This document shows positions 1-64,000 of a DNA stretch of 64,000 bases, piece by piece. Position numbers and translations under genes: made by a program. The notes beneath the pieces are model-generated. The model ran no database searches. It was not told the origin of the DNA and saw nothing but the letters and a program-made list of their open reading frames with translations. Positions within the stretch are counted from its first letter, which is position 1. The number at the start of each line of letters is the position of its first letter. Origin of the DNA: Spinacia oleracea (lineage: Eukaryota > Streptophyta > Magnoliopsida > Caryophyllales > Amaranthaceae); NCBI RefSeq assembly GCF_020520425.1, contig NC_079487.1, positions 133,136,385 through 133,200,384 of the forward strand. Reading direction: 5' to 3'.

Positions 1-297
1 AATACAATAAGTTTATAAAAAAAAAAATTCTCCCATGTAACAAACATTGTGAAACATCTTAAAAGGAATACGTAACAAACAAAAAGAAACAGAGGGAGAT
101 TATAGTACGGAGAACTCCGTAGTGTTCTATAAGAAAAGTATGCACATACGTTTCATTGTACATACGTTTCATTGACATGTGTTCTTTCGGACGAACTATT
201 TAGGAATCACATGCACATATCATTAATCAGAAATTCAATAACAACCCATTGTTTTGTTACGTTAAACAAGAAGTTAGTCATCATAAAAGAAATTTAA

Positions 298-1125
298 TCT
301 ATTACTTTATATTAAAACAGACACCAGGAATGACACATGTCACTTTCTGATGCAAAATTTTCCCTTCAAAAAAAAATTCCTAAAAAAAATTTACTTTATT
401 TATATTTTTAATTTTCTATCATTTTTATTAACAATTTATATATAGAAAAAAGAATATATGTTTATGGAAATAATAGATACTTGGTTATTTTTGGCAATAA
501 TTTAGTCAAATCAATATGTTAATAATGGAAAATATATTGACTTAATATTTTGGTCAAATTAGCATATTAATATATCGAATATTTTTGTCTAATTAGCAAA
601 TAAAATATGCAATATGTAATCGGACTGAAATTGTAAGATGGTTGAATGAGTAATATTCAAGATTTATTAATTATGCAGTAACGTATGGGAGAGAAATATT
701 TCAGTCAAATCTATTACTTTATACTAAAACAGACACCAGGAATTACACATGTCATTTCCTGGTGCAAAATTTTCCCGCCAAAACACCTCTTTCCTAAAAA
801 AATATATCACTTTATTTTATTTTATTTTTCTATCCTTTTTATAAACTATTTATGTATGGTAACAAATATTGGATTATAGTTTATAGAGCATCACAATAAT
901 AGATGACTTTGTTAATATTTTAGTCAAAAACTATATCAATAAATATTTATTATTTATACATTAGCTTTAAGGATAAATATTTCATTCAATTAATATATAT
1001 TTTTAACGACATGGTCAAATAATAATTTTTGAATATCCGTGCATGCACGGGACTTAATCTAGTATGCTATAAAAAAATGGCTAAATAATTTTAGAAAATT
1101 CATGCGTGCACGGGACCTAATGTAG
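298..1125 (+). mobile_element. Non-autonomous Helitron A (outer copy)
   Basis: The 5' end reads TCTATTACTTTATATTAAAA after an A. The 3' end is a GC-rich palindrome (about 1103-1114) followed by GTAG, a mutated CTAG, and then T. These are Helitron hallmarks: 5' TC, hairpin about 10 nt before CTRR, and A/T insertion without target duplication. No Rep/helicase coding is present. Helitron B interrupts it at 710-1062. The uninterrupted sequence around the insertion survives at 8112-8135, which is the empty site in a paralogous segment. Confidence 0.7.
710..1062 (+). mobile_element. Non-autonomous Helitron B, nested in Helitron A
   Basis: It begins TCTATTACTTTATACT after an A and ends with hairpin CCGTGCATGCACGG (1037-1050), then GACTTAAT and CTAG (1059-1062), followed by T. 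It is 353 bp and has no coding capacity. Its ends match those of the surrounding element A closely, so one family member jumped into another. Confidence 0.75.
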
Positions 1126-1304
1126 TTAGAAATAAATTGAAGTTTTGGTATGATTTTGGTTAAAAGAAGCGAAGTCGGCACTTTACAATTCCCCGTGATA
1201 AATTTCAAGGTCTCTTTAAACTAGGACCTCATAAAATCAGATGGAGTACGTAATATCATACAACAACTAGTGTGTGGCCCAAGCGTTGTTCTGGATTTTA
1301 GTTT

Positions 1305-1570
1305 TAATACAAGAATTTGTATCTTTAACGACAACCTAATTACGACGAGTCAAAAATCCCGTCGCAAAAGCCTTTTGCGACGGGGCTAGCAACCAAACAA
1401 TGACGGGAATAACCGTCGCAAATGTCTTTTACGACGGGTTTACGACGGGATTTCTATTAACGACGGCCCCTTTTATGACGGATTCACGACAGGAAATCCC
1501 GTCGTTAATCAACGATTATTGGCCTTTCGCAACGGAATTTCCCGTCGTTAATAGTACAATTTATGTAGTG
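1305..1570. mobile_element. CACTA-type non-autonomous foldback element (degraded 5' end)
   Basis: The element is rich in GACGGG/CCCGTC words. It ends TATGTAGTG, the complement of the CACTAC terminus typical of CACTA (En/Spm) elements. The left end is mutated to TAATACAAGAA. The body is closely related to the elements at 8835-9345 and 58573-58782. It truncates the leftmost copy of the GWD-upstream block, which stops near 1275. No 3-bp target duplication could be recognised here. Confidence 0.55.
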
Positions 1571-2160
1571 TACTATGCACATGGGTCTATTTAAAGACAT
1601 CACAAACTTCATATTTATTCCATGTGGGAGAATACTCCCACACTCATAAATAGAAGACTATTATCTAACAGTCATCTAATCTAATAATGGTACAAAATAC
1701 GCAAATTGAGCAAAGAAAACCAATCATGATCACCAAACAGATATATCATCAAAATAGGATCATAAAAAAGACAATAAAAGTGGACAAAATGTGAAAATTA
1801 CTCCTGAACAAAAGTGGACAAATTTACAAATTTTCTTCTAAAATACTCACAATCAAGTCGGCAACTTCAAAGGGAAGTTTAATGGTTTTTCTTTTGTTAA
1901 GTGTGCCTGCAGTGTGAGTATTGTAAACACATTAAATAATTGTTGGCATTTTAATTCTGGATATTAACCTCTCCCAATAGATTTCATTTATTTATTTATT
2001 TTTATTTCTTTTTGGTTCGAAAGAGTTACTTAATCCATTACTTTAGCAAAAAATTTACAAGGCATCATAGTTTTAGATAGTTTCCACTCTTGGTGGAGCA
2101 AAATTACAGCCATCCACTTCATGTGGCACAAAAAAACAGCCATCTATGGCGCAACCGGGA
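1571..2160. other. AT-rich intergenic DNA
   Basis: No gene is seen. A T-rich stretch at about 1981-2020 could be the complement of the poly(A) tail of the adjacent minus-strand LINE. This is an inference from position only. Confidence 0.4.
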
Positions 2161-2167
2161 TTAGAGT

Positions 2168-4173
2168 TTAACGTTTCCAAAAAAGAGATATCATTGTTTT
2201 CAGAGATACTATCAGCTTTGTTAGGAGGGGGTGTAGACTAACTCCTTGATGCGACAGATTCAGCAGCCTCCTTGCCTTCCTTGCTACGTGATCCACTTCC
2301 TTCATCGAATCTCGCCTTCTTGTTTGCAAAAACAGGCTTCTTTGGCTTCTTATGAGTTCCCTGCATTTTCCATATATGTTAGAAAGCCATGTTGTTGGAG
2401 TTGTTTCCTCGCCTATGCTATCAACTGCCACCTTACAATCTGAGATTACCACAGTATCCTCCCACTTATTGACAGCAGCCCAAGAGAGAGCTAGCAAGAT
2501 TGCTTGAGTTTCAGCAGTTGTAGCTGACACTGTTGTTGTGGTACCAGCAACTCCATCTATATACATGTTGTTCTTATCCCTGCAGATAATTGCATAGGAA
2601 GCAAGCAAAGAGGTAGAGCAAAAGGAAGCATCCACTTTAACTATATACCTTACAAAGGAAGGGCTTTGAACAATATGCATTGGTCTATTGGGGGTGGGCT
2701 TGGGTATTTCAGTTTTGGCAAACTCTTTGGTCAAGGAAATTGTTTGAGTGGCCCAGAATTCAATGGGCTTAGATTCTTTCTGGAAAACCCACATGTTTCT
2801 TCTCAACCACATTCTCCAAATACAGAAGATAAAAACAGTTGCTTGTTCTATATCTAACTCATCTACATTTTTACTTTCAGAAACATTTTCCATGAACCAA
2901 TTTTGAAAATCTGAGTTGGAGCATCTAACTTTGGGGATAAACTTGACTTTTGACCAAAACTCAACTGCCCTAGTGCAGCTGTAGAAGATATGTTCTTGAT
3001 CCTCTTAGACATTAGGACAAAATTTACATTGGGCATTGGGGATAATCTGTCTGCTAGCTAAATGGTATGCAGTGGGCAGCCTATCCCATATGCAGAGCTA
3101 AATAAACATTTTGATTTTTGGGGGACATCTAGCTTTCCATATTGCATTCCATTTTTTGCTTTGAACTGATCTGGGAAATTGGTTTTTCCAAATATGGTTG
3201 TAGGCTGTTTTTGAGTCAAAATGAAGGCCTTGGGATAATGTGCAAAAAGGGGTGTCACAACCAAAGCTAGTTAGAGGTATAGCCTGAATCCAGTTGGCTA
3301 AGTCAGTGGACAATAGAGCAGCTAGTTCATTCAATTTCCACTGGCCATTTTGGATAATTGAGTCAAGAGTTTGGTCCTCCTCACCTCTATTAAGGGGTCC
3401 AGCAATGATTGACCTCAGAGATCCTTTCCCAGTCCAGTTATCATTCCACAGATTAATCTGTTCCCATTTCCTATACACCACCCAGTTAGTTGGTTGTACA
3501 GGTTCCACCCTTTACCCACATTTTGCCATATATGGGACCCAGTCTTAAAGGAGGCAGGAAAAGCTCTATTGGACACATATTTTTATCTCACTAAGTTGAT
3601 GGCTAAATTATCAGCACTATTCATTTTCCAACAGAGTTTAGTCATGGCTACTTGGTTCATGATTAAAGCAGATCTGATTTCTAAACCACCTACTTCTTTT
3701 GCACTACACACTTTGTCCCAAGCAACAAGGTGGACTTTCCTATTTTCTGACTCATTACCCTACAGAAATCTTGCACAGGTTTGGTCAATCTCATGGAGAG
3801 TTTTCTTGGGGAGGGACAACACCTGCATGGAGTAGCTAGCAATGGCAGATAGGGATGATCTAATCAGCACTAACCTACCAGCTTTTGACAAGGATTTGGT
3901 TTTCCAAGAGTTCAGTTTTCCTTTTATATTTCTACAAATGTGGGCTAGTTGGGTTTGGGTTGGCCTCTTATCAGTGAGGGGAAAACCTAAGTAAGTTCCA
4001 AGATCTGGGCTTTGCTCTACTTGTAATGCTAGAGTGAAAAGATCCTTTTGATCACCAGGGGTGTGTTGGGAAAAGTATAGTTTGCTTTTTGAATTGTTCA
4101 TTTTCTGCCCTGAGCATTCCCAAAATTGGTCCAAAACCCTTTGCATGTTGGGAAAAGTATAGTTTGATTTCAT
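2168..4173 (-). pseudogene. 5'-truncated, frameshifted LINE (RT C-terminus, zf-RVT, RNase H)
   Basis: Three minus-strand open blocks lie in the order expected for the end of a plant L1-like ORF2. Block 4173-3760 carries the region after the reverse transcriptase palm, with LGTYLGFPL and KSLSKAGRLVLIRSSL. Block 3508-3098 carries the zf-RVT region, with the INLWNDNW motif. Block 2893-2168 carries an RNase H-like domain, with KVDASF, an ETQAILLAL acidic residue and SDCKVAVDSI. The blocks are in different frames with stops between them, and the endonuclease and the RT catalytic core are missing, so this is a dead copy. A 20-bp direct repeat (TTGGGAAAAGTATAGTTT within it) occurs near 4066 and near the truncation point at 4147. 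This suggests a microhomology or template-switch breakpoint. Confidence 0.85.
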
Positions 4174-5180
4174 TTATTTATTGAAAATATAAGTTTATTT
4201 AATGCTTATTTGCAGACCTAAGAGTTGTAAATATCATTTTCCATTAATTGATGTTGATAAAGAATTCACCCTTTTTTGCTTAAATGTACAATGCAAATTA
4301 CGTTTAATTATATTGATAATGTTTTTATTTTTATCCAAAATATGACATTAGAAAAGTGTGAGAGATTTAATGTCCCAAAGATTTTAATTAAATAAAATAA
4401 TCAATTACACGATTTTTGACATAATATTAAGGATATTTTTTATACAATATACTACGTATAAGGAAAGATTATAAATATAAATCTAACATGGGACATTAAA
4501 TCCCTCATTTTCTGCTCTAACAGTGTAAGCCAAACCCTGGCATGTATTATTCACAATCAATGAAATACATGCAACCAATTATAAAAAAAAAAAAAACTAA
4601 CATGGGACACTAAAAACAAAAGATGTAAAGAATAAAAAGGGATGGAGAGAGTATATATTAATTTAAAGCAATTTATTAGTTCCTCTATAAAACAAATTAA
4701 CCATATTTTAAGATGGTCTAATTGAAAAATTAATTATTTCGCATGATATAAGATGTACACAATGTGTTTGTGTAGCTTTATGAACTTCATGGATTTTTTT
4801 TCAATTTGTGGACAACATATACTTTTGTCAAATATTAGGCTCCAAAACATTCTAGAATTTCAATATTCAAAGTAGTACATGTTGTAACGTCTGAGCCTCA
4901 CACCAGTTAATACGTACTCCTAATTAATACTCCTAATTATATATAGCACGTACCATGCTTAATAGAGTTGGTTTCATTCTAAAGATTTTTTATTAGACAA
5001 CATTAAAGTATTGGTTAATTTACTTGTATGCAGATTGAGGTTTTGTTCTTCTCATCTTATTTTCACTTATTTCTGATTTAATGCATGTGTTAAGATAAGG
5101 GTTAATAAATTGATTTTGATAAGTTCAGGAAAAAAAAGTTTAATGAGTTTGATTACCTTTTCCTCGTGAAGAGTTTTTTG
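4174..5180. other. AT-rich intergenic DNA with a retroposed insert
   Basis: No gene is seen. The only structure identified is the short poly(A)-tailed insertion at 4501-4596, listed separately. Confidence 0.5.
4501..4596 (+). mobile_element. Short poly(A)-tailed retroposed fragment with 18-bp target duplication
   Basis: An insertion of 96 bp ends in about 14 A residues. It is flanked by direct repeats at 4483-4500 and 4597-4614, which begin CTAACATGGGACA and differ at one base. Poly(A) plus a long target-site duplication is the mark of LINE-machinery retroposition. The insert contains an AATGAAATACATGC-like 3' end, as in a SINE, a 5'-truncated LINE or an mRNA 3' end. The source is not recognised. 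Confidence 0.65.
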
Positions 5181-5383
5181 ATATTTTGTAGATTTGAAAT
5201 TGAACTAAATCTGATATATTGATTATATATAGGAATAGAACTAACATTGAGAAAGATTCATTAACAAATTTTATATATCAAAATTAAAAAACATAACCCT
5301 TAATTCTCACAATGAGAAAGATAACACCATTACTCTATGGGTAAAAGAAACTCTCCATGTCATGACACGGAGATTTATTATAC

Positions 5384-5389
5384 GTCGTA
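5384..5389 (-). terminator. Poly(A) signal of KTI1
   Basis: Minus-strand AATAAA about 135 nt after the KTI1 stop codon. The same signal, in the same flanking context, is found for KTI2 and KTI3. Confidence 0.55.
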
Positions 5390-5412
5390 AACATGAAATA
5401 ATTAAGAAAACA

Positions 5413-5447
5413 GGGGATTACCACCAACATGCTGGTGGTAGTCCCAA
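5413..5447 (-). other. 3' UTR hairpin of KTI1
   Basis: TACCACCA / TGGTGGTA stem (5419-5440), extended by GGGA / TCCC outer pairs, lying between the KTI1 stop and its poly(A) signal. A related hairpin is present in KTI3 (27637-27657) and absent from KTI2. Its function is unknown. Confidence 0.5.
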
Positions 5448-5522
5448 CCCTAGGTCAAACGAAAACTTAATTATGACTTCGAAGGGACGACGACAACCCT
5501 TAATACAGAGTACGTACGGTGG

Positions 5523-6209
5523 CTAGTAGCTACTACTAGTGGCAGTAGTAGTACTGGTGACCTTCTTGAATACAAAACCAAAGAAGGGAAGAGGATTATC
5601 AATTGGTACCAAACTTAACAACGACAAATCCCAAGGCCCAGGTAGAGTAGCATCCAACTGTTCACAATACTCAGAATCAGGATGACTCTTACCATTTCCA
5701 GCAGGAACAGGTACAAGGAAACAATACACTATTTTGTATGAATTAGTTCCAGGCAACGCTTCTTCGAGCTTGAACCAGTTGGTGAAGGTTTCAGCACCTG
5801 GGTTTCCGATTTCTCCATTAGTAGTTACATAGAATACTCCATCCCCATTTGAAGTCAGCTGCCACACTCCTTGGTTCCTGCACAAGCCGTTTAGACCAAA
5901 AGCAATGTTGACGTCTGAACTTAGTGTGATGTTTTTCTGTGAAGGGTCAGCTGGGTAGAAAGTTATGGGCCTGCCTTGGTTAGTCCAGCTCCTGTGTTGA
6001 CCTACGTATAAAGGGCAAATACCACTGAGGGGTTCAGCGGCTAAGCCACCACGGCTTGCTCCCCTGCTTCCCAAAGTTTGGACGTAGTATCTTGAGCCTG
6101 CTTCAACTGGGTTCCCATCCATGTCTAGGACTACCGAGTCCGCGGCTGTAACCGTGGGAGGAGAGAGAAAGAGGATGGTTGCAGCTAGAAGAAGAAGGTG
6201 GTTAGCCAT
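5523..6209 (-). CDS. Kunitz-type trypsin inhibitor family protein, copy 1
   Basis: An intronless 228-aa protein of the soybean trypsin inhibitor (Kunitz, I3) beta-trefoil family. Residues 1 to about 22 form a hydrophobic secretory signal. Residues 27-43 match the family signature (VLDMDGNPVEAG then YYV). Four cysteines occur in the usual order (GICPLY, GLCRNQ, VYCFLV, EYCEQL) and should make the two classical disulfides. The C-terminus keeps the FFGFVFKKV strand and ends in a Ser/Thr-rich tail. A canonical P1 Arg/Lys loop residue is not obvious, so real trypsin inhibition is uncertain. A miraculin-like or other storage/defence role is possible. It is the first of three minus-strand paralogues here (also 16607-17320 and 27671-28426). 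It has its own TATA box and an ACGT-core element. Confidence 0.93.
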   Translation of the reverse strand: MANHLLLLAATILFLSPPTVTAADSVVLDMDGNPVEAGSRYYVQTLGSRGASRGGLAAEPLSGICPLYVGQHRSWTNQGRPITFYPADPSQKNITLSSDVNIAFGLNGLCRNQGVWQLTSNGDGVFYVTTNGEIGNPGAETFTNWFKLEEALPGTNSYKIVYCFLVPVPAGNGKSHPDSEYCEQLDATLPGPWDLSLLSLVPIDNPLPFFGFVFKKVTSTTTATSSSY

Positions 6210-6298
6210 TGTATATTATTGTTAGGTTTATGTTTATGTTTATGTTTAGGGTTGGTAGTTTTTGAGTTGGTGCATGGAAATGGTTATGGTATGATGGC

Positions 6299-6328
6299 AT
6301 TTTATAATAGAACAACTGTGTACGTGTC
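6299..6328 (-). promoter_or_regulatory. KTI1 core promoter: TATA box and ABRE-like ACGTGTC
   Basis: The minus strand has TATTATAAAA at about 6301-6309, roughly 90 nt before the start codon. An ACGTGTC word (plus strand, 6322-6328) lies about 15 nt further out. The same pair, at nearly the same spacing, stands before KTI2 and KTI3. Confidence 0.6.
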
Positions 6329-6485
6329 TAGTAACATCATGGATTAAGAAGATATTGTTTAGGTTAATATTGAATGTCCTCCGCTCATTCACTTATTTCA
6401 TCATCGTAGCAACTAGCAAGGTACTTCCTCGGTGTCATACGGACTACTTGTATTATTTTTCAGATTTATTGTTCATATTTAATTA

Positions 6486-6765
6486 CTCCGTCCCTTTCAT
6501 ATTTGTAGTCCCGTTTCACCAAAAATACGAATTTTAAGAAAAATGGAATATAATATATGGAAAAGTGGATTAAAGTACAAAGGATGACCGATTTGTTTGG
6601 AAAAGTGGAATAAAGTACTTTGGAAAATTAAAGTGGAATATAGTCTTTGTTTTTGTTTTGTTGTGTTTTAAATGCATGTTTTAATTAATAGCCAAAATAG
6701 AAACAGAACTATAATTTTAGAACGTCTAATTTGAAAAATAGGACTATAGTTTTGAGACGGGGGAG
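6486..6765. mobile_element. Stowaway-like (Tc1/mariner) MITE
   Basis: A 280-bp element that begins CTCCGTCCC and ends GACGGGGGAG, with TA on each side. The inverted ends extend about 30 bp imperfectly. It is non-coding. Confidence 0.65.
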
Positions 6766-6767
6766 TA

Positions 6768-7652
6768 TTATTTATAATTATAGACGTTAATGTTCAAATT
6801 GTATCTTCCTCTTCCGTTGGCGCTCCGCTTCTGAAACCTTGGGCTCTTAATTTGCTCTGTCATCTGATTTGGGCTTTTCCAACTCAGGACGACCGAGTCA
6901 TTGTACCTAAAATTGGGCGATGGTCCTTTGTCAATGAAGCTAAAAATAATTTTAAATTAATGCATCTATTAAAGAAACGATAAGTTTTAGCTAAAAATGT
7001 ACTCCGTATACTCTAATCAAAATAACACGTGAAAAGAATGCAGCTTCAATAATTCATTCCTCCAAGATAAGGAAAGATTAAAGACCGCCAATGATGCGAC
7101 AAATCTTATAAATTGGCAGCCCCACTAATTTGTTTCTATTCGTTATCTTGAATTCATCCATGCTAATTCAGGACCATTCACTAATTTAATTAGCATGGTT
7201 ACACTGTACGGAGTACTATTGTTCATTATCTTCCATATATATATTCATCCAACCAAGCTAGCTAAAGAGTAAGGACCGCCATTGATGCGACTTCTCTTAC
7301 AAATTAATTGCCAGCTCCTCTTATTTGAGTACCATACATTCATTATCTTCTATCAGTTCATCATGGGTAGCTAACTATGGACCACCAACGCCATTCATTG
7401 ATGCAACTTTACTTACGGACTACTAGCTCCATATACTAGCTAATTAATTAATGTTAAGAGGACGCACAATTAATCATGTGTGTGATCAAAATTGTTCATC
7501 GGCATGCGTGTCCAGTCAAAACGGTGCGAGTATTAAGGGACGGAGGGAGTAGTACTTATTATCAACATATGAAAACTTTATTCAAAAGTTATCAAATTTG
7601 ATACTCACTCCGTTCCATTATAATCGTCACACTAATAAAAATATCTAGTACG
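6768..7652. other. Upstream DNA of KTI1, part of duplicated unit A
   Basis: No coding is seen. Stretches around 7070-7180 (containing GACCGCCAATGATGCGAC) are clearly related to 29540-29720 upstream of KTI3, which supports a shared duplicated spacer. Fragments of Stowaway ends occur near 7530 and 7609. Confidence 0.55.
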
Positions 7653-8480
7653 TAGTAATACGAAGTACTCCGTAGTGTGTTATAAGAAGAGTATGCACAT
7701 ACGTTTCATTGTTTTCTTTCGGACCGAACTGTTTAGGAATCACATGCACATGCACAAATCAGTAAGTAAACATCATTAATCTGAAATTCGAATAACAACC
7801 CATTGTTTTGTCGGTAACTTTTGTGTAAGACCGCCTTACCGGAAAGACCACTTTGGTTGCTTAACTAATTGGTTTAATTTCTTAACTAATTGGTTACATT
7901 ACTTAATTAATTGATTCAATTGCTTAACTAATTAATTTCTTTTTTTAACTAATTGATTTCAGTGCTTAACTTATTAGTTCAAGTGCTTAACTAATTGGTT
8001 ACATTGCTTAACTTATATGATACCAATATGGTCTTTTGTGTAAGACCGCCTTATAGAAAAGTTTGTATTGTTTTGTTACCTTAAACAAGATGCATTTAGT
8101 CATTTCTTAAAAGGAATTTAATTAGAAATAAATTGAAGTTTTGTTTGTTAGAAAAACTCAAGTATGACTTTGGTTAAAAGAAGTCGGCACTTTACAATTT
8201 CACGTGATAAGTTTCAAGGTCTCTTTAAACTACGACCTCATAAAATCCGATGGAGTAATCAGTAATATCATCCAACAACAACAATTTAAAATCTAGGGAT
8301 AAAACAAAACCAAAGAAGCAAAAGTTAAGCCGTCCGTACTAGTAGACCCAATATAAAGGTCCCCATTTTTGGATTTCTTTCTCCTCAACAATTTTCACGT
8401 GAGAACCTCAACACTACTTAACCTGGAGGCTGGAGCATTAATACCAACGGTGTGCAAATTCGCATTCTCGGTTTTCCTTT
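7653..8480. repeat. Duplicated segment, copy in unit A (GWD-upstream block at 8163-8480)
   Basis: Positions 7675-7811 plus 8067-8280 match 118-297 plus 1126-1265 at the left edge, apart from different insertions. From 8163 onward it also matches 18655-19130 and 32465-32850, the DNA directly upstream of GWD. Shared landmarks are AAGTCGGCAC at 8181, TAATATCATCCAA, and the G-box context CACGTGAGAA at 8396. No GWD exon follows it. Confidence 0.8.
7812..8066. mobile_element. MULE-like MITE with 10-bp target duplication and internal 20-bp tandem repeats
   Basis: A 255-bp insertion flanked by ATTGTTTTGT at 7802-7811 and 8067-8076. The paralogous segment at 249-258 has this word once, so the empty site is inside the window. 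The imperfect inverted ends (about 38 bp) contain GTAAGACCGCCTTA and AAAGACCA. The interior is a run of about eight degenerate copies of TGCTTAACTAATTGGTTACA. It is non-coding. A target duplication of 9-10 bp points to the Mutator superfamily. Confidence 0.7.
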
Positions 8481-8489
8481 AGAAATTTA

Positions 8490-8834
8490 CTAGATTAGGT
8501 CCCGTGCACGCACGGTTATTTGAAAATTATTAATTGACCATCTTTTTTAACTGAAATATTTATCCCTTAAATCTATTGCGTAATAACTAAATCTCGAACA
8601 TACTCATTTTATCATATAATATACAATTTTCGCTCTATTACGTATTATATATTTTATATGTTTAATATGATGATTTGACCAAATTAAATACTCCGTATTT
8701 GATATGCTTAATATGAATAAAGTATTGAGTAAGAATGTTTTTTATTATTGACATGACTATATGACTAAATATTATCAAAATTGTGTAATAATGTCATATT
8801 TAATAATCCTATAATTTTTCCAATGTATAACCAT
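8490..8834 (-). mobile_element. Helitron 3' end (minus orientation), 5' part decayed
   Basis: Read on the minus strand, hairpin CCGTGCGTGCACGG is followed by GACCTAAT and CTAG (8490-8493), then T. The adjoining 100 bp resemble Helitrons A and B (AAATATTTC context, GGTCAA). A matching 5' TC terminus is not found before the CACTA element at 8835. Confidence 0.55.
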
Positions 8835-9345
8835 CACTACAAGAATTTGTATCTTTAACGACAACCTAATTACGACGGGTCAAAAATTCCGTCGCAAAAG
8901 GCTTTTGCGACGGGGCTAACAACCAAACAATGACGGGAATAACCGTCGCAAATGTCTTTTACGACGGGTTTACGACGGATTTATGACGGGATTTTCTATT
9001 AACGACGCCCCCCTTTTATGACGGGTTCGCGACAGGAAATCCCGTAGTAATACGAAGTACTCCGTAGTGTGTTATAAGAAGAGTATGCACATACGTTTCA
9101 TTGTTTTCTTTCGGACCGAACAGTTTAGGAATCACATGCACATCCACAAATCAAAGGAGGACGTCGTTAATGGAAAAGGAGGACGTCGTTAATGGAAAAT
9201 CCCGTCGTTAACCCTTCCTAAAAGACATTTGCAACGGTTGTTCCCGTCTTTGTTTGGTTGTTACCCCCGTCGCAAAAGGCTTTTGCGACGGGATTTTTGA
9301 CCCGTCGTAATTAGGTTGTCGTTAAAGATACAAATTTTTGTAGTG
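8835..9345. mobile_element. CACTA-type foldback MITE carrying a captured neighbour sequence
   Basis: The ends are CACTACAAGAATTTG and TTTTTGTAGTG, flanked by CAT and TAT, a possible 3-bp duplication with one change. Arms of about 110 bp (8850-8960 and 9230-9335) are near-perfect inverted repeats full of GACGGG/CCCGTC. Between them, 9043-9152 is almost identical to the genomic segment at 7653-7763, about 1.4 kb to the left. It is followed by a tandemly doubled 22-bp block (9153-9196). It is non-coding. Confidence 0.75.
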
Positions 9346-10200
9346 TATGTTTTTCTTTTTCTTTAATGATCTTTTTTATTATTATTTTTATTATTATAAT
9401 GTTAAATATTACTATTAATGACTACATCTGTTACTGAAAGTTCTTTAAGCCTTGGAATATGTGTCCTGATAACTTTGACCGTAAATGCTCACTATTTTGT
9501 ACCTCAAAATGTTATCATGTACTTCCTCCGTTCCTAAATAGTTGCACCGTTTTGACTTTCACGTTTGCCAACGCATAAGTTTGACCATCAATACTTATAC
9601 TTATGTATTAGTAAAAATTATAAAAATTTGATATATTTAAAATATATATTAAGATAAACCTAATAATACTTTGTATAATAATTTTTAATTTTATTTATTA
9701 GTAGAAAATTGAGGTCAAAGCAAGACAAGTAAATAGTGTCAAAAGTCAAAATGGTGCAACTATTTAGGAACGGAGGAAGTATGTAAGATATTGTTAGATT
9801 GGTCTCGATATGTAATTTCAGAATATCAACTTTTTATAATTTGAATATTTTAGTAGTTAAATATTGCATTGGAGACCGTGTAAATAGTAATCATAAAATT
9901 AAATAGTTACGGAATATGTTATTTTTTCCTTCAAAAAGATCTTTTAAATTTATATAAGATATACTTCTAGCAATGTTGTATTTTTATACTCCACTATTAT
10001 ACTTATTGTTGCATGTTTATTAGACTTAGAGGCTTGATTAATTTTTTAGTATATAATATCATAATGCTCCATTAGCGTTAAGAATGATGTTCCTTTTTTA
10101 GTAGTGTCTTTGTGTGCTATTTGTTCAGTGAAAATCCTAACACTTTAAAACATACAAACTTCAAGTTACTATTGCAGCAACAGTGTGCTGCCAATTTTAC
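9346..10200. other. AT-rich intergenic DNA with one Stowaway MITE
   Basis: Apart from the MITE at 9522-9779, nothing recognisable is seen. Confidence 0.5.
9522..9779. mobile_element. Stowaway-like MITE
   Basis: A 258-bp element with ends CTTCCTCCGTTCCTAAATAG and its complement ending CGGAGGAAG. TA is on both sides (9520-9521 and 9780-9781). The inverted ends run about 45 bp, including GGTGCAACTATTTAGG. It is non-coding. Confidence 0.8.
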
Positions 10201-10455
10201 CCCCACCTATAACTCTTTATTACTCATTTGCCATTCTTTCTTGATTGTGCCACGTGCACTCTTTTCTACTGATCATCCCACGCTCCCTCCTCCCTGCTTC
10301 CCTTCTTCAGTTCTTCTTTCTTTCACCCCTGATTCTTGGATGATTTTTCGTCAAACCCTACCTCTCACTCCAATCTCCCCCGCCACCATTTCTCTCTCCT
10401 CTCCGTTCTTCTTCCTCTCTCCTTCATTGTTCTACCCTACTCCTCTCTGCTGTTG

Positions 10456-10474
10456 CTCTCTCTCTCTCTCTCTC
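10456..10474 (+). repeat. (CT)n microsatellite
   Basis: An uninterrupted CT run inside a pyrimidine-rich stretch (10280-10490) typical of plant 5' leaders. Confidence 0.8.
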
Positions 10475-10685
10475 CCGATCAAGGCTTCATCGCGACAAGA
10501 ATGGTGAGATCTCTTAAATATTATCATCTCCATCAACCATTTATGTCAAGTTTTCTTAGTTTCATTATCGAAAGAATAGGTTTAATGGTCGGATTTAGGA
10601 TTTATGTAGAGTTCTTGAAATTTAGGGTTTTGATTTTCGGGGTTTAGTAGAAGTACGAAAGGAATGGAACCTGAGAAGTAATTCC

Positions 10686-12082
10686 ATGGCGAGCTCTTCA
10701 CCCCGTGCGAGGTATCAAAGATAGGTATCTCTCTTATTCGCCCTTTTCTATATATATGGTAGTTAATTTTTTCGATATTAGTTTATTAGATTGTTTTATT
10801 TGTTGATTAATTCTGCTTTTTTTTGTTAATTTGGGGAAAATATATCCAGAAAGATAAATGAGACATCTGTTGTAGCATTAAATGGCAAGAATTTGCAGAA
10901 ATCCTCAATTCATTGTCACGGCTTCCTTCTTGAATTCAAGTTATGGAGATTTATGCGAATTGAAGTCAGTAATGTTTCAAAGAATGGTGACATTAAGGTA
11001 TGTTTTTATTCTCATCAAGGATTTCATTTTGTAATTTCTAAGGATCTTTACTCAAAAATCAAATTAGGGATTTCTAAACTTCCTTCAATTTTTCAAAAGT
11101 CAGCCAAAGAGGATGAATAACACCAATTATCCCAATTTTCGTAAGTTTTTGATAAGCACCTGCCTCCAAATTTCCTATTTAACATATACAATTTATTTGC
11201 TAATTATTATAATTATTATTTGTTTATTGCACAGTTAATTCAAAATATCGTGACCGAATCATTCAACCGCTCCTCTAAAATTCTACGGAGTACTGCATAA
11301 GGCGAGAGACAGAGAGATGAGGGGATTACACTTTTCTTTATCTGGGTTCTAACTTATTAGAAGAATTGTAAGTTTCCTTCTTTTGTTTATAATCTCATTT
11401 CATTTTTAATGTTGTTGACGATTTACTGTTTTAGTAATGTAATTTGAGCTTTGTAATCATTTGTGTTTCAATGTTTGTGAAATTTGGTCGTACACCAAGC
11501 TATTGAGAGAAATATAGGACTACAATTTGCATTGTACTGTAAATTTTAATATGAATGAGGTCTTGATTTTTTAGATAAGGTGTCTGGGGTTTATGTAAGT
11601 AATGTCTTTCTGTTGAGGAATCAACTGAATTTGATTGCGGAATTTGAAACGGAGCATATATCACTGACAGTTGCTCAAATATTACGCCAGGGGAACTGAA
11701 TGATGCTAAGATAGCAACATGTTTCCCACGTATACCTTGAGCATTAGATATGAACAGGTTGGGAAAGCCATATTCAAAAGTCCTAACCACAGAATAGTTA
11801 TATAATACAGTGAGATAACCCACCTAAGAATGTCTACCACCATGAGAGATGGTAACACAAAGTGGTGATATTTACTTCTTTGATTAAAGTGAATTTAGGC
11901 TTGCTTTTTCAAATCACATTTTTGCCTGAATTAAAGTTTAGATAATTTGGTGGCCTTTTGAATGGCAGGAGAGAAGAATTAGCGAAGGTGGTAGCTCCAG
12001 AAAAGTAAAGCTGGCGCAAGCAACACCAATGAAAGAGGTGGCTACAAGATCAATGAGAATTTCCAAGAAAAAAACTGGTTAA
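10686..12082 (+). CDS. Possible small spliced gene, hypothetical 95-aa protein
   Basis: I do not recognise this protein. A phase-compatible model can be built from three exons: 10686-10711, 10850-10997 and 11969-12082. All introns are GT-AG (GAG|GTATCA, TATCCAG|A; AAG|GTATGT, GGCAG|GAG). The model starts [14 protein letters not shown], has a central hydrophobic/aromatic patch ([17 protein letters not shown]) and ends in a basic tail (RISKKKTG). A pyrimidine-rich, leader-like stretch with a CT run lies upstream and could be a 5' UTR exon, with a donor AATG|GTGAG near 10503. No domain is visible. A non-coding transcript or a pseudogene remnant is equally possible. Confidence 0.3.
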
Positions 12083-13077
12083 TTTATTTTCTTTTTTATT
12101 TCGAATTAATTCTTGAATTGATTTTTATTATTAATAAAGTTGTATGTTCATGAATCAATGTATGTATTTGTTAAATTTTATTATATTTGAATTTGGTAAA
12201 TCGGGGTATTATTGAATTGATCGAAATTGTTGTTGGGTTGGTAACAAGTTGAGCTAATAATCACTTATTTATATGGAACTTATTGGTTGTTGTTTTAAGA
12301 TTTACTGATTTAGAGAAAAATTAAGTGAGGCTTACGAGGGGGGTTTACTGTGTGCTTTATCCCCGAGTATTCTAATCTTATTAGTCATATTATTCTGAGG
12401 GATTTTTCTATTGCCTATTTAATTTTATACTTACTCTCTACCCCCTTGTAATGAGTTGGGGAATATTATGTTTAAGAACTACTCGGTGTCAGGTTGTTAC
12501 CATTAATGTATTAGATTGATTATTTTATCTTACAAACAACATCAAACTATCTAAGACTAAAAGCTACAATGTCGTCCTGATGTAGTTAAACAAGCTCCCT
12601 CCATTGTTGGGTTACTAGGGTATATTGGTTTGTTTGTAACAACCTCATCTGAGAATAAATACTCTTTTAGTTGAATATTTTTCAGAAGTTGAGAATTGTA
12701 CATGATGATCTTTTATAAAAAAAAAAAATCCAACAAACACCTTAAGTCTCTTAACTCCTGCACTTGCCGGAGTAGTAAGGATGATTCCAAGAGAAATAGT
12801 GAAATAGAGCTCGACGCGAAGAAATTTTATGTACTCCGTATATACATTACTGGGTTTTCATCCATCGTGCATTGAAATGCTTTGCTTCCCATTTCCCCAC
12901 TTGCTAATTTGGAATCACAGGGTGATTTATGGAGTGAGTGTTAGGCCTTTCTTTAGAAAATAAATAAATATAGCTGACATTTGATGCATTTCCTAAGTTA
13001 ATGATTTGAAAAAGTAACATTGGTTGCCTCGTTGATATATTTCCATTCTAAAAAAGCATTGTTTCTTTGTCCACCTA

Positions 13078-13250
13078 CAACTGACTCCTGCAACTTCGTG
13101 TTAGTAAGTATAAGAACTTTGTCGTGGAGAAGAAAAATAATTTGCAATTGGATTTCCCTTCAACTGGCTCCTGCAACTGTTTGTTACAGACTATTAAGTA
13201 TAGGAGCTTTGTTGAGGAGAAGCATAAGCAATTTTGCAAGAGGATTTCTT
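13078..13250 (+). repeat. Imperfect tandem duplication of about 85-92 bp
   Basis: Copy 1 (about 13078-13160) and copy 2 (about 13161-13250) both begin CAACTGxCTCCTGCAACT. Both also contain AAGTATAxGA, a TTTGT.G.GGAGAAG block and ATTTTGCAA-like words. Both can be read in one related frame (SCN..., KY-[KR]-x-F-V-x-E-K) if one frameshift is allowed, so this may be old coding sequence. The product is unknown. Confidence 0.5.
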
Positions 13251-13559
13251 TGCTGATTGGGGATAAGGTCTTTGTGTCTTTTGAGGATGGTTTGTCCCCT
13301 TGTTTATAGTTGGAAGTGGACTTTCAAAATAAGTTCAGTGATTTTTTCTTGATTAATTATCTATTAGGCTATGAAAAACATAGGATTCATGAATTTTTTT
13401 TAGTAGGATTCTGCGTGTTTGAATTGCTGTGGAACCTATAGAGCTATGCAACTGTTCGTATATGACACAATTAACATTCTAAGTGGATTGTAAGTTCAAC
13501 CATCTCTATTCCTTTTTCAAAAGTTTATTGCCGAAGTTTTCATATTCTCTTAGTTCTTA

Positions 13560-13786
13560 CTCCCCCGTCCCTATTTGTTTGCCCCATAGGTCATAGGTAA
13601 AATGTGCTTTATTAAGGGTTGAGCTAAATTTTGCAAGGATAGGGGGGTAATATTGTCTTTTTAACGTTTACAGTGTATACAAGTGAGGTAAATGGTGGGG
13701 ACCTATTACTATATGAAGAAATAAGGTAATTTTTAAGGGACGGATTAAAATAGAATACGGGGTAAACAAATAGGGGACAAAGAGAG
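13560..13786. mobile_element. Stowaway-like MITE
   Basis: A 227-bp element that begins CTCCCCCGTCCCTATTTG and ends CAAATAGGGGACAAAGAGAG, flanked by TA. The inverted ends are about 28 bp and imperfect. It is non-coding. Confidence 0.7.
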
Positions 13787-16528
13787 TATGTACTCTGTAA
13801 AGTTTATTGTCAAAGACTCAAAAGGTACTTTTATAACATTGTATAAAGGTAATTAGCCAAATTGAGTTTGGAATAAAATGAAAAAGGTGACAAACTGACA
13901 GTCATTTGTTGGATCTTTTTTAGTAACAACAGTGAGTTCCGAAAGTTAAGTGATGAACGTGGGAAGACTACACATAATGTAAGTAATTGATAGTATAATC
14001 AAAGCAGAACCAAAATCTCGGACCTACCACATGATGTAATTAGTTGAGAGTCCTTGAGACTATTTAGTATATCTGCTTTATTTTACAAAATGTGTACAAT
14101 GCCCTATGAGTGCTCTACTTACTTAGGCCATGTTATTGTAAACATGTGAATATTACGTATTTGGTACGAAAGCAAGTCGATCCAACAGAGTATAGAGTAT
14201 CCAGTATTGGATGCTGATGGGTGTGTTAATTTTGTGCACTATAGCAGTTCTTTGGTGCACTGTCAAATCTCATTCTTTTATGATTTCTCAGGGATATTGA
14301 TGGGGCTGCTTATCCTAGAATCTTGGTCCATTGATATGGGTTGCTGATGGTGTCCTCTATGATGCTTATGTATGAAAAATGGTAAACTGGTTTCGTGACT
14401 ATTTCATGTTTCATCTTCCACTGCTTATCTCAACACAAATTCTAAGGCATTTGTCATTTAGTAAGAACCATACGACTTCATTATGGACGTTCTTTCCTGT
14501 CAGTTTAATATAACATCATTTATTCTTAGTTTAAACTGCATGTGCTGATTAGTACTATAGCACTTGCATTGACCTATATTTCCTTTTAAAGCATGGTTGA
14601 TAAGGTAAAATATGCTCATTTGATCCATAAGTCTATATAGAAGCCAGGTAACCCAGAAATATGATGTGTCCTTAAATGTGTCAGTACAATGAAGTCTTCC
14701 CACCTGTCAAAATTGTTCAATATGTCTGTAAAAGTATGAAGGCATAGCAAGGTGTCTTAAAATTGCAAATCACGGAAGAAAAAGCAACACTAAATAAGTC
14801 TTAATAACAATTCTTATCTCCTTTCTCATTGCTACGACTTTTTGTATAAATATAAACATAATACATTCACTTTGTTTTCTTTGTCAAGATCTATCAACTA
14901 TGGTTCAAGGATTAATTTATCCATAACCATTTTTTTAAGGGTGTGTTATACGGATTCATCTTTTATGGGTACATCTAACCTATTTCGATCTATTCCTCAC
15001 TTTTCCACCTATCTCTTTCCAAAGGGAACCAGAACACAAAGGATAAGCATTGGGAATGTTCTTGCACGATGTTTCCTTCTCCCTCCCTTATCTCTCCCAC
15101 TTTTATATAGCTTAGAATTTCTATCACGGAACAAGGTATTTGGGCTCTGTTGTAAATGCCATTTTTTGGCATGTGTTGCATTTTATTGGACGCCACATCT
15201 ACGTCATGTCATGCTTGCTCAGTTCAGCCAAAAAGTAAAGCCAAATCTAAGTGATAAATATGATAATTTAATTAAAATCATTCAACTGTCCATTGTAATA
15301 TTAAACCTTACCAGTCTGGATATTTCTCAACTATTTCAGGTCTATTTCTTACTTCTGCAAATCTTATGGAGATATTTTTTAGATGGTTGTTTTTCCCGTT
15401 GAATCAAGATAATGTTTAGATAGTTGGTTTTCCCCATTGAATCAATACTATTTAATGTGGAGGACAATATTGTTGTTACACTCTATCAAACATGGCCATT
15501 TTCCTTTTATATTTACACGCCAAAGTCTGATAGTTAAGTTCTGAATAGTTGGCGATCCATACTATGAAAGAACTAATGCTACCATGAAATTGGCGAAATT
15601 GTTACTGCAACTTATTTGAGGTGTTCAATTGTGTGTCCAGGATGAAGATGTAAACTCAATTTTGAGCCAGAGCTTCCCTCTAACGATGCAAGCCTCCCAA
15701 GAATCGAGACATTTGTTATTTTTCTCTATTCTTTTAATTTTTATTGGTGATGGAGCCATGGAGGGAGTCAATAGTCATGCAGGAAATCCTACATTTTCAA
15801 AGGAAAGGGGAAAGAAAATACAGAATAATGTTTGACAAAATTTTGTTTGGGAAATTCAATCACTTAATCATATCAATAACTGTGTCTTTATAGTTGCACA
15901 ATTATAGTCCATGTATTGTGCGGGGTTTTATGAATTTTTTGAACTTATTAGACTTGTTAGGAGGCGTTCTCATTACCATGCAAACTGTGTAAGGTAAATC
16001 CTTGGCAAAAATGTGTTTAATGGCTATGTATGTGTCCTTTTTTCAAGCAAACTCTAGCTATATATGTTGCATTGCTTCCAAAATCATATTATTTTGGTAC
16101 TATAGGTACTGTGGTTGTGTCTTTTTGAGGAGCATGGAGGAGTTTGAATCCTCATATTCAAATAAATACCGATACACCTTTTAGCTTGTTATTGTGCCTC
16201 CAAACTACCGATAACAACTAATTGTAAACGTATTTATGATTATAGTTTAGCGGTTATCTTTTATTACCTTTTTCCCTTTTGATTTAAATTGAACTAAATC
16301 TGATGGAATTGATTGCACACGTACATATATAGAACTAATATCTACCACAACTGCGCAAATATTCATCAATAAATCTTATGTTTACCTGCAAAATAAAAAA
16401 AAACATTGTCCCCTACTCTCACAAGGAGAGAGAGATATATAAGATCATTATATGTACTCCATCACTCCATGGGTATATAAAACCAAATAATTAATTGGAT
16501 AAAGAAACTCTCCATGTCATAATAGAGA

Positions 16529-16534
16529 TTTATT
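16529..16534 (-). terminator. Poly(A) signal of KTI2
   Basis: Minus-strand AATAAA about 75 nt after the stop, in the same context (TCCATGTCAT then GAGATTTATT on the plus strand) as KTI1. Confidence 0.55.
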
Positions 16535-16606
16535 GTACTTACATTAACATGAAATAAGAAAAGACGACCCTAGATCAAACGAACACTTAGGGCTTCAAAG
16601 GGACAA

Positions 16607-17320
16607 TTAGCTACTACTGATAGTAGTTGTAGTAGTAGTGACCTTCTTGAATACAAAGCCAAAGAAGGGAAGAGGATTATCAATTGGTACCAAACTTAAC
16701 AACGAAAAATCCAAAGGCGGTACTGGTATAGTAGCATCCAACTGTTCACAGTACTCATCAGGACGATTCTTACCAGTTTCAGGAGGAGCAGGTACAGGAC
16801 CAGGTCCAGGTACAACGAAACAATACACTATCTTGTATGAATCAGGTTCAGATGACGCTTTCTCGATCTTGAACCAGTTGGTGAAGGTTTCAGCACCTGG
16901 GTTTCCGATAACTCCATTGGTAGTTACGTGGAATACTCCAAGCCCATTTGAACTTAACTGCCACACCCCTTGGTTTCTGCAGATGGGGCTTGGGTTGAAA
17001 GCAATGTTTACGTCTGAACTTTGTGTGATGTTTTTCTGTGAAGAGTCAGCTGGGTAGAAAGTTACTGGGCTGCCTTGTTGAGTCCAGCTCCTATGTTGAC
17101 CTACGTATAATGGGCAAGGGCCAGTGAGGCGTTCAGCGGTTAAGCCACCACGGCCTGCTCCCCTTGTTCCTAATGTGAGGACGTAGTATTGTGAGCCTGC
17201 TTCTAATGGGTTCCCATCCATGTCTAGGACTACAGAGTCCGCGGCTGTGACCGTGGGAGGAGAGAGAAAGAGGAGGGTTAGGATGATGGTTGCAGCTGGA
17301 AGAAGAAGGTGGTTAGCCAT
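16607..17320 (-). CDS. Kunitz-type trypsin inhibitor family protein, copy 2
   Basis: An intronless 237-aa paralogue of KTI1. The secretory signal is slightly longer (residues 1 to about 26). The Kunitz signature VLDMDGNPLEAG...YYV and four cysteines (GPCPLY, PICRNQ, VYCFVV, EYCEQL) are kept. Relative to KTI1 there is a proline-rich insertion (PGPGPVPAPPE) between the third and fourth cysteines, in the exposed loop of the second disulfide. The C-terminus is again FFGFVFKKV plus a Thr/Ser tail. Promoter and poly(A) context are conserved, but the 3' UTR hairpin of KTI1 and KTI3 is deleted. It is likely expressed in the same way as its neighbours. Inhibitory specificity cannot be read from the sequence. 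Confidence 0.93.
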   Translation of the reverse strand: MANHLLLPAATIILTLLFLSPPTVTAADSVVLDMDGNPLEAGSQYYVLTLGTRGAGRGGLTAERLTGPCPLYVGQHRSWTQQGSPVTFYPADSSQKNITQSSDVNIAFNPSPICRNQGVWQLSSNGLGVFHVTTNGVIGNPGAETFTNWFKIEKASSEPDSYKIVYCFVVPGPGPVPAPPETGKNRPDEYCEQLDATIPVPPLDFSLLSLVPIDNPLPFFGFVFKKVTTTTTTISSS

Positions 17321-17381
17321 TATTATTGTTTGGTGGATAGTTTTTGAGTTGGTGCATGGAAATGGTTAGGGTAGGATGGTC

Positions 17382-17410
17382 TTTTATAATAGAAGAACTG
17401 TGTACGTGTC
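17382..17410 (-). promoter_or_regulatory. KTI2 core promoter: TATA box and ABRE-like element
   Basis: Minus-strand TATTATAAAAG (17382-17391), about 65 nt before the start codon, and ACGTGTC (plus strand, 17404-17410). Same arrangement as KTI1 and KTI3. Confidence 0.6.
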
Positions 17411-18654
17411 TAGTAATGATGGAAATGAGTTGGATAAGAAGATATTTTTAGATTATTCAACGGTCTGTATTCATCTCCATTTTGTTTATTTTTTTTATTT
17501 TTTTTTTGCGTTGGTAAGTAAATAGTATTCCTAAACTCTAGACAAAAACAAGGCAAAATATGCCTTGAATTGAACAAAACTATACAACTTTCAAGTTTGT
17601 GAACCAACTTTTATCACTGCTAGCTAGTCTGCTAAACCTGGCCCTATTGTTACCTTTACTTGGGCCAATGCAATTCTTCAAACTCTTCATTGCCATTAAC
17701 AATTCCTGGCGAGCCCAAAAGCTAGATTAATATCGCGGGCTTTGGGCTGCACATGCATTTCTTGTTTTCTTAGGGCTCAACTTTTTAGGACTTGGAAGTA
17801 ATTCCAATCATGTGAGCCCAGTCTAGCTACGTAGTACTTTCACGGAGTACTTAAAAATAGAATTGCCTATGTAAAAATCTTTGGGATGTCTCCCTTACGT
17901 AGTACTTAAAAAATCTTTAGTGCCGAGGGAGACACCCAAAATTGAATTGGCGATGTAAGAAGGTAAAATCACTAATTGAGTTGGTTATGTATTACTTTTT
18001 AACCAAAACTTTCAATGATCCCATCATAAACAATGTTGAAGTTTGACAAGTAAATTTGCCAATTGAGATGGCGATGTGTATGGAAAAATAGTCAATTGAA
18101 ATAGAGATGTTGTACGGAAATTTCGTCTATTCAATTAACAATGTTGTATAGAATGAGTGAAAACTGAGCGTATTTCAAAAATTTTGACATCTTTAAGCAT
18201 TTTTGCCGGAAGTCGTTCAATAATAGGTCATGTTCAATAATAGTTCGAACCTTGTGACTTACTAACATAAGGAAAATGCCTTTAATCAAGTGACAATCAC
18301 TAAATATAGATTAGGATTAATAATGGAGATTAATAATTCGGTTATTTAGGTGATAGGCCCATGATGGATCTTGTTGTTGGTTATGTTTTTGGAGTAGTTA
18401 AGGTTTACTAGGTTATTTTAGTTCTACTAGGCTTGATTATCAAGTTATTAAAAACGTTATAGATAGACATGATGACCATATGATTAAATACAAGTTGAAT
18501 AAATCATTAATCCTATACAGTACTCCAAATCTTCATTCGTGCTCGTGTGTACTAAGTAGAAGAATCACGCATAGAATTCTGTCTCCAAATTAGTCCTTAT
18601 ATGCATGCGATCCTATTAGATGTAAGAAAAGAGTTTTCTATAATTCGGCTATTA
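17411..18654. other. Spacer of duplicated unit B
   Basis: It is non-coding. Positions 17675-17840 match 31870-32040 upstream of GWD (shared GGCTTTGGGCTGCACAT and TTTTTAGGACTTGGAAGT), which shows the spacer was duplicated together with the KTI gene. Confidence 0.65.
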
Positions 18655-19130
18655 AAAATTTGGTTAAAAGAAGTCGGCACCTTCATGATTCCACGTGATG
18701 AATTGGAATTGAGAACAATCACGTACTTTAAATAACTCCACCTGTCAAATTTTCTAACAAATAGCACTTTGTTTTTTCAATAACTCCAAGCTCTTCCTCA
18801 GAATTCCTCCCAAAAAAAGAAAAAACACGACGACCTCACAAAATCAGAAAATATCATCCAATAATACCAATTCAAAATCATAGAAAATAAAGAAAACAAA
18901 CACTCTTTTAGTCTTTTACTTATTTTATTTTGAAAAATCACTTCACTAAAAAAAAAAGTTAATCTGTATATACTCTGTAGTCCGTATTGGTTGGCCCAAT
19001 ACAAAGGCCCACATATTGGATTTCCTACCTCAACATTTCGCACGTGAGAATCTCACCGCACACTATTTGGAACAATAATATCAGAATTCAGAAGTGTGCA
19101 AATTTGCGTTCTATTATCCATGGATTAGAA
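18655..19130. repeat. GWD-upstream block, copy in unit B
   Basis: It is related to 32465-32850. Shared words, in order, are AAGTCGGCAC (18671), TTTTCAATAACTCCAAGCTC, GACCTCACAA, ATATCATCCAATAATA, GAAAATAAAGAAAAC-like DNA, and GCACGTGAGAA (CACGTG at 19041-19046). No GWD exon 1 follows. The MULE begins 180 bp to the right. Confidence 0.8.
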
Positions 19131-19308
19131 ATTTACTTCGGCTAATTTTACTTACGGGTTGCACGTTTATTGACCCTAAATTGTATCCATAATTTCCAGT
19201 ATCCACTTATTCGAGTGTTGGTTTCCTTTGATTCGGTTCGAATCGATTGGGAAATGGTTAGATCGATCAACTCGCACAGTTTCTTAAACATCCATTGGAA
19301 ATAAAATA

Positions 19309-19514
19309 GGGAAATTCTCTATGGTAGCATTATACTTTTGTAAATTCTCAATGGTAACAAAATTATTGGCATTTTCTCAAAAATAGCATTAGTAATATGT
19401 AATCTCTCTAAAATAGCATTATTTTAATAATTTTAACCTAATTAATTAATATAATACTGACTATGGTTAAATATCAATAAAATTACTAAATAACCCTACT
19501 TTACTATCCTTAAC
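19309..19514 (+). repeat. MULE left terminal inverted repeat
   Basis: About 206 bp, roughly 85% identical by eye to the reverse complement of 26530-26733. Shared words include AACAAAATTATTGGCATTTT and CTATGGTTAAA. Such repeats normally hold the transposase-binding sites and promoters. Confidence 0.9.
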
Positions 19515-19694
19515 TATTCCCAAACCCCCCGTCAAAAAAAAAGGCTATTCCAAACCAAAAACTCCGTAAAACGTCGGGAAACTCCTCTGCAAAACCGTTG
19601 TTTCCAAGTTCCTCCATTAATCTTTCCTAAATATATCAATCTTCACGGTGGTTCCTGGCATTGGACAAAGAGGATAAATTTCAACTTTTGCAAG

Positions 19695-20451
19695 GTATTT
19701 CGTCTCTCCTTTTACGCAATTTTTTTTTTTGATTTTTTTGTTTGAACACCGAATTCCCTACTGCCCTGATGAAGTGTGAAGTAGGTTAAAATTTTCGCGA
19801 ATTCTTTGGTTATTTGATACTAGTTTAATCTTTTCGAGTGTATGAATTACTTTTTGAAGTTTATTGTAGCCTGTGTGTATGAAGTTTGGAATTTAGATTC
19901 ATTATGACTTTTTATTGATTTTTTTTGTATTGATTTGGATTGAATTCTAATTTTTGATTGAATTATGCGTTAGTGAGTTATAAGTTATGCGTTAATAAGG
20001 TCTTATATAGGATACTTATACAGAATACTCCAATTACACTTTCTTGTGTGAATTGGGTTGAGAGACAGAGCATTTGCTACTCCAAAAAAACACATATTGC
20101 TCCAGAAATAACAGAGTAAAATTTTGATTATTTTCTCACACTTTTCAGAGTTTCCTGTATTTAGTTTTCTGTTAACAAATTTAAGCCTAATACTAAGTAT
20201 GGTTTATTATCATAATATGTTGCATTGTATACATTCTGATTGAATTGAGCAAATTGAATTATGGGTATTCTGATTTTTGATTGAATTATGTAAACTGAGG
20301 TATTCTGGTTTTTTTATAGAATTATGCGTATTTTGATTACATTATGTGAACTGAATTACGAGCATTCTGATTTTTGATAGAATTATGCGTTATGTATTGT
20401 TTCTGAATTATGCCAGTTGAATTAAATAAACATTTTTTTTTATAATTGCAG
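19695..20451 (+). other. Probable intron in the 5' UTR of the MULE transposase
   Basis: Donor GCAAG|GTATTT at 19694/19695 and acceptor ATTGCAG at 20451, one base before the ATG at 20453. The intervening DNA is T-rich and repeats GAATTATGCGTTA-like words. Inferred from splice consensus only. Confidence 0.5.
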
Positions 20452-20452
20452 G

Positions 20453-23400
20453 ATGGGTGATAATATTTTGTTAAAGTTTATGTTTGGAACTGGTGATGTT
20501 GATGTAGTTGTGGATGATATTGATAAGGTCATGCTGGTTGACTTGATAATTGATTTTTGCGATAATGCGGTTAAGCAAAAAAATGAGATACCTAAATTTC
20601 CTAGCTTTACGTACATGCATAAGAATGAACGCCTGCCTCTAAACACTGATAATGAATTAATGAAGATGTTTAGTAATTTGAATGGTAAGGATGTAATCAA
20701 CATATGGGTAAGTGATGAAGATAAGCCATCTCAGATTTTTAAAGTTGTTACGAGTTTAAGGACAACCAGAAATGCAAAAGAGCTTAAGGATGTGATGAGA
20801 GGGGTTGTAGAAAAATTTGGTATTACAGTGAATGATGGGGGTAACATTGGAGTTGAGAGGAATGATGATGTTGTTGCATTTAGTCCTCCAGAACTAACAT
20901 CTAGGAGAAGCCTAAGGTTGGAAGAGGAGATTCTGGTCATTCCAAACCTTAACTTTGGGCAAAATAAGGAACCTTACAACCCAGATGAGGTTGATTGGGA
21001 GGCAATGGATGCTTTGAATAGGTCCAATGATGACACATGGTTAGATTTTCAATTATCTCCAGTGAAAAGCAGAGGTGGGTGCAAGGCTAGAGGGGGAGGA
21101 AGAAGTAGAGGAAGAGGTGCGGGGAGAGGGGGAAGAAGGGGATCTGCTAGGGGGAGAGGGAGAGGTCCAACTAGAGGGTTTGAGTATTGGTTGGGGCTTG
21201 AAAATGAAACAAACATTGCAACTGACCCTATAGTTGAACATGAACCTGTTGTTGAAACTCATGAGTCAAATGAACAAGAAATTGGAATTAGGGTTGTAAG
21301 GAGAAGTCCAAGAAAACATAAACAACCTGTTATTCAACCTGTTATTACTCCTGAACTTGTAACTGAACCTCAACTTGAAACTGTCATAGAACCAAACCTA
21401 ATCTTAAGTAGAGGGTCATCCTTGTCTTCAAAAGCTTCCGTTCATAGGAAAAAGATACCAAAGACGACAGCTAGAAGGAAGGGGTTGCTTGTAAGTGGTA
21501 ATTCTGTTTCCGGAGGTGGAAATGAGCAACTGAACAGAAGTGTTACTATTAGTGTTGATGTTGATGATAATGCACTCTCAATTCGAAATAAGGATTTTGA
21601 TGGTGATGAAAATGACTCGGAATTCAATGTTAGTGGCAGTGACATTGGAGGTTCAGATTCTGATGAATTGAGTGCGGATGATGAAGATAATGTGGGGTTA
21701 GATGGTGATACCGGGATGGTTGTAGTAGATAATTATGACCCATATGTTGATGATGTATGGGTAGATGATGGAGTAGATGATGATGGGGATGGGAATTACT
21801 TTGCAAAGTTGTATAGAAATGGGGAAATGTTTGAAGAGAAAGAGAATGTGAAGATTGAATTGAAACCTTGGCATCTTTTTTGTGATAAAAACCATTTGAG
21901 GGATGTAGTCAGAGATTATTGTATCCAACGTGGTTTTTCTGTAGTGGTTGATAGAGCCAACAATTCCATTTACACCGTCTATTGTTCAGCCGAGGGGTGT
22001 GAGTGGAGGCTACATGCTTCCAGATTAGCAGATGGGTTCACTTGGGCTATCAAGTCAATCAAGAATCCAGAGCATACTTGCCTAGGTTTGGAGATCCGAA
22101 ACCCAATGGTCACAGCAAAATGGGCTAGCAGAGTGTTGTTGGAAGACATTAGGGCAAACAATGATATTTCTGCAAAGTCATTGAACTTGTTGTTGTGGAA
22201 CAAGTTTAAGGTTAAAATGGCTACAAGTACATTGTACAGAGTGAGAGCAAGGGCACTAATTGAAATACATGGAGGGTTTGATGAATCATATGCTCATTTG
22301 CCTGGTTACTGTGAGATGATAAGGAAAACTAACCCTCAATCAGTTGCTTCTTGTGTGTGGAATCCTGCTAATCATGTTGACAGACCATTGGCTTTTGTCA
22401 CAATATTTATTTCATTTAAGGCCTGTGTAGATGGACTAAGGCAGGGCGTTAGAGGTTTTGTTGGTGTTGATGGAGCTCATTTAAAAGGGAATTATGGGGG
22501 TGTATTGTTATCTGCAGTGGCATTAGATGGGAACAATGAGTTGTTCCCATTTGCATGGGGAATAGTGTCAAATGAAGATGCAGACACTTGGTGTTTTTTT
22601 GTGCATCATTTGAGAGATTTGCTGAGATCAACTGGAAGAGGAGATGAGTGGTGTGTTATCTCAGATAGACATCAGGTTAGTTTGCTGCATTTCATTCCAT
22701 TCCATTATATTTTGTGTTTTAAAATTTCATTTGAATATTGAATGTTGCTAACTTGGGATGGTGTATGAGCAGGGTATTGAAGTTGCATTTAACAAGTTGT
22801 GGCCAGAAGTAGATAGGAGATATTGTACCAAACATTTGTCCGGCAATTGGAAGAAAGCATTTCCTGGTCCACTCATGCTTTCTCTATTTTGGAAAGCAAC
22901 GGGGGCATACTCAACTTTCACATTCAGAAAAGCCATGGAGCAAATAGATAAGGTGGGAAAGGGAGGAAGGTTGTGGCTGGCCAAACTTGGTAATCAGGCT
23001 AGATGGAGTAAGCATAAGTTCAATGTTGCTACAAAGTGTGATGTAAACACATCAAATTTTGTTGAGAGTTTTAATGCAACGCTTGGTATTGACAGATGTA
23101 GACCCGTGCTTACACTGTTAGAAGGTAAATTCACACGTCGTTAAACTGTTTAATATTGTAATATTGTACAGTCTGTGTGTTAGTTTCTTAATTGTGTTAA
23201 ACTATTAAATTGTCTGTTTTAGGTATTAGGAGGAATACTATGGTGAGATTAGCTACTAGAAGACAGATGTGTGAAGAGTGGACAAGGAATGACGTATGTC
23301 CAAATATTGTGAAAAGGGTTCAAAAGCTTTGTCATGATTCTAGGACTTGTCATTCATTTCTTTGTTCTGAAGGTGAGTTTGAGATATTTGAAGGTAAATC

Positions 23401-24040
23401 TTACCTACCCGTAAGCTTGAACAATCAAACTTGTATTTGTGGACAATGGCAAATTTCTGGAATTCCATGTAGGCATGGGATGAGGGCCATATTAGATGCC
23501 CAACTTGACCCTCATGCTTTTGTTGATGAGTGGCATTCTGTCCGTAGATACAAGTTAGCATACTCTAGTGGCATAAAGTCTATACCAGACTTTGAGCAAT
23601 GGCCTGATATGAATATGCCAAAGATATTACCACCCGAGCTAAAAAGAGGAATTGGAAGGCCGTGTAGGAACAGAAAGAGAGATGATACTGAAGAGAAGAA
23701 GGGGAAGAGAGCAAAAACTGTAATGTGCAGCAAGTGTCGGGAATTTGGGCACAATGCAAAGACTTGCAAGGGAGGGGCTACTGCAAAACAAAAGTGGGGG
23801 AAAGGGAAAAATAAGAAGACTCCGGTCCAAGGTATATCTTCTCCATCTCATGGCTTCACCAATGAAGCAACAACATCTCAGCAAGGCAGGGATACCAGAC
23901 AGAACACTCAACAATTTCTCTCTCAATCTGTTAGATTAACTAGTCAGACAACAATGCAATATGCATCTCACCCTGTACCTGCAAGATTAACAAGATCAGG
24001 CTCTGTCTTTATGTTTGCTTCTCAACCAAGACATTTTTGA
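20453..24040 (+). CDS. MULE transposase (MURA/FAR1-like), three exons, predicted 1130 aa
   Basis: This is the DDE transposase that cuts and joins the element's ends. Exons are 20453-22675, 22773-23124 and 23223-24040. The GT-AG junctions keep the frame. Residues 1-100 resemble the PB1-like N-terminal domain of plant MULE transposases. Residues 206-241 form an Arg/Gly-rich RGG stretch. Residues 350-450 are acidic (Asp-rich). Residues 451-545 are the MuDR DNA-binding domain (WHLFCDKNHLRDVVRDY, then C...C...H...C). The catalytic domain carries D673 (VDGAHLKG), D738 (VISDRHQ), a CX2H motif (YCTKHL) and E839 (FVESFNATLG). These are followed by a SWIM zinc finger (CICGQW...PCRHG) and a CCHC knuckle (CSKCREFGHNAKTC). 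No stop or frameshift was seen, so it may be functional. Residue numbers are my counts. Confidence 0.88.
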
Positions 24041-24483
24041 ATTATTTTGATAAGTTAGGTGGTTTTCAGTTTATGCTTGAACAAGGCCGATTTTTTTTTT
24101 AAGTTTGAACAATGTTAGATTTGTTTGTGTGTGAATTGAACATGGTAACTGTGTGCCGATTTATTATTTTAATGAAGCTGCTATTTTGTTGAAATTTTAA
24201 TGGTTTTTAACAGCAGACATATGTTATCTTGCAGTTTTAATTATGCTGAAACAGGTTGTAGTACATGATTGTAGTTGAAATGGTTGCATGTCCAAGCACC
24301 ACATCAATTAGTAGCTTCAGAAACCACTCATGGGATCATTTAACAGTATGACAGCTGCAATGCTTGTGAATGGAACTCTGGCTGCATTAAGTAAAACATT
24401 ACATGTTGCTCAAGCACCACATGAAACGAGTTTCTCCCTAAGAGTATTGGATCCTGGATATCTGTTTTTTTTCTTTTCGTGGT

Positions 24484-24800
24484 GTTTCAGGGCGTGGAGG
24501 ACTAACTCATGCAGACCTCGACTGGGCGCTCTGACAACCCTTGCCCTGCTGAGGCTGCTGCTAATGCGGTGCCCTTCCTTGGTTGATTGGTGGGAGTTTT
24601 GTTTTGAGAAGCTGGACAGTGAAGAGATGGGAGAGGTGGTAACAATCTGTTGGGAGATTTGGAGTGCATGTTGGGTGAGATGGGCACAGGGCTAGGAGTG
24701 GTCTGCAGGGATGATGCAGGGGGTTTCTGCACATGTGCTGCTGTCCAGTTCAAACAGGTGTGGGAACCCGTTGTGGCGGAAGATGATATTTTAGATGATA
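24484..24800 (+). pseudogene. LINE-derived fragment (RNase H end) inside the MULE
   Basis: In shifting plus-strand frames the sequence reads WWEFCFEKL...ICWEIWSACWVRW, then GTGLGVVCRDDAGGF...WEPVVAE. This follows the end of plant LINE ORF2 (the W-x-IW-x-x motif, then the start of RNase H with GVVxRDxxG and xxAE). Only the fragment remains, with frameshifts. Confidence 0.6.
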
Positions 24801-25384
24801 TTTTGTTGTTGGTTAATTTGGTCGTTTGTCAAACAAAGAGAGAACAAAGGCGTCCATGCCTTGGCTCACTTTCAACCATGGGTGTTTGGCCAAAGGATAT
24901 GGGAAGATGATATTCCTCCCTGTATTTCGAATATTTTGAGTGCTGATGTATTCATACAATGAGCTAAATGCTCTCCTTCAAAAAAAGAAGGCTTCCCTGA
25001 TCAATGCAATAATCCTGACAAATTCACCACAAAATTTATATTCTCTTCATTCATCCACTGATAAATATTTACACAGAGGATTAAATTCCATTGTTACAAG
25101 ACTGCCAGATTTCCAGCCAAATAATAAAGCATATATTTAATCGATTAATTACACTAAGTAACAAACTAATTATGCTACAATAACAGTATAAAACGAGTGA
25201 GCTGCTGACCATCTCTTGAATTCTACAACTTCAGACTGAGCTGCTTCCCATCTCAATTCTAAGGCTGTAATATTATATGCAGTATAAATGATCTTCTTTC
25301 TGCTTTTCTCAATTGATCCAGTTATATTGTAAGAAAATTCTCAGTTATTTCTGTACAATGCACTTCTCCTCTTCTATTAGCAAT

Positions 25385-26518
25385 CTATACTAGCATTTTT
25401 TCTCTCACCATTTCGAATGCATCAATGAGCTCCATCCATCGGTCCCAAGTTCGTTTAATTTTGGAGAAGAACGTGAAAATGTCATCAGCTTGAATCGATT
25501 GAGAAAACTGACATAAAAGGATCAAAGTGATCATGTAGATCAAATAAGAAACATAGACAAAGGCAGCTCTGAACAACCAAGGTTTTAATACAGAGTATCT
25601 TGACAACTTCAGCAGTATCAATCATGTCCCCACATAACCAAACATAAGAAAAGCAGCAACAAAGGCTAATAAATGAGTACTGGTACTCCTTAGTTAATTG
25701 CCTCATTTAATGTATGAACCTAATCTAGATAACGTAAAAAGCATCACATTATGAGGAGTAAAGCACTATCAAATTGCCTCATTAAAAAGCATCGCATTAT
25801 CGAGCAGATTCCAATACTATTCTACTCCATAACTACTAATGAGTTGCATCACTGAGTGGATTATGCAACAAGAACTTCTAGTAAAGATTCCAATACTATT
25901 CTGTGATACAGACTTTTAATGTAGATGAATTAAAATACCAAGAAAAAAGAAAAAAAAACTCGCAGTTTAAACAACAATGACAGACAAGAAATTATCGAGC
26001 AGAGGCGAAATTAATATGAACATAGAAGTATAGAACAATCAAGGGCTAAGTTCCTGCACATAAACTTGAAAATTATCCAATTGAATCGAGTTAACGAACA
26101 AACAAAGAATTGATCGACTAAAGTAGCAGAACTTAGGTCGACAAAATTGGGCAAAAATAAGCAAAATGATAATCTGTTACAGAAAAGGAATCAATCAACA
26201 ATTTTCTGCGAAATTGAGTATTAACAATCACGATTAAACTTCATTCGACGCGAATTTGAGGTTTAATTTCTCGTAAGAATCAATTAAGAGCTTCAAATTT
26301 TGACCAAAAAATTGAGATGAAAATAGAAATCCATATAGAAATTGTACAGGAAAGGGGGTTATAATTGAAAGAAATGAGGAGTAATTGAACGAAAAAGAAA
26401 ACTCAGAAATCCGAGGAAGCAGATGAAGGGGTGAGAGGAAAGGATGAAGAACATACCTGGAAAAAAAATGAAGGGTTGCAGTCTTGCAGAGGACTTTAAT
26501 CGTGAATGTTGGAGACAT
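25385..26518 (-). CDS. Possible convergent second gene of the MULE (partial model)
   Basis: Low confidence. On the minus strand an ATG at 26518, 12 nt inside the right terminal repeat, opens a short exon (MSPTFTIKVLCKTATLHFFS) ending in a textbook donor CCAG|GTATGT at about 26457. At the other end, 25500-25385 encodes QADDIFTFFSKIKRTWDRW... up to a stop. It is preceded by an acceptor-like TGTCAG near 25506. Intermediate exons could not be fixed. Maize MuDR is known to carry two convergent genes driven from its two TIRs, and the position here is analogous. The peptide is not recognisably MURB. It could also be a captured host gene fragment. Confidence 0.25.
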
Positions 26519-26529
26519 TTTGGTTTGAT

Positions 26530-26733
26530 TAATTGAGGATAGTAAAATAGGGTAATTAATTTAACTGATTTTTAACCATAGTTAATATTATATTAGTAAA
26601 TTATGTTGAAATTACTGCAATAATGCTAGATTAGAGAAAATGTGTATTATTAATGCTATTTTTGAGAAAATGCCAATAATTTTGTTACCATTGAGAATTT
26701 ATAAAAACATAATGCTACCATAGAGAATTTCCC
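26530..26733 (-). repeat. MULE right terminal inverted repeat
   Basis: About 204 bp, inverted relative to 19309-19514. It ends GAGAATTTCCC, directly followed by AATAAAATA. Confidence 0.9.
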
Positions 26734-26965
26734 AATAAAATATCTACCGACACTACTTCTATAAATAAATAAATAAACTATAATGACTTATGAGAGGGGA
26801 ATCGAAAGTAAATCTTGGGTGAAATGTTGAAAAGAGTACGGAGTAACTTATTTATGATTCTACTCCGTGTACTATACACTAGTCATTAAGTGATAATCGA
26901 TTACTTTACTAGCACAAATTTTCATCAACAAATCAATTTCTCCTTCTGCAAATTAAAAAAGGGCA

Positions 26966-27406
26966 CATTTGTCAAATACAACATAATAAAGTTCTCTATT
27001 TGCTAATTACAACATCAAATTTCTAATTTTGCAAATTACAACCTTAAACTTGTACATCTATTTTAAGTTACAATCCGAAACCATTTTCTGGCAAAAATCA
27101 CCGAAAAATGATATCATAACGTTATTAAAAAAAAATCGTGAAGCACATAATATTTGTGAAAAAAAAATATTTTTTCGATTTTTTATTTTATTTTTGTTTT
27201 AATTCTTATTTATCGATTTAATTTTTTTTATAGAAAATACGTAACTATTTTTTTAATAACATTATGACATCATCTTCCGATGATTTTCGCAATTTCGGGT
27301 TGTAATTTAAAATGGATGTAACAGTTTAAGGTTGTAATTGACAAAAATAAAAATTTGAGGTTGTAATTGACAAATAGACAACTTTATTAGGTTGCATTTG
27401 ACAATT
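26966..27406. mobile_element. Foldback (long-TIR) MITE
   Basis: Left arm 26966-27140 and right arm 27240-27406 are inverted copies of about 170 bp. Shared words include TTTGTCAAATxCAAC, AATAAAGTT, AATTACAACCTTAAACT and TCATAACGTTATTAAAAAAA. The centre is A/T-rich and there is no coding. Target duplication was not identified. Confidence 0.65.
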
Positions 27407-27537
27407 TTTTCTTTAAAAAAAAAATATAGCCCCAACTCTCATAAGAAACGAGAGATAAAACCATTACTCTATAGCTCAATAGGCAGAAAAACCCAATAGT
27501 TGGGTAAAATTACTCTCCTGGCCTGTCATAATGGAGA

Positions 27538-27543
27538 TTTATT
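27538..27543 (-). terminator. Poly(A) signal of KTI3
   Basis: Minus-strand AATAAA about 130 nt after the stop, in the same context as in KTI1 and KTI2. Confidence 0.55.
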
Positions 27544-27636
27544 GTAAACGTACATGAATTAAAAGTTACTCCATAATTAAGTCCATAATATATATATATA
27601 TGGAGTACAAAAAATAAATTAACAAAGTAAGAGATT

Positions 27637-27657
27637 ACCACCAACCAGGTTGGTGGT
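27637..27657 (-). other. 3' UTR hairpin of KTI3
   Basis: A perfect 10-bp stem ACCACCAACC / GGTTGGTGGT with a single-base loop, between the stop codon and the poly(A) signal. It is homologous in position to the KTI1 hairpin and absent in KTI2. Confidence 0.6.
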
Positions 27658-27670
27658 TGCGACTAGCTAG

Positions 27671-28426
27671 CTAGTAGCTGGAGTAGCCAATAGTAGCAGT
27701 AGGAGCAGGCACAGGCGCAGTAGGAGAAGGCGGCGTAGTAGGAGGAGGCGCAATAGGAGAAGGTGGCGGAGTACTAGTGACCTTCTTGAATACAAACCCA
27801 AAGAAGGGGAGAGGTTTATCAATTGGTACAAGACTTAACATCGCCAAATCTGAAGGGCCAGGAATAGTAGCATCCAACTGTTCACAATACTCATAAGGAC
27901 TCATACGAGAATACCATGGAGCAGGTACGAGGAAACAATAAACAATCTTGTATGATTCAGGCCCAAACGCATGTTCGATCTTGAACCAATTAGTGAAGGT
28001 TTCAGCACCTGGGTTTCCGATAACTCCATTGGTAGTTACATAGGGTACACCAGAGAAACTATAACCCAGCTGCCACACCCCTAGGTTTCTGCATATGGGG
28101 TTTAGCCCGAAAGCAATGTTGACGTCTGAACTTTGTGTGATGTATTTTTGTGAAGGGTTAGCGGGGAAGAAAGTTACGGGGCTGCCTTGTTGAGTCCAGC
28201 TCCTATGTTGACCTACGTATAAAGGGCAAAGGCCACCTAAGGGTGCAGCGGTTAAGCCGCCACGGCCTGCTCCCCTGGTTCCCCTAGTGAGGACGTAGTA
28301 TTGTGAGCCTGCTTCTACTGGGTTCCCATCGATGTCTAGGACTACCGAGTCCGCGGCCGTGGGAGGAGAGAGAAAGAAGAGGGTGAGGAGGATGGTTGCA
28401 GCTGCAAGAAGAAGGTGGTGAGCCAT
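27671..28426 (-). CDS. Kunitz-type trypsin inhibitor family protein, copy 3, with proline-rich tail
   Basis: An intronless 251-aa paralogue. Signal peptide 1 to about 23; Kunitz signature VLDIDGNPVEAG...YYV; four cysteines (GLCPLY, PICRNL, VYCFLV, EYCEQL); FFGFVFKKV near residue 211. Unlike copies 1 and 2, it then continues for about 35 residues of Pro/Ala/Thr/Ser (for example TPPPSPIAPPP and TTPPSPTAPVPAP) before ending YSSY. Such a tail resembles hydroxyproline-rich or arabinogalactan-type segments and could be O-glycosylated or wall-associated (inference). The loop between cysteines 3 and 4 is shorter than in KTI2. It is transcribed divergently from GWD, whose start lies 4.7 kb to the right across several MITEs. 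Confidence 0.92.
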   Translation of the reverse strand: MAHHLLLAAATILLTLFFLSPPTAADSVVLDIDGNPVEAGSQYYVLTRGTRGAGRGGLTAAPLGGLCPLYVGQHRSWTQQGSPVTFFPANPSQKYITQSSDVNIAFGLNPICRNLGVWQLGYSFSGVPYVTTNGVIGNPGAETFTNWFKIEHAFGPESYKIVYCFLVPAPWYSRMSPYEYCEQLDATIPGPSDLAMLSLVPIDKPLPFFGFVFKKVTSTPPPSPIAPPPTTPPSPTAPVPAPTATIGYSSY

Positions 28427-28496
28427 TATGGTTATATTTGGTTGATTGTTCTACTTGAGTTGGTGCATGGAAATTAAAGATTAGAGTAGGAAGAGA

Positions 28497-28529
28497 TTTT
28501 ATAGTATGACTAGAAGAAGGGTACGTGTC
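28497..28529 (-). promoter_or_regulatory. KTI3 core promoter: TATA-like box and ABRE-like element
   Basis: Minus-strand CATACTATAAAATC at about 28495-28508, roughly 75 nt before the start, and ACGTGTC (plus strand, 28523-28529). It is followed by a second GTGTCTAGTAAT, shared with KTI1 and KTI2 at their first copy. Confidence 0.55.
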
Positions 28530-30018
28530 ATGTGTCTAGTAATATTATGGAAATGATGTCAACAGAAAAATAAAATAAAATAAAAATCTTTTAATGAGTA
28601 TATTATTGTATATGTGATGTTAACGAGTACCTGTCCAATAAAATTTATTTGTTAATGATCGAGTAATAGGTTAATAAGATATTTTTAGGTTGATTATTGA
28701 ATGTCGACGACTCGACGCCCTCCGCTAGCTCATCCATCATTTACCCTTCACATTTATGATTTACCACTAGAGAGGTTAATGGTTAAAGTAGTGTATTATT
28801 AGCTGCAGTAAAATATGTAATACTACATTCGTTACACAACTTTTACCATTATTGAAGAAAAAATATATAGTCAAGTGAGTTATTGTTGAATTCGTATCAT
28901 TATGAAGATTCCAAATATTAACTTTTTATAATATTTACTATACTCAATTAGAGATACTAATGATCACAGAAGCAGGTTAGAGTACGTGAGAAAATAAATG
29001 TTACATGTGTTGTGAAACAAAGGCCGATAATAGTAAAAGTTAACATACATTATGCAACGGTTTATGGGAGTACCTTGTTCGTTCCTTAAAATTTCAATAC
29101 GTACTTGCCTACTCTATATTTGGCTACTCCGTATTTGATATGAGATTTAATTTTCTAAATAATTGTAACCCGTACTTGTCTATTCGAGTATGTAGGTTAA
29201 TCATCTCGATCAACGAACTTATGTTTCTTTCCTATTGTACTCGTTAATACTTAATTTTGTTGAACTTAACTTTTATTTTTTTCTCACTGAATACGAAGTA
29301 TTAATTAAGGGGGAAAAGAACATAATTAATGTAAGGGTAACTTTTAACTGTATGCTAATAGTTTGCGCCACATAATAATGTTATTTTAATATATAGGGAC
29401 ACGTAAAAGCTTTTGTTAAGAAGAACAATGAAAGTTTTAAATTAAAAATGTGGGATTAGCAGTGTGGTTAGTACTAAGTCTCTATCCTGCATATATTTAT
29501 ATATATAATCAAGAAAACATATGAAAGACATGCAGCTCAGCTTCAATAATTCCTCCCAAGTCCCAACATAAGGACCACCAATGACGCGACTTCTCTTATA
29601 CGGACTTACGGAGTAATGAATTTCCAGTCCCACTAATTTGCTTCTACTCGTTATCTACCATTCATTCATCATCCAACCTGATTTAATTAAGGACTACCAA
29701 CGCCAATAATGCGACTTCTCTTATAAATGATCGGGTATTTGATTTCAGATATGATCTGATATGAATTTATTTGATCTGATCTAATTTAATCTGATTTTTT
29801 AAATTTAACATTGGAAATAATGTTATGATTATTTTTTTTGTTTGTTAAATGATTAATTTATTCATTCAACTCAGGGCTAAAACCAACAAAATGCAACCAA
29901 ACTCATAAACACTAAGCAACACACTAGTAAGACAACTAACCCTTGTAACCTTGTAGGAAGTCTTCCCTTAACTAGTACGTAGTACAAACTATGGAATATA
30001 GTTCTTTAACACAAACTA
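28530..30018. other. Spacer of duplicated unit C
   Basis: It is non-coding. Positions 29540-29720 are related to 7070-7420 in unit A (AAGGACCACCAATGACGCGA context). A GATCTGAT-rich stretch lies at 29750-29800. Confidence 0.5.
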
Positions 30019-30026
30019 GTACAAAT

Positions 30027-30862
30027 TAGAGGTGGCAATAGATCGGGTTTGGATCGGGGGAGGCTCAATCCGCATCCATCCATGACATTTCATCCGTCTT
30101 CCAACTCATCCATCATCCGTGAAATTCTTCATTCACATCCGATCCATTCATTATCCACGAGTGATTCGGGTGGATAGGGTTAAAATCGGGTGATATATAT
30201 TTGAAGCTATATAAAAACAACTTAAAGTGACACATAACATGACTATTTTTCTTTTAATATTTTGTGTTACGCTTATGTCTACTACTCCCTCCGTATTTTT
30301 TTAAGGGATACACTTGCCTTTTCCGGCCGTATTTATTTAAGAGATACACTTGCTATTTTTAGTAACTTATCAACCCTACCATCTAATTAAATAATACATC
30401 TAATATACCCTATCACCCACCATCCTATTAAACAAATAATTTCATAAACCCACCCACCCTCCACCCACCAAAATGACTTGGTCCCCACATGTTTAATTAT
30501 TAAAATATCTATCCAACCCCACTTGCTTTATTATTTTATTTTATTCAATTATTTTTCTTAATACCCGTGCCCGACCAAGTGTATCTCTTAAAAAAATACG
30601 GAGGGAGTATAATTTTATTTACAATAAATAAATATATTATGAAAGTAAATGATGACAAATTAAATCATACAACTAGTGTAATAAGTTGATGGATCGGGTG
30701 ATAGATCGGGTGGTGGCCGGGTTGGATGCACCTTCATCCATATCCGACCCACTTTTCATCCGATCCATCCATCATTTATCAACCATCCACTTATTTTCGG
30801 GTTTTCGTCCATATAACTTGGATCAGGTCATCTATCGGATTCAGTTGAAATTGCCAGCTCTA
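30027..30862. mobile_element. Non-autonomous hAT element with nested Stowaway
   Basis: The ends TAGAGGTGGCAAT and ATTGCCAGCTCTA are inverted repeats (12 of 13 match). The element is flanked by a perfect 8-bp duplication GTACAAAT (30019-30026 and 30863-30870), diagnostic of hAT transposition. The interior is rich in ATCGGGT/CATCCG words and non-coding. A Stowaway MITE sits inside at 30285-30607. Confidence 0.88.
30285..30607. mobile_element. Stowaway MITE nested in the hAT element
   Basis: A 323-bp element with ends CTCCCTCCGTATTTTTT and AAAAAATACGGAGGGAG, flanked by TA. The inverted ends run more than 30 bp and include GATACACTTG / CAAGTGTATC. It is non-coding. Confidence 0.88.
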
Positions 30863-31154
30863 GTACAAATCCTAGACTGAATTTTCCTAACAAGATTAGC
30901 AACACCCAATTTACCGATATTCATGTTCTTAGTATAATAAAGGTGATCGAGTAGGTGAACCACCTAATTAATCATGCAACAATACTTCGCAGATAATTGT
31001 ACGTAGAGGTTAGTTATGATTATTAATAATAGGTTAAATGCTTAATTTTTATAATCACTATTAACATATTTTTTTGTCCATAATTTGCTTGGATCACAAG
31101 TTTTTATTTATTTATTTGATAGAATTGGATTACAAGTTTAGATTGTGGTCCTAA

Positions 31155-31546
31155 GAACATTAGCAATGGTGTGTTTCTAGTTCATCACAACACCATCTAT
31201 TATCTTTGCGGGTAAACTCACCATTGCAGATGGTCCATAGTTTCCCCATGAGGACATGAGGTTATAGTGATTGCTGGATCACTAACCGCCTCGGTCCATG
31301 AGCCAACATCCAACGGAATTTGTAAGCTTGTCACTCACTTGCATGAATTTTTTGCCAACTCCTCCCACTTTTTGAGCTCATATAATTGATAAAAGTAGTA
31401 GAGAGAATTGTGAAGTTGTTCACCATTGTAGAAAATTATAAGAGGTGGGCCATAATAGTAACTCATGATAGTTAAACTGGAAAGAGATACATTTATTATA
31501 TTCCGTATTTAACTGTTCATAGACAAGCTCATCATTGCTCATGCTC
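31155..31546. mobile_element. Harbinger/Tourist-like MITE
   Basis: A 392-bp element with ends GAACATTAGCAATGGTG and CATCATTGCTCATGCTC (about 13 of 17 inverted match), flanked by TAA (31152-31154 and 31547-31549). A 3-bp TWA target fits PIF/Harbinger. It is non-coding. Confidence 0.65.
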
Positions 31547-31558
31547 TAATGTACGAAG

Positions 31559-31849
31559 TAGATCTGATCAAAAGGCGGGTCGGGCCGGACCAAGGGCATA
31601 AAAATCTGGCTATTATGTCGGGTCGGGCCAAACTTTGGGCCAACTTTTTGTGCCCAAAACCCGCTATTTCGGGCAAAAAATAGCGTGCTTTTCGGGCCAT
31701 TTTCGGACCGACCCAAATTTATAACTAAAATTGTTATTTTACATTGCCCAAAGCCCGCATTTTTTAAAAATTCGGGTCGAGCCGCATCGGGCCAAAAAAG
31801 GCTGTCCAAAACCCGGTAATTCGGGCCGGACCGGTGTTGATCAGCTCTA
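31559..31849. mobile_element. hAT-type MITE
   Basis: A 291-bp element with ends TAGATCTGATCAA and TTGATCAGCTCTA and a perfect 8-bp duplication GTACGAAG (31551-31558 and 31850-31857). The interior is rich in CGGGCC/GGCCCG words. It is non-coding. Confidence 0.88.
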
Positions 31850-31865
31850 GTACGAAGTAGAAGTA

Positions 31866-32850
31866 TAATTTTTCAAACTCCTCATTTCCATTAACAATTC
31901 ACGGCGGACCCAAAAACTAGATTAATATCACAGGCTTTGGGCTGCACATCCATTTGTTGATTTCTTTGGGCTGACTTTTTTAGGACTTGGAAGTCTTTTC
32001 ACACTCATGTGAGCCCAATCTACCTACGTAGTGCCGTATAACATAACTTTAAAATATTGTAAATAAAACCAAGAAAACCCAAAGGCCCAAATGGGTGAAC
32101 TTTAATTTAAATACACAAATTTCCCTCAAAAAAAAAAAAAAAAAAAACTAATATAGCCAGTGGATAAATAGCTATAAAAATGTTAGAGGGTGCATTGTAC
32201 AAAAGTGTACCTTAGATGTGTTGCATAACTTTTTCTCTCTTATCTGATTTGAGCGGGTAGACTTATTAGAGATCTATTGCGATAGTCAAAGGACCAATTC
32301 AACCAAAATTTAAGCTAATACGGAGTAGTTGAAGCCCCAAGACTAATTTTTATATTCTATAATGCGATATCTCTTCTACAACTTTGGGTTATTATCTTGT
32401 TATGCCAAACTAATATTTGATGTTATAAAAGCACTTCTAAAAAAACACAAATTAAAATCTAAATCTTATTTAAAGAAGTCGGCACACTTTAGGTATCATG
32501 ATAAAATAGAATTGACAACGACCCATTATCAAAATTTCTTACCACAAAACCACTCGAGTTTTCAATAACTCCAAGCTCTTTAAACTACGACCTCACAAGA
32601 TGTGATAATATCATCCAATAATAACAACCTAAAATCCTAGGAAAAGAAAAAAGAAAATCAAAGAAAACACTTATGGTTATTTATTTTTATAAAAATTCAC
32701 TTCTCTAAAAAAAGTTTAAAAAATCTAAAGTTGGTACTCCCAACGCAGGGGTCCCACATTTCGGATCCCCCGCCTTCATAATTCGCACGTGAGAACCTTA
32801 CCACCCTCTACGTGGAGCATCAGCACCTGCCACGTGTCCTCCTTGTCACG
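31866..32850. repeat. GWD upstream region, source of the duplicated block
   Basis: Positions 31870-32040 match 17675-17840. Positions 32465-32850 match blocks at 8163-8480 and 18655-19130, and partly 1145-1275. A run of 19 A residues lies near 32130. It lies directly before the GWD promoter and leader. Confidence 0.75.
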
Positions 32851-32890
32851 ACAAAAGCGCTAAAACTACGTCGTTTCAATTTTGTATAAA
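32786..32890 (+). promoter_or_regulatory. GWD promoter: two G-boxes and a TATA box
   Basis: CACGTG at 32786-32791 and again at 32831-32836, TACGTGG between them, and TATAAA at 32885-32890. This leaves a leader of about 240 nt before the ATG at 33160. G-boxes fit the light- or clock-linked expression reported for starch-turnover genes, which is inference here. The first G-box is conserved in the duplicated blocks at 8396 and 19041. Confidence 0.5.
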
Positions 32891-33159
32891 ACTAATAAAA
32901 GGAAAAAAAAATCCCAAAAATCCTGAGGTCTCAGTCCCACCTTTTTCAGTCACTCTTTTTCTCCCCAAATTCAATTGAATTCCTTACTTATAGGAGAAAA
33001 TTCATATTCTTTCCTTCAATAAAAATCCAATCGTTTTCCATTTTGGGTTTCTATTTGTAGTAAGGAATTCCAATTCTTTTGTAATATAAATTGGGAATTT
33101 TTTGAACTTTTTTTATGAATTAATTGTGAGAAACATTAAGAGTGGAAAATTAATTGAGA

Positions 33160-36100
33160 ATGAGTAATTTAATTGGGAAGAATGTAAGTTTGTCGTTGTT
33201 GGAGCATCAAAGCAAGATAAATTCTGGGATTCCAATATTGAAAGCTCAAGCAACATCAAAGTTAAGGAATTCCAACAATACTGTATTTAGTAAGCAATTT
33301 TATGGGAAGAGTTTGAGATCTTGCACGAATCCCAAGAATTTCATGGCTACTCGTCGGTTTTCTTATGTTGCCCGTGCTGTTCTTGCTGCTGATCCTGCTT
33401 CTCAGGTATACAGTTCTATCCTTTGTTCTTTTTCCCTTCATTTTGATTTTTATCTTTTTAATGGCTTCGCTTTCGAAATAATATGCCACATTTGATTTTA
33501 ATGGTGTAGTTTAACGGTAAACTTGTCTTACCTTCTTACCTAAGTACGGAATAATACTTATGGAGTTTCCATAATTATCTATTTACACTTTATATTTTGA
33601 ATTCTTCGTTAAGAGGACCATCAAACCTTTGGGTGCAGGTGCACCTGAGGCCTGAGTGCATCTAGTTATTGTTTTGGACTTTTGGTATATCCTAAAATGG
33701 AACAATTGCAAACGTTTTTTATTTGTAAATTTGGTATCATCTAATGATGGACATTGGTGATCGTATTGCTTTTGGGTGTTTACAGAAGCAACCTTTTCAA
33801 ATTTCACAATTAAAGGTGGTTACTTTTGGTTAAAAAAATGTGCATATTTGGAAGTGTTAAACAAGACCTTATGTTTAAGCAACTCCTTCTTTTGATTGTA
33901 TTTTTTCCTGTTTTTAGAATGTCAATGCATATTTCTTGCCGTGTCAGAAATCAAAGACAATGTTGTTCATCATTTTAATCAAACGACTTAGAAATCATTA
34001 GGATGATTGTATTCACGTTTAATGGATACGTCGTACAAACTTATCTTTGGTGTTGGGGTTCTGTATGGTGACGCCTGTACGTATACTCTCTTTATCTGGA
34101 AATATAATGTGATTATAGTTTTAGTCACATTATGTGATATGTAAGGATATCCTGAAAAAAGAACTCACATCTTCTGAAATAGTAATGTCATCCTTATAGG
34201 AGGTCCTTCTAAAGTTATGTCATCCTTAATTACGAGGATTGGGTGTATTGGGACAATGTGACAATTAATTGCGGCATAAGAGTATAAAATACAGGTTTTT
34301 AAGTTTGTACTTGTACTTGTGATGTCTAGTTTAGTCAAACTAGAATGTGTTTCTTAGCTATACAGTTTAGGATATGATCATTCTTAAGTGTATATTAATA
34401 TGTGAATACGTTCATTGGTATGTATACAAATATACCTTTTCGGTTTTCACATGTCTTTCTCGAGGAGGAAAAAAAGAACAAATGTCTTATGCTTATCATG
34501 CTATCAAGAGCAGGTTATGACGCCGATTATCAGTTACCTGGTGTGGTGATTTGTTGTTTCTAATGTTAGATAAGTTTTTGGAGAAGCCAACATTTATTTG
34601 CAAAGTACGCAATAGCAAAATATATGGTTGGTATTGATCACGAAGAAGGCATCCTTCCTTCCTCATTGTGCCAATTCTCACTATCCTCATCAGCTTCTTC
34701 ACTTGCTTCACCAGAGACCACTGCACGCAATGCAAGCCTTTGATTTTGTTACTCAGTGAGACCCTGCAAGAATGCCTGAGATTAGAGTACATTTCTTTGA
34801 TCCTCACTTCTCCATTAATACCCTCAACTGCCACTCTGATTTTCACTGTTATTTTCCATCTCACTCCACTGTTATCTTCCAGCTCATTCTATTGCAATAT
34901 TGCAGTGATATCAGCTACATTAACATCAGCACTTCAGCAGTACATGAAATCTGCATGAAGAATCCTTGACCCATCTCCCATAAATGTCCTTGCATATTCC
35001 AGCATTCCCTGTATTGAGTTTAGGTTTTGGGGTTTGAGGAATGGGAAAGGGCTTTGAATGATAAAATTATTGGATAAGCCATCAGATTTATTGTCAGAGA
35101 GAAACATCTGTTTAGAATCACAGGGATTGATATTCACATTTATCTTGATGTGACAAGAAATCAAGCAGTAGTATATGTGAGTTTGCTGCGTAAGTGTCAA
35201 TTTCTTGGAAAATAATAGTAGAACCAAAAGAGCTTGTATAGTTGTATTCAAGACATATCGTAAGCCGTTGTCTGCCCTTTGGTGTAGGGAGTCAGTCAGT
35301 CAAAGATCTCCTTGAACTATAACGTCCAGATTTAGCATTATAATAAGCTCCTTGTCTTTTGTGTTAGGCTTTGGACTAATTTCTGCATTTGATTTTGAGC
35401 TGTATTTTTCTTAACTGAATTTGTTTAATAAGGAGACTGTAGCACCTACCCTGACACAGAATTTTGAGTCCTGTCAAAATAAGTTTTTCACATTGGTGCT
35501 TATGTTTCTGTATGTGTCAGTTATAAATAGTAAAAACCTAGGTGATTGGATGCTAGGGCGTTGCTTCTAACACTGTGTTATCTTTGTAACCTTTCATTCT
35601 GATGGTCTCTGTTTATTGCAGCAAGCCGACAAATACAATCTTGATGGAGATATTGAACTGCAGGTATGAAGGATTTAAAGTCAATTCTGTAATTTTCATT
35701 TATTTGTGTCTTGATGACCAACTGTCTATAGCTGGAGTTTTCCTTCGTTTAATACACTGAACTTTCAAAAGGTCAATCTGACACATTGTCATTTCATCAG
35801 GTTTCAGTGAGCCCTATGTCATCTGGGTGCATTTCTAAAGTGGAGATAGTGGTGACGAATAGTCATGATGACAATATGGTACTTCATTGGGGCGGGATAC
35901 GTGATAGCAAAGAGTAATTTCACCAGTTGCCTAGCAATCTCTTGTTTCTTTAACAATATATTTGAACACAATTGAGGACGATATTTTTTTTAATTCTTTT
36001 TTTAGGAAATGGGCGCTTCCTTCACGTAGACCTGATGGTACCAGAGTGCACAAAGATAGGGCACTGAGAACCCCATTTCAAAAGGTAAGTTTGGTGCTTT

Positions 36101-39100
36101 ATAGAAAAATGCTAGCTATTCCATTAGCATATCCCTTTTATATGATATAGAGTTGCTTTGGGTCTACCTGGCACTGCATTCACGGTATCGTATGTTACGC
36201 ATGATCCTAATGTATATTTGCGACTTTGTGTTTACAGTCAGGTTCTGGTTGTTCGTTGACAATAGAGATTGATGATCCAGCAGTGCAAGCTATCGAGTTT
36301 CTTATTTTAAATGAAGCCCGGAATATATGGTGAGTTAACATTGTTTCTCTCTATCCGTTATTAGTTTTCCGAGTGTATAGTTTCATTAAATAACCAATAA
36401 ATTCTTCTGATATATGTTTCTCAAAATCTACTGTCGTGTTGGTAGGTTTAAGAATAATGGGCAGAACTTTCATGTAAGGTTGCCTAGGAAATCTGAGCAT
36501 GCTCAACAGGTTCCCGAGGATCTTGTGCAGGTTCAAGCTTATCTCAGATGGGAAAGAATGGGTAAACAAATGTATACCCCTGAGCAGGAAAAGGTAAGCA
36601 GTTTCTATTTATATGTGAAGCATGTAGAGTTTATGGGATATTGATCGAGGAAATTGAGGCTGTTTTGCCTTGTTGTGGGGATTGGGAGTAGGTTGAACTT
36701 CATTCTGTAATATGCTTCATCTTCTGCCTTTTCTTCCTTCTTTCCATGCATGATGTTTTTACAAGAATGTTATGATATTAGCACTGCAATCACTTGTATG
36801 AATCTCCTTATAAAGGTGGCACCATGGTTAGTGTATTTGATGAATGCTTCTGGATGTCTCTCTCCAAAAGACTTACAAAACTCGTATCAATAATTAATTT
36901 TCGTCTTTAAATTGATCAAAACCCTATATTCCATGAATTTGAAGTAGGGATGCAAAAGTAAAAGGTTAAAATGCTGAGGATGCTTGAGCCCAAAATCACT
37001 ATTATACAGTGAAATATATACGGGGAAGCAAGAGTGCCCTTACCCCCCTTGAAATATTCTCCCCCCCCCCCCCCCCTATCTAGTGTGATTTTTCTTCCTA
37101 TGCGTGCACTTACGAAGGATTTTCGTCAGATCCTCGATATTGGGGGTCCATACTGGGTGGTGGTGTGAAGTAAAATTGACCTCTGATAAAATGACGAATG
37201 CTTGATGGTGTTTCTTCTTTACCAAATACGATATTTTAATTTCTATGAGTTTTGTTGATTCAATGAAGTTAACCCCATAACCATCTTTCTTATAGGTGGA
37301 ATATGAAGCAGCTCGTGCTGAGTTAATGGATGAGGTAGCCAGAGGTGTTTCTATACAAGAACTTCGAGAACGGTTAAAAAAAGGAAGTAATGCAAGTGAA
37401 GATAAAGGACAACCCCCTTCAAAATCTGAAAGCAGAATCCCAGATGATCTTGTATCTATTCAATCTTACTTAAGATGGGAAAAAGCTGGGAAACCAAACT
37501 ATTCTTCAGATGAGCAAAGTGTAAATTTCAATTCTCTGTACTTCTTGATTTCTCCCCTCTCTTTTTCCTCATTCCAGCAAACATACTAATTTGAATTTCA
37601 TCAACAGAGGGAATTTGAGGAAGCAAGAAAAGAGTTGCAGAGGGAACTAGATAAAGGTGCTTCAGTAGATGATATACGAAAGAAAATTGCCAAAGGAGAG
37701 ATAAAAACTAGGGTTACAAAGCAGGTGGAGAAACAAAGAAATTATTCTTCAGAAAGAATACAGCGCAAAAAGAGGGATCTGAAGCAGGTTATTAGTAAAC
37801 ATACTGCTGAACCAGTGGACAATGTATCCACAAAAGTCACAGATCCGAAAACCTTATCTGCAGTTGAGCTTTTTTCTGAGGCGAAGCAAGCTCAAGATGG
37901 CGATCTTCTTAGAAAAAAGATGTTTAAGCTTGCTGACAAGCAACTTCTGGTGAGTGATTGTGTCATTATTGTTAAATGTCTTCTTTCAAGGAAGTTCCAG
38001 CTGTGTGAAGCTTAAAACTCTTTTCCTTTCTTAAGGTACTTGTGACTAAGCTTGATGGAAAAACAAAGGTATGTCTAGCTACAGATTTCAAGGAGCCTCT
38101 CACTCTTCACTGGGCTTTATCGGCAAAAGGAAATGAGTGGTCGGTAAGTACTAACTTGCTAATGTGGTAATCAACTTGCAATGAGAAATTGAGAACTGGT
38201 TTTCTACTCTCCCCGTATTCTAAATCAGTGAATTTTCTATCAATGTTTGCAGCAACCACCTCAGAGTATCCTTCCACCAGGTTCATCTTTACTAGATAAG
38301 GCTGCAGAGACGCAGTTTGTCAGTGTCTCCTCTGATGATTCTTCCCAGCAGGTGTGATCCAGAACTTATTTTAGTTGTTATTCTGTGAGATCTTGAAGTA
38401 ATTTGACAAAATCTAGAAGGTTGATGTTTACATCAGATATTGAATACATGATAAAAGTTGTGGTTAACACTACAATACTAATTTTGCAGTTTCCGCTTCA
38501 GTCATTGGAGATAGAAATTGAAGGTGATGATTTTGTAGGCATGCCTTTTGTCCTAGTATCTTCTGATAACTGGATGAAGGACAATGGGTCAGACTTCTAT
38601 GTGGACATTCGTGTCAAACCCAAACAGGTTTGTTATTTCTATGCTTGAATTATTGTGCATGCTTTTCAATGTTAAATGCCTATGTATATATTTTCTCCTA
38701 TTTTGTTTTCACCTGGCACTGAAAATGTACTGCATGTCTCCCTAAAAATTCATTTCTACAGAAGGATGCTGGTGATGGAAATGGGACTGCAAAGTCGCTG
38801 CTGGAAAAGATAGCTTCACTGGAGAGTGAAGCACAAAAATCTTTTATGCATAGGTTAGTTGGATTTTGAAGAGATCAAATCTTTGAATGATGGATACTTT
38901 AACTCCTATTTTATTTTATTGGGACACCTCAAACTTTGAAAAACCTCAATTTTGCCTCTAGTACACAATTTCACGTTGATTTATGCCTACATCTCTCAAC
39001 TTGCTTCCGTTGCTTTGTACTATGCTTTACTTGAAAGGAAGCTCTTTTCTATTTGTCCTTTTGAGCTGCTTAACTTGTGTGCTCATTTAATTATTTTCTG

Positions 39101-42100
39101 TGGTGTCTGAAAATTCTGCAAGAGGGAAAAATTATCTGGTAAAAAGAAAAATAGGACGGATGTTGGAAGTCTTGAAGTTTGATCTGAAAGTCATTTGCTG
39201 TTCTTCAATATTTGAAAAATGAACTTCTCGAAGCAGCGAACATGTAATATGTTATGTACGTCTTATTCTGTTCTTTCCAGGTTCAACATTGGAGCAGACT
39301 TGCTTGATGAAGCCGTGGATGCTGGTGAATTGGGTCTTGCTGGAATTTTAGTATGGATGAGATTTATGGCCACAAGGCAGCTAATTTGGAACAAAAATTA
39401 CAATGTGAAGCCACGGTAATTTTCTTTCTACTAAGTCGTGGGATCTTATTTTTGTGATTGAAAGTGCTTTAGAAGCTCTAGACGAACAAGCTTGACATTC
39501 CCTTGAGGTCTCTTCTGCTGCAATTATCTTGCATGTAAATCTTACCTTTTTTCTGACGGAAAAGGAAAGTGTTCATTAATGTAAAGCCTTGTGTCATCTA
39601 GAATCAAAAGCTCTCAAAACAAGAGCAAATCTAAAACATGAAAAACAAATCCCTTCTCCTTAACAACTAGTAAATTACAAAACATACTCAAGAATGGCTT
39701 TAGAACCATGATATATGTGTTACCATGATACAACTTCAATGTCAATGCATCTTTGAGTTGAATGGAAACCCACATTGTCAATGTTATAGCTGTCTTGAAA
39801 ACAATTCTGCTTCATGTTTGAGATTGGTCTAAAAACACGCATCCATCATAGAAATTAGAGGAATTTTACCATGGAATACACCGACACATACTCTCGCCTA
39901 CTCGAATTTAAAGTTACCGAAAAGGAGAGCCTAACTGATAAAAAACAAACTAACTACACTGAAAGTGTAGATTTATTGAAATTACGACTAAAAACTGAAA
40001 TACCAAAGAGGGTGAGAGATAGCCAAATTTGGCTATGTCTAAAGACTGAAAACCCTAGACAGAGGGAGAGGAGAAGAGAGAAACTTCATGAACATATTCA
40101 GGAGTTAGATCATGAACATTCGTGGACCGAAAGCATACAAGTGCCTATGTAAAAGAACATGACATTGTGATAAAAGAAATGAGATATGTTTTCTCATTAT
40201 GTAACAATAGTTTAATAATAATAAAATTAATAAAAATATATCTCATGTTTTTTTATCACAATGGGATGTTCTTTAACATATGCACTTGTGTTCTTTTGGA
40301 GCAAAATGAAACTTGTGCACCCTTGTCTATAGTTTGAGCATTGATTTCGGGTAAATATTTGAACAATTATAGCTGTCCTTTATCTTTTCTGCTTACTAAT
40401 TTATGTTCTTCTCTTGTTTGTTTTGCAGTGAAATAAGTAAAGCTCAAGACAGACTTACAGATAATCTCCAGAACGTATTCAGAAGCCAGCCTCAGCACCA
40501 GGAACTTATCCGAATGATAATGTCGACTGTTGGTCGTGGAGGCGAGGGGGATGTTGGACAGAGAATTAGAGATGAAATTTTGGTCATTCAGGTCAGTTTT
40601 GGGTCTATAGCACATGTCTATTTTTGTTTTGGTTCCCCTTCTTTGTGACAGATTGTAGAGGTCATATGTTGCATAATTTGGTAATTGCAGAGAAACAATG
40701 ATTGCAAGGGTGGAATAATGGAAGAATGGCACCAAAAACTGCACAACAATACCAGTCCTGATGATGTTGTCATCTGTCAGGTATTGTAAAAGGAAATGGC
40801 AGTTCTTTTTTCTTCTCTTAGAGAATATATTTTGCTTACAGATTTTCTGTTTCAGGCATTGATTGATTACATCAAAAGTGACTTTGACATCAGTGTTTAC
40901 TGGAAAACATTAAATGAGAATGGGATTTCTAAAGAGCGCCTTCTCAGTTATGACCGAGCTATCCATTCTGAACCTCACTTCAGAAGCGAACAGAAAGAAG
41001 GGCTTCTGAGGGATCTTGGACATTATATGAGAACACTGAAGGTAGTCATCACCCTGTCTTAATCAAAGTTGTTTCTGCATGTCTACTGACCAAACCCTTT
41101 TGACATTACTATATACTCTATAAATTGCAATCGTCTGAAAACTATAGAAATGGATCTTAATGTATGCCATTTCTATCAATTAATATGAACCACTGTACCT
41201 TTGGTCCAGAGAGATACAGGGATCCGTCATATATCTGGCTTATGTGTTGCTTTTGAAAATGTGCCTGATTCTGCTAAGCATCAACATACGGGGAGGGGCT
41301 GTTAGGTAGAAGCATTATAATTTAGTTCTTAGTAGCTTTAAGAAGAAGGTAGCTAGTAAGTTAGAGAAAATGCTTTTTTCGAGAAGTATGCTGGATGATA
41401 CAGAGTTGATTGTTAGGTTGTTTTACATTTTGGGAGAGAGAAACCCTCTCAAAAGCTTATTTTATTGGTATAGATTTTTCCACGGATGAATCAATCAAGC
41501 TCATCTTCTTCCCTTAATCTTACATTTTATCTCTTAATTCTGTCCAAAGCTAAGTTGGTTCCTAGCAGATTCCCATCATATTTTTGTTCGTATTCCAATC
41601 CCTCTCGATGTTATAGATGTTGTTTTGCAACATTAAATCAACTTGGATAGTTGGATTATGCAGGCAGTTCATTCTGGAGCAGATCTGGAGGCTGCTATTT
41701 CAAATTGCATGGGATACAAAACTGAGGTATTGTCAGTCACCTGCATTCTTCTACACTGCTCATTTGCTCAGTTCTTTTTTGAAGACATGTTATTTTATAT
41801 ATGATAACCTCAGGGTCAAGGTTTCATGGTTGGCGTGAACATAGATCCTCTTCCTGGATTGCCGGCTGGATTTCCGGTATTTTTTTTTTACTATTGTCCA
41901 TTTCTGTTGCTTGCTTCTCTGTTGGTTCTATGTCAGATGTATGCTAGGTACACTTTTCAAGTAATGTTGTATATCCTTATTTTTTTGCAGGATTTGCTTC
42001 AGTTTATTTTGGTACATGTGGAAGATAAGAATGTGGAGCCACTGCTTGAGGTACCAAGACTATACATCTTCGCATCTCTGGTTCACTTTATCTCTTATTT

Positions 42101-45100
42101 TGTTTAAAACTTACTTTTTACCTAAATCTGACCTAATAATACGCAGGCATTACTAGAGGCACGACAGGAACTCCGGCCATTGTTGTTCAAGTCTCACAGT
42201 CGACTGAAGGATCTAATATTTTTGGATATTGCTCTTGATTCTTCTGTGAGGACAGTCATTGAAAGGGGTTACGAGGAGCTGAATAACGCTGGACCTGAGG
42301 TATACATTGATTGGATAATCATTTTTCTAGTGGTTGAAATTTTGGCAGCTTCATGTTCTGAGGTCAATTTTGAGAGTTGTTGCTCCTTGTGCTCCCTTAA
42401 TTTTAATGATAAGAGATTTTGGAAAAGGTCCAAGTTCCATTTGAACTGGTCCTAAGGATATTAGAAAGGAAACGGTGTATTATGTGCAAAACATGGTGTA
42501 AAAAGAAGCTTGGATCTGAATTAAATGATGTCAATTAAATCTATGGAAACACATAGCTAGTGAATTGGGACGATAATTCATGTTTAAAGAAAAATCTACA
42601 GAGTACATATATTCAGACCGCTTTACCTGCAAAAGCTGTTTTAGTTATTGGCTGATTTCTGATTTTAACATCTCACAACACATATACTGATATCCTGCCT
42701 GTCTCCCTGTTGGCGGATTGTGTTCCAATCTAAATGTGCATGTCATCTCCCCCCCCCCCCCCCCCCCCCTCTTTTCCTAGTTAAGTATTTGTCATTTATA
42801 TAAGAACTCGATAGGTGTTTGAGAAGGGTATAATGGTATATTTCTAACAACTCTTGTTGTTTGTGAGTTTATGCAGAAAATTATGTACTTCATTTCCATG
42901 GTTGTTGAAAATCTTGCTCTTTCATCAGATGACAATGAAGATCTTGTCTACTGCATAAAGGTATTTAGCAAATGAAGAGCTTCAATGGATGTATACAAGT
43001 ATACAACTTTGTCATTGCTTCTACTATATTTTAAAAGATTTCAGAGGACTCATGCGAGTATTTGCCTAGTTTTCAGACTATATTGCCTTAATGTTTAGTG
43101 TATTGGCTCACAATATATTTCTTGATGCTTTTCTCCCTTTCTAATTAAAGATTGATCAATATGATTATGGTAGCTTGGAAGATATAATTAGGATGTTCAA
43201 TTGATAGTACCTATGCTGACTGGAGAACAAGTTGACAAATGCTTGTTGCTTAGGGTTTCTGGTCTGACATGTATCTTTTAGAACCATCTCTCAATAATTG
43301 GCTCAAAGATTTTGTAAAAAAACTTTGAGGTCGGGAGAGAGATTAAACAAAAAATTTGAGCTAGTAAAGTCACATCATGAAGTATGCCACTATTTGAATT
43401 AACACATGCTAGTTAAAATGACACTGATGGAGGCATGTTTTTTACAAAATTAAGTGCTTTGGTATTGGTAGTTGTTTCTCTAGGATGTGGATAAGTTCTT
43501 TGTTGTCAATTGTAACTACTCATGTTAATGAATAGGCCAGTGTACCGTGTTTTATAAGGACCTTTGGCAAAATCATTTCCTTTTTCTTAACCGCTTCATT
43601 AAATTAGTCTTTCATCCTCGTTGCAGAAGTTAATCTTTTAATAAATCGTTTTTTTAATTCTTGAAGGGATGGAAGCGTGCACTTGATATGTTATCGAGTA
43701 ATGACAAAGATTGGGCATTGTATGCAAAATCAGTCCTTGACAGGACACGCCTAGCACTTGCAAGCAAAGCAGAGTTGTACCAACATATTTTACAGCCATC
43801 TGCAGATTACCTCGGCTCACTTCTTGAAGTTGATCAGGGGGCTGTAAGTCACTGATAGTCACTGTATCTAATATTTTGGCTGTTTTGTTTGATAATGCAC
43901 TGAATTTTGCTATTCTTTTAACCTTACTGCAGCTCAGCATATTCACAGAGGAGATGATTCGTGCTGGATCAGCTGCATCTGTCTCTGCGCTTCTTAATAG
44001 ACTGGATCCTGTTCTTCGTGAGACTGCCAATCTGGGAAGGTTAGTTTTACTGCTTTTAATCACCTTGCTCCCTACTGTAATTTCCACAGTGGTACTCAGA
44101 CAACATTAACTTGATTAAAAAAAAAACTGTTCTATGTAGCTAGAACAACCGAAGGAATAATATGCACATTTTTTTTACTGCAATGGAAGAATTCTGAGTA
44201 TTTGTATTCTAAAGTATATACTTCATGAAATCATATTTTAGTTTGTTTTAATAATGCCATCCATCGTACAATTTTAAACCTGAGCTTTGTCAACCAGTTG
44301 GCAGATTATTAGTCCAGTTGAAGCAGTTGGATATGTCGTGGTTGTTGACGAGTTGCTATCTGTCCAAAATAAAACATACGAACAACCCACTATTCTGGTT
44401 GCAAATCATGTAAGAGGGGAGGAGGAAATTCCTGATGGCACAGTTGCTGTATTGACACCAGATATGCCAGATGTGTTATCACATGTTTCTGTGCGAGCAA
44501 GAAACTGCAAGGTTTTTCAGCTTTTCCATTCCCCCCTTCAATATATTTGGCATTGAATTCTTGCACAATTCTGGATTCTTTAACATTTGAGACACTTTTT
44601 ACATTTAGGTTTGCTTTGCTACTTGCTTCGATAGCAAAATTCTTTCTGAACTACAAGCAGCTGAAGGGAAGTTATTACGCCTCCAGCCAACGTCAACTGA
44701 TGTACTCTACAGGTAACATTATCTTTTCACACTTTTTCCTTCTCAGATATGGTGCTGTTATCGCCATGATTTCTGGCTAACTATTTCTTGTTATGAAATT
44801 TACTACTGCACTTTCAGCTGATTCTTGTATTTTATTTCTCAGTGAGGTGAGTGAGGGTGAGCTCAATGGGGCTAGCTCAAGTGTGACAAGTGACGATGTT
44901 CCACCATCAATAAGTTTGGACAAGAAGAAATTTGGTGGTAAATATGCCATATCCGCAGATGAATTTACTAGTGAATTGGTAAGTGCTTCTAATTTTAGAA
45001 AGTTTGATTGCTTACTTTCTCCCTTTAGAGTGTTATACTGATAACATTAGAATTTTTTTGTTGTCCATATGATGTTTGTGTCATGATATTATTATTTCTT

Positions 45101-47661
45101 TCCAGGTTGGGGCAAAATCTCGTAATATCTCATACTTAAGAGGGAAAGTTCCATCATCGGTAGGAATCCCTACATCAGTGGCCCTACCATTTGGATCTTT
45201 TGAGGAAGTCCTTTCATATGGCCCCAATAAGGTGTTTTTCTTTACCTTCTTATTAATGTTATACAATGTTTCAGAACTTTTTATTACTTGAGATGATATG
45301 GGAAGTGAATTATGAAATGAAAGAGATGTATTTATTCATGTGGAATGAACATGCAAGCCCACTCTTTCCCCTCTGCTATCTTTCTCCCACGCTCCTTTCT
45401 ATGATTGTTAACCAAACACATTGTTAAGGAATAGCAACTATTAAGAATTTGTCTCTCATTGGATTGATGATAACATTTTTCTAGCCATTATGACAATTAT
45501 ATAATTCCCAAGAATGGTAGGGAGTAAGTACCTTAAATAGGGGAAAATATGTTCCTTCACCTATATGAAGTTTAGCCATTATCTTATAATGTGTGAAATG
45601 CTGATTTCAGCAAATTTTAAAAAGAGATTGAGGGTGTGTATCTTTTTCTGTTTTGTTCAAGTAAGATTTATATGTGTTTCATACTTCCTATGTTGGCAGG
45701 GAGTGAATGACAAGTTGAAGATCTTGAAAAAGGAATTAAATGGCGGAGATGTTGGAGCTCTAGCAAAGATCCGTAGTACAGTTTTAGAACTTGTTGAACC
45801 ACCTCAGTTGGTGAGGCCCTCTATGCTTCCGTCCTTTCCTTTTTATTTTTTAGATTTCTTGCCTACTCTGTGCTTCCTGTTGCATTGAAGAGAACATTTA
45901 AGATTATTAGTGGGCCAGGACACTCGAGGAAGAACCATGTGCCTCCTTATATCTCCTCCAACCTTTACAATCTCAGATTACTGCCATTTTTGTTAACCGT
46001 AACTGATGCAGACTCATGCAGTCTCCGTAAATGATAGTCACAATGTTCTGTCCTGAATAACAAAAAACATGACACCGGTTTACCAGATGCATTTATGTGT
46101 TGTGGACTTGTGGTAGGTGCATGCTCTTTGCATCACTTAGTTTTGAGTGGAATACCTAGCAATATTTTTATTGGATCATTTTCGTTCCTTTCATTAAGAA
46201 ATGCGAGGGAATGCCTTTCAGATAATGTTACTGAGCACAATTATGATTCAGGTTGAAGAGCTTAAAACCAAGATGAAGGGCTCTGGAATGCCATGGCCTG
46301 GGGATGAAGGTGAGAAACGCTGGCAACAAGCATGGACATCAATTAAAAAGGTGAGACACATTTGGAGACGGGTTTTTACTTTTTACTTTTTACTGTTCCC
46401 ATGTTCATGCTCAATATTCCAAAGGAGACGGGTTTTTACTTTTCACTGTTCCGAGACATGAAATCGAAATTGAATTTTCGTCTTACAGGTTTGGGCTTCC
46501 AAGTGGAACGAGAGAGCATACTTCAGTACAAGAAAAGTCGGGCTAGATCATGAATATCTCTGCATGGCTGTCTTGGTTCAGGAAATCATTAGTGCTGATT
46601 ATGCCTTCGTTATTCACACAACCAACCCGTCTTCTGGGGATTCATCAGAAATATACGCTGAGGTAGTGCAGTTTCTACCTCTGTAGATCCCATTCATAAT
46701 TATTGTACCATTTCCTAGAATATAATTGTGTGAACATTTCATTGGCGTAGGCTGTGAAAGGACTTGGAGAAACTTTGGTTGGGGCCTATCCAGGCCGTGC
46801 TTTAAGCTTCATCTCCAAAAAAAGTGATCTCAACTCGCCAAAGGTAACTTCTTTTCTGATTTTGACACATGACCATTTAATTACATGTTGATATTCATTC
46901 AAGTATGCATGTTTTTATCTATGAAATTGAGAAAAGAAATTGTAGTGATGAAGTTTGATATTGTAGGTTTTGGGATACCCAAGTAAACCTATTGGTCTCT
47001 TCATAAAACAATCCATCATTTTCCGATCTGATTCCAATGGTGAAGATCTTGAAGGCTATGCTGGTGCTGGACTCTATGACAGGTATATTGCTAATATCAA
47101 CTCTTTGTGTCCCTGAATAATCATCCTGTTTGTCTTTTTGGGGAATTTTCATCACAACTAGCTTTTTGTGTCAAATTTCAACACTTACTAGTTAATATCT
47201 CTGTTTTACGTTCATTTTTTTAATTAACATTGAACTACTTTGCTTAATCCCCGGGCAAATAGCAAATAAGAAGATTATCCAGGGACGGAGGAGCTCTGTA
47301 TTTGATTTGAATTTAACACTGCTCAGTTCTTTGGTTATCTTTGTATACTGCAAGTTCCAGGAATATAAGTTGCAGAAGTTACTTGAATTGGAATGTCCAT
47401 AATTTAATGATTATTACTTTTGGTGCTAATATTTGGCTAATCTTGTTCCTGAATAGTGTTCCAATGGATGAAGAAGAAAAAGTCGTGCTAGACTACTCAG
47501 ACGACAAATTAATGAACGACAGCAACTTCCGTCAATCAATACTCTCAGGCATCGCAAAGACAGGAAGCGCAATTGAGGAGTTGTACGGATCTCCTCAAGA
47601 CATAGAAGGTGTTGTCAAGGATGGGAAGATATATGTTGTACAAACGAGACCACAGATGTAA
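33160..47661 (+). CDS. GWD1: Alpha-glucan, water dikinase, chloroplastic (33 exons, 1460 aa)
   Basis: It phosphorylates glucosyl C6 of starch with the beta-phosphate of ATP in plastids, which opens granules for night-time breakdown. Exons: 33160-33405, 35622-35663, 35801-35913, 36006-36084, 36238-36329, 36446-36593, 37296-37520, 37608-37949, 38036-38143, 38253-38351, 38490-38627, 38762-38853, 39281-39415, 40429-40591, 40691-40780, 40856-41041, 41664-41726, 41814-41876, 41991-42050, 42147-42299, 42877-42960, 43667-43843, 43933-44039, 44298-44511, 44609-44712, 44843-44978, 45106-45231, 45700-45810, 46252-46350, 46489-46662, 46751-46843, 46967-47082, 47457-47661. All junctions are GT-AG and in phase; 4383 nt in total. 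Residues 1 to about 80 look like a transit peptide. Two CBM45-type starch-binding modules carry LHWGG (W126) and LHWALS (W455). The autocatalytic His is H1064 (LSHVSVRAR). CFATC (C1075, C1079) is the known redox switch. The ATP-grasp-like C-terminus has SDSNGEDLEGYAGAG and ends in the QTRPQM motif. Length matches potato R1 (1464 aa). I chose the ATG at 33160 because MSNLIG resembles the known family start. Confidence 0.96.
33406..35621 (+). other. GWD intron 1 (2.2 kb) with antisense coding-like remnant
   Basis: This is the largest GWD intron. On its minus strand, about 35250-34500 reads as a broken but protein-like sequence (GMLEYARTFMGDGSRIL; then WKITVKIRVAVEGINGEVR) with stops and frame changes between blocks. 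The family is not recognised. It looks like a gene fragment or an old TE insertion. Confidence 0.4.
37061..37076 (+). repeat. Poly-C tract in GWD intron 6
   Basis: 16 consecutive C residues after a T-rich stretch. The length may vary through polymerase slippage or sequencing. Confidence 0.9.
40131..40295. repeat. Foldback element in GWD intron 13
   Basis: Arms 40131-40187 and 40236-40295 are inverted copies, about 86% identical by eye (shared AACAT..CATTGTGATAAAA and ATGAGATAT), around an A/T-rich centre. The preceding 39550-40120 looks like transposon-derived DNA (GAGGGAGAGGAGAAGAGAG) but is unassigned. Confidence 0.55.
42749..42769 (+). repeat. Poly-C tract in GWD intron 20
   Basis: 21 consecutive C residues, the second long C run in this gene. 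Confidence 0.9.
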
Positions 47662-48110
47662 TACTCGTTTCATTTCTTGCCTCCTTCTCCAAGAAACCTT
47701 CCATTTAGGCGCGTCTCAACTCCATGAGATAAATAGTTTGGAATGCAGGACAACGGAAACTCATGCTATTGAAGTTCCAATAGTTGAAGAAGAAACCCGT
47801 GAATGGACGATGGAAGACGATGAAGAAACGAGGCAAGTTGAACTAACAAGTCTAAATTTTTTACCACATCTGTTTTCTTTGATCAGGAAGTATGTATGCT
47901 TTGGCTGATGAAGAACGGGTTTGGATTGAGCGGCTGCGAAGTTTAATAATTAGGAGAATAAAACACAGGTATATCTCTATGTATAAGTCTAAGTTAAGTT
48001 AAGAACAAAAGGCTAAAGGTATTCTGAAGCCTTATTATACAGAACTAATTCAGTTCATATGTATGTATAGCAATAGAAACTTGCCAGAATGGCATATTAA
48101 TAAAAATTAT
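47662..48110 (+). other. GWD 3' UTR with poly(A) signal
   Basis: After the stop at 47659-47661 there is no further recognisable coding. AATAAA occurs at 48099-48104, about 440 nt downstream. A short 3' UTR intron is possible (GAGG|CAAGTT... to ...GATCAG|GAAG near 47886) but is not certain. Confidence 0.5.
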
Positions 48111-48134
48111 CTTATTACATTATTTACTACGGAG

Positions 48135-49108
48135 TAGTTCATAAACGGCCAACTTGGACAGTAAAAAAGAAAAAAAGAGAGCTTTTGTAAACATGTCTGC
48201 CAACTGGTTCTTTGTTCGAACACGAACAAGAGTGACTAAACCTTGCAACAACAATTCTCGAACGAGGTGATACGGCCACAACGAGCGCACTTTGGAGGAC
48301 CGGAACTATTACGTGAAGGTGGTCGCTTTGTTGAAGCTGAAGATAGTTGTGCTGCAAAACTGACGACTTCAGACTTAACACGACAATGTCTTTCTTCTTG
48401 GATTGCTAAGGAAAAAGCCGTGTTGAGATAAGGAAACGGATCCATACCCAAGATTTGTGTTCGTAAATGACTATACTGCTCATCATCAAGACCAAGCACA
48501 AAATCACGGGTTTTATCCCGTTCCATACGAGCACGCAACTTAGCAGCAGCCGCACAAGTACACCCATATGTTAAATATTCGGATCCATATAGTTCATACC
48601 ATAAGGTATTGAACTTATTATAGTACGAAACCACACTCATCTCCCTTTGTCGGAGTAATTGGTACTCGGATTTTAATTGATTCAAACGAGGACCGTTGTT
48701 AAAGATCGAGTACCGTTCTTTTAGATCTAACCAGAGTTCCTTAGCAATCTTATGTCCGACAATACTAGGTTGAATAGACTCGTCAACAGAATTAAACAAC
48801 CAAGAACAAATAGTCGAGTTATTCGATTTCCATGCAAGAAACTCAGCACTTTTTTCATCACTAGGTTTCGTGATTTCATCGTTGATAAAACCGAATTTGT
48901 TACGTCCCTCTAAAGCATTGGTGACGGCCTTAACCCAAACACCATAATTTTCACCCTTTAATAAGTATGTTGTGAGTGAATTACTAGGCCCTTCCGAAGG
49001 ATGTAAATAATAAATCGAAGATGGGTCATGAATTAGTTGTAAATTGTTTTCTGTTTTGTCACCCATGGTAAACAGATTCAATAAAAAAATAAGTGAAATT
49101 CCGATCAA
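48135..49108 (-). pseudogene. Internally deleted Ty1/copia element: gag joined to the last residues of pol
   Basis: On the minus strand the ATG at 49066 opens a copia gag (MGDKTENNLQL, YYLHPSEGPSNSL, LLKGENYGVW, LWLDLKERYS, the CTCAAAAKLRARMERD region) and stops within its zinc knuckle (CARCGR). Immediately beyond, at about 48240-48170, another frame reads VRTKNQLADMFTKALF, the conserved C-terminal end of copia pol (RNase H). Protease, integrase and RT are missing, so the element lost about 3-4 kb internally. No LTRs were recognised. The gag is of the same general type as that of the element at 59 kb. Confidence 0.82.
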
Positions 49109-49586
49109 AAGAACTAGCTACCTGATTGATGTGCGCGCAGCGGACAACCACCAAGGAACAGAGCTGCAACCGTTAGAGACACCGCAGATGGTGGTTGAAG
49201 GTGGTTTCCACGGCTGATCAGGTGCGCTTGAAGACAAAGGGAGTGACGAGAAAAATAGACAACCAGATAGGAGGGAAGGGAAATCTAAGAGGATAGGAAG
49301 ATTATTATATTATACTTTTGTACGTCGTAGAATTTGAGCTTAAGACAACTACAGGAAACCTAATTACACAAAACTTAGGAAGCAAACTAAATACACAAAC
49401 AAAACATGTTTCCTAAACATTCTATGTTGATACTTAAACTAAGTGATGGAGAGAAGATAATAACGATTCTATTATTAGATGTCTTTACCTTTTTTGAGGG
49501 AAATTAAATGTTTTTATCTAGTGGTTAAAACGGAGTGATTTATATTGTCTTTGCGGTTCATTCGCATCAAAAAGAAGTTTTGTTAA

Positions 49587-50432
49587 TGTTATGGGTCGTT
49601 TTGTATGACGTGAGATCGACGCATGAACGGGTCAACGTGAATCAGATCGTACCAGTTAGCTCCTACTTTTAGGGAGTCGTTGTGGCTGAGTCAAGGTCAA
49701 ATCAGTTAGAGAAGGTCAAGGAAGCGGTTTAGAAGATCGTGGAATCAGTTGAGCAATTCAAGGAGCATTACTAGCACAACTATCTCAACAATACAAGACC
49801 TAGAGTTCTATATAAAGACCCTCATCACCTAAGACTGAGGGCGATGGGATTCTCTCTCCTTCTATTAGCTATTTATCTCCTTCTCACATTATTAACTACG
49901 GGCCTATCATGGTAGCCTTGCCCGGAGCTCCTGCCATCATCAAGAGGGAGCTTCCCTTTTAACCTCCACCTAGACTTTCCACTTAGACTATTACCCTTTA
50001 TCATTTATCCTATGCCTCTGTATTATCCTAATGAAGAGACCTTCCTCCTAATATGGTTTGTGCCGCAAAAGTAACCTACCGCCACATTGTCATATATTTT
50101 CTTAGACCTTCTTTAATTACCCTCTGCCAATTTATGTATTCCATTCGTACTCTGCGATACCTTATACTCATGCTTAATTAGTAGTTACGTTTACATACAT
50201 GAAAATACACTGATGTACTTGTATTCAACAAGGCTTTTTACGCCAGCAACATAGTGGATTGGTGGACTCATGGCCACCCGCGGTTTTTATCCCTTTCGGG
50301 TTTTCCGCGTCACCATCTCTTGTCTCGTCTCTCTTTATTTCCGTCATTTATTTCTTGTTATTTACACTCTCTATTTTATCTAGTCGTCTATGTCCCAACC
50401 AAAGGTCGTCCATACGAAATTTGGCATAAACA
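49587..50432 (+). repeat. 5' LTR of the LARD-like element
   Basis: Begins TGTTATGGGTCG and ends GGCATAAACA. It contains a TATA-like TTCTATATAAAG at 49808-49819, about 25-30 nt before a likely transcription start. Confidence 0.92.
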
Positions 50433-50619
50433 GTTTGGCGCCGTCTGTGGGGAGATGGCTAGATTTATCTTCAAACACATATCCACAAATATCCTCCCAA
50501 ACACAATATTCGACCCACTTGGGCTCACCAATAAAGTTACCGCCAGGCGAGGGATTGTTGTCATACTGTGTCGCCACCATGAGATGGAATGACGTCAGGA
50601 CACATGTCATCAACATGAC

Positions 50620-50826
50620 AAGTGTCGTCGACGGGTCAGGTGTCGTCGACGGTCAGGTGTCGTCGACGGATCAGGTGTCGTCGACCGGTCAGGAGTCACC
50701 GACGGGTCAGGTGTCGTCGACGGTCAGGTGTCGTCGACGGTCAGGTGTCGTCGACGGGTCAGGTGTCGTCGAAGGTCAGGCGTCGTCGACGGGTCAGGTG
50801 TCGTCGACGGGTCAGGTGTCGTCACC
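50620..50826 (+). repeat. 18-19-bp tandem array (GTCGTCGAC core)
   Basis: About eleven degenerate copies of GGTCAGGTGTCGTCGACG. Many contain the palindrome GTCGAC. Confidence 0.85.
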
Positions 50827-51430
50827 AGGCTCGTTAGTCGATGGAATATGGAATGACGTCAGGGTACATGTCGTCGCCAGATCAGGTGTCGACATCAGTA
50901 GGTGTCATCGCTAGAAGTGACGCGTCTGAGTGGTCGAATTCAACCTAGATGATGCATATCGTGACAACAACGGCACCAACGCTTGATGACATCGAAAATA
51001 GGTACTAATATTTGTAATATTCAATTCTAATCGTTTGGCCTCGTTTTAGAATACGTGACAGGTTTCGGTCTAGACGTCACGGACCATCATGTAGATGTCA
51101 CCGCAAACAAGATACAATATGAGTTGTCTCGTACCTTGACAAGCTCCCGAGACGATTGACCACCTGACGTCGCGAAAAGTATGGTATAAAACTCAACCCC
51201 AAAGATTTTAATTTAAACTAATATTTTTTCTAGTCCTTGTTGTCACTAAAACAGATACGAACACGTGACATCACCCTCGAATGACATGACGTCAACATGT
51301 TTTCGTCCGACGTCACCTCCACATCAGTCGACGACGTCTCCATAGACGAAGGCGACAGATGGAGATTCAGCAACAAAGTTGTCGTCAATACTAGATTTTG
51401 TGGCTAACTTTTCTGGTGAACTCAGGGGAG

Positions 51431-51520
51431 CATATAGTATACTCTACCTCATTTGATTTTCATATAGTATACTTTACTTGATTTGTTTTTTATATAGTAT
51501 ACTGTGCTTGTTTTAATTTC
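51431..51520 (+). repeat. Three 30-bp tandem copies (ATATAGTATACT core)
   Basis: Three successive copies, each starting CATATAGTATACT or TATATAGTATACT and followed by a T-rich segment. Inside the LARD-like element. Confidence 0.8.
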
Positions 51521-51610
51521 CAAAAACACCTTAAAATATATGCTATGTGTTATTATCCCACTTTTTGTACTAACGTCGTCACCACTTGTCGTTTGATCAC
51601 GTCGTGTCGC

Positions 51611-51772
51611 CAAGTATTGTCTACAGGTATTGACGTGTCGCTTGGCTGGGTCATGAGTACATCAGGCGACCGACGTTAGAAAGCAGGTGACAAGGTATTG
51701 CCTTGTCTACAGGCACTGATGTGTCGCTTGGCAAGGTCGTGAGTAAAGCAGGTGACCAACGTTAGAAGGTCG
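51611..51772 (+). repeat. Imperfect tandem duplication of about 80 bp
   Basis: Both copies contain GTCTACAGG, ATTGACGTGTCGCTTGG or its variant, and GACCxACGTTAGAA. Inside the LARD-like element. Confidence 0.75.
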
Positions 51773-54365
51773 TGAGCATATAACAAGATGTTAGCCAGTG
51801 TTACACGAGGTCACAACACGACATGAGGTCACGACGGCACAACATGACGCCACGACAGCAAGGCACGACAGCAGGACCCGACCATTCTGGTTACCCCCAT
51901 GACGACAAGAAGCTTCTTGGCGTTAAACATGGTACGTGGAAGTAATTATCGAACATCTTTATTTTAACAATATATTTCTTCGTAAGTTCGCCAACAGATC
52001 GTCGATACATGAATATCAATGGGGGCTAAAGGTACGAACGTACTTTCGAAGTAAGTTATCTTTTATTTATAATATATACGTATTGTCGCTGCCATGTACA
52101 TCGCAGATCATGAGGGTCATCAACACAATCGAATGGTATGAGTGACTCAATTCGTTTATGTTAATTAGTGACGTCAAAATTTTATAAACTAACACCTCAT
52201 ACATGTTGAAATTTTCTCACATATCTTCCTTGATAACTATTTTTCATTCGCTAATGACATGCCGCGACTATACGCGTTAGTATGTATATTAATGACAACA
52301 GATTACCTTGATCATGACGGTAGCCCCGACGCCGCGAGATGGCAATGACCGATGACACGACGCCACCAGACTACCGAGAAAGCTAAGGAAATCGGAATGT
52401 CGAATAATCATCATCAATGACCATGATGACACATGAGTAACTTCTAAACTATTTTTCACACACTTTCTCATTTCAATTCATTCATTGTTGTTCTCTTGTA
52501 TTAATATGTCTCGTATTCAACGTTCATCAAGTTAACTAATAAATTTTTGCATCGCACCGTGAATGTCTCAATTTCTCTAATGACTAAACCATTTTATCAA
52601 ATCGTTTTGAGGTAATTTGACTTGACAGGACGTTTAGAGGTTGCATCATGCTGGCACGCATGTACGACGTCAAATATAAACGAACGTCATCATATCTGTG
52701 GCCGACTTCAGTCATGATATCTTCCTAAAGCCGCCACAGGGGGGCAAGATAGTACATACTCCCGTTCAGTTTAATATACTTGTTACAACTTTGAAATTTA
52801 ACTGACGATGTGATACAATTTATTTTCATGATGATCTTGTCGTAAGATTTGGGTAACAGGTACGACGCTAAGACAAATGTACAAACATTGGGGGCTCAAC
52901 TACTATCACATGTCGAAATAGGCGGATAAAGAAAAGTCATTGGGTTTCCCAAAGACGACAAGTGATAGGACGTCAATCGATTAACAAGAAAGGTAATTTA
53001 TAAAGAGTTCACATGTATTTTAATTTACGACATATTGTAATGTAAGTTTGTCAAATGGTTTTACCAAAGACGTTAAGAAAAAGTCCACTTCTTAAGACAG
53101 TATAAGGAATTCACATTAACCATATGTTCTTTCTGGTGCCACATTGCGAGGATCAACCAATAAGCCGACCAACGTTGGAATGGACAGTATCAAGACCAGC
53201 GATGCGTCATCATTCAACGTGACGGGACGACGCCAAATGTGATGACGGTGGTACAAGCGATGACAATGATCTCAGGAACGAAAACAAGATCGGCGACGAG
53301 AGGTGTCACAACATCAGGACAATGCTGTTGATTGTAGAATCGTCATCAAGGGACAGTCAGCGACACGACGTAATTTCGTTACACGAGCCCATATTAAGTT
53401 ATATCTAACACTTACTTCGTGCGTTGATTAATTTATTACATTTTTCACTACACTGCGATTAAAGTTCAATTTCAGTTTTTGTTATCTGTCGCATTGAATA
53501 TATCCTTCCAAACGCAATTATATTATATTTATGTTTCATCTTATTTATTTGAAAATCAACGCTAACATCGCATCAAGCGAACGTCCACCTCTACCTTTTC
53601 TATTCTCTACAGATCACTTGTTGACGATATCACCAACGACAATAACAACTTACGACATCATCAGAAGACGACATCAACGAACGACGCTATCAACTACAAG
53701 CGACAACGTCTCCATGGTCATGACCCTTAAACTTATTGGATCCCAACGACGACATGTCGCTTCTAAGTGCGACCACTACAGACGACGCAGGTACTATTTA
53801 TGTGCACATAACTTCGCTCTTTGAGTACCTAACAGGTGCCATCTATTCCACAACGAACAACAGAGACAGCGTAAACAACATCTTAAGCTAACGACGTGTA
53901 TGCACCCTTGACGCTTGTCCAAACGCCTAACCAATCGCCAAATACAAAATAGAAAAACACACGTTTTTCCCCTTCAACACCGACGACAAACGAAGCCAGC
54001 CCAGAATACTCAAAACCTACTTAGACTACTGTTCCGAAAATCCCATAGGCTAAACTCTCCTTCCATAGACTGCACCATCGAAGCCTCTTATCCCTCGTCC
54101 TCATGTTATAGGAAACCTCACAACTCTTCGACTCTTCTTGACATTCGTCATAAGTTTGCTTCGAACAATCCACTTCATTTACCTGTAAATTCAACTTAGT
54201 CGCCTGCTACCTACCCTCACATGGCATTACATCCGACTAAAATAATTCGACCTTGTGCCCAATCGACGCAACTTCCTTCTCTAAATTCTTCGCATGACTA
54301 CGAACAAACGAAGAGGCTTATATCGCATGCATACGATAGATGTCACACAACAGCGACACTAGAGG

Positions 54366-54655
54366 CACGCCTGTAAACATCAGATGACCGACTGAGATAC
54401 AACAGTTGGCCATGACGCCTGTAAACATCAGACGACAGACTAAGATACAATCGTTGGCCATGACGCCCGTAAACATCAGACGACAGACTAAGATACAACA
54501 GTTGGCCATGACGCCTGTAAACATCAGAAGACAGACTAAGATACAACAGTTGGCCATGACGCCTGTAAACATCAAACGACAGACTAAGGTACAACAGTCG
54601 GCCGCGACGCCCGCAAATATCAAAAGACAGACGAAGATACAAAAGTTGGCCATGA
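54366..54655 (+). repeat. Six 48-bp tandem copies
   Basis: The unit contains GACGCCTGTAAACATCAGA, CGACAGACTAAGATACAA and CAGTTGGCCAT. Because 48 is a multiple of three, several frames stay open on both strands and generate artificial 16-residue repeat ORFs. There is no sign of real coding. Confidence 0.9.
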
Positions 54656-55022
54656 CGCCGGATACCTAACTAACGGCTATGTCTTAACATGTTTTCGCAA
54701 AGTTTTGTAAGAATTACACTATGTCGTCTTACGCTTGTTGAGAGAAACGATTCTTTCACAAGATGTCAGGTTTACATCTCATTAAGTTGAGGACACCAAC
54801 ATCGACATAAAGACACCAATATACGCGTGATGACATCGAGTGCTATCAGAAATCGTGGATGACACCAGGTGGTGACGTCATTGAACAGGATTAAGTACGA
54901 AAGACGACGGACAAGCCGAAGACAGTGACAGATTAGCGTCGATAACAAACGAACATGGTGACAAGCTTTGAAGATTATTTTCCTAACTTCCGACTTGCTA
55001 CAATTAGGAAAATGGGGGCTAT

Positions 55023-55868
55023 TGTTATGGGTCGTTTTGTATGACGTGAGATCGACGCATGAACGGGTCAACGTGAATCAGATCGTACCAGTTAGCTCCT
55101 ACTTTTAGGGAGTCGTTGTGGCTGAGTCAAGGTCAAATCAGTTAGAGAAGGTCAAGGAAGCGGTTTAGAAGATCGTGGAATCAGTTGAGCAATTCAAGGA
55201 GCATTACTAGCACAACTATCTCAACAATACAAGACCTAGAGTTCTATATAAAGACCCTCATCACCTAAGACTGAGGGCGATGGGATTCTCTCTCCTTCTA
55301 TTAGCTATTTATCTCCTTCTCACATTATTAACTACGGGCCTATCATGGTAGCCTTGCCCGGAGCTCCTGCCATCATCAAGAGGGAGCTTCCCTTTTAACC
55401 TCCACCTAGACTTTCCACTTAGACTATTACCCTTTATCATTTATCCTATGCCTCTGTATTATCCTAATGAAGAGACCTTCCTTCTAATATGGTTTGTGCC
55501 GCAAAAGTAACCTACCGCCACATTGTCATATATTTTCTTAGACCTTCTTTAACTACCCTCTGCCAATTTATGTATTCCATTCGTACTCTCCGATACCTTA
55601 TACTCATGCTTAATTAGTAGTTACGTTTACATACATGAAAATACACTGATGTACTTGTATTCAACAAGGCTTTTTACGCCAGCAACATAGTGGATTGGTG
55701 GACTCATGGCCACCCGCGGTTTTTATCCCTTTCGGGTTTTCCGCGTCACCATCTCTTGTCTCGTCTCTCTTTATTTCCGTCATTTATTTCTTGTTATTTA
55801 CACTCTCTATTTTATCTAGTCGTCTATGTCCCAACCAAAGGTCGTCCATACGAAATTTGGCATAAACA
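55023..55868 (+). repeat. 3' LTR of the LARD-like element
   Basis: Same length as the 5' LTR. The three differences seen are C/T in CCTTCxTCT, T/C in TTTAAxTACC and G/C in ACTCTxCGA. Confidence 0.92.
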
Positions 55869-55873
55869 GTTAA

Positions 55874-56315
55874 CACCTCTCTCCTGGTAGGGTACAAGAT
55901 TGTCATTTACGTAGTACTCTTTAGTCTCTTTAAAGATTGTCATCGTGATTAAAGATTATTATTCTCTTAAATATTACTATTACATTATTCTCTTAAACAA
56001 AAAATTCAAAGATTATTATTCCCCAAAAGATTTATTATTCTCTATTTGTGTTTCAAGTTATATTACAACATAAATTAAAGAAATTTGTATACGAAGTATA
56101 TTATGTACGTAGTATGTATAAAACTACTGCTACCTCAGTTTCATAACGTCCGTTACACTTTCGGTTTTAATTTGTTTTATAGTCAAAAATACTACTTCGT
56201 ATTTTTTGACATGAAAATTTACTACTTTACCATTCTTATCACACAATATTTACACGTTTCACTAATTTTCTCTTAATTTATTCAACCCTCACCCACTTTT
56301 TTACACTCTCTCTTA
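55874..56315. other. AT-rich intergenic DNA
   Basis: No gene or clear repeat is seen. Confidence 0.5.
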
Positions 56316-56501
56316 CTCCCTTCGTCCCTTAAAAGTTGCCCCATTAAAAAATGGATGTCCCTGTCCCATCGTGTTTCTTCTCACATACAATTATTTAATC
56401 TAACTTAAAAGACAAATCTACCTATCAATTTGCTTTTGAGTATACCCAATTCTTAATAAAATAAACAAAAACACCTGCCGCAATCTTTTAGGGACAGAGA
56501 G
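56316..56501. mobile_element. Stowaway-like MITE, degraded right end
   Basis: Left end CTCCCTTCGTCCCTTAAAAG. The right end TTTTAGGGACAGAGAG is its imperfect complement. TA before the left end; the right flank is eroded. It is non-coding. Confidence 0.55.
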
Positions 56502-56834
56502 ATTACTTATCTTTCTTTCTTTTTTACACTCACGACTCTCCCACTTTTTTACACCCTCTCTCCTTGATCTTAATACTTATTCCATTTCTTTTTAGTTGCA
56601 ACGCTATGCTTTTCATGCTTGTCAATATATAGTTTTAACAATTAATATTCGTTAATTAACGATTCGTAAAAATTATAAAAAAAATTGATATTCGAAAAAT
56701 ATACATTGAGACGGATTTATTAAGATCACACGTGAATTGTTAGGTTTTTCCTTAAGTATAGATCATAAAAAACAAACAAAGTACAAATGTACAATAGTAC
56801 AATACAAGAACTAAAAATAGTGCAAAAAGTAGTA

Positions 56835-57162
56835 CTCCCTCCGTCCCGGAATACTCGACCCGGTTTGACCGGCACAGAGTTTAAGGGACTTGAATTGACT
56901 TATTTAATTTAATAGGTAGTAGTTGATAGTGGGGTATTATTTTAATGTAGTTAGTGGAAAATGTGTAAAGGGGTGGGGTTAGGGGAGAGTAGGGGTTGAA
57001 TTTTTAATTATTTTTTGTATGGAGTAGGGGGTAGGTGGGTTAATAGGGGTGGAGTGAGAAATAATATAATATTGTTAGAATATTTCCATTTTTAGAAACA
57101 GGTCAAGTAATAAGGGACGGCCCGATAAGGAAAACAAGTCAAGTATTCCGGAACGGAGGGAG
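56835..57162. mobile_element. Stowaway MITE
   Basis: A 328-bp element with ends CTCCCTCCGTCCCGGAATAC and GTATTCCGGAACGGAGGGAG, flanked by TA. The interior is non-coding. Confidence 0.88.
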
Positions 57163-57960
57163 TATTGCAACTGCAAAGAAACGGAAGAAGTATTTGCGTA
57201 AATATTACTTGCCATTTGGTCATAAACAAGAATTAAAACTTGACATATGATTTGAAACCCAAGTTGCAAGTTTGCAACGGAAAAGAGGTTAAAATATGAA
57301 CACGCTTAAAGTCTTAAGGACTATTAATGAATTTGGACTTAGCATATAATACAGGCTTAAAATCAAACGAACATAAACTCGGCTCGGCCCAAATTCATTT
57401 GGTCCCCATGGAACATTATTTAAGATTTATGAATACTCATCCTAGTTTTAACAAATAAACTAGTGTGTAGCTCGGATGATGTCCCGGTTGCTACTTTGAA
57501 TAATTAAAACTAGTGTGTGGCTCGGAAGATGCTCTGATTGCTACATTGAATAGTTAAAATTTTAGATTTTTCTTGAGCAAAATATTTGATAAGATACATG
57601 TATAGCATTAAGTGAAAGCATTCATCAAGTCCGTCAACTACACAAACACACTAAGTCATTTATCATAAGAAATAATTTTTCAATTGCATCATCTTACAAT
57701 TTGTATAATTTTTTTTCTAGTGGAAATAAGTGATTCAAAATTAACAAACACCAAATTAGACATATGCAGTCATGCAAAGTCATGCAAGGCATTTTGTAGT
57801 TGATGCTTATGAGACTTATGACATCATGTTTATTCATGGTTGTCCTAATTCTTTAATTATTATTTTTTTCCAAAATAGTCAATAGAAAATAAAAAGTCAC
57901 ATAAAAGTTTAGTTGTTGTAAACTTCATGTTAACATTCATTTATAAATTAATGTGAAGAG
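57163..57960. other. AT-rich intergenic DNA with a 51-bp tandem duplication
   Basis: Near 57460-57555 a segment beginning AACTAGTGTGTxGCTCGGA is present twice in tandem. No gene is seen. Confidence 0.55.
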
Positions 57961-57970
57961 ATAAACCACA

Positions 57971-58100
57971 AATGGTTGTTGGTTAAGATGGTAATGAGAG
58001 TTATCCTCCACACTTGAGGTCTAGAGTTCGAATCTCATTGTACGTATTGATTTTTGGTTGTCCATGATATGATATATCATTTGGTGAGTTGATGATGTGG
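57971..58100 (+). mobile_element. Possible tRNA-derived SINE
   Basis: An A-box-like TGGTTAAGATGG (57980) and a B-box-like GAGTTCGAATCTC (58024-58036), 44 nt apart, match the internal RNA polymerase III promoter of tRNA-derived SINEs. No cloverleaf, clean 3' tail or target duplication was identified, so this is tentative. Confidence 0.4.
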
Positions 58101-58572
58101 CGCAAAAGGAAGAGTACTACGTTATATCTTTTCTTTTTCAAATGTCCTACGCGTTACTTGTCCACTACTAAATTAGTAATAACCTCACAATTATTCTATT
58201 GCCTCTCCCTTCCCCACTAAAAAAAGTTGACCGGGTCCAACCGGATCTGGATCGGGTCTTAGACCCATTGCCATCTCCAGTGGCAATTGCTTCTCAGACC
58301 ACTGGAGCAAGCATACTTTATGTTTTATTTATGAAAGATTTATTATATAACTGTTTTAAAATTGACAACTTTTTTAAAATTCCAGTTTTTTTTTTTTTTT
58401 TTCCGGGGGTGGAACGTGCCCCCCGCCCCTTAGCTGGGTCCGCCACTGCGACCAACTAAGCACCACAATTGTCTCTAAATCAAAGTTTAGAATTAGTCTT
58501 CTTTCAAATTTGTTGACATTAAAGTCACAAGTATTTGTTTATGGAGCCTTAATATGTTTTAAGAAGTTGGAA

Positions 58573-58782
58573 CACTACAAAAATTTGTGACGGGGATAAC
58601 AACCCAACAAAGACGGGAACAACGTCGTAAATGTCTTTTACGACGCGTTAATGACAGGATTTTCCTTTAACGACGGTCCACTTTTATGACGGGTTCGCGA
58701 CGGAAAATCCCGTCGTTAATCAACATTTATTGGCCTTTAACGACGAAATTTTCCGTCGTTAATAGTACAATTTCTTGTAGTG
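58573..58782. mobile_element. CACTA-type MITE, 210 bp
   Basis: Ends CACTACAAAAATTTG and TTTCTTGTAGTG, flanked by the 3-bp duplication GAA (58570-58572 and 58783-58785), as CACTA transposases make. The body is the same GACGGG/CCCGTC family as 1305-1570 and 8835-9345. Confidence 0.85.
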
Positions 58783-59038
58783 GAACTTGTTAATTATTTG
58801 GCTGTTGTTTTCTTTAATTAAAAGCGATTAATTTATTTACACTTAATTAAAGTCGTTTTGAATTACATAAATGTATAATACGCATATTCTCGACAACTAT
58901 ACGGGAATATAACACAAAGTCTACCGTATTGGTTGTCACTTTATATCTTAAATAAAAATAGGCGCCTGTTCAAGATTATTGATGCATGCGACTTATTTTA
59001 GAAAGTGAAAATGAGGAGGAAGCACAAAATATATTCCT

Positions 59039-59348
59039 GTTGATTATAGCATTATCATTCTATGCATACTAACAGTTTAGTGATGCTGCTTCCCTAATGT
59101 TGTAGTGTTGCTGCTGATGCTATGCTGTTGTTCTGCTGCTGATGCTGCTTTGTCAGCATACAGTCAGCAAGTCAGTTATGAGTTTGTTATAACAAACTTT
59201 AGAACAATCTAGATCCCTAAGCTGTACTATATATACTTCATTGCTGTAATAATTATATTATCATAAAATACAGAAAATCAGAAACTGAATTCTGCTTTCT
59301 TCTTCTTCTCTCAATCAATACTTTTCTATTCTGTTTCGTTTTTCTTCA
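59039..59348 (+). repeat. 5' LTR of the copia element (probable borders)
   Basis: Starts TGTTGATTATAG and ends TTTTTCTTCA directly before the primer-binding site. Length is about 310 bp. A TATATATA box lies at about 59229. The left border rests on TG...CA logic only, because the second LTR is not in view. Confidence 0.6.
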
Positions 59349-59360
59349 TGGTATCAGAGC
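59349..59360 (+). promoter_or_regulatory. tRNA-iMet primer-binding site
   Basis: TGGTATCAGAGC is complementary to the 3' end of initiator methionine tRNA and is the standard copia PBS. Confidence 0.92.
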
Positions 59361-59576
59361 AGGATCAAGGATCCTTGGCTCAATTTTTCTGAAAATTCCG
59401 CAAAACTGTTATCAGTTCTGTTTTTTGTTTGTTGACAAATTGATCAATCGATTCTGGTGATTGTTCACTGGATTTGTGGTATTTTTTTTTGATTCTGGAT
59501 TTGTTTTTCCATTGGTTTCTGAATCTGTGTTGATCATCTTGATCAAAACTGCTGATATTAATCAAAACTGCTGATA

Positions 59577-62500
59577 ATGGCTGCTGGTGATGAGAATGTT
59601 AACACCAATTCACACAGAGATCTTCCACCTAATCAAGATCCAACTAGCATATATTACATACATCCATCTGATGCTAATTCAGCACAACTGGTTTCATTCA
59701 AGTTCAATGGTGAAGAAGGATTCACTAGCTGGAAAAGATCGATGCTATTAGCTTTATCAGCAAAGAACAAAATTGGATTTGTTGATGGAAGTTACATGAA
59801 GCCAGATGCTGGAACAGTAGAATGCAAAGCTTGGGAAAGGTGCAATGATTTGGTATGCTCTCTGATCCTAGGGAATCTGAATGAGGTAATTGCTAAGAGT
59901 GTTATGTTTCTCAAATCTGCAAGAGACATTTGGCTTGATTTAGAGGATAGATTTGGATTTGCTTCTTTGGCTCAAATTTATTCACTCGAACAAAAATTAG
60001 CTGAGATAGCACAAGGAAACAAGTCTGTGTCTGAATTTTTTACTGAAATCAAGTCTATATGGGATGCAATTGAAGAGGCTCATCCCTTGCCTTATTGCAC
60101 CTGCAACAATTGTACTTGCAATGTGACCAAGAAATTTTTCCAAAGACAACAAGAAAAAATGGTCATGCAGTTCATGATGAAGCTCAATGATCAGTTTGCT
60201 ACAATTAGAGGCAATGTACTCATGGTGCCTACTTTGCCAAAAGTTTCTGAAGCCTACAGGTTGTTTGCTCAAGAAGAAAGACACAAAGAGGTGTCTCAGG
60301 CTAGTAATCAAGTGGAAACATTGGCATTTGCAGCTGAAAAGAGAAGATTCAATGGAGATCACTGGAACAATAACAACAAGAGCTACAAGACTCAGCAAAC
60401 AGGATTTCAATCTGGTTTTCAGAAAACTGGAACTAATACAAGATATGGTAAACCAGGATCCAACTATTATTGCACTCATTGCCAAATCCAGGGACACAGT
60501 GTGGAGAGATGCTTCAAGATCCATGGTTATCCACCTGGTTTTAAGACTAGGGACAACAAAACAGCTGCTGTTTCTTTTGGAGGTGATTCTAATGAAGGAG
60601 AAACAACAGTGCCACAATCTGAAAATAATCCAGTGATTACTATGGACCAATATCAACAGCTTATGGATATGTTGGCTAAGCAACAGCAGAGTGCAGGGAC
60701 TGGAACAAACTCAGCTATGATGGCAGGTAATATTTGTTTACTGTCTCATACAAATTCTAAGTGGCTTTTAGACAGTGGTGCTTCAGACCATTATTGCTAT
60801 GACCTGACACAATTTACTAGTTATGAAGCTGTTAAGAAACAAAACACCTACATAACTATACCTGATGGGAGTAAAATAGCTGTCACTCACATTGGTTCAG
60901 TAACTCTTAATGATGACATAACCCTAAATAATGTGCTGTATGTACCAGATTTTAAGTACAACTTAATATCTGTGCACAAACTGTGTCAAGATTTGGATTG
61001 TGAGATTCACTTTACTCATGACAAGTGTTTTGTTTGCTGTCAGCAAGGGAAGTTGATTCCTCTTGGTGATGTGAAGTCAGGCTTATACAATTTGGCAGAA
61101 AAGAAGTTGGGAGAAGCTAATTCTGTGCAGACACACACATGTAGTGTAGCTTGTCTCTCTACTGTAGACAATGCCAAGTTGTGGCACTTAAGACTTGGTC
61201 ATTTACCTTTCAGTAGGTTGAAACTAATAAACCCTAGCTGTGTGATCACACCTTGTTTACAGGATACTATCTGTCAAGTATGTCCTGCTGCCAAACAGAC
61301 TAGACTTAGCTTTCCTTCTAGTAGCATTAAGTCAACTAGTCCTTTTGATCTTATACACATAGATATTTGGGGCCCTCATTCTGTAAAAACTCCTACTGGA
61401 TGTAATCAATTTCTGACAATTGTGGATGATTATACCAGATTTACTTGGTTACATTTTCTGAAACAGAAAAGTGATTGTGTTACTGTCATGAGCAATTTCT
61501 TAAACATGGTGAAAACACAGTTTGGAATGACAGTGAAATGCATCAGATCAGACAATGCTAAAGAGTTTTGTGAAGGTGACATGAAAAAATTATATCAGAC
61601 TCTTGGTATTTTGACTCAAACTAGCTGTAGTCATACTCCACAACAGAATGGTGTTGTAGAAAGGAAACACAAGCATTTACTAGAAACAGCAAGAGCATTG
61701 TACATTCAATCTAAGGTGCCAGAGAGGTATTGGGGAGAGTGTGTCCTTTGTGCTGCTTATCTGATCAACAGGATGCCTCTACAATCCTTAGATCTTGAAA
61801 CACCTTACTACAGATTGTTTAAACAAACTCCAAACCTCTCACATTTAAGAACCTTTGGTTGTCTTTGTTATGTATCCACATCTAAGGTTGGGAGAAACAA
61901 GATGAATCCTAGAGCAACACCTTGTGTGTTCATGGGATACTCTACTACTCAGAAGGGATACAAAGTACTGGAGATAGACACAAATAGATTCTTTGTAACC
62001 AGAGATATCCATTTTCATGAGAAACATTTTCCTTTTCATCTCTATCTAAAACACAGCCTTTCACCTTCTCCCTATACTAATGCCATCTACTTACCTAGCT
62101 TCATGTCACCTACAATTTTTGATCCACCTGATTTCACTTCTTCTGCAAACATCTTTCCACCTCACTCTTTGCCTGTACATTCACCACCACCCACAGAATC
62201 AGCCACATCTACAGATTCTGTGCATACACAGTTCAATTCTTCTCCATCTCCAACACCACCTCCCTCCAACACCACTCAAACTCCTAATAACTCTAACTCT
62301 TCTTCTGAATCCCACCCAAACACCACTCATTCCACAGATTCCACTTCCAGTTCCTCCAATTCATCTCTCCCTTATCCTATTATCAGACAATCTGCAAGAA
62401 TACATAAACCACCAGGTTACTTAGATGCTTATGAGTGTTTTGCAGTTTCATCCACCAACACAGACACCCCTGTTGTCACCAAGCATTGGTGTAATCTAGT

Positions 62501-64000
62501 TTCATATGTCACATTTCCAGATGAATTTCAAGCTTTTTTGTCTCAAGTTTGTACTATCACAGAACCAGTGTCCTATACTCAAGCTGCTAAACATCCATTA
62601 TGGCTTGAAGCAATGAAGAAAGAACTGGAAGCCTTGGATAGAAACTACACTTGGGAATTAGTGGAATTACCAAAAGGAAAAAAGGCTATAGGGTGCAAGT
62701 GGGTGTTCAAAGTGAAATTGAGATCCACAGGTGCACTGGAAAGGTGCAAAGCCAGATTAGTGGCTAAAGGGTACAACCAGAAGTATGGTATTGATTATGA
62801 GGAAACTTTTAGCCCTGTTGTGAAGATGAGTACTATTAGATGCTTGCTAGCAGTTGCAGCTAGTAGAAAATGGCCCCTTTTTCAGCTAGATGTCAATAAT
62901 GCTTTCCTACATGGGGATCTCAAAGAAGAAGTGTATATGCAGATGCCTGAAGGGGTAGACAATCCAACCAACAAAGTTTGCAGATTGGTTAAATCCATTT
63001 ATGGCTTAAAACAAGCATCAAGACAATGGCATGAGAAGTTGTTGACTGCTTTAGAGACACAAGGTTTCATACAATCCAAGTATGATTACAGTTTGTTCAT
63101 CAACAAACAAAATGGTCACATCAACATTGCAGCAGTTTATGTAGATGACATCATTTTGACAGGAACAGATGTTGATACACTGAAAGCATTAAAAGCATAT
63201 CTTCATCAAACATTCAGTATCAAGGATCTAGGGAGGTTAAACTATTTCCTTGGTATGGAGGTGGGCTATACTACAGATGGGATTATTCTGAGCCAGAAGA
63301 AGTTCACTAGAGAACTTATTGAATCTTGTGGTTTTGATACCACTAAGAGAGCAATCACTCCTTTGCCCATGACTGTTAAATTATCAAACACAGAAGGAGA
63401 GTTCTATTCTAATACTGAGAAATATAGGTCTTTAGTAGGAAAACTCAATTTCCTAACCCACACAAGACCTGACCTTTCTTATGCTGTCCAAACTCTCAGT
63501 CAATTTTTGAAGAATCCTAGAGAACACCATGTGGCAGCTCTGCACCACACTCTAAGATATCTAGCACACACTGAAGGTCAAGGGATATTGCTGAAAGCAT
63601 CAGATGCTGTTAGTTTACAAGCATTTTCTGACTCAGATTGGGCATCTTGTCCTGATACTAGAAGATCAGTCACAGGGTACATTTTATTGCTTGGTGGATC
63701 ACCAGTCTCATGGAAGTCTAAAAAGCAAGGGACAGTTTCTAAATCCTCTGCAGAAGCTGAATATAGAGCAATGGCAGCAGCTGCCTCAGAAGTTACTTGG
63801 ATTGTCAACCTGTTAGAGGACTTGGGAGTTCATCATTTGAAGCCAATCACACTACACTGTGATAATCAGTCAGCTCTCCACATTGCTAAAAATCCAGTGT
63901 TTCATGAACGCACTAAACACATAGAGATTGACTGTCACTTCACCAGAGATAAGGTTTTGGAAGGGCTACTGCATCTAAATTACTTGCCTACTCAGCAACA
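59577..64000 (+). CDS. Copia gag-pol polyprotein (partial, C-terminus outside the window)
   Basis: One open frame of at least 1474 codons without stop or frameshift, from MAAGDENVNTNSHRDLPP. Order of domains: gag (YYIHPSDANSAQ, WKRSMLLAL), CCHC zinc knuckle near residue 299 (CTHCQIQGHSVERC), aspartic protease at residue 399 (LLDSGASDHY), integrase with the HHCC start (WHLRLGHL...CQVCPAAK) and catalytic region from D596 (HIDIWGPH ... RSDNAKEF ... QNGVVERKH), a Ser/Thr/Pro-rich linker, reverse transcriptase (FQLDVNNAFLHG; YVDDIILTG at 1188), and RNase H (FSDSDWASC, D1352; AEAEYRAM). Gag, PR, IN, RT, RH is the copia order. The remaining RNase H tail and stop lie just past 64000. It appears coding-competent. 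Confidence 0.95.
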   Translation, partial: MAAGDENVNTNSHRDLPPNQDPTSIYYIHPSDANSAQLVSFKFNGEEGFTSWKRSMLLALSAKNKIGFVDGSYMKPDAGTVECKAWERCNDLVCSLILGNLNEVIAKSVMFLKSARDIWLDLEDRFGFASLAQIYSLEQKLAEIAQGNKSVSEFFTEIKSIWDAIEEAHPLPYCTCNNCTCNVTKKFFQRQQEKMVMQFMMKLNDQFATIRGNVLMVPTLPKVSEAYRLFAQEERHKEVSQASNQVETLAFAAEKRRFNGDHWNNNNKSYKTQQTGFQSGFQKTGTNTRYGKPGSNYYCTHCQIQGHSVERCFKIHGYPPGFKTRDNKTAAVSFGGDSNEGETTVPQSENNPVITMDQYQQLMDMLAKQQQSAGTGTNSAMMAGNICLLSHTNSKWLLDSGASDHYCYDLTQFTSYEAVKKQNTYITIPDGSKIAVTHIGSVTLNDDITLNNVLYVPDFKYNLISVHKLCQDLDCEIHFTHDKCFVCCQQGKLIPLGDVKSGLYNLAEKKLGEANSVQTHTCSVACLSTVDNAKLWHLRLGHLPFSRLKLINPSCVITPCLQDTICQVCPAAKQTRLSFPSSSIKSTSPFDLIHIDIWGPHSVKTPTGCNQFLTIVDDYTRFTWLHFLKQKSDCVTVMSNFLNMVKTQFGMTVKCIRSDNAKEFCEGDMKKLYQTLGILTQTSCSHTPQQNGVVERKHKHLLETARALYIQSKVPERYWGECVLCAAYLINRMPLQSLDLETPYYRLFKQTPNLSHLRTFGCLCYVSTSKVGRNKMNPRATPCVFMGYSTTQKGYKVLEIDTNRFFVTRDIHFHEKHFPFHLYLKHSLSPSPYTNAIYLPSFMSPTIFDPPDFTSSANIFPPHSLPVHSPPPTESATSTDSVHTQFNSSPSPTPPPSNTTQTPNNSNSSSESHPNTTHSTDSTSSSSNSSLPYPIIRQSARIHKPPGYLDAYECFAVSSTNTDTPVVTKHWCNLVSYVTFPDEFQAFLSQVCTITEPVSYTQAAKHPLWLEAMKKELEALDRNYTWELVELPKGKKAIGCKWVFKVKLRSTGALERCKARLVAKGYNQKYGIDYEETFSPVVKMSTIRCLLAVAASRKWPLFQLDVNNAFLHGDLKEEVYMQMPEGVDNPTNKVCRLVKSIYGLKQASRQWHEKLLTALETQGFIQSKYDYSLFINKQNGHINIAAVYVDDIILTGTDVDTLKALKAYLHQTFSIKDLGRLNYFLGMEVGYTTDGIILSQKKFTRELIESCGFDTTKRAITPLPMTVKLSNTEGEFYSNTEKYRSLVGKLNFLTHTRPDLSYAVQTLSQFLKNPREHHVAALHHTLRYLAHTEGQGILLKASDAVSLQAFSDSDWASCPDTRRSVTGYILLLGGSPVSWKSKKQGTVSKSSAEAEYRAMAAAASEVTWIVNLLEDLGVHHLKPITLHCDNQSALHIAKNPVFHERTKHIEIDCHFTRDKVLEGLLHLNYLPTQQ

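What the first reader, a model, noticed from the sequence alone, without database searches (positions are those of the whole stretch)
1145..32850. KTI array grew as units that carry the GWD upstream region without GWD itself
Seen: DNA directly upstream of GWD (32465-32850) recurs at 18655-19130 and 8163-8480, and truncated at 1145-1275. It keeps the same order of words (AAGTCGGCAC, ATCATCCAA, CACGTGAGAA). Each full copy lies upstream of a minus-strand KTI gene, and spacer segments match too (17675-17840 with 31870-32040; 7070-7180 with 29540-29640). Inference: tandem duplication had one breakpoint inside the divergent KTI/GWD promoter region. This left orphan GWD-type promoter fragments, with a G-box, at 8.4 and 19.0 kb that point rightward into non-GWD DNA. 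These could drive non-coding transcripts or act as extra regulatory DNA for the KTI genes.
Basis: partly seen in the sequence, partly recalled or inferred. Interest (0 to 1): 0.75.

Follow-up and report, generated by a model that had tools for sequence, protein, structure and literature searches.

The report
Inhibitor gene array carrying promoter fragments
In what appears to be the spinach genome, a row of seven protease-inhibitor genes grew by tandem duplication of a unit that ends inside the upstream region of the neighbouring starch-degradation gene, so copies of that upstream region, without its start site, lie through the row, probably as harmless passengers.

Summary
The ~380 bp upstream of the alpha-glucan water dikinase gene (GWD; 32456-32832) recurs at 18651-19100, 8161-8468 and, cut short, 1149-1267, behind minus-strand Kunitz inhibitor (KTI) genes. 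Left of the window, in the same genome (894 Mb, fitting spinach), the array continues: seven KTI copies (a-g) and six blocks, one behind each of b-g, none found behind a. Units are colinear (KTI, spacer A, spacer B, block). Homology to GWD stops about 50 bp before its TATA box; GWD 5'UTR or exon copies were not found. At readable boundaries DNA of an old dispersed repeat follows the block, so one ancestral junction is likely but less secure than I first wrote. Block divergence (K80 f-g 0.34-0.44) is not below KTI synonymous divergence (0.316), and GWD's own copy is not better conserved than the orphans. Four short words are clustered only modestly beyond chance (simulation p 0.007-0.08). Blocks b and e were homogenised recently (99.7%) although their KTI genes are old. 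Most likely passengers; regulatory use is untested.

The parts
5523..6209 (-). KTI-e, intact Kunitz inhibitor gene
   Evidence: ORF, Pfam Kunitz_legume 7.8e-31
16607..17320 (-). KTI-f, intact Kunitz inhibitor gene
   Evidence: Pfam 8.9e-36
27671..28426 (-). KTI-g, intact Kunitz inhibitor gene next to GWD
   Evidence: Pfam 3.5e-34
32456..32832 (+). GWD upstream block (copy g)
   Evidence: aligned with the five orphan copies; ends ~50 bp before the TATA-type box
18651..19100 (+). orphan block f
   Evidence: 68% to the GWD copy, E 5e-17; genome search with it lists only itself and the GWD copy
8161..8468 (+). orphan block e (internally deleted; 99.7% identical to block b outside the window)
1149..1267 (+). 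orphan block d, truncated shortly before an inserted repeat that begins near 1308
17672..17835 (+). spacer B of unit f
   Evidence: 85% to 31867-32032; three places listed in the genome, all in this array
31867..32032 (+). spacer B of unit g
7014..7304 (+). spacer A of unit e
   Evidence: matches spacer A of units b, c, d and g
29489..29728 (+). spacer A of unit g
19094..19299 (+). junction DNA right of orphan block f: piece of an old dispersed repeat, also present right of block c outside the window
   Evidence: 19156-19299 matches reg 63312-63450 (68.5%); relatives on C1 and C4
32885..32891 (+). TATAAAA, presumed TATA box of GWD, beyond the end of homology with the orphans
33160..47908 (+). 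GWD gene from the first ATG to the last exon-like frame seen here (limits approximate)
7540..9048 (+). stretch recently exchanged with unit b (reg 49768-51012)
   Evidence: 94-98% identity, profile

Best explanation
An ancient tandem duplication copied a stretch running from behind (3' of) a KTI gene, through the KTI gene and its upstream spacers, into the GWD upstream region; exchanges between the repeated units then multiplied it. Each new unit carried a KTI gene and the upstream half of the GWD promoter but, as far as can be seen, not the GWD core promoter or coding sequence. The orphan blocks therefore point at the 3' side of the next KTI gene. They have since diverged at about the neutral rate, lost pieces, been hit by transposons and been homogenised among units b-e. 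Shown: block homology, restriction to this locus at the sensitivity used, colinearity, no GWD core or exon copy found, discordant block and KTI histories. Inferred: that the block was GWD's before it was copied, that all units descend from one junction, unequal exchange as mechanism, and lack of present function.
For: Six block places, all in this array; seven same-strand KTI copies, of which five intact genes and part of a form one clade apart from a second KTI cluster 6 Mb away where no block was listed; colinear KTI-A-B-block order; the word GTGTGCAAATT(C/T)GC occurs four times in 154 kb, each at the end of a block or at the b/c boundary, and similar repeat DNA follows at b/c, c/d and f/g; GWD 32833-33410 found once; block K80 f-g 0.335-0.443 against KTI dS 0.316; branch lengths GWD 0.217, f 0.118, e 0.224.
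Against: No outgroup, so the GWD origin of the block rests on position. No block found behind KTI-a. The junction is an old dispersed repeat: f/g scores 55-58 bits to places on C4 and C1 and c/d 74 bits to one on C2, but only 47 bits to each other, so sharing by descent is not proven, and the end of homology may be a repeat edge instead of the original breakpoint. The nearest left-flank match of KTI-a to unit d (81% over 59 bp) also matches C4. Word clustering: permutation p 0.0025-0.096 for e/f/g, c/e/f/g and b/c/e/f/g, 0.0005-0.0115 for f-g; simulation 0.007-0.08. Between c and e the block (0.080) is less diverged than the KTI 3' flank (0.182) or KTI dS (0.295); I read that as homogenisation, but constraint would look the same.
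Confidence: 0.66

Rival explanations
1. The orphan blocks are kept as distal enhancers of the KTI genes: G-box and other words brought from the GWD promoter tie inhibitor expression to the signals that drive GWD.
For: Words AAAGAAGTCGGCA, ACGACCTCA, AATATCATCCAA and CACGTGAGAA are unchanged in e, f and g; clustering p 0.007-0.08 by simulation; a block stands behind each of b-g; c-e block divergence 0.080 is below their 3' flank and synonymous divergence.
Against: Between f and GWD the block diverges as much as or more than KTI synonymous sites and more than the KTI proximal promoter (0.237); d is truncated and has no CACGTG; distance to the KTI ATG varies from 1.3 to 6.5 kb; none behind a; the CCAAT word is present in f and GWD only (CCAAC in b, c, e).
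Confidence: 0.13
2. The block was originally KTI-array DNA; the array's last unit came to lie in front of GWD and supplied part of its promoter.
For: Every block copy adjoins a KTI gene; GWD's own copy is no better conserved than orphans; no outgroup was tested.
Against: No block was listed near the 15 KTI matches outside the array; the homology ends close to the GWD TATA-type box, which would be a coincidence; needs an extra event.
Confidence: 0.14
3. Units were joined more than once: recombination between copies of the old dispersed repeat, and not one ancestral breakpoint in the GWD promoter, set the unit ends.
For: Repeat DNA stands right of the block at b/c, c/d and f/g; f/g and c/d pieces match other genome places better than each other.
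Against: The block ends at the same point in b, e, f and the b/c remnant (tail word), which separate events would hardly give.
Confidence: 0.05
4. The orphans are active promoters for rightward non-coding RNAs.
For: They point rightward and b, c, e, f keep two CACGTG each.
Against: No GWD TATA, 5'UTR or exon found with them; a MULE-type frame lies downstream of f at 20453-22741; no Rfam match at gathering threshold in the window.
Confidence: 0.02

Closest known systems
Tandemly arrayed plant gene families, Kunitz inhibitors among them
   Same: Same-strand copies, colinear spacers, broken copies in the array, partial homogenisation. Gene duplication in the KTI family is treated e.g. for Populus yunnanensis, PMC11720115 (search listing and start of abstract only).
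   Different: The unit reaches into a neighbour's promoter, so fragments of an unrelated gene's upstream region are multiplied with the family.
Tandem duplications that shuffle regulatory elements at the breakpoint (Rogers et al. 2017, Drosophila yakuba, PMC5460883; abstract and passages read)
   Same: Duplication breakpoints place 5' regulatory DNA of one gene beside new sequence.
   Different: There, a captured promoter with UTR can drive transcription of previously silent DNA; here no core promoter was found in the copies and no transcript data exist.

Membership tests
Tandem array by unequal exchange | Same orientation, adjacent copies of one clade | tested here: met
   7 of 7 KTI copies on the minus strand; five intact genes and the first part of a form one clade, 100/100; d not in that tree
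Tandem array by unequal exchange | Colinear spacers between copies | tested here: met
   some spacers are missing in some units
Tandem array by unequal exchange | One shared unit junction | tested here: inconclusive
   alike at b/c, c/d and f/g, but made of a dispersed repeat
Tandem array by unequal exchange | Unduplicated state in an outgroup | not testable with these tools
   no plant relatives are held
Functional promoter (orphan blocks) | TATA-type core element near the end of the block | tested here: not met
   none in c and f, TATATAT ~180 bp away in b and e; GWD TATAAAA at +53; d not scanned; TATA-less promoters exist (recalled)
Functional promoter (orphan blocks) | Transcription start | not testable with these tools
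   no expression data
Conserved cis-regulatory module | Slower evolution than neutral sites | tested here: inconclusive
   not met for f-GWD (K80 0.335-0.443 vs dS 0.316); c-e 0.080 vs dS 0.295, with homogenisation as likely cause
Conserved cis-regulatory module | Clustered invariant motifs | tested here: inconclusive
   p 0.007-0.08 against simulation, 0.0005-0.096 by permutation
Dispersed repeat (the block) | Copies elsewhere in the genome | tested here: not met
   at E<=0.001
Kunitz inhibitor (PF00197) | Kunitz_legume domain above cut-off | tested here: met
   3 of 3 window genes
Alpha-glucan water dikinase | PPDK_N domain plus GWD-specific DUF7067 | tested here: met
   2 exon frames PPDK_N, 3 DUF7067, of 5 submitted

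The most novel reading that the evidence does not exclude
A starch-turnover gene's upstream module was captured and multiplied by a defence-gene array, its G-box and other words were kept while the rest decayed, and it now gives KTI genes some of GWD's daily or stress timing.
Probability: 0.07. Interest if true: 0.6.

Novelty: new member of a known kind. Interest (0 to 1): 0.3.

Why it matters
It is a readable case in which the end of a duplicated unit lies within a neighbour's upstream region and can be followed through six copies. It shows how an expanding gene family can multiply a neighbour's regulatory DNA without its core promoter or coding part, and gives a natural series of decaying copies of different ages. 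It also warns promoter annotation: motif scans could call these blocks GWD-like promoters although no core promoter was found with them.

Tried and rejected
Block as dispersed transposon: rejected at the sensitivity of whole-genome searches. RNA gene: no Rfam match in the window at gathering threshold. Captured GWD exon: 32833-33410 found once in the genome and only chance-level matches in the region to its left. Slower evolution of GWD's own copy: not found. Direction of growth from a KTI tree: no inner fork supported except d+e at 93/93 in the codon tree. Block behind KTI-a: only chance-level matches up to E 1. Literature: no paper describing GWD and KTI as neighbours was seen (13 papers; 0 papers; 9 papers), titles and abstract starts only; one search listed 12 of 188. 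Most subscription journals are not in that library.

Limits of the counts: one search missed copy d, one search missed copy f, one search listed only f and GWD; the six places come together. Block distances depend on the alignment, e.g. e-f 0.390 vs 0.538. Spacer B is 0.156 on the BLAST-delimited 164 columns but 0.297 on a wider 200. dS values carry no error bars. KTI-a was left out of the dS table and codon tree, KTI-d out of the protein trees, and two of six chosen outgroup loci (L024, L026) were dropped because my frame picker returned short frames. Simulations: 150 runs per indel rate, three of six copies.

The GWD ATG is 33160, not 33161.
Full report
Where it is. A search of the window's own genome places the window at C1:133136385-133200384 of an 894,210,420-base assembly in 242 contigs. 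The published spinach Monoe-Viroflay assembly is ~894.3 Mb in 307 contigs, anchored to six chromosomes (PMC8668906, passages read), so the species is probably Spinacia oleracea; this is inferred from size. I fetched 70 kb to the left and 20 kb to the right and joined them with the window (154 kb, no N). 'reg' positions below are window positions plus 70,000.

What is there. Seven Kunitz inhibitor copies lie on the minus strand (reg kb): a 39.3-40.0 (frameshifted), b 42.9-43.6, c 57.1-57.8, d 66.9-67.4 (front part missing), e 75.5-76.2, f 86.6-87.3, g 97.7-98.4; b, c, e, f and g are open frames. Pfam names the three window genes Kunitz_legume. A genome search with KTI-f gave 23 matches: 8 in this array (a counts twice), 9 in a second cluster at C1:127.25-127.32 Mb with 38-50% identity, and 6 scattered. 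The array genes tested form one clade apart from four genes of that cluster. GWD follows from window 33160; five exon frames match PPDK_N or DUF7067 'Alpha-glucan water dikinase'.

The block. The GWD upstream block is repeated behind b (reg 50.12-50.44), c (63.04-63.30), d (71.15-71.27, truncated), e, f, and g, which is GWD's own. None is seen behind a. Whole-genome searches with the GWD, e and f copies list only these places. Each search is a lower bound: the first missed d, the second f, and the third all but f and GWD.

The unit. Unit-by-unit comparison gives the order KTI, spacer A, spacer B, block: A and B both in g; A in b, c, d, e; B in f and a. Spacer B is listed three times in the genome, all in this array.

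The junction. Right of the block, the f/g boundary (reg 89156-89299) matches the c/d boundary (63312-63450; 68.5%, E 1.2e-6), and the b/c boundary (54909-55061) matches c/d (80-88%). The word GTGTGCAAATT(C/T)GC stands at the end of blocks b, e and f and at the b/c boundary and nowhere else in the 154 kb on the + strand. At d and e other insertions follow. However, this DNA is an old, diverged dispersed repeat: the f/g piece has relatives on C4 and C1 (55-58 bits), the c/d piece on C2 and C3 (74 and 61 bits), while f/g and c/d share 47 bits. One ancestral junction carrying such a repeat is the simplest reading, since the block ends at the same point in each, but separate joins through the repeat are not excluded. 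On the left, the flank of KTI-a matches the unit's left part at reg 36169-36474 and, out of order, 35366-35633; a nearer 59-bp match at 36046 is also found on C4 and so counts for little. The left breakpoint is therefore known only roughly, some 3 kb or more behind KTI-a.

The right end. GWD and the orphans align to about window 32832, then part. GWD has TATAAAA at 32885; within 300 bp beyond the end of homology c and f have no TATA-type word, b and e only TATATAT about 180 bp away. GWD 32833-33410, with the presumed core promoter, 5' leader and first exon, is found once in the genome. So the orphans are upstream fragments with no core promoter recognised.

Age and constraint. KTI synonymous divergence is 0.316 for f-g, 0.220 e-f, 0.143 d-e and 0.356-0.582 for b against the others. 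At a recalled plant rate near 6.5e-9 per site per year, f-g is very roughly 24 million years. Block K80 f-g is 0.443 (0.367-0.541) on all aligned columns and 0.335 on the 220 columns shared by b, c, e, f and g. In f-g the KTI proximal promoter is 0.237 (0.145-0.366) and spacer B 0.156 (0.098-0.226) on its 164 BLAST-delimited columns, 0.297 on a wider 200. Branch lengths are 0.217 for GWD, 0.118 for f and 0.224 for e; the GWD branch was shorter than f in 2.4% of bootstraps, or 11.6% with c in place of e. So there is no overall constraint between f and GWD, and none special to GWD. Results the other way: c-e block 0.080 is below c-e 3' flank 0.182, spacer A 0.128 and KTI dS 0.295, though spacer A2 is 0.061 and the stretch before the block 0.283. 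Four words of 9-13 bases are unchanged in e, f and g. Column shuffles for e/f/g give p 0.069 (longest run) and 0.0025 (sum of squares), for f-g alone 0.0115 and 0.0005; neutral sequences simulated and re-aligned give 0.06-0.08 (longest run), 0.007-0.027 (runs of 9 or more) and 0.007-0.013 (sum of squares). CACGTG occurs 10 times in the window, six of them in blocks e, f and g (the one at 32831 overlaps the block's end); d has none. The names G-box and CCAAT are recalled.

Homogenisation. Blocks b, c, d, e differ by only 0.003-0.10 and form one clade, while KTI-b has the longest branch of the KTI genes compared. b and e are 98.4% identical over reg 50024-51012 / 78067-79048; in the profile the rows from b 49800 to 50928 hold 11 mismatches in 1,122 aligned bases, with about 265 bases extra in e; the next row has 8 in 93. 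Their KTI genes have dS 0.412. Since the tract lies in register, gene conversion or unequal exchange is more likely than transposition; this is inference.

How it works. A tandem duplication that reached into the GWD upstream region, then exchange between units, carried the fragment along. The fragments now point at the 3' side of the next KTI gene or at inserted transposons (a MULE-type frame at 20453-22741). I judge them passengers (about 0.66 for the whole account), with enhancer use of the words possible (about 0.13). If the array has a conserved KTI control element, spacer B is an equally good or better candidate.

Known or new. Kunitz families with duplicated genes are described (listing), and tandem duplications are known to shuffle regulatory DNA at breakpoints (PMC5460883). 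Searches combining GWD with Kunitz, Kunitz with spinach and tandem, and Kunitz with beet and gene cluster showed no description of this locus in titles and abstract starts. It is a new instance of a known process.

Noticed in passing
window 17672-17835 and 31867-32032; reg 41066-41128 (C1:133107450-133107512): Spacer B: a 165-bp non-coding stretch listed only three times in the genome, all in this array; f-g divergence 0.156 on its core columns (0.297 on a wider stretch) against KTI dS 0.316. Contains GGGCTTTGGGCT. A candidate KTI control element.
   Followed up: partly
window 7540-9048 and C1:133116152-133117396: Recent in-register exchange between units b and e (94-99% identity) that includes the orphan block, while the KTI genes of the two units have dS 0.41.
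   Followed up: partly
window 8489-8515: Block e is followed by a sequence resembling an inverted Helitron end (recalled); the same insert stands at the same place after block b.
   Followed up: no
window 8838-9345 and 1308-1570: Foldback elements with CACTA-type ends (recalled); the one in unit e holds a 111-bp copy (98%) of window 7651-7761, and the one in unit d begins about 40 bp after the truncated block d.
   Followed up: no
window 49584-50435 and 55020-55871: An 852-bp direct repeat at 99.5% identity, possibly the LTRs of a young retrotransposon right of GWD; a copia-type gag frame lies outside it at 48236-49066 on the minus strand.
   Followed up: no
window 19094-19299; L012:3297-3541: Old dispersed repeat at the unit junctions, with relatives at 71-75% identity on C1, C2, C3 and C4.
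   Followed up: partly
reg 41264-41744 and 60673-61481 (left of the window): Tandem repeats of about 75-bp units, in opposite orientation at two places within the array.
   Followed up: no
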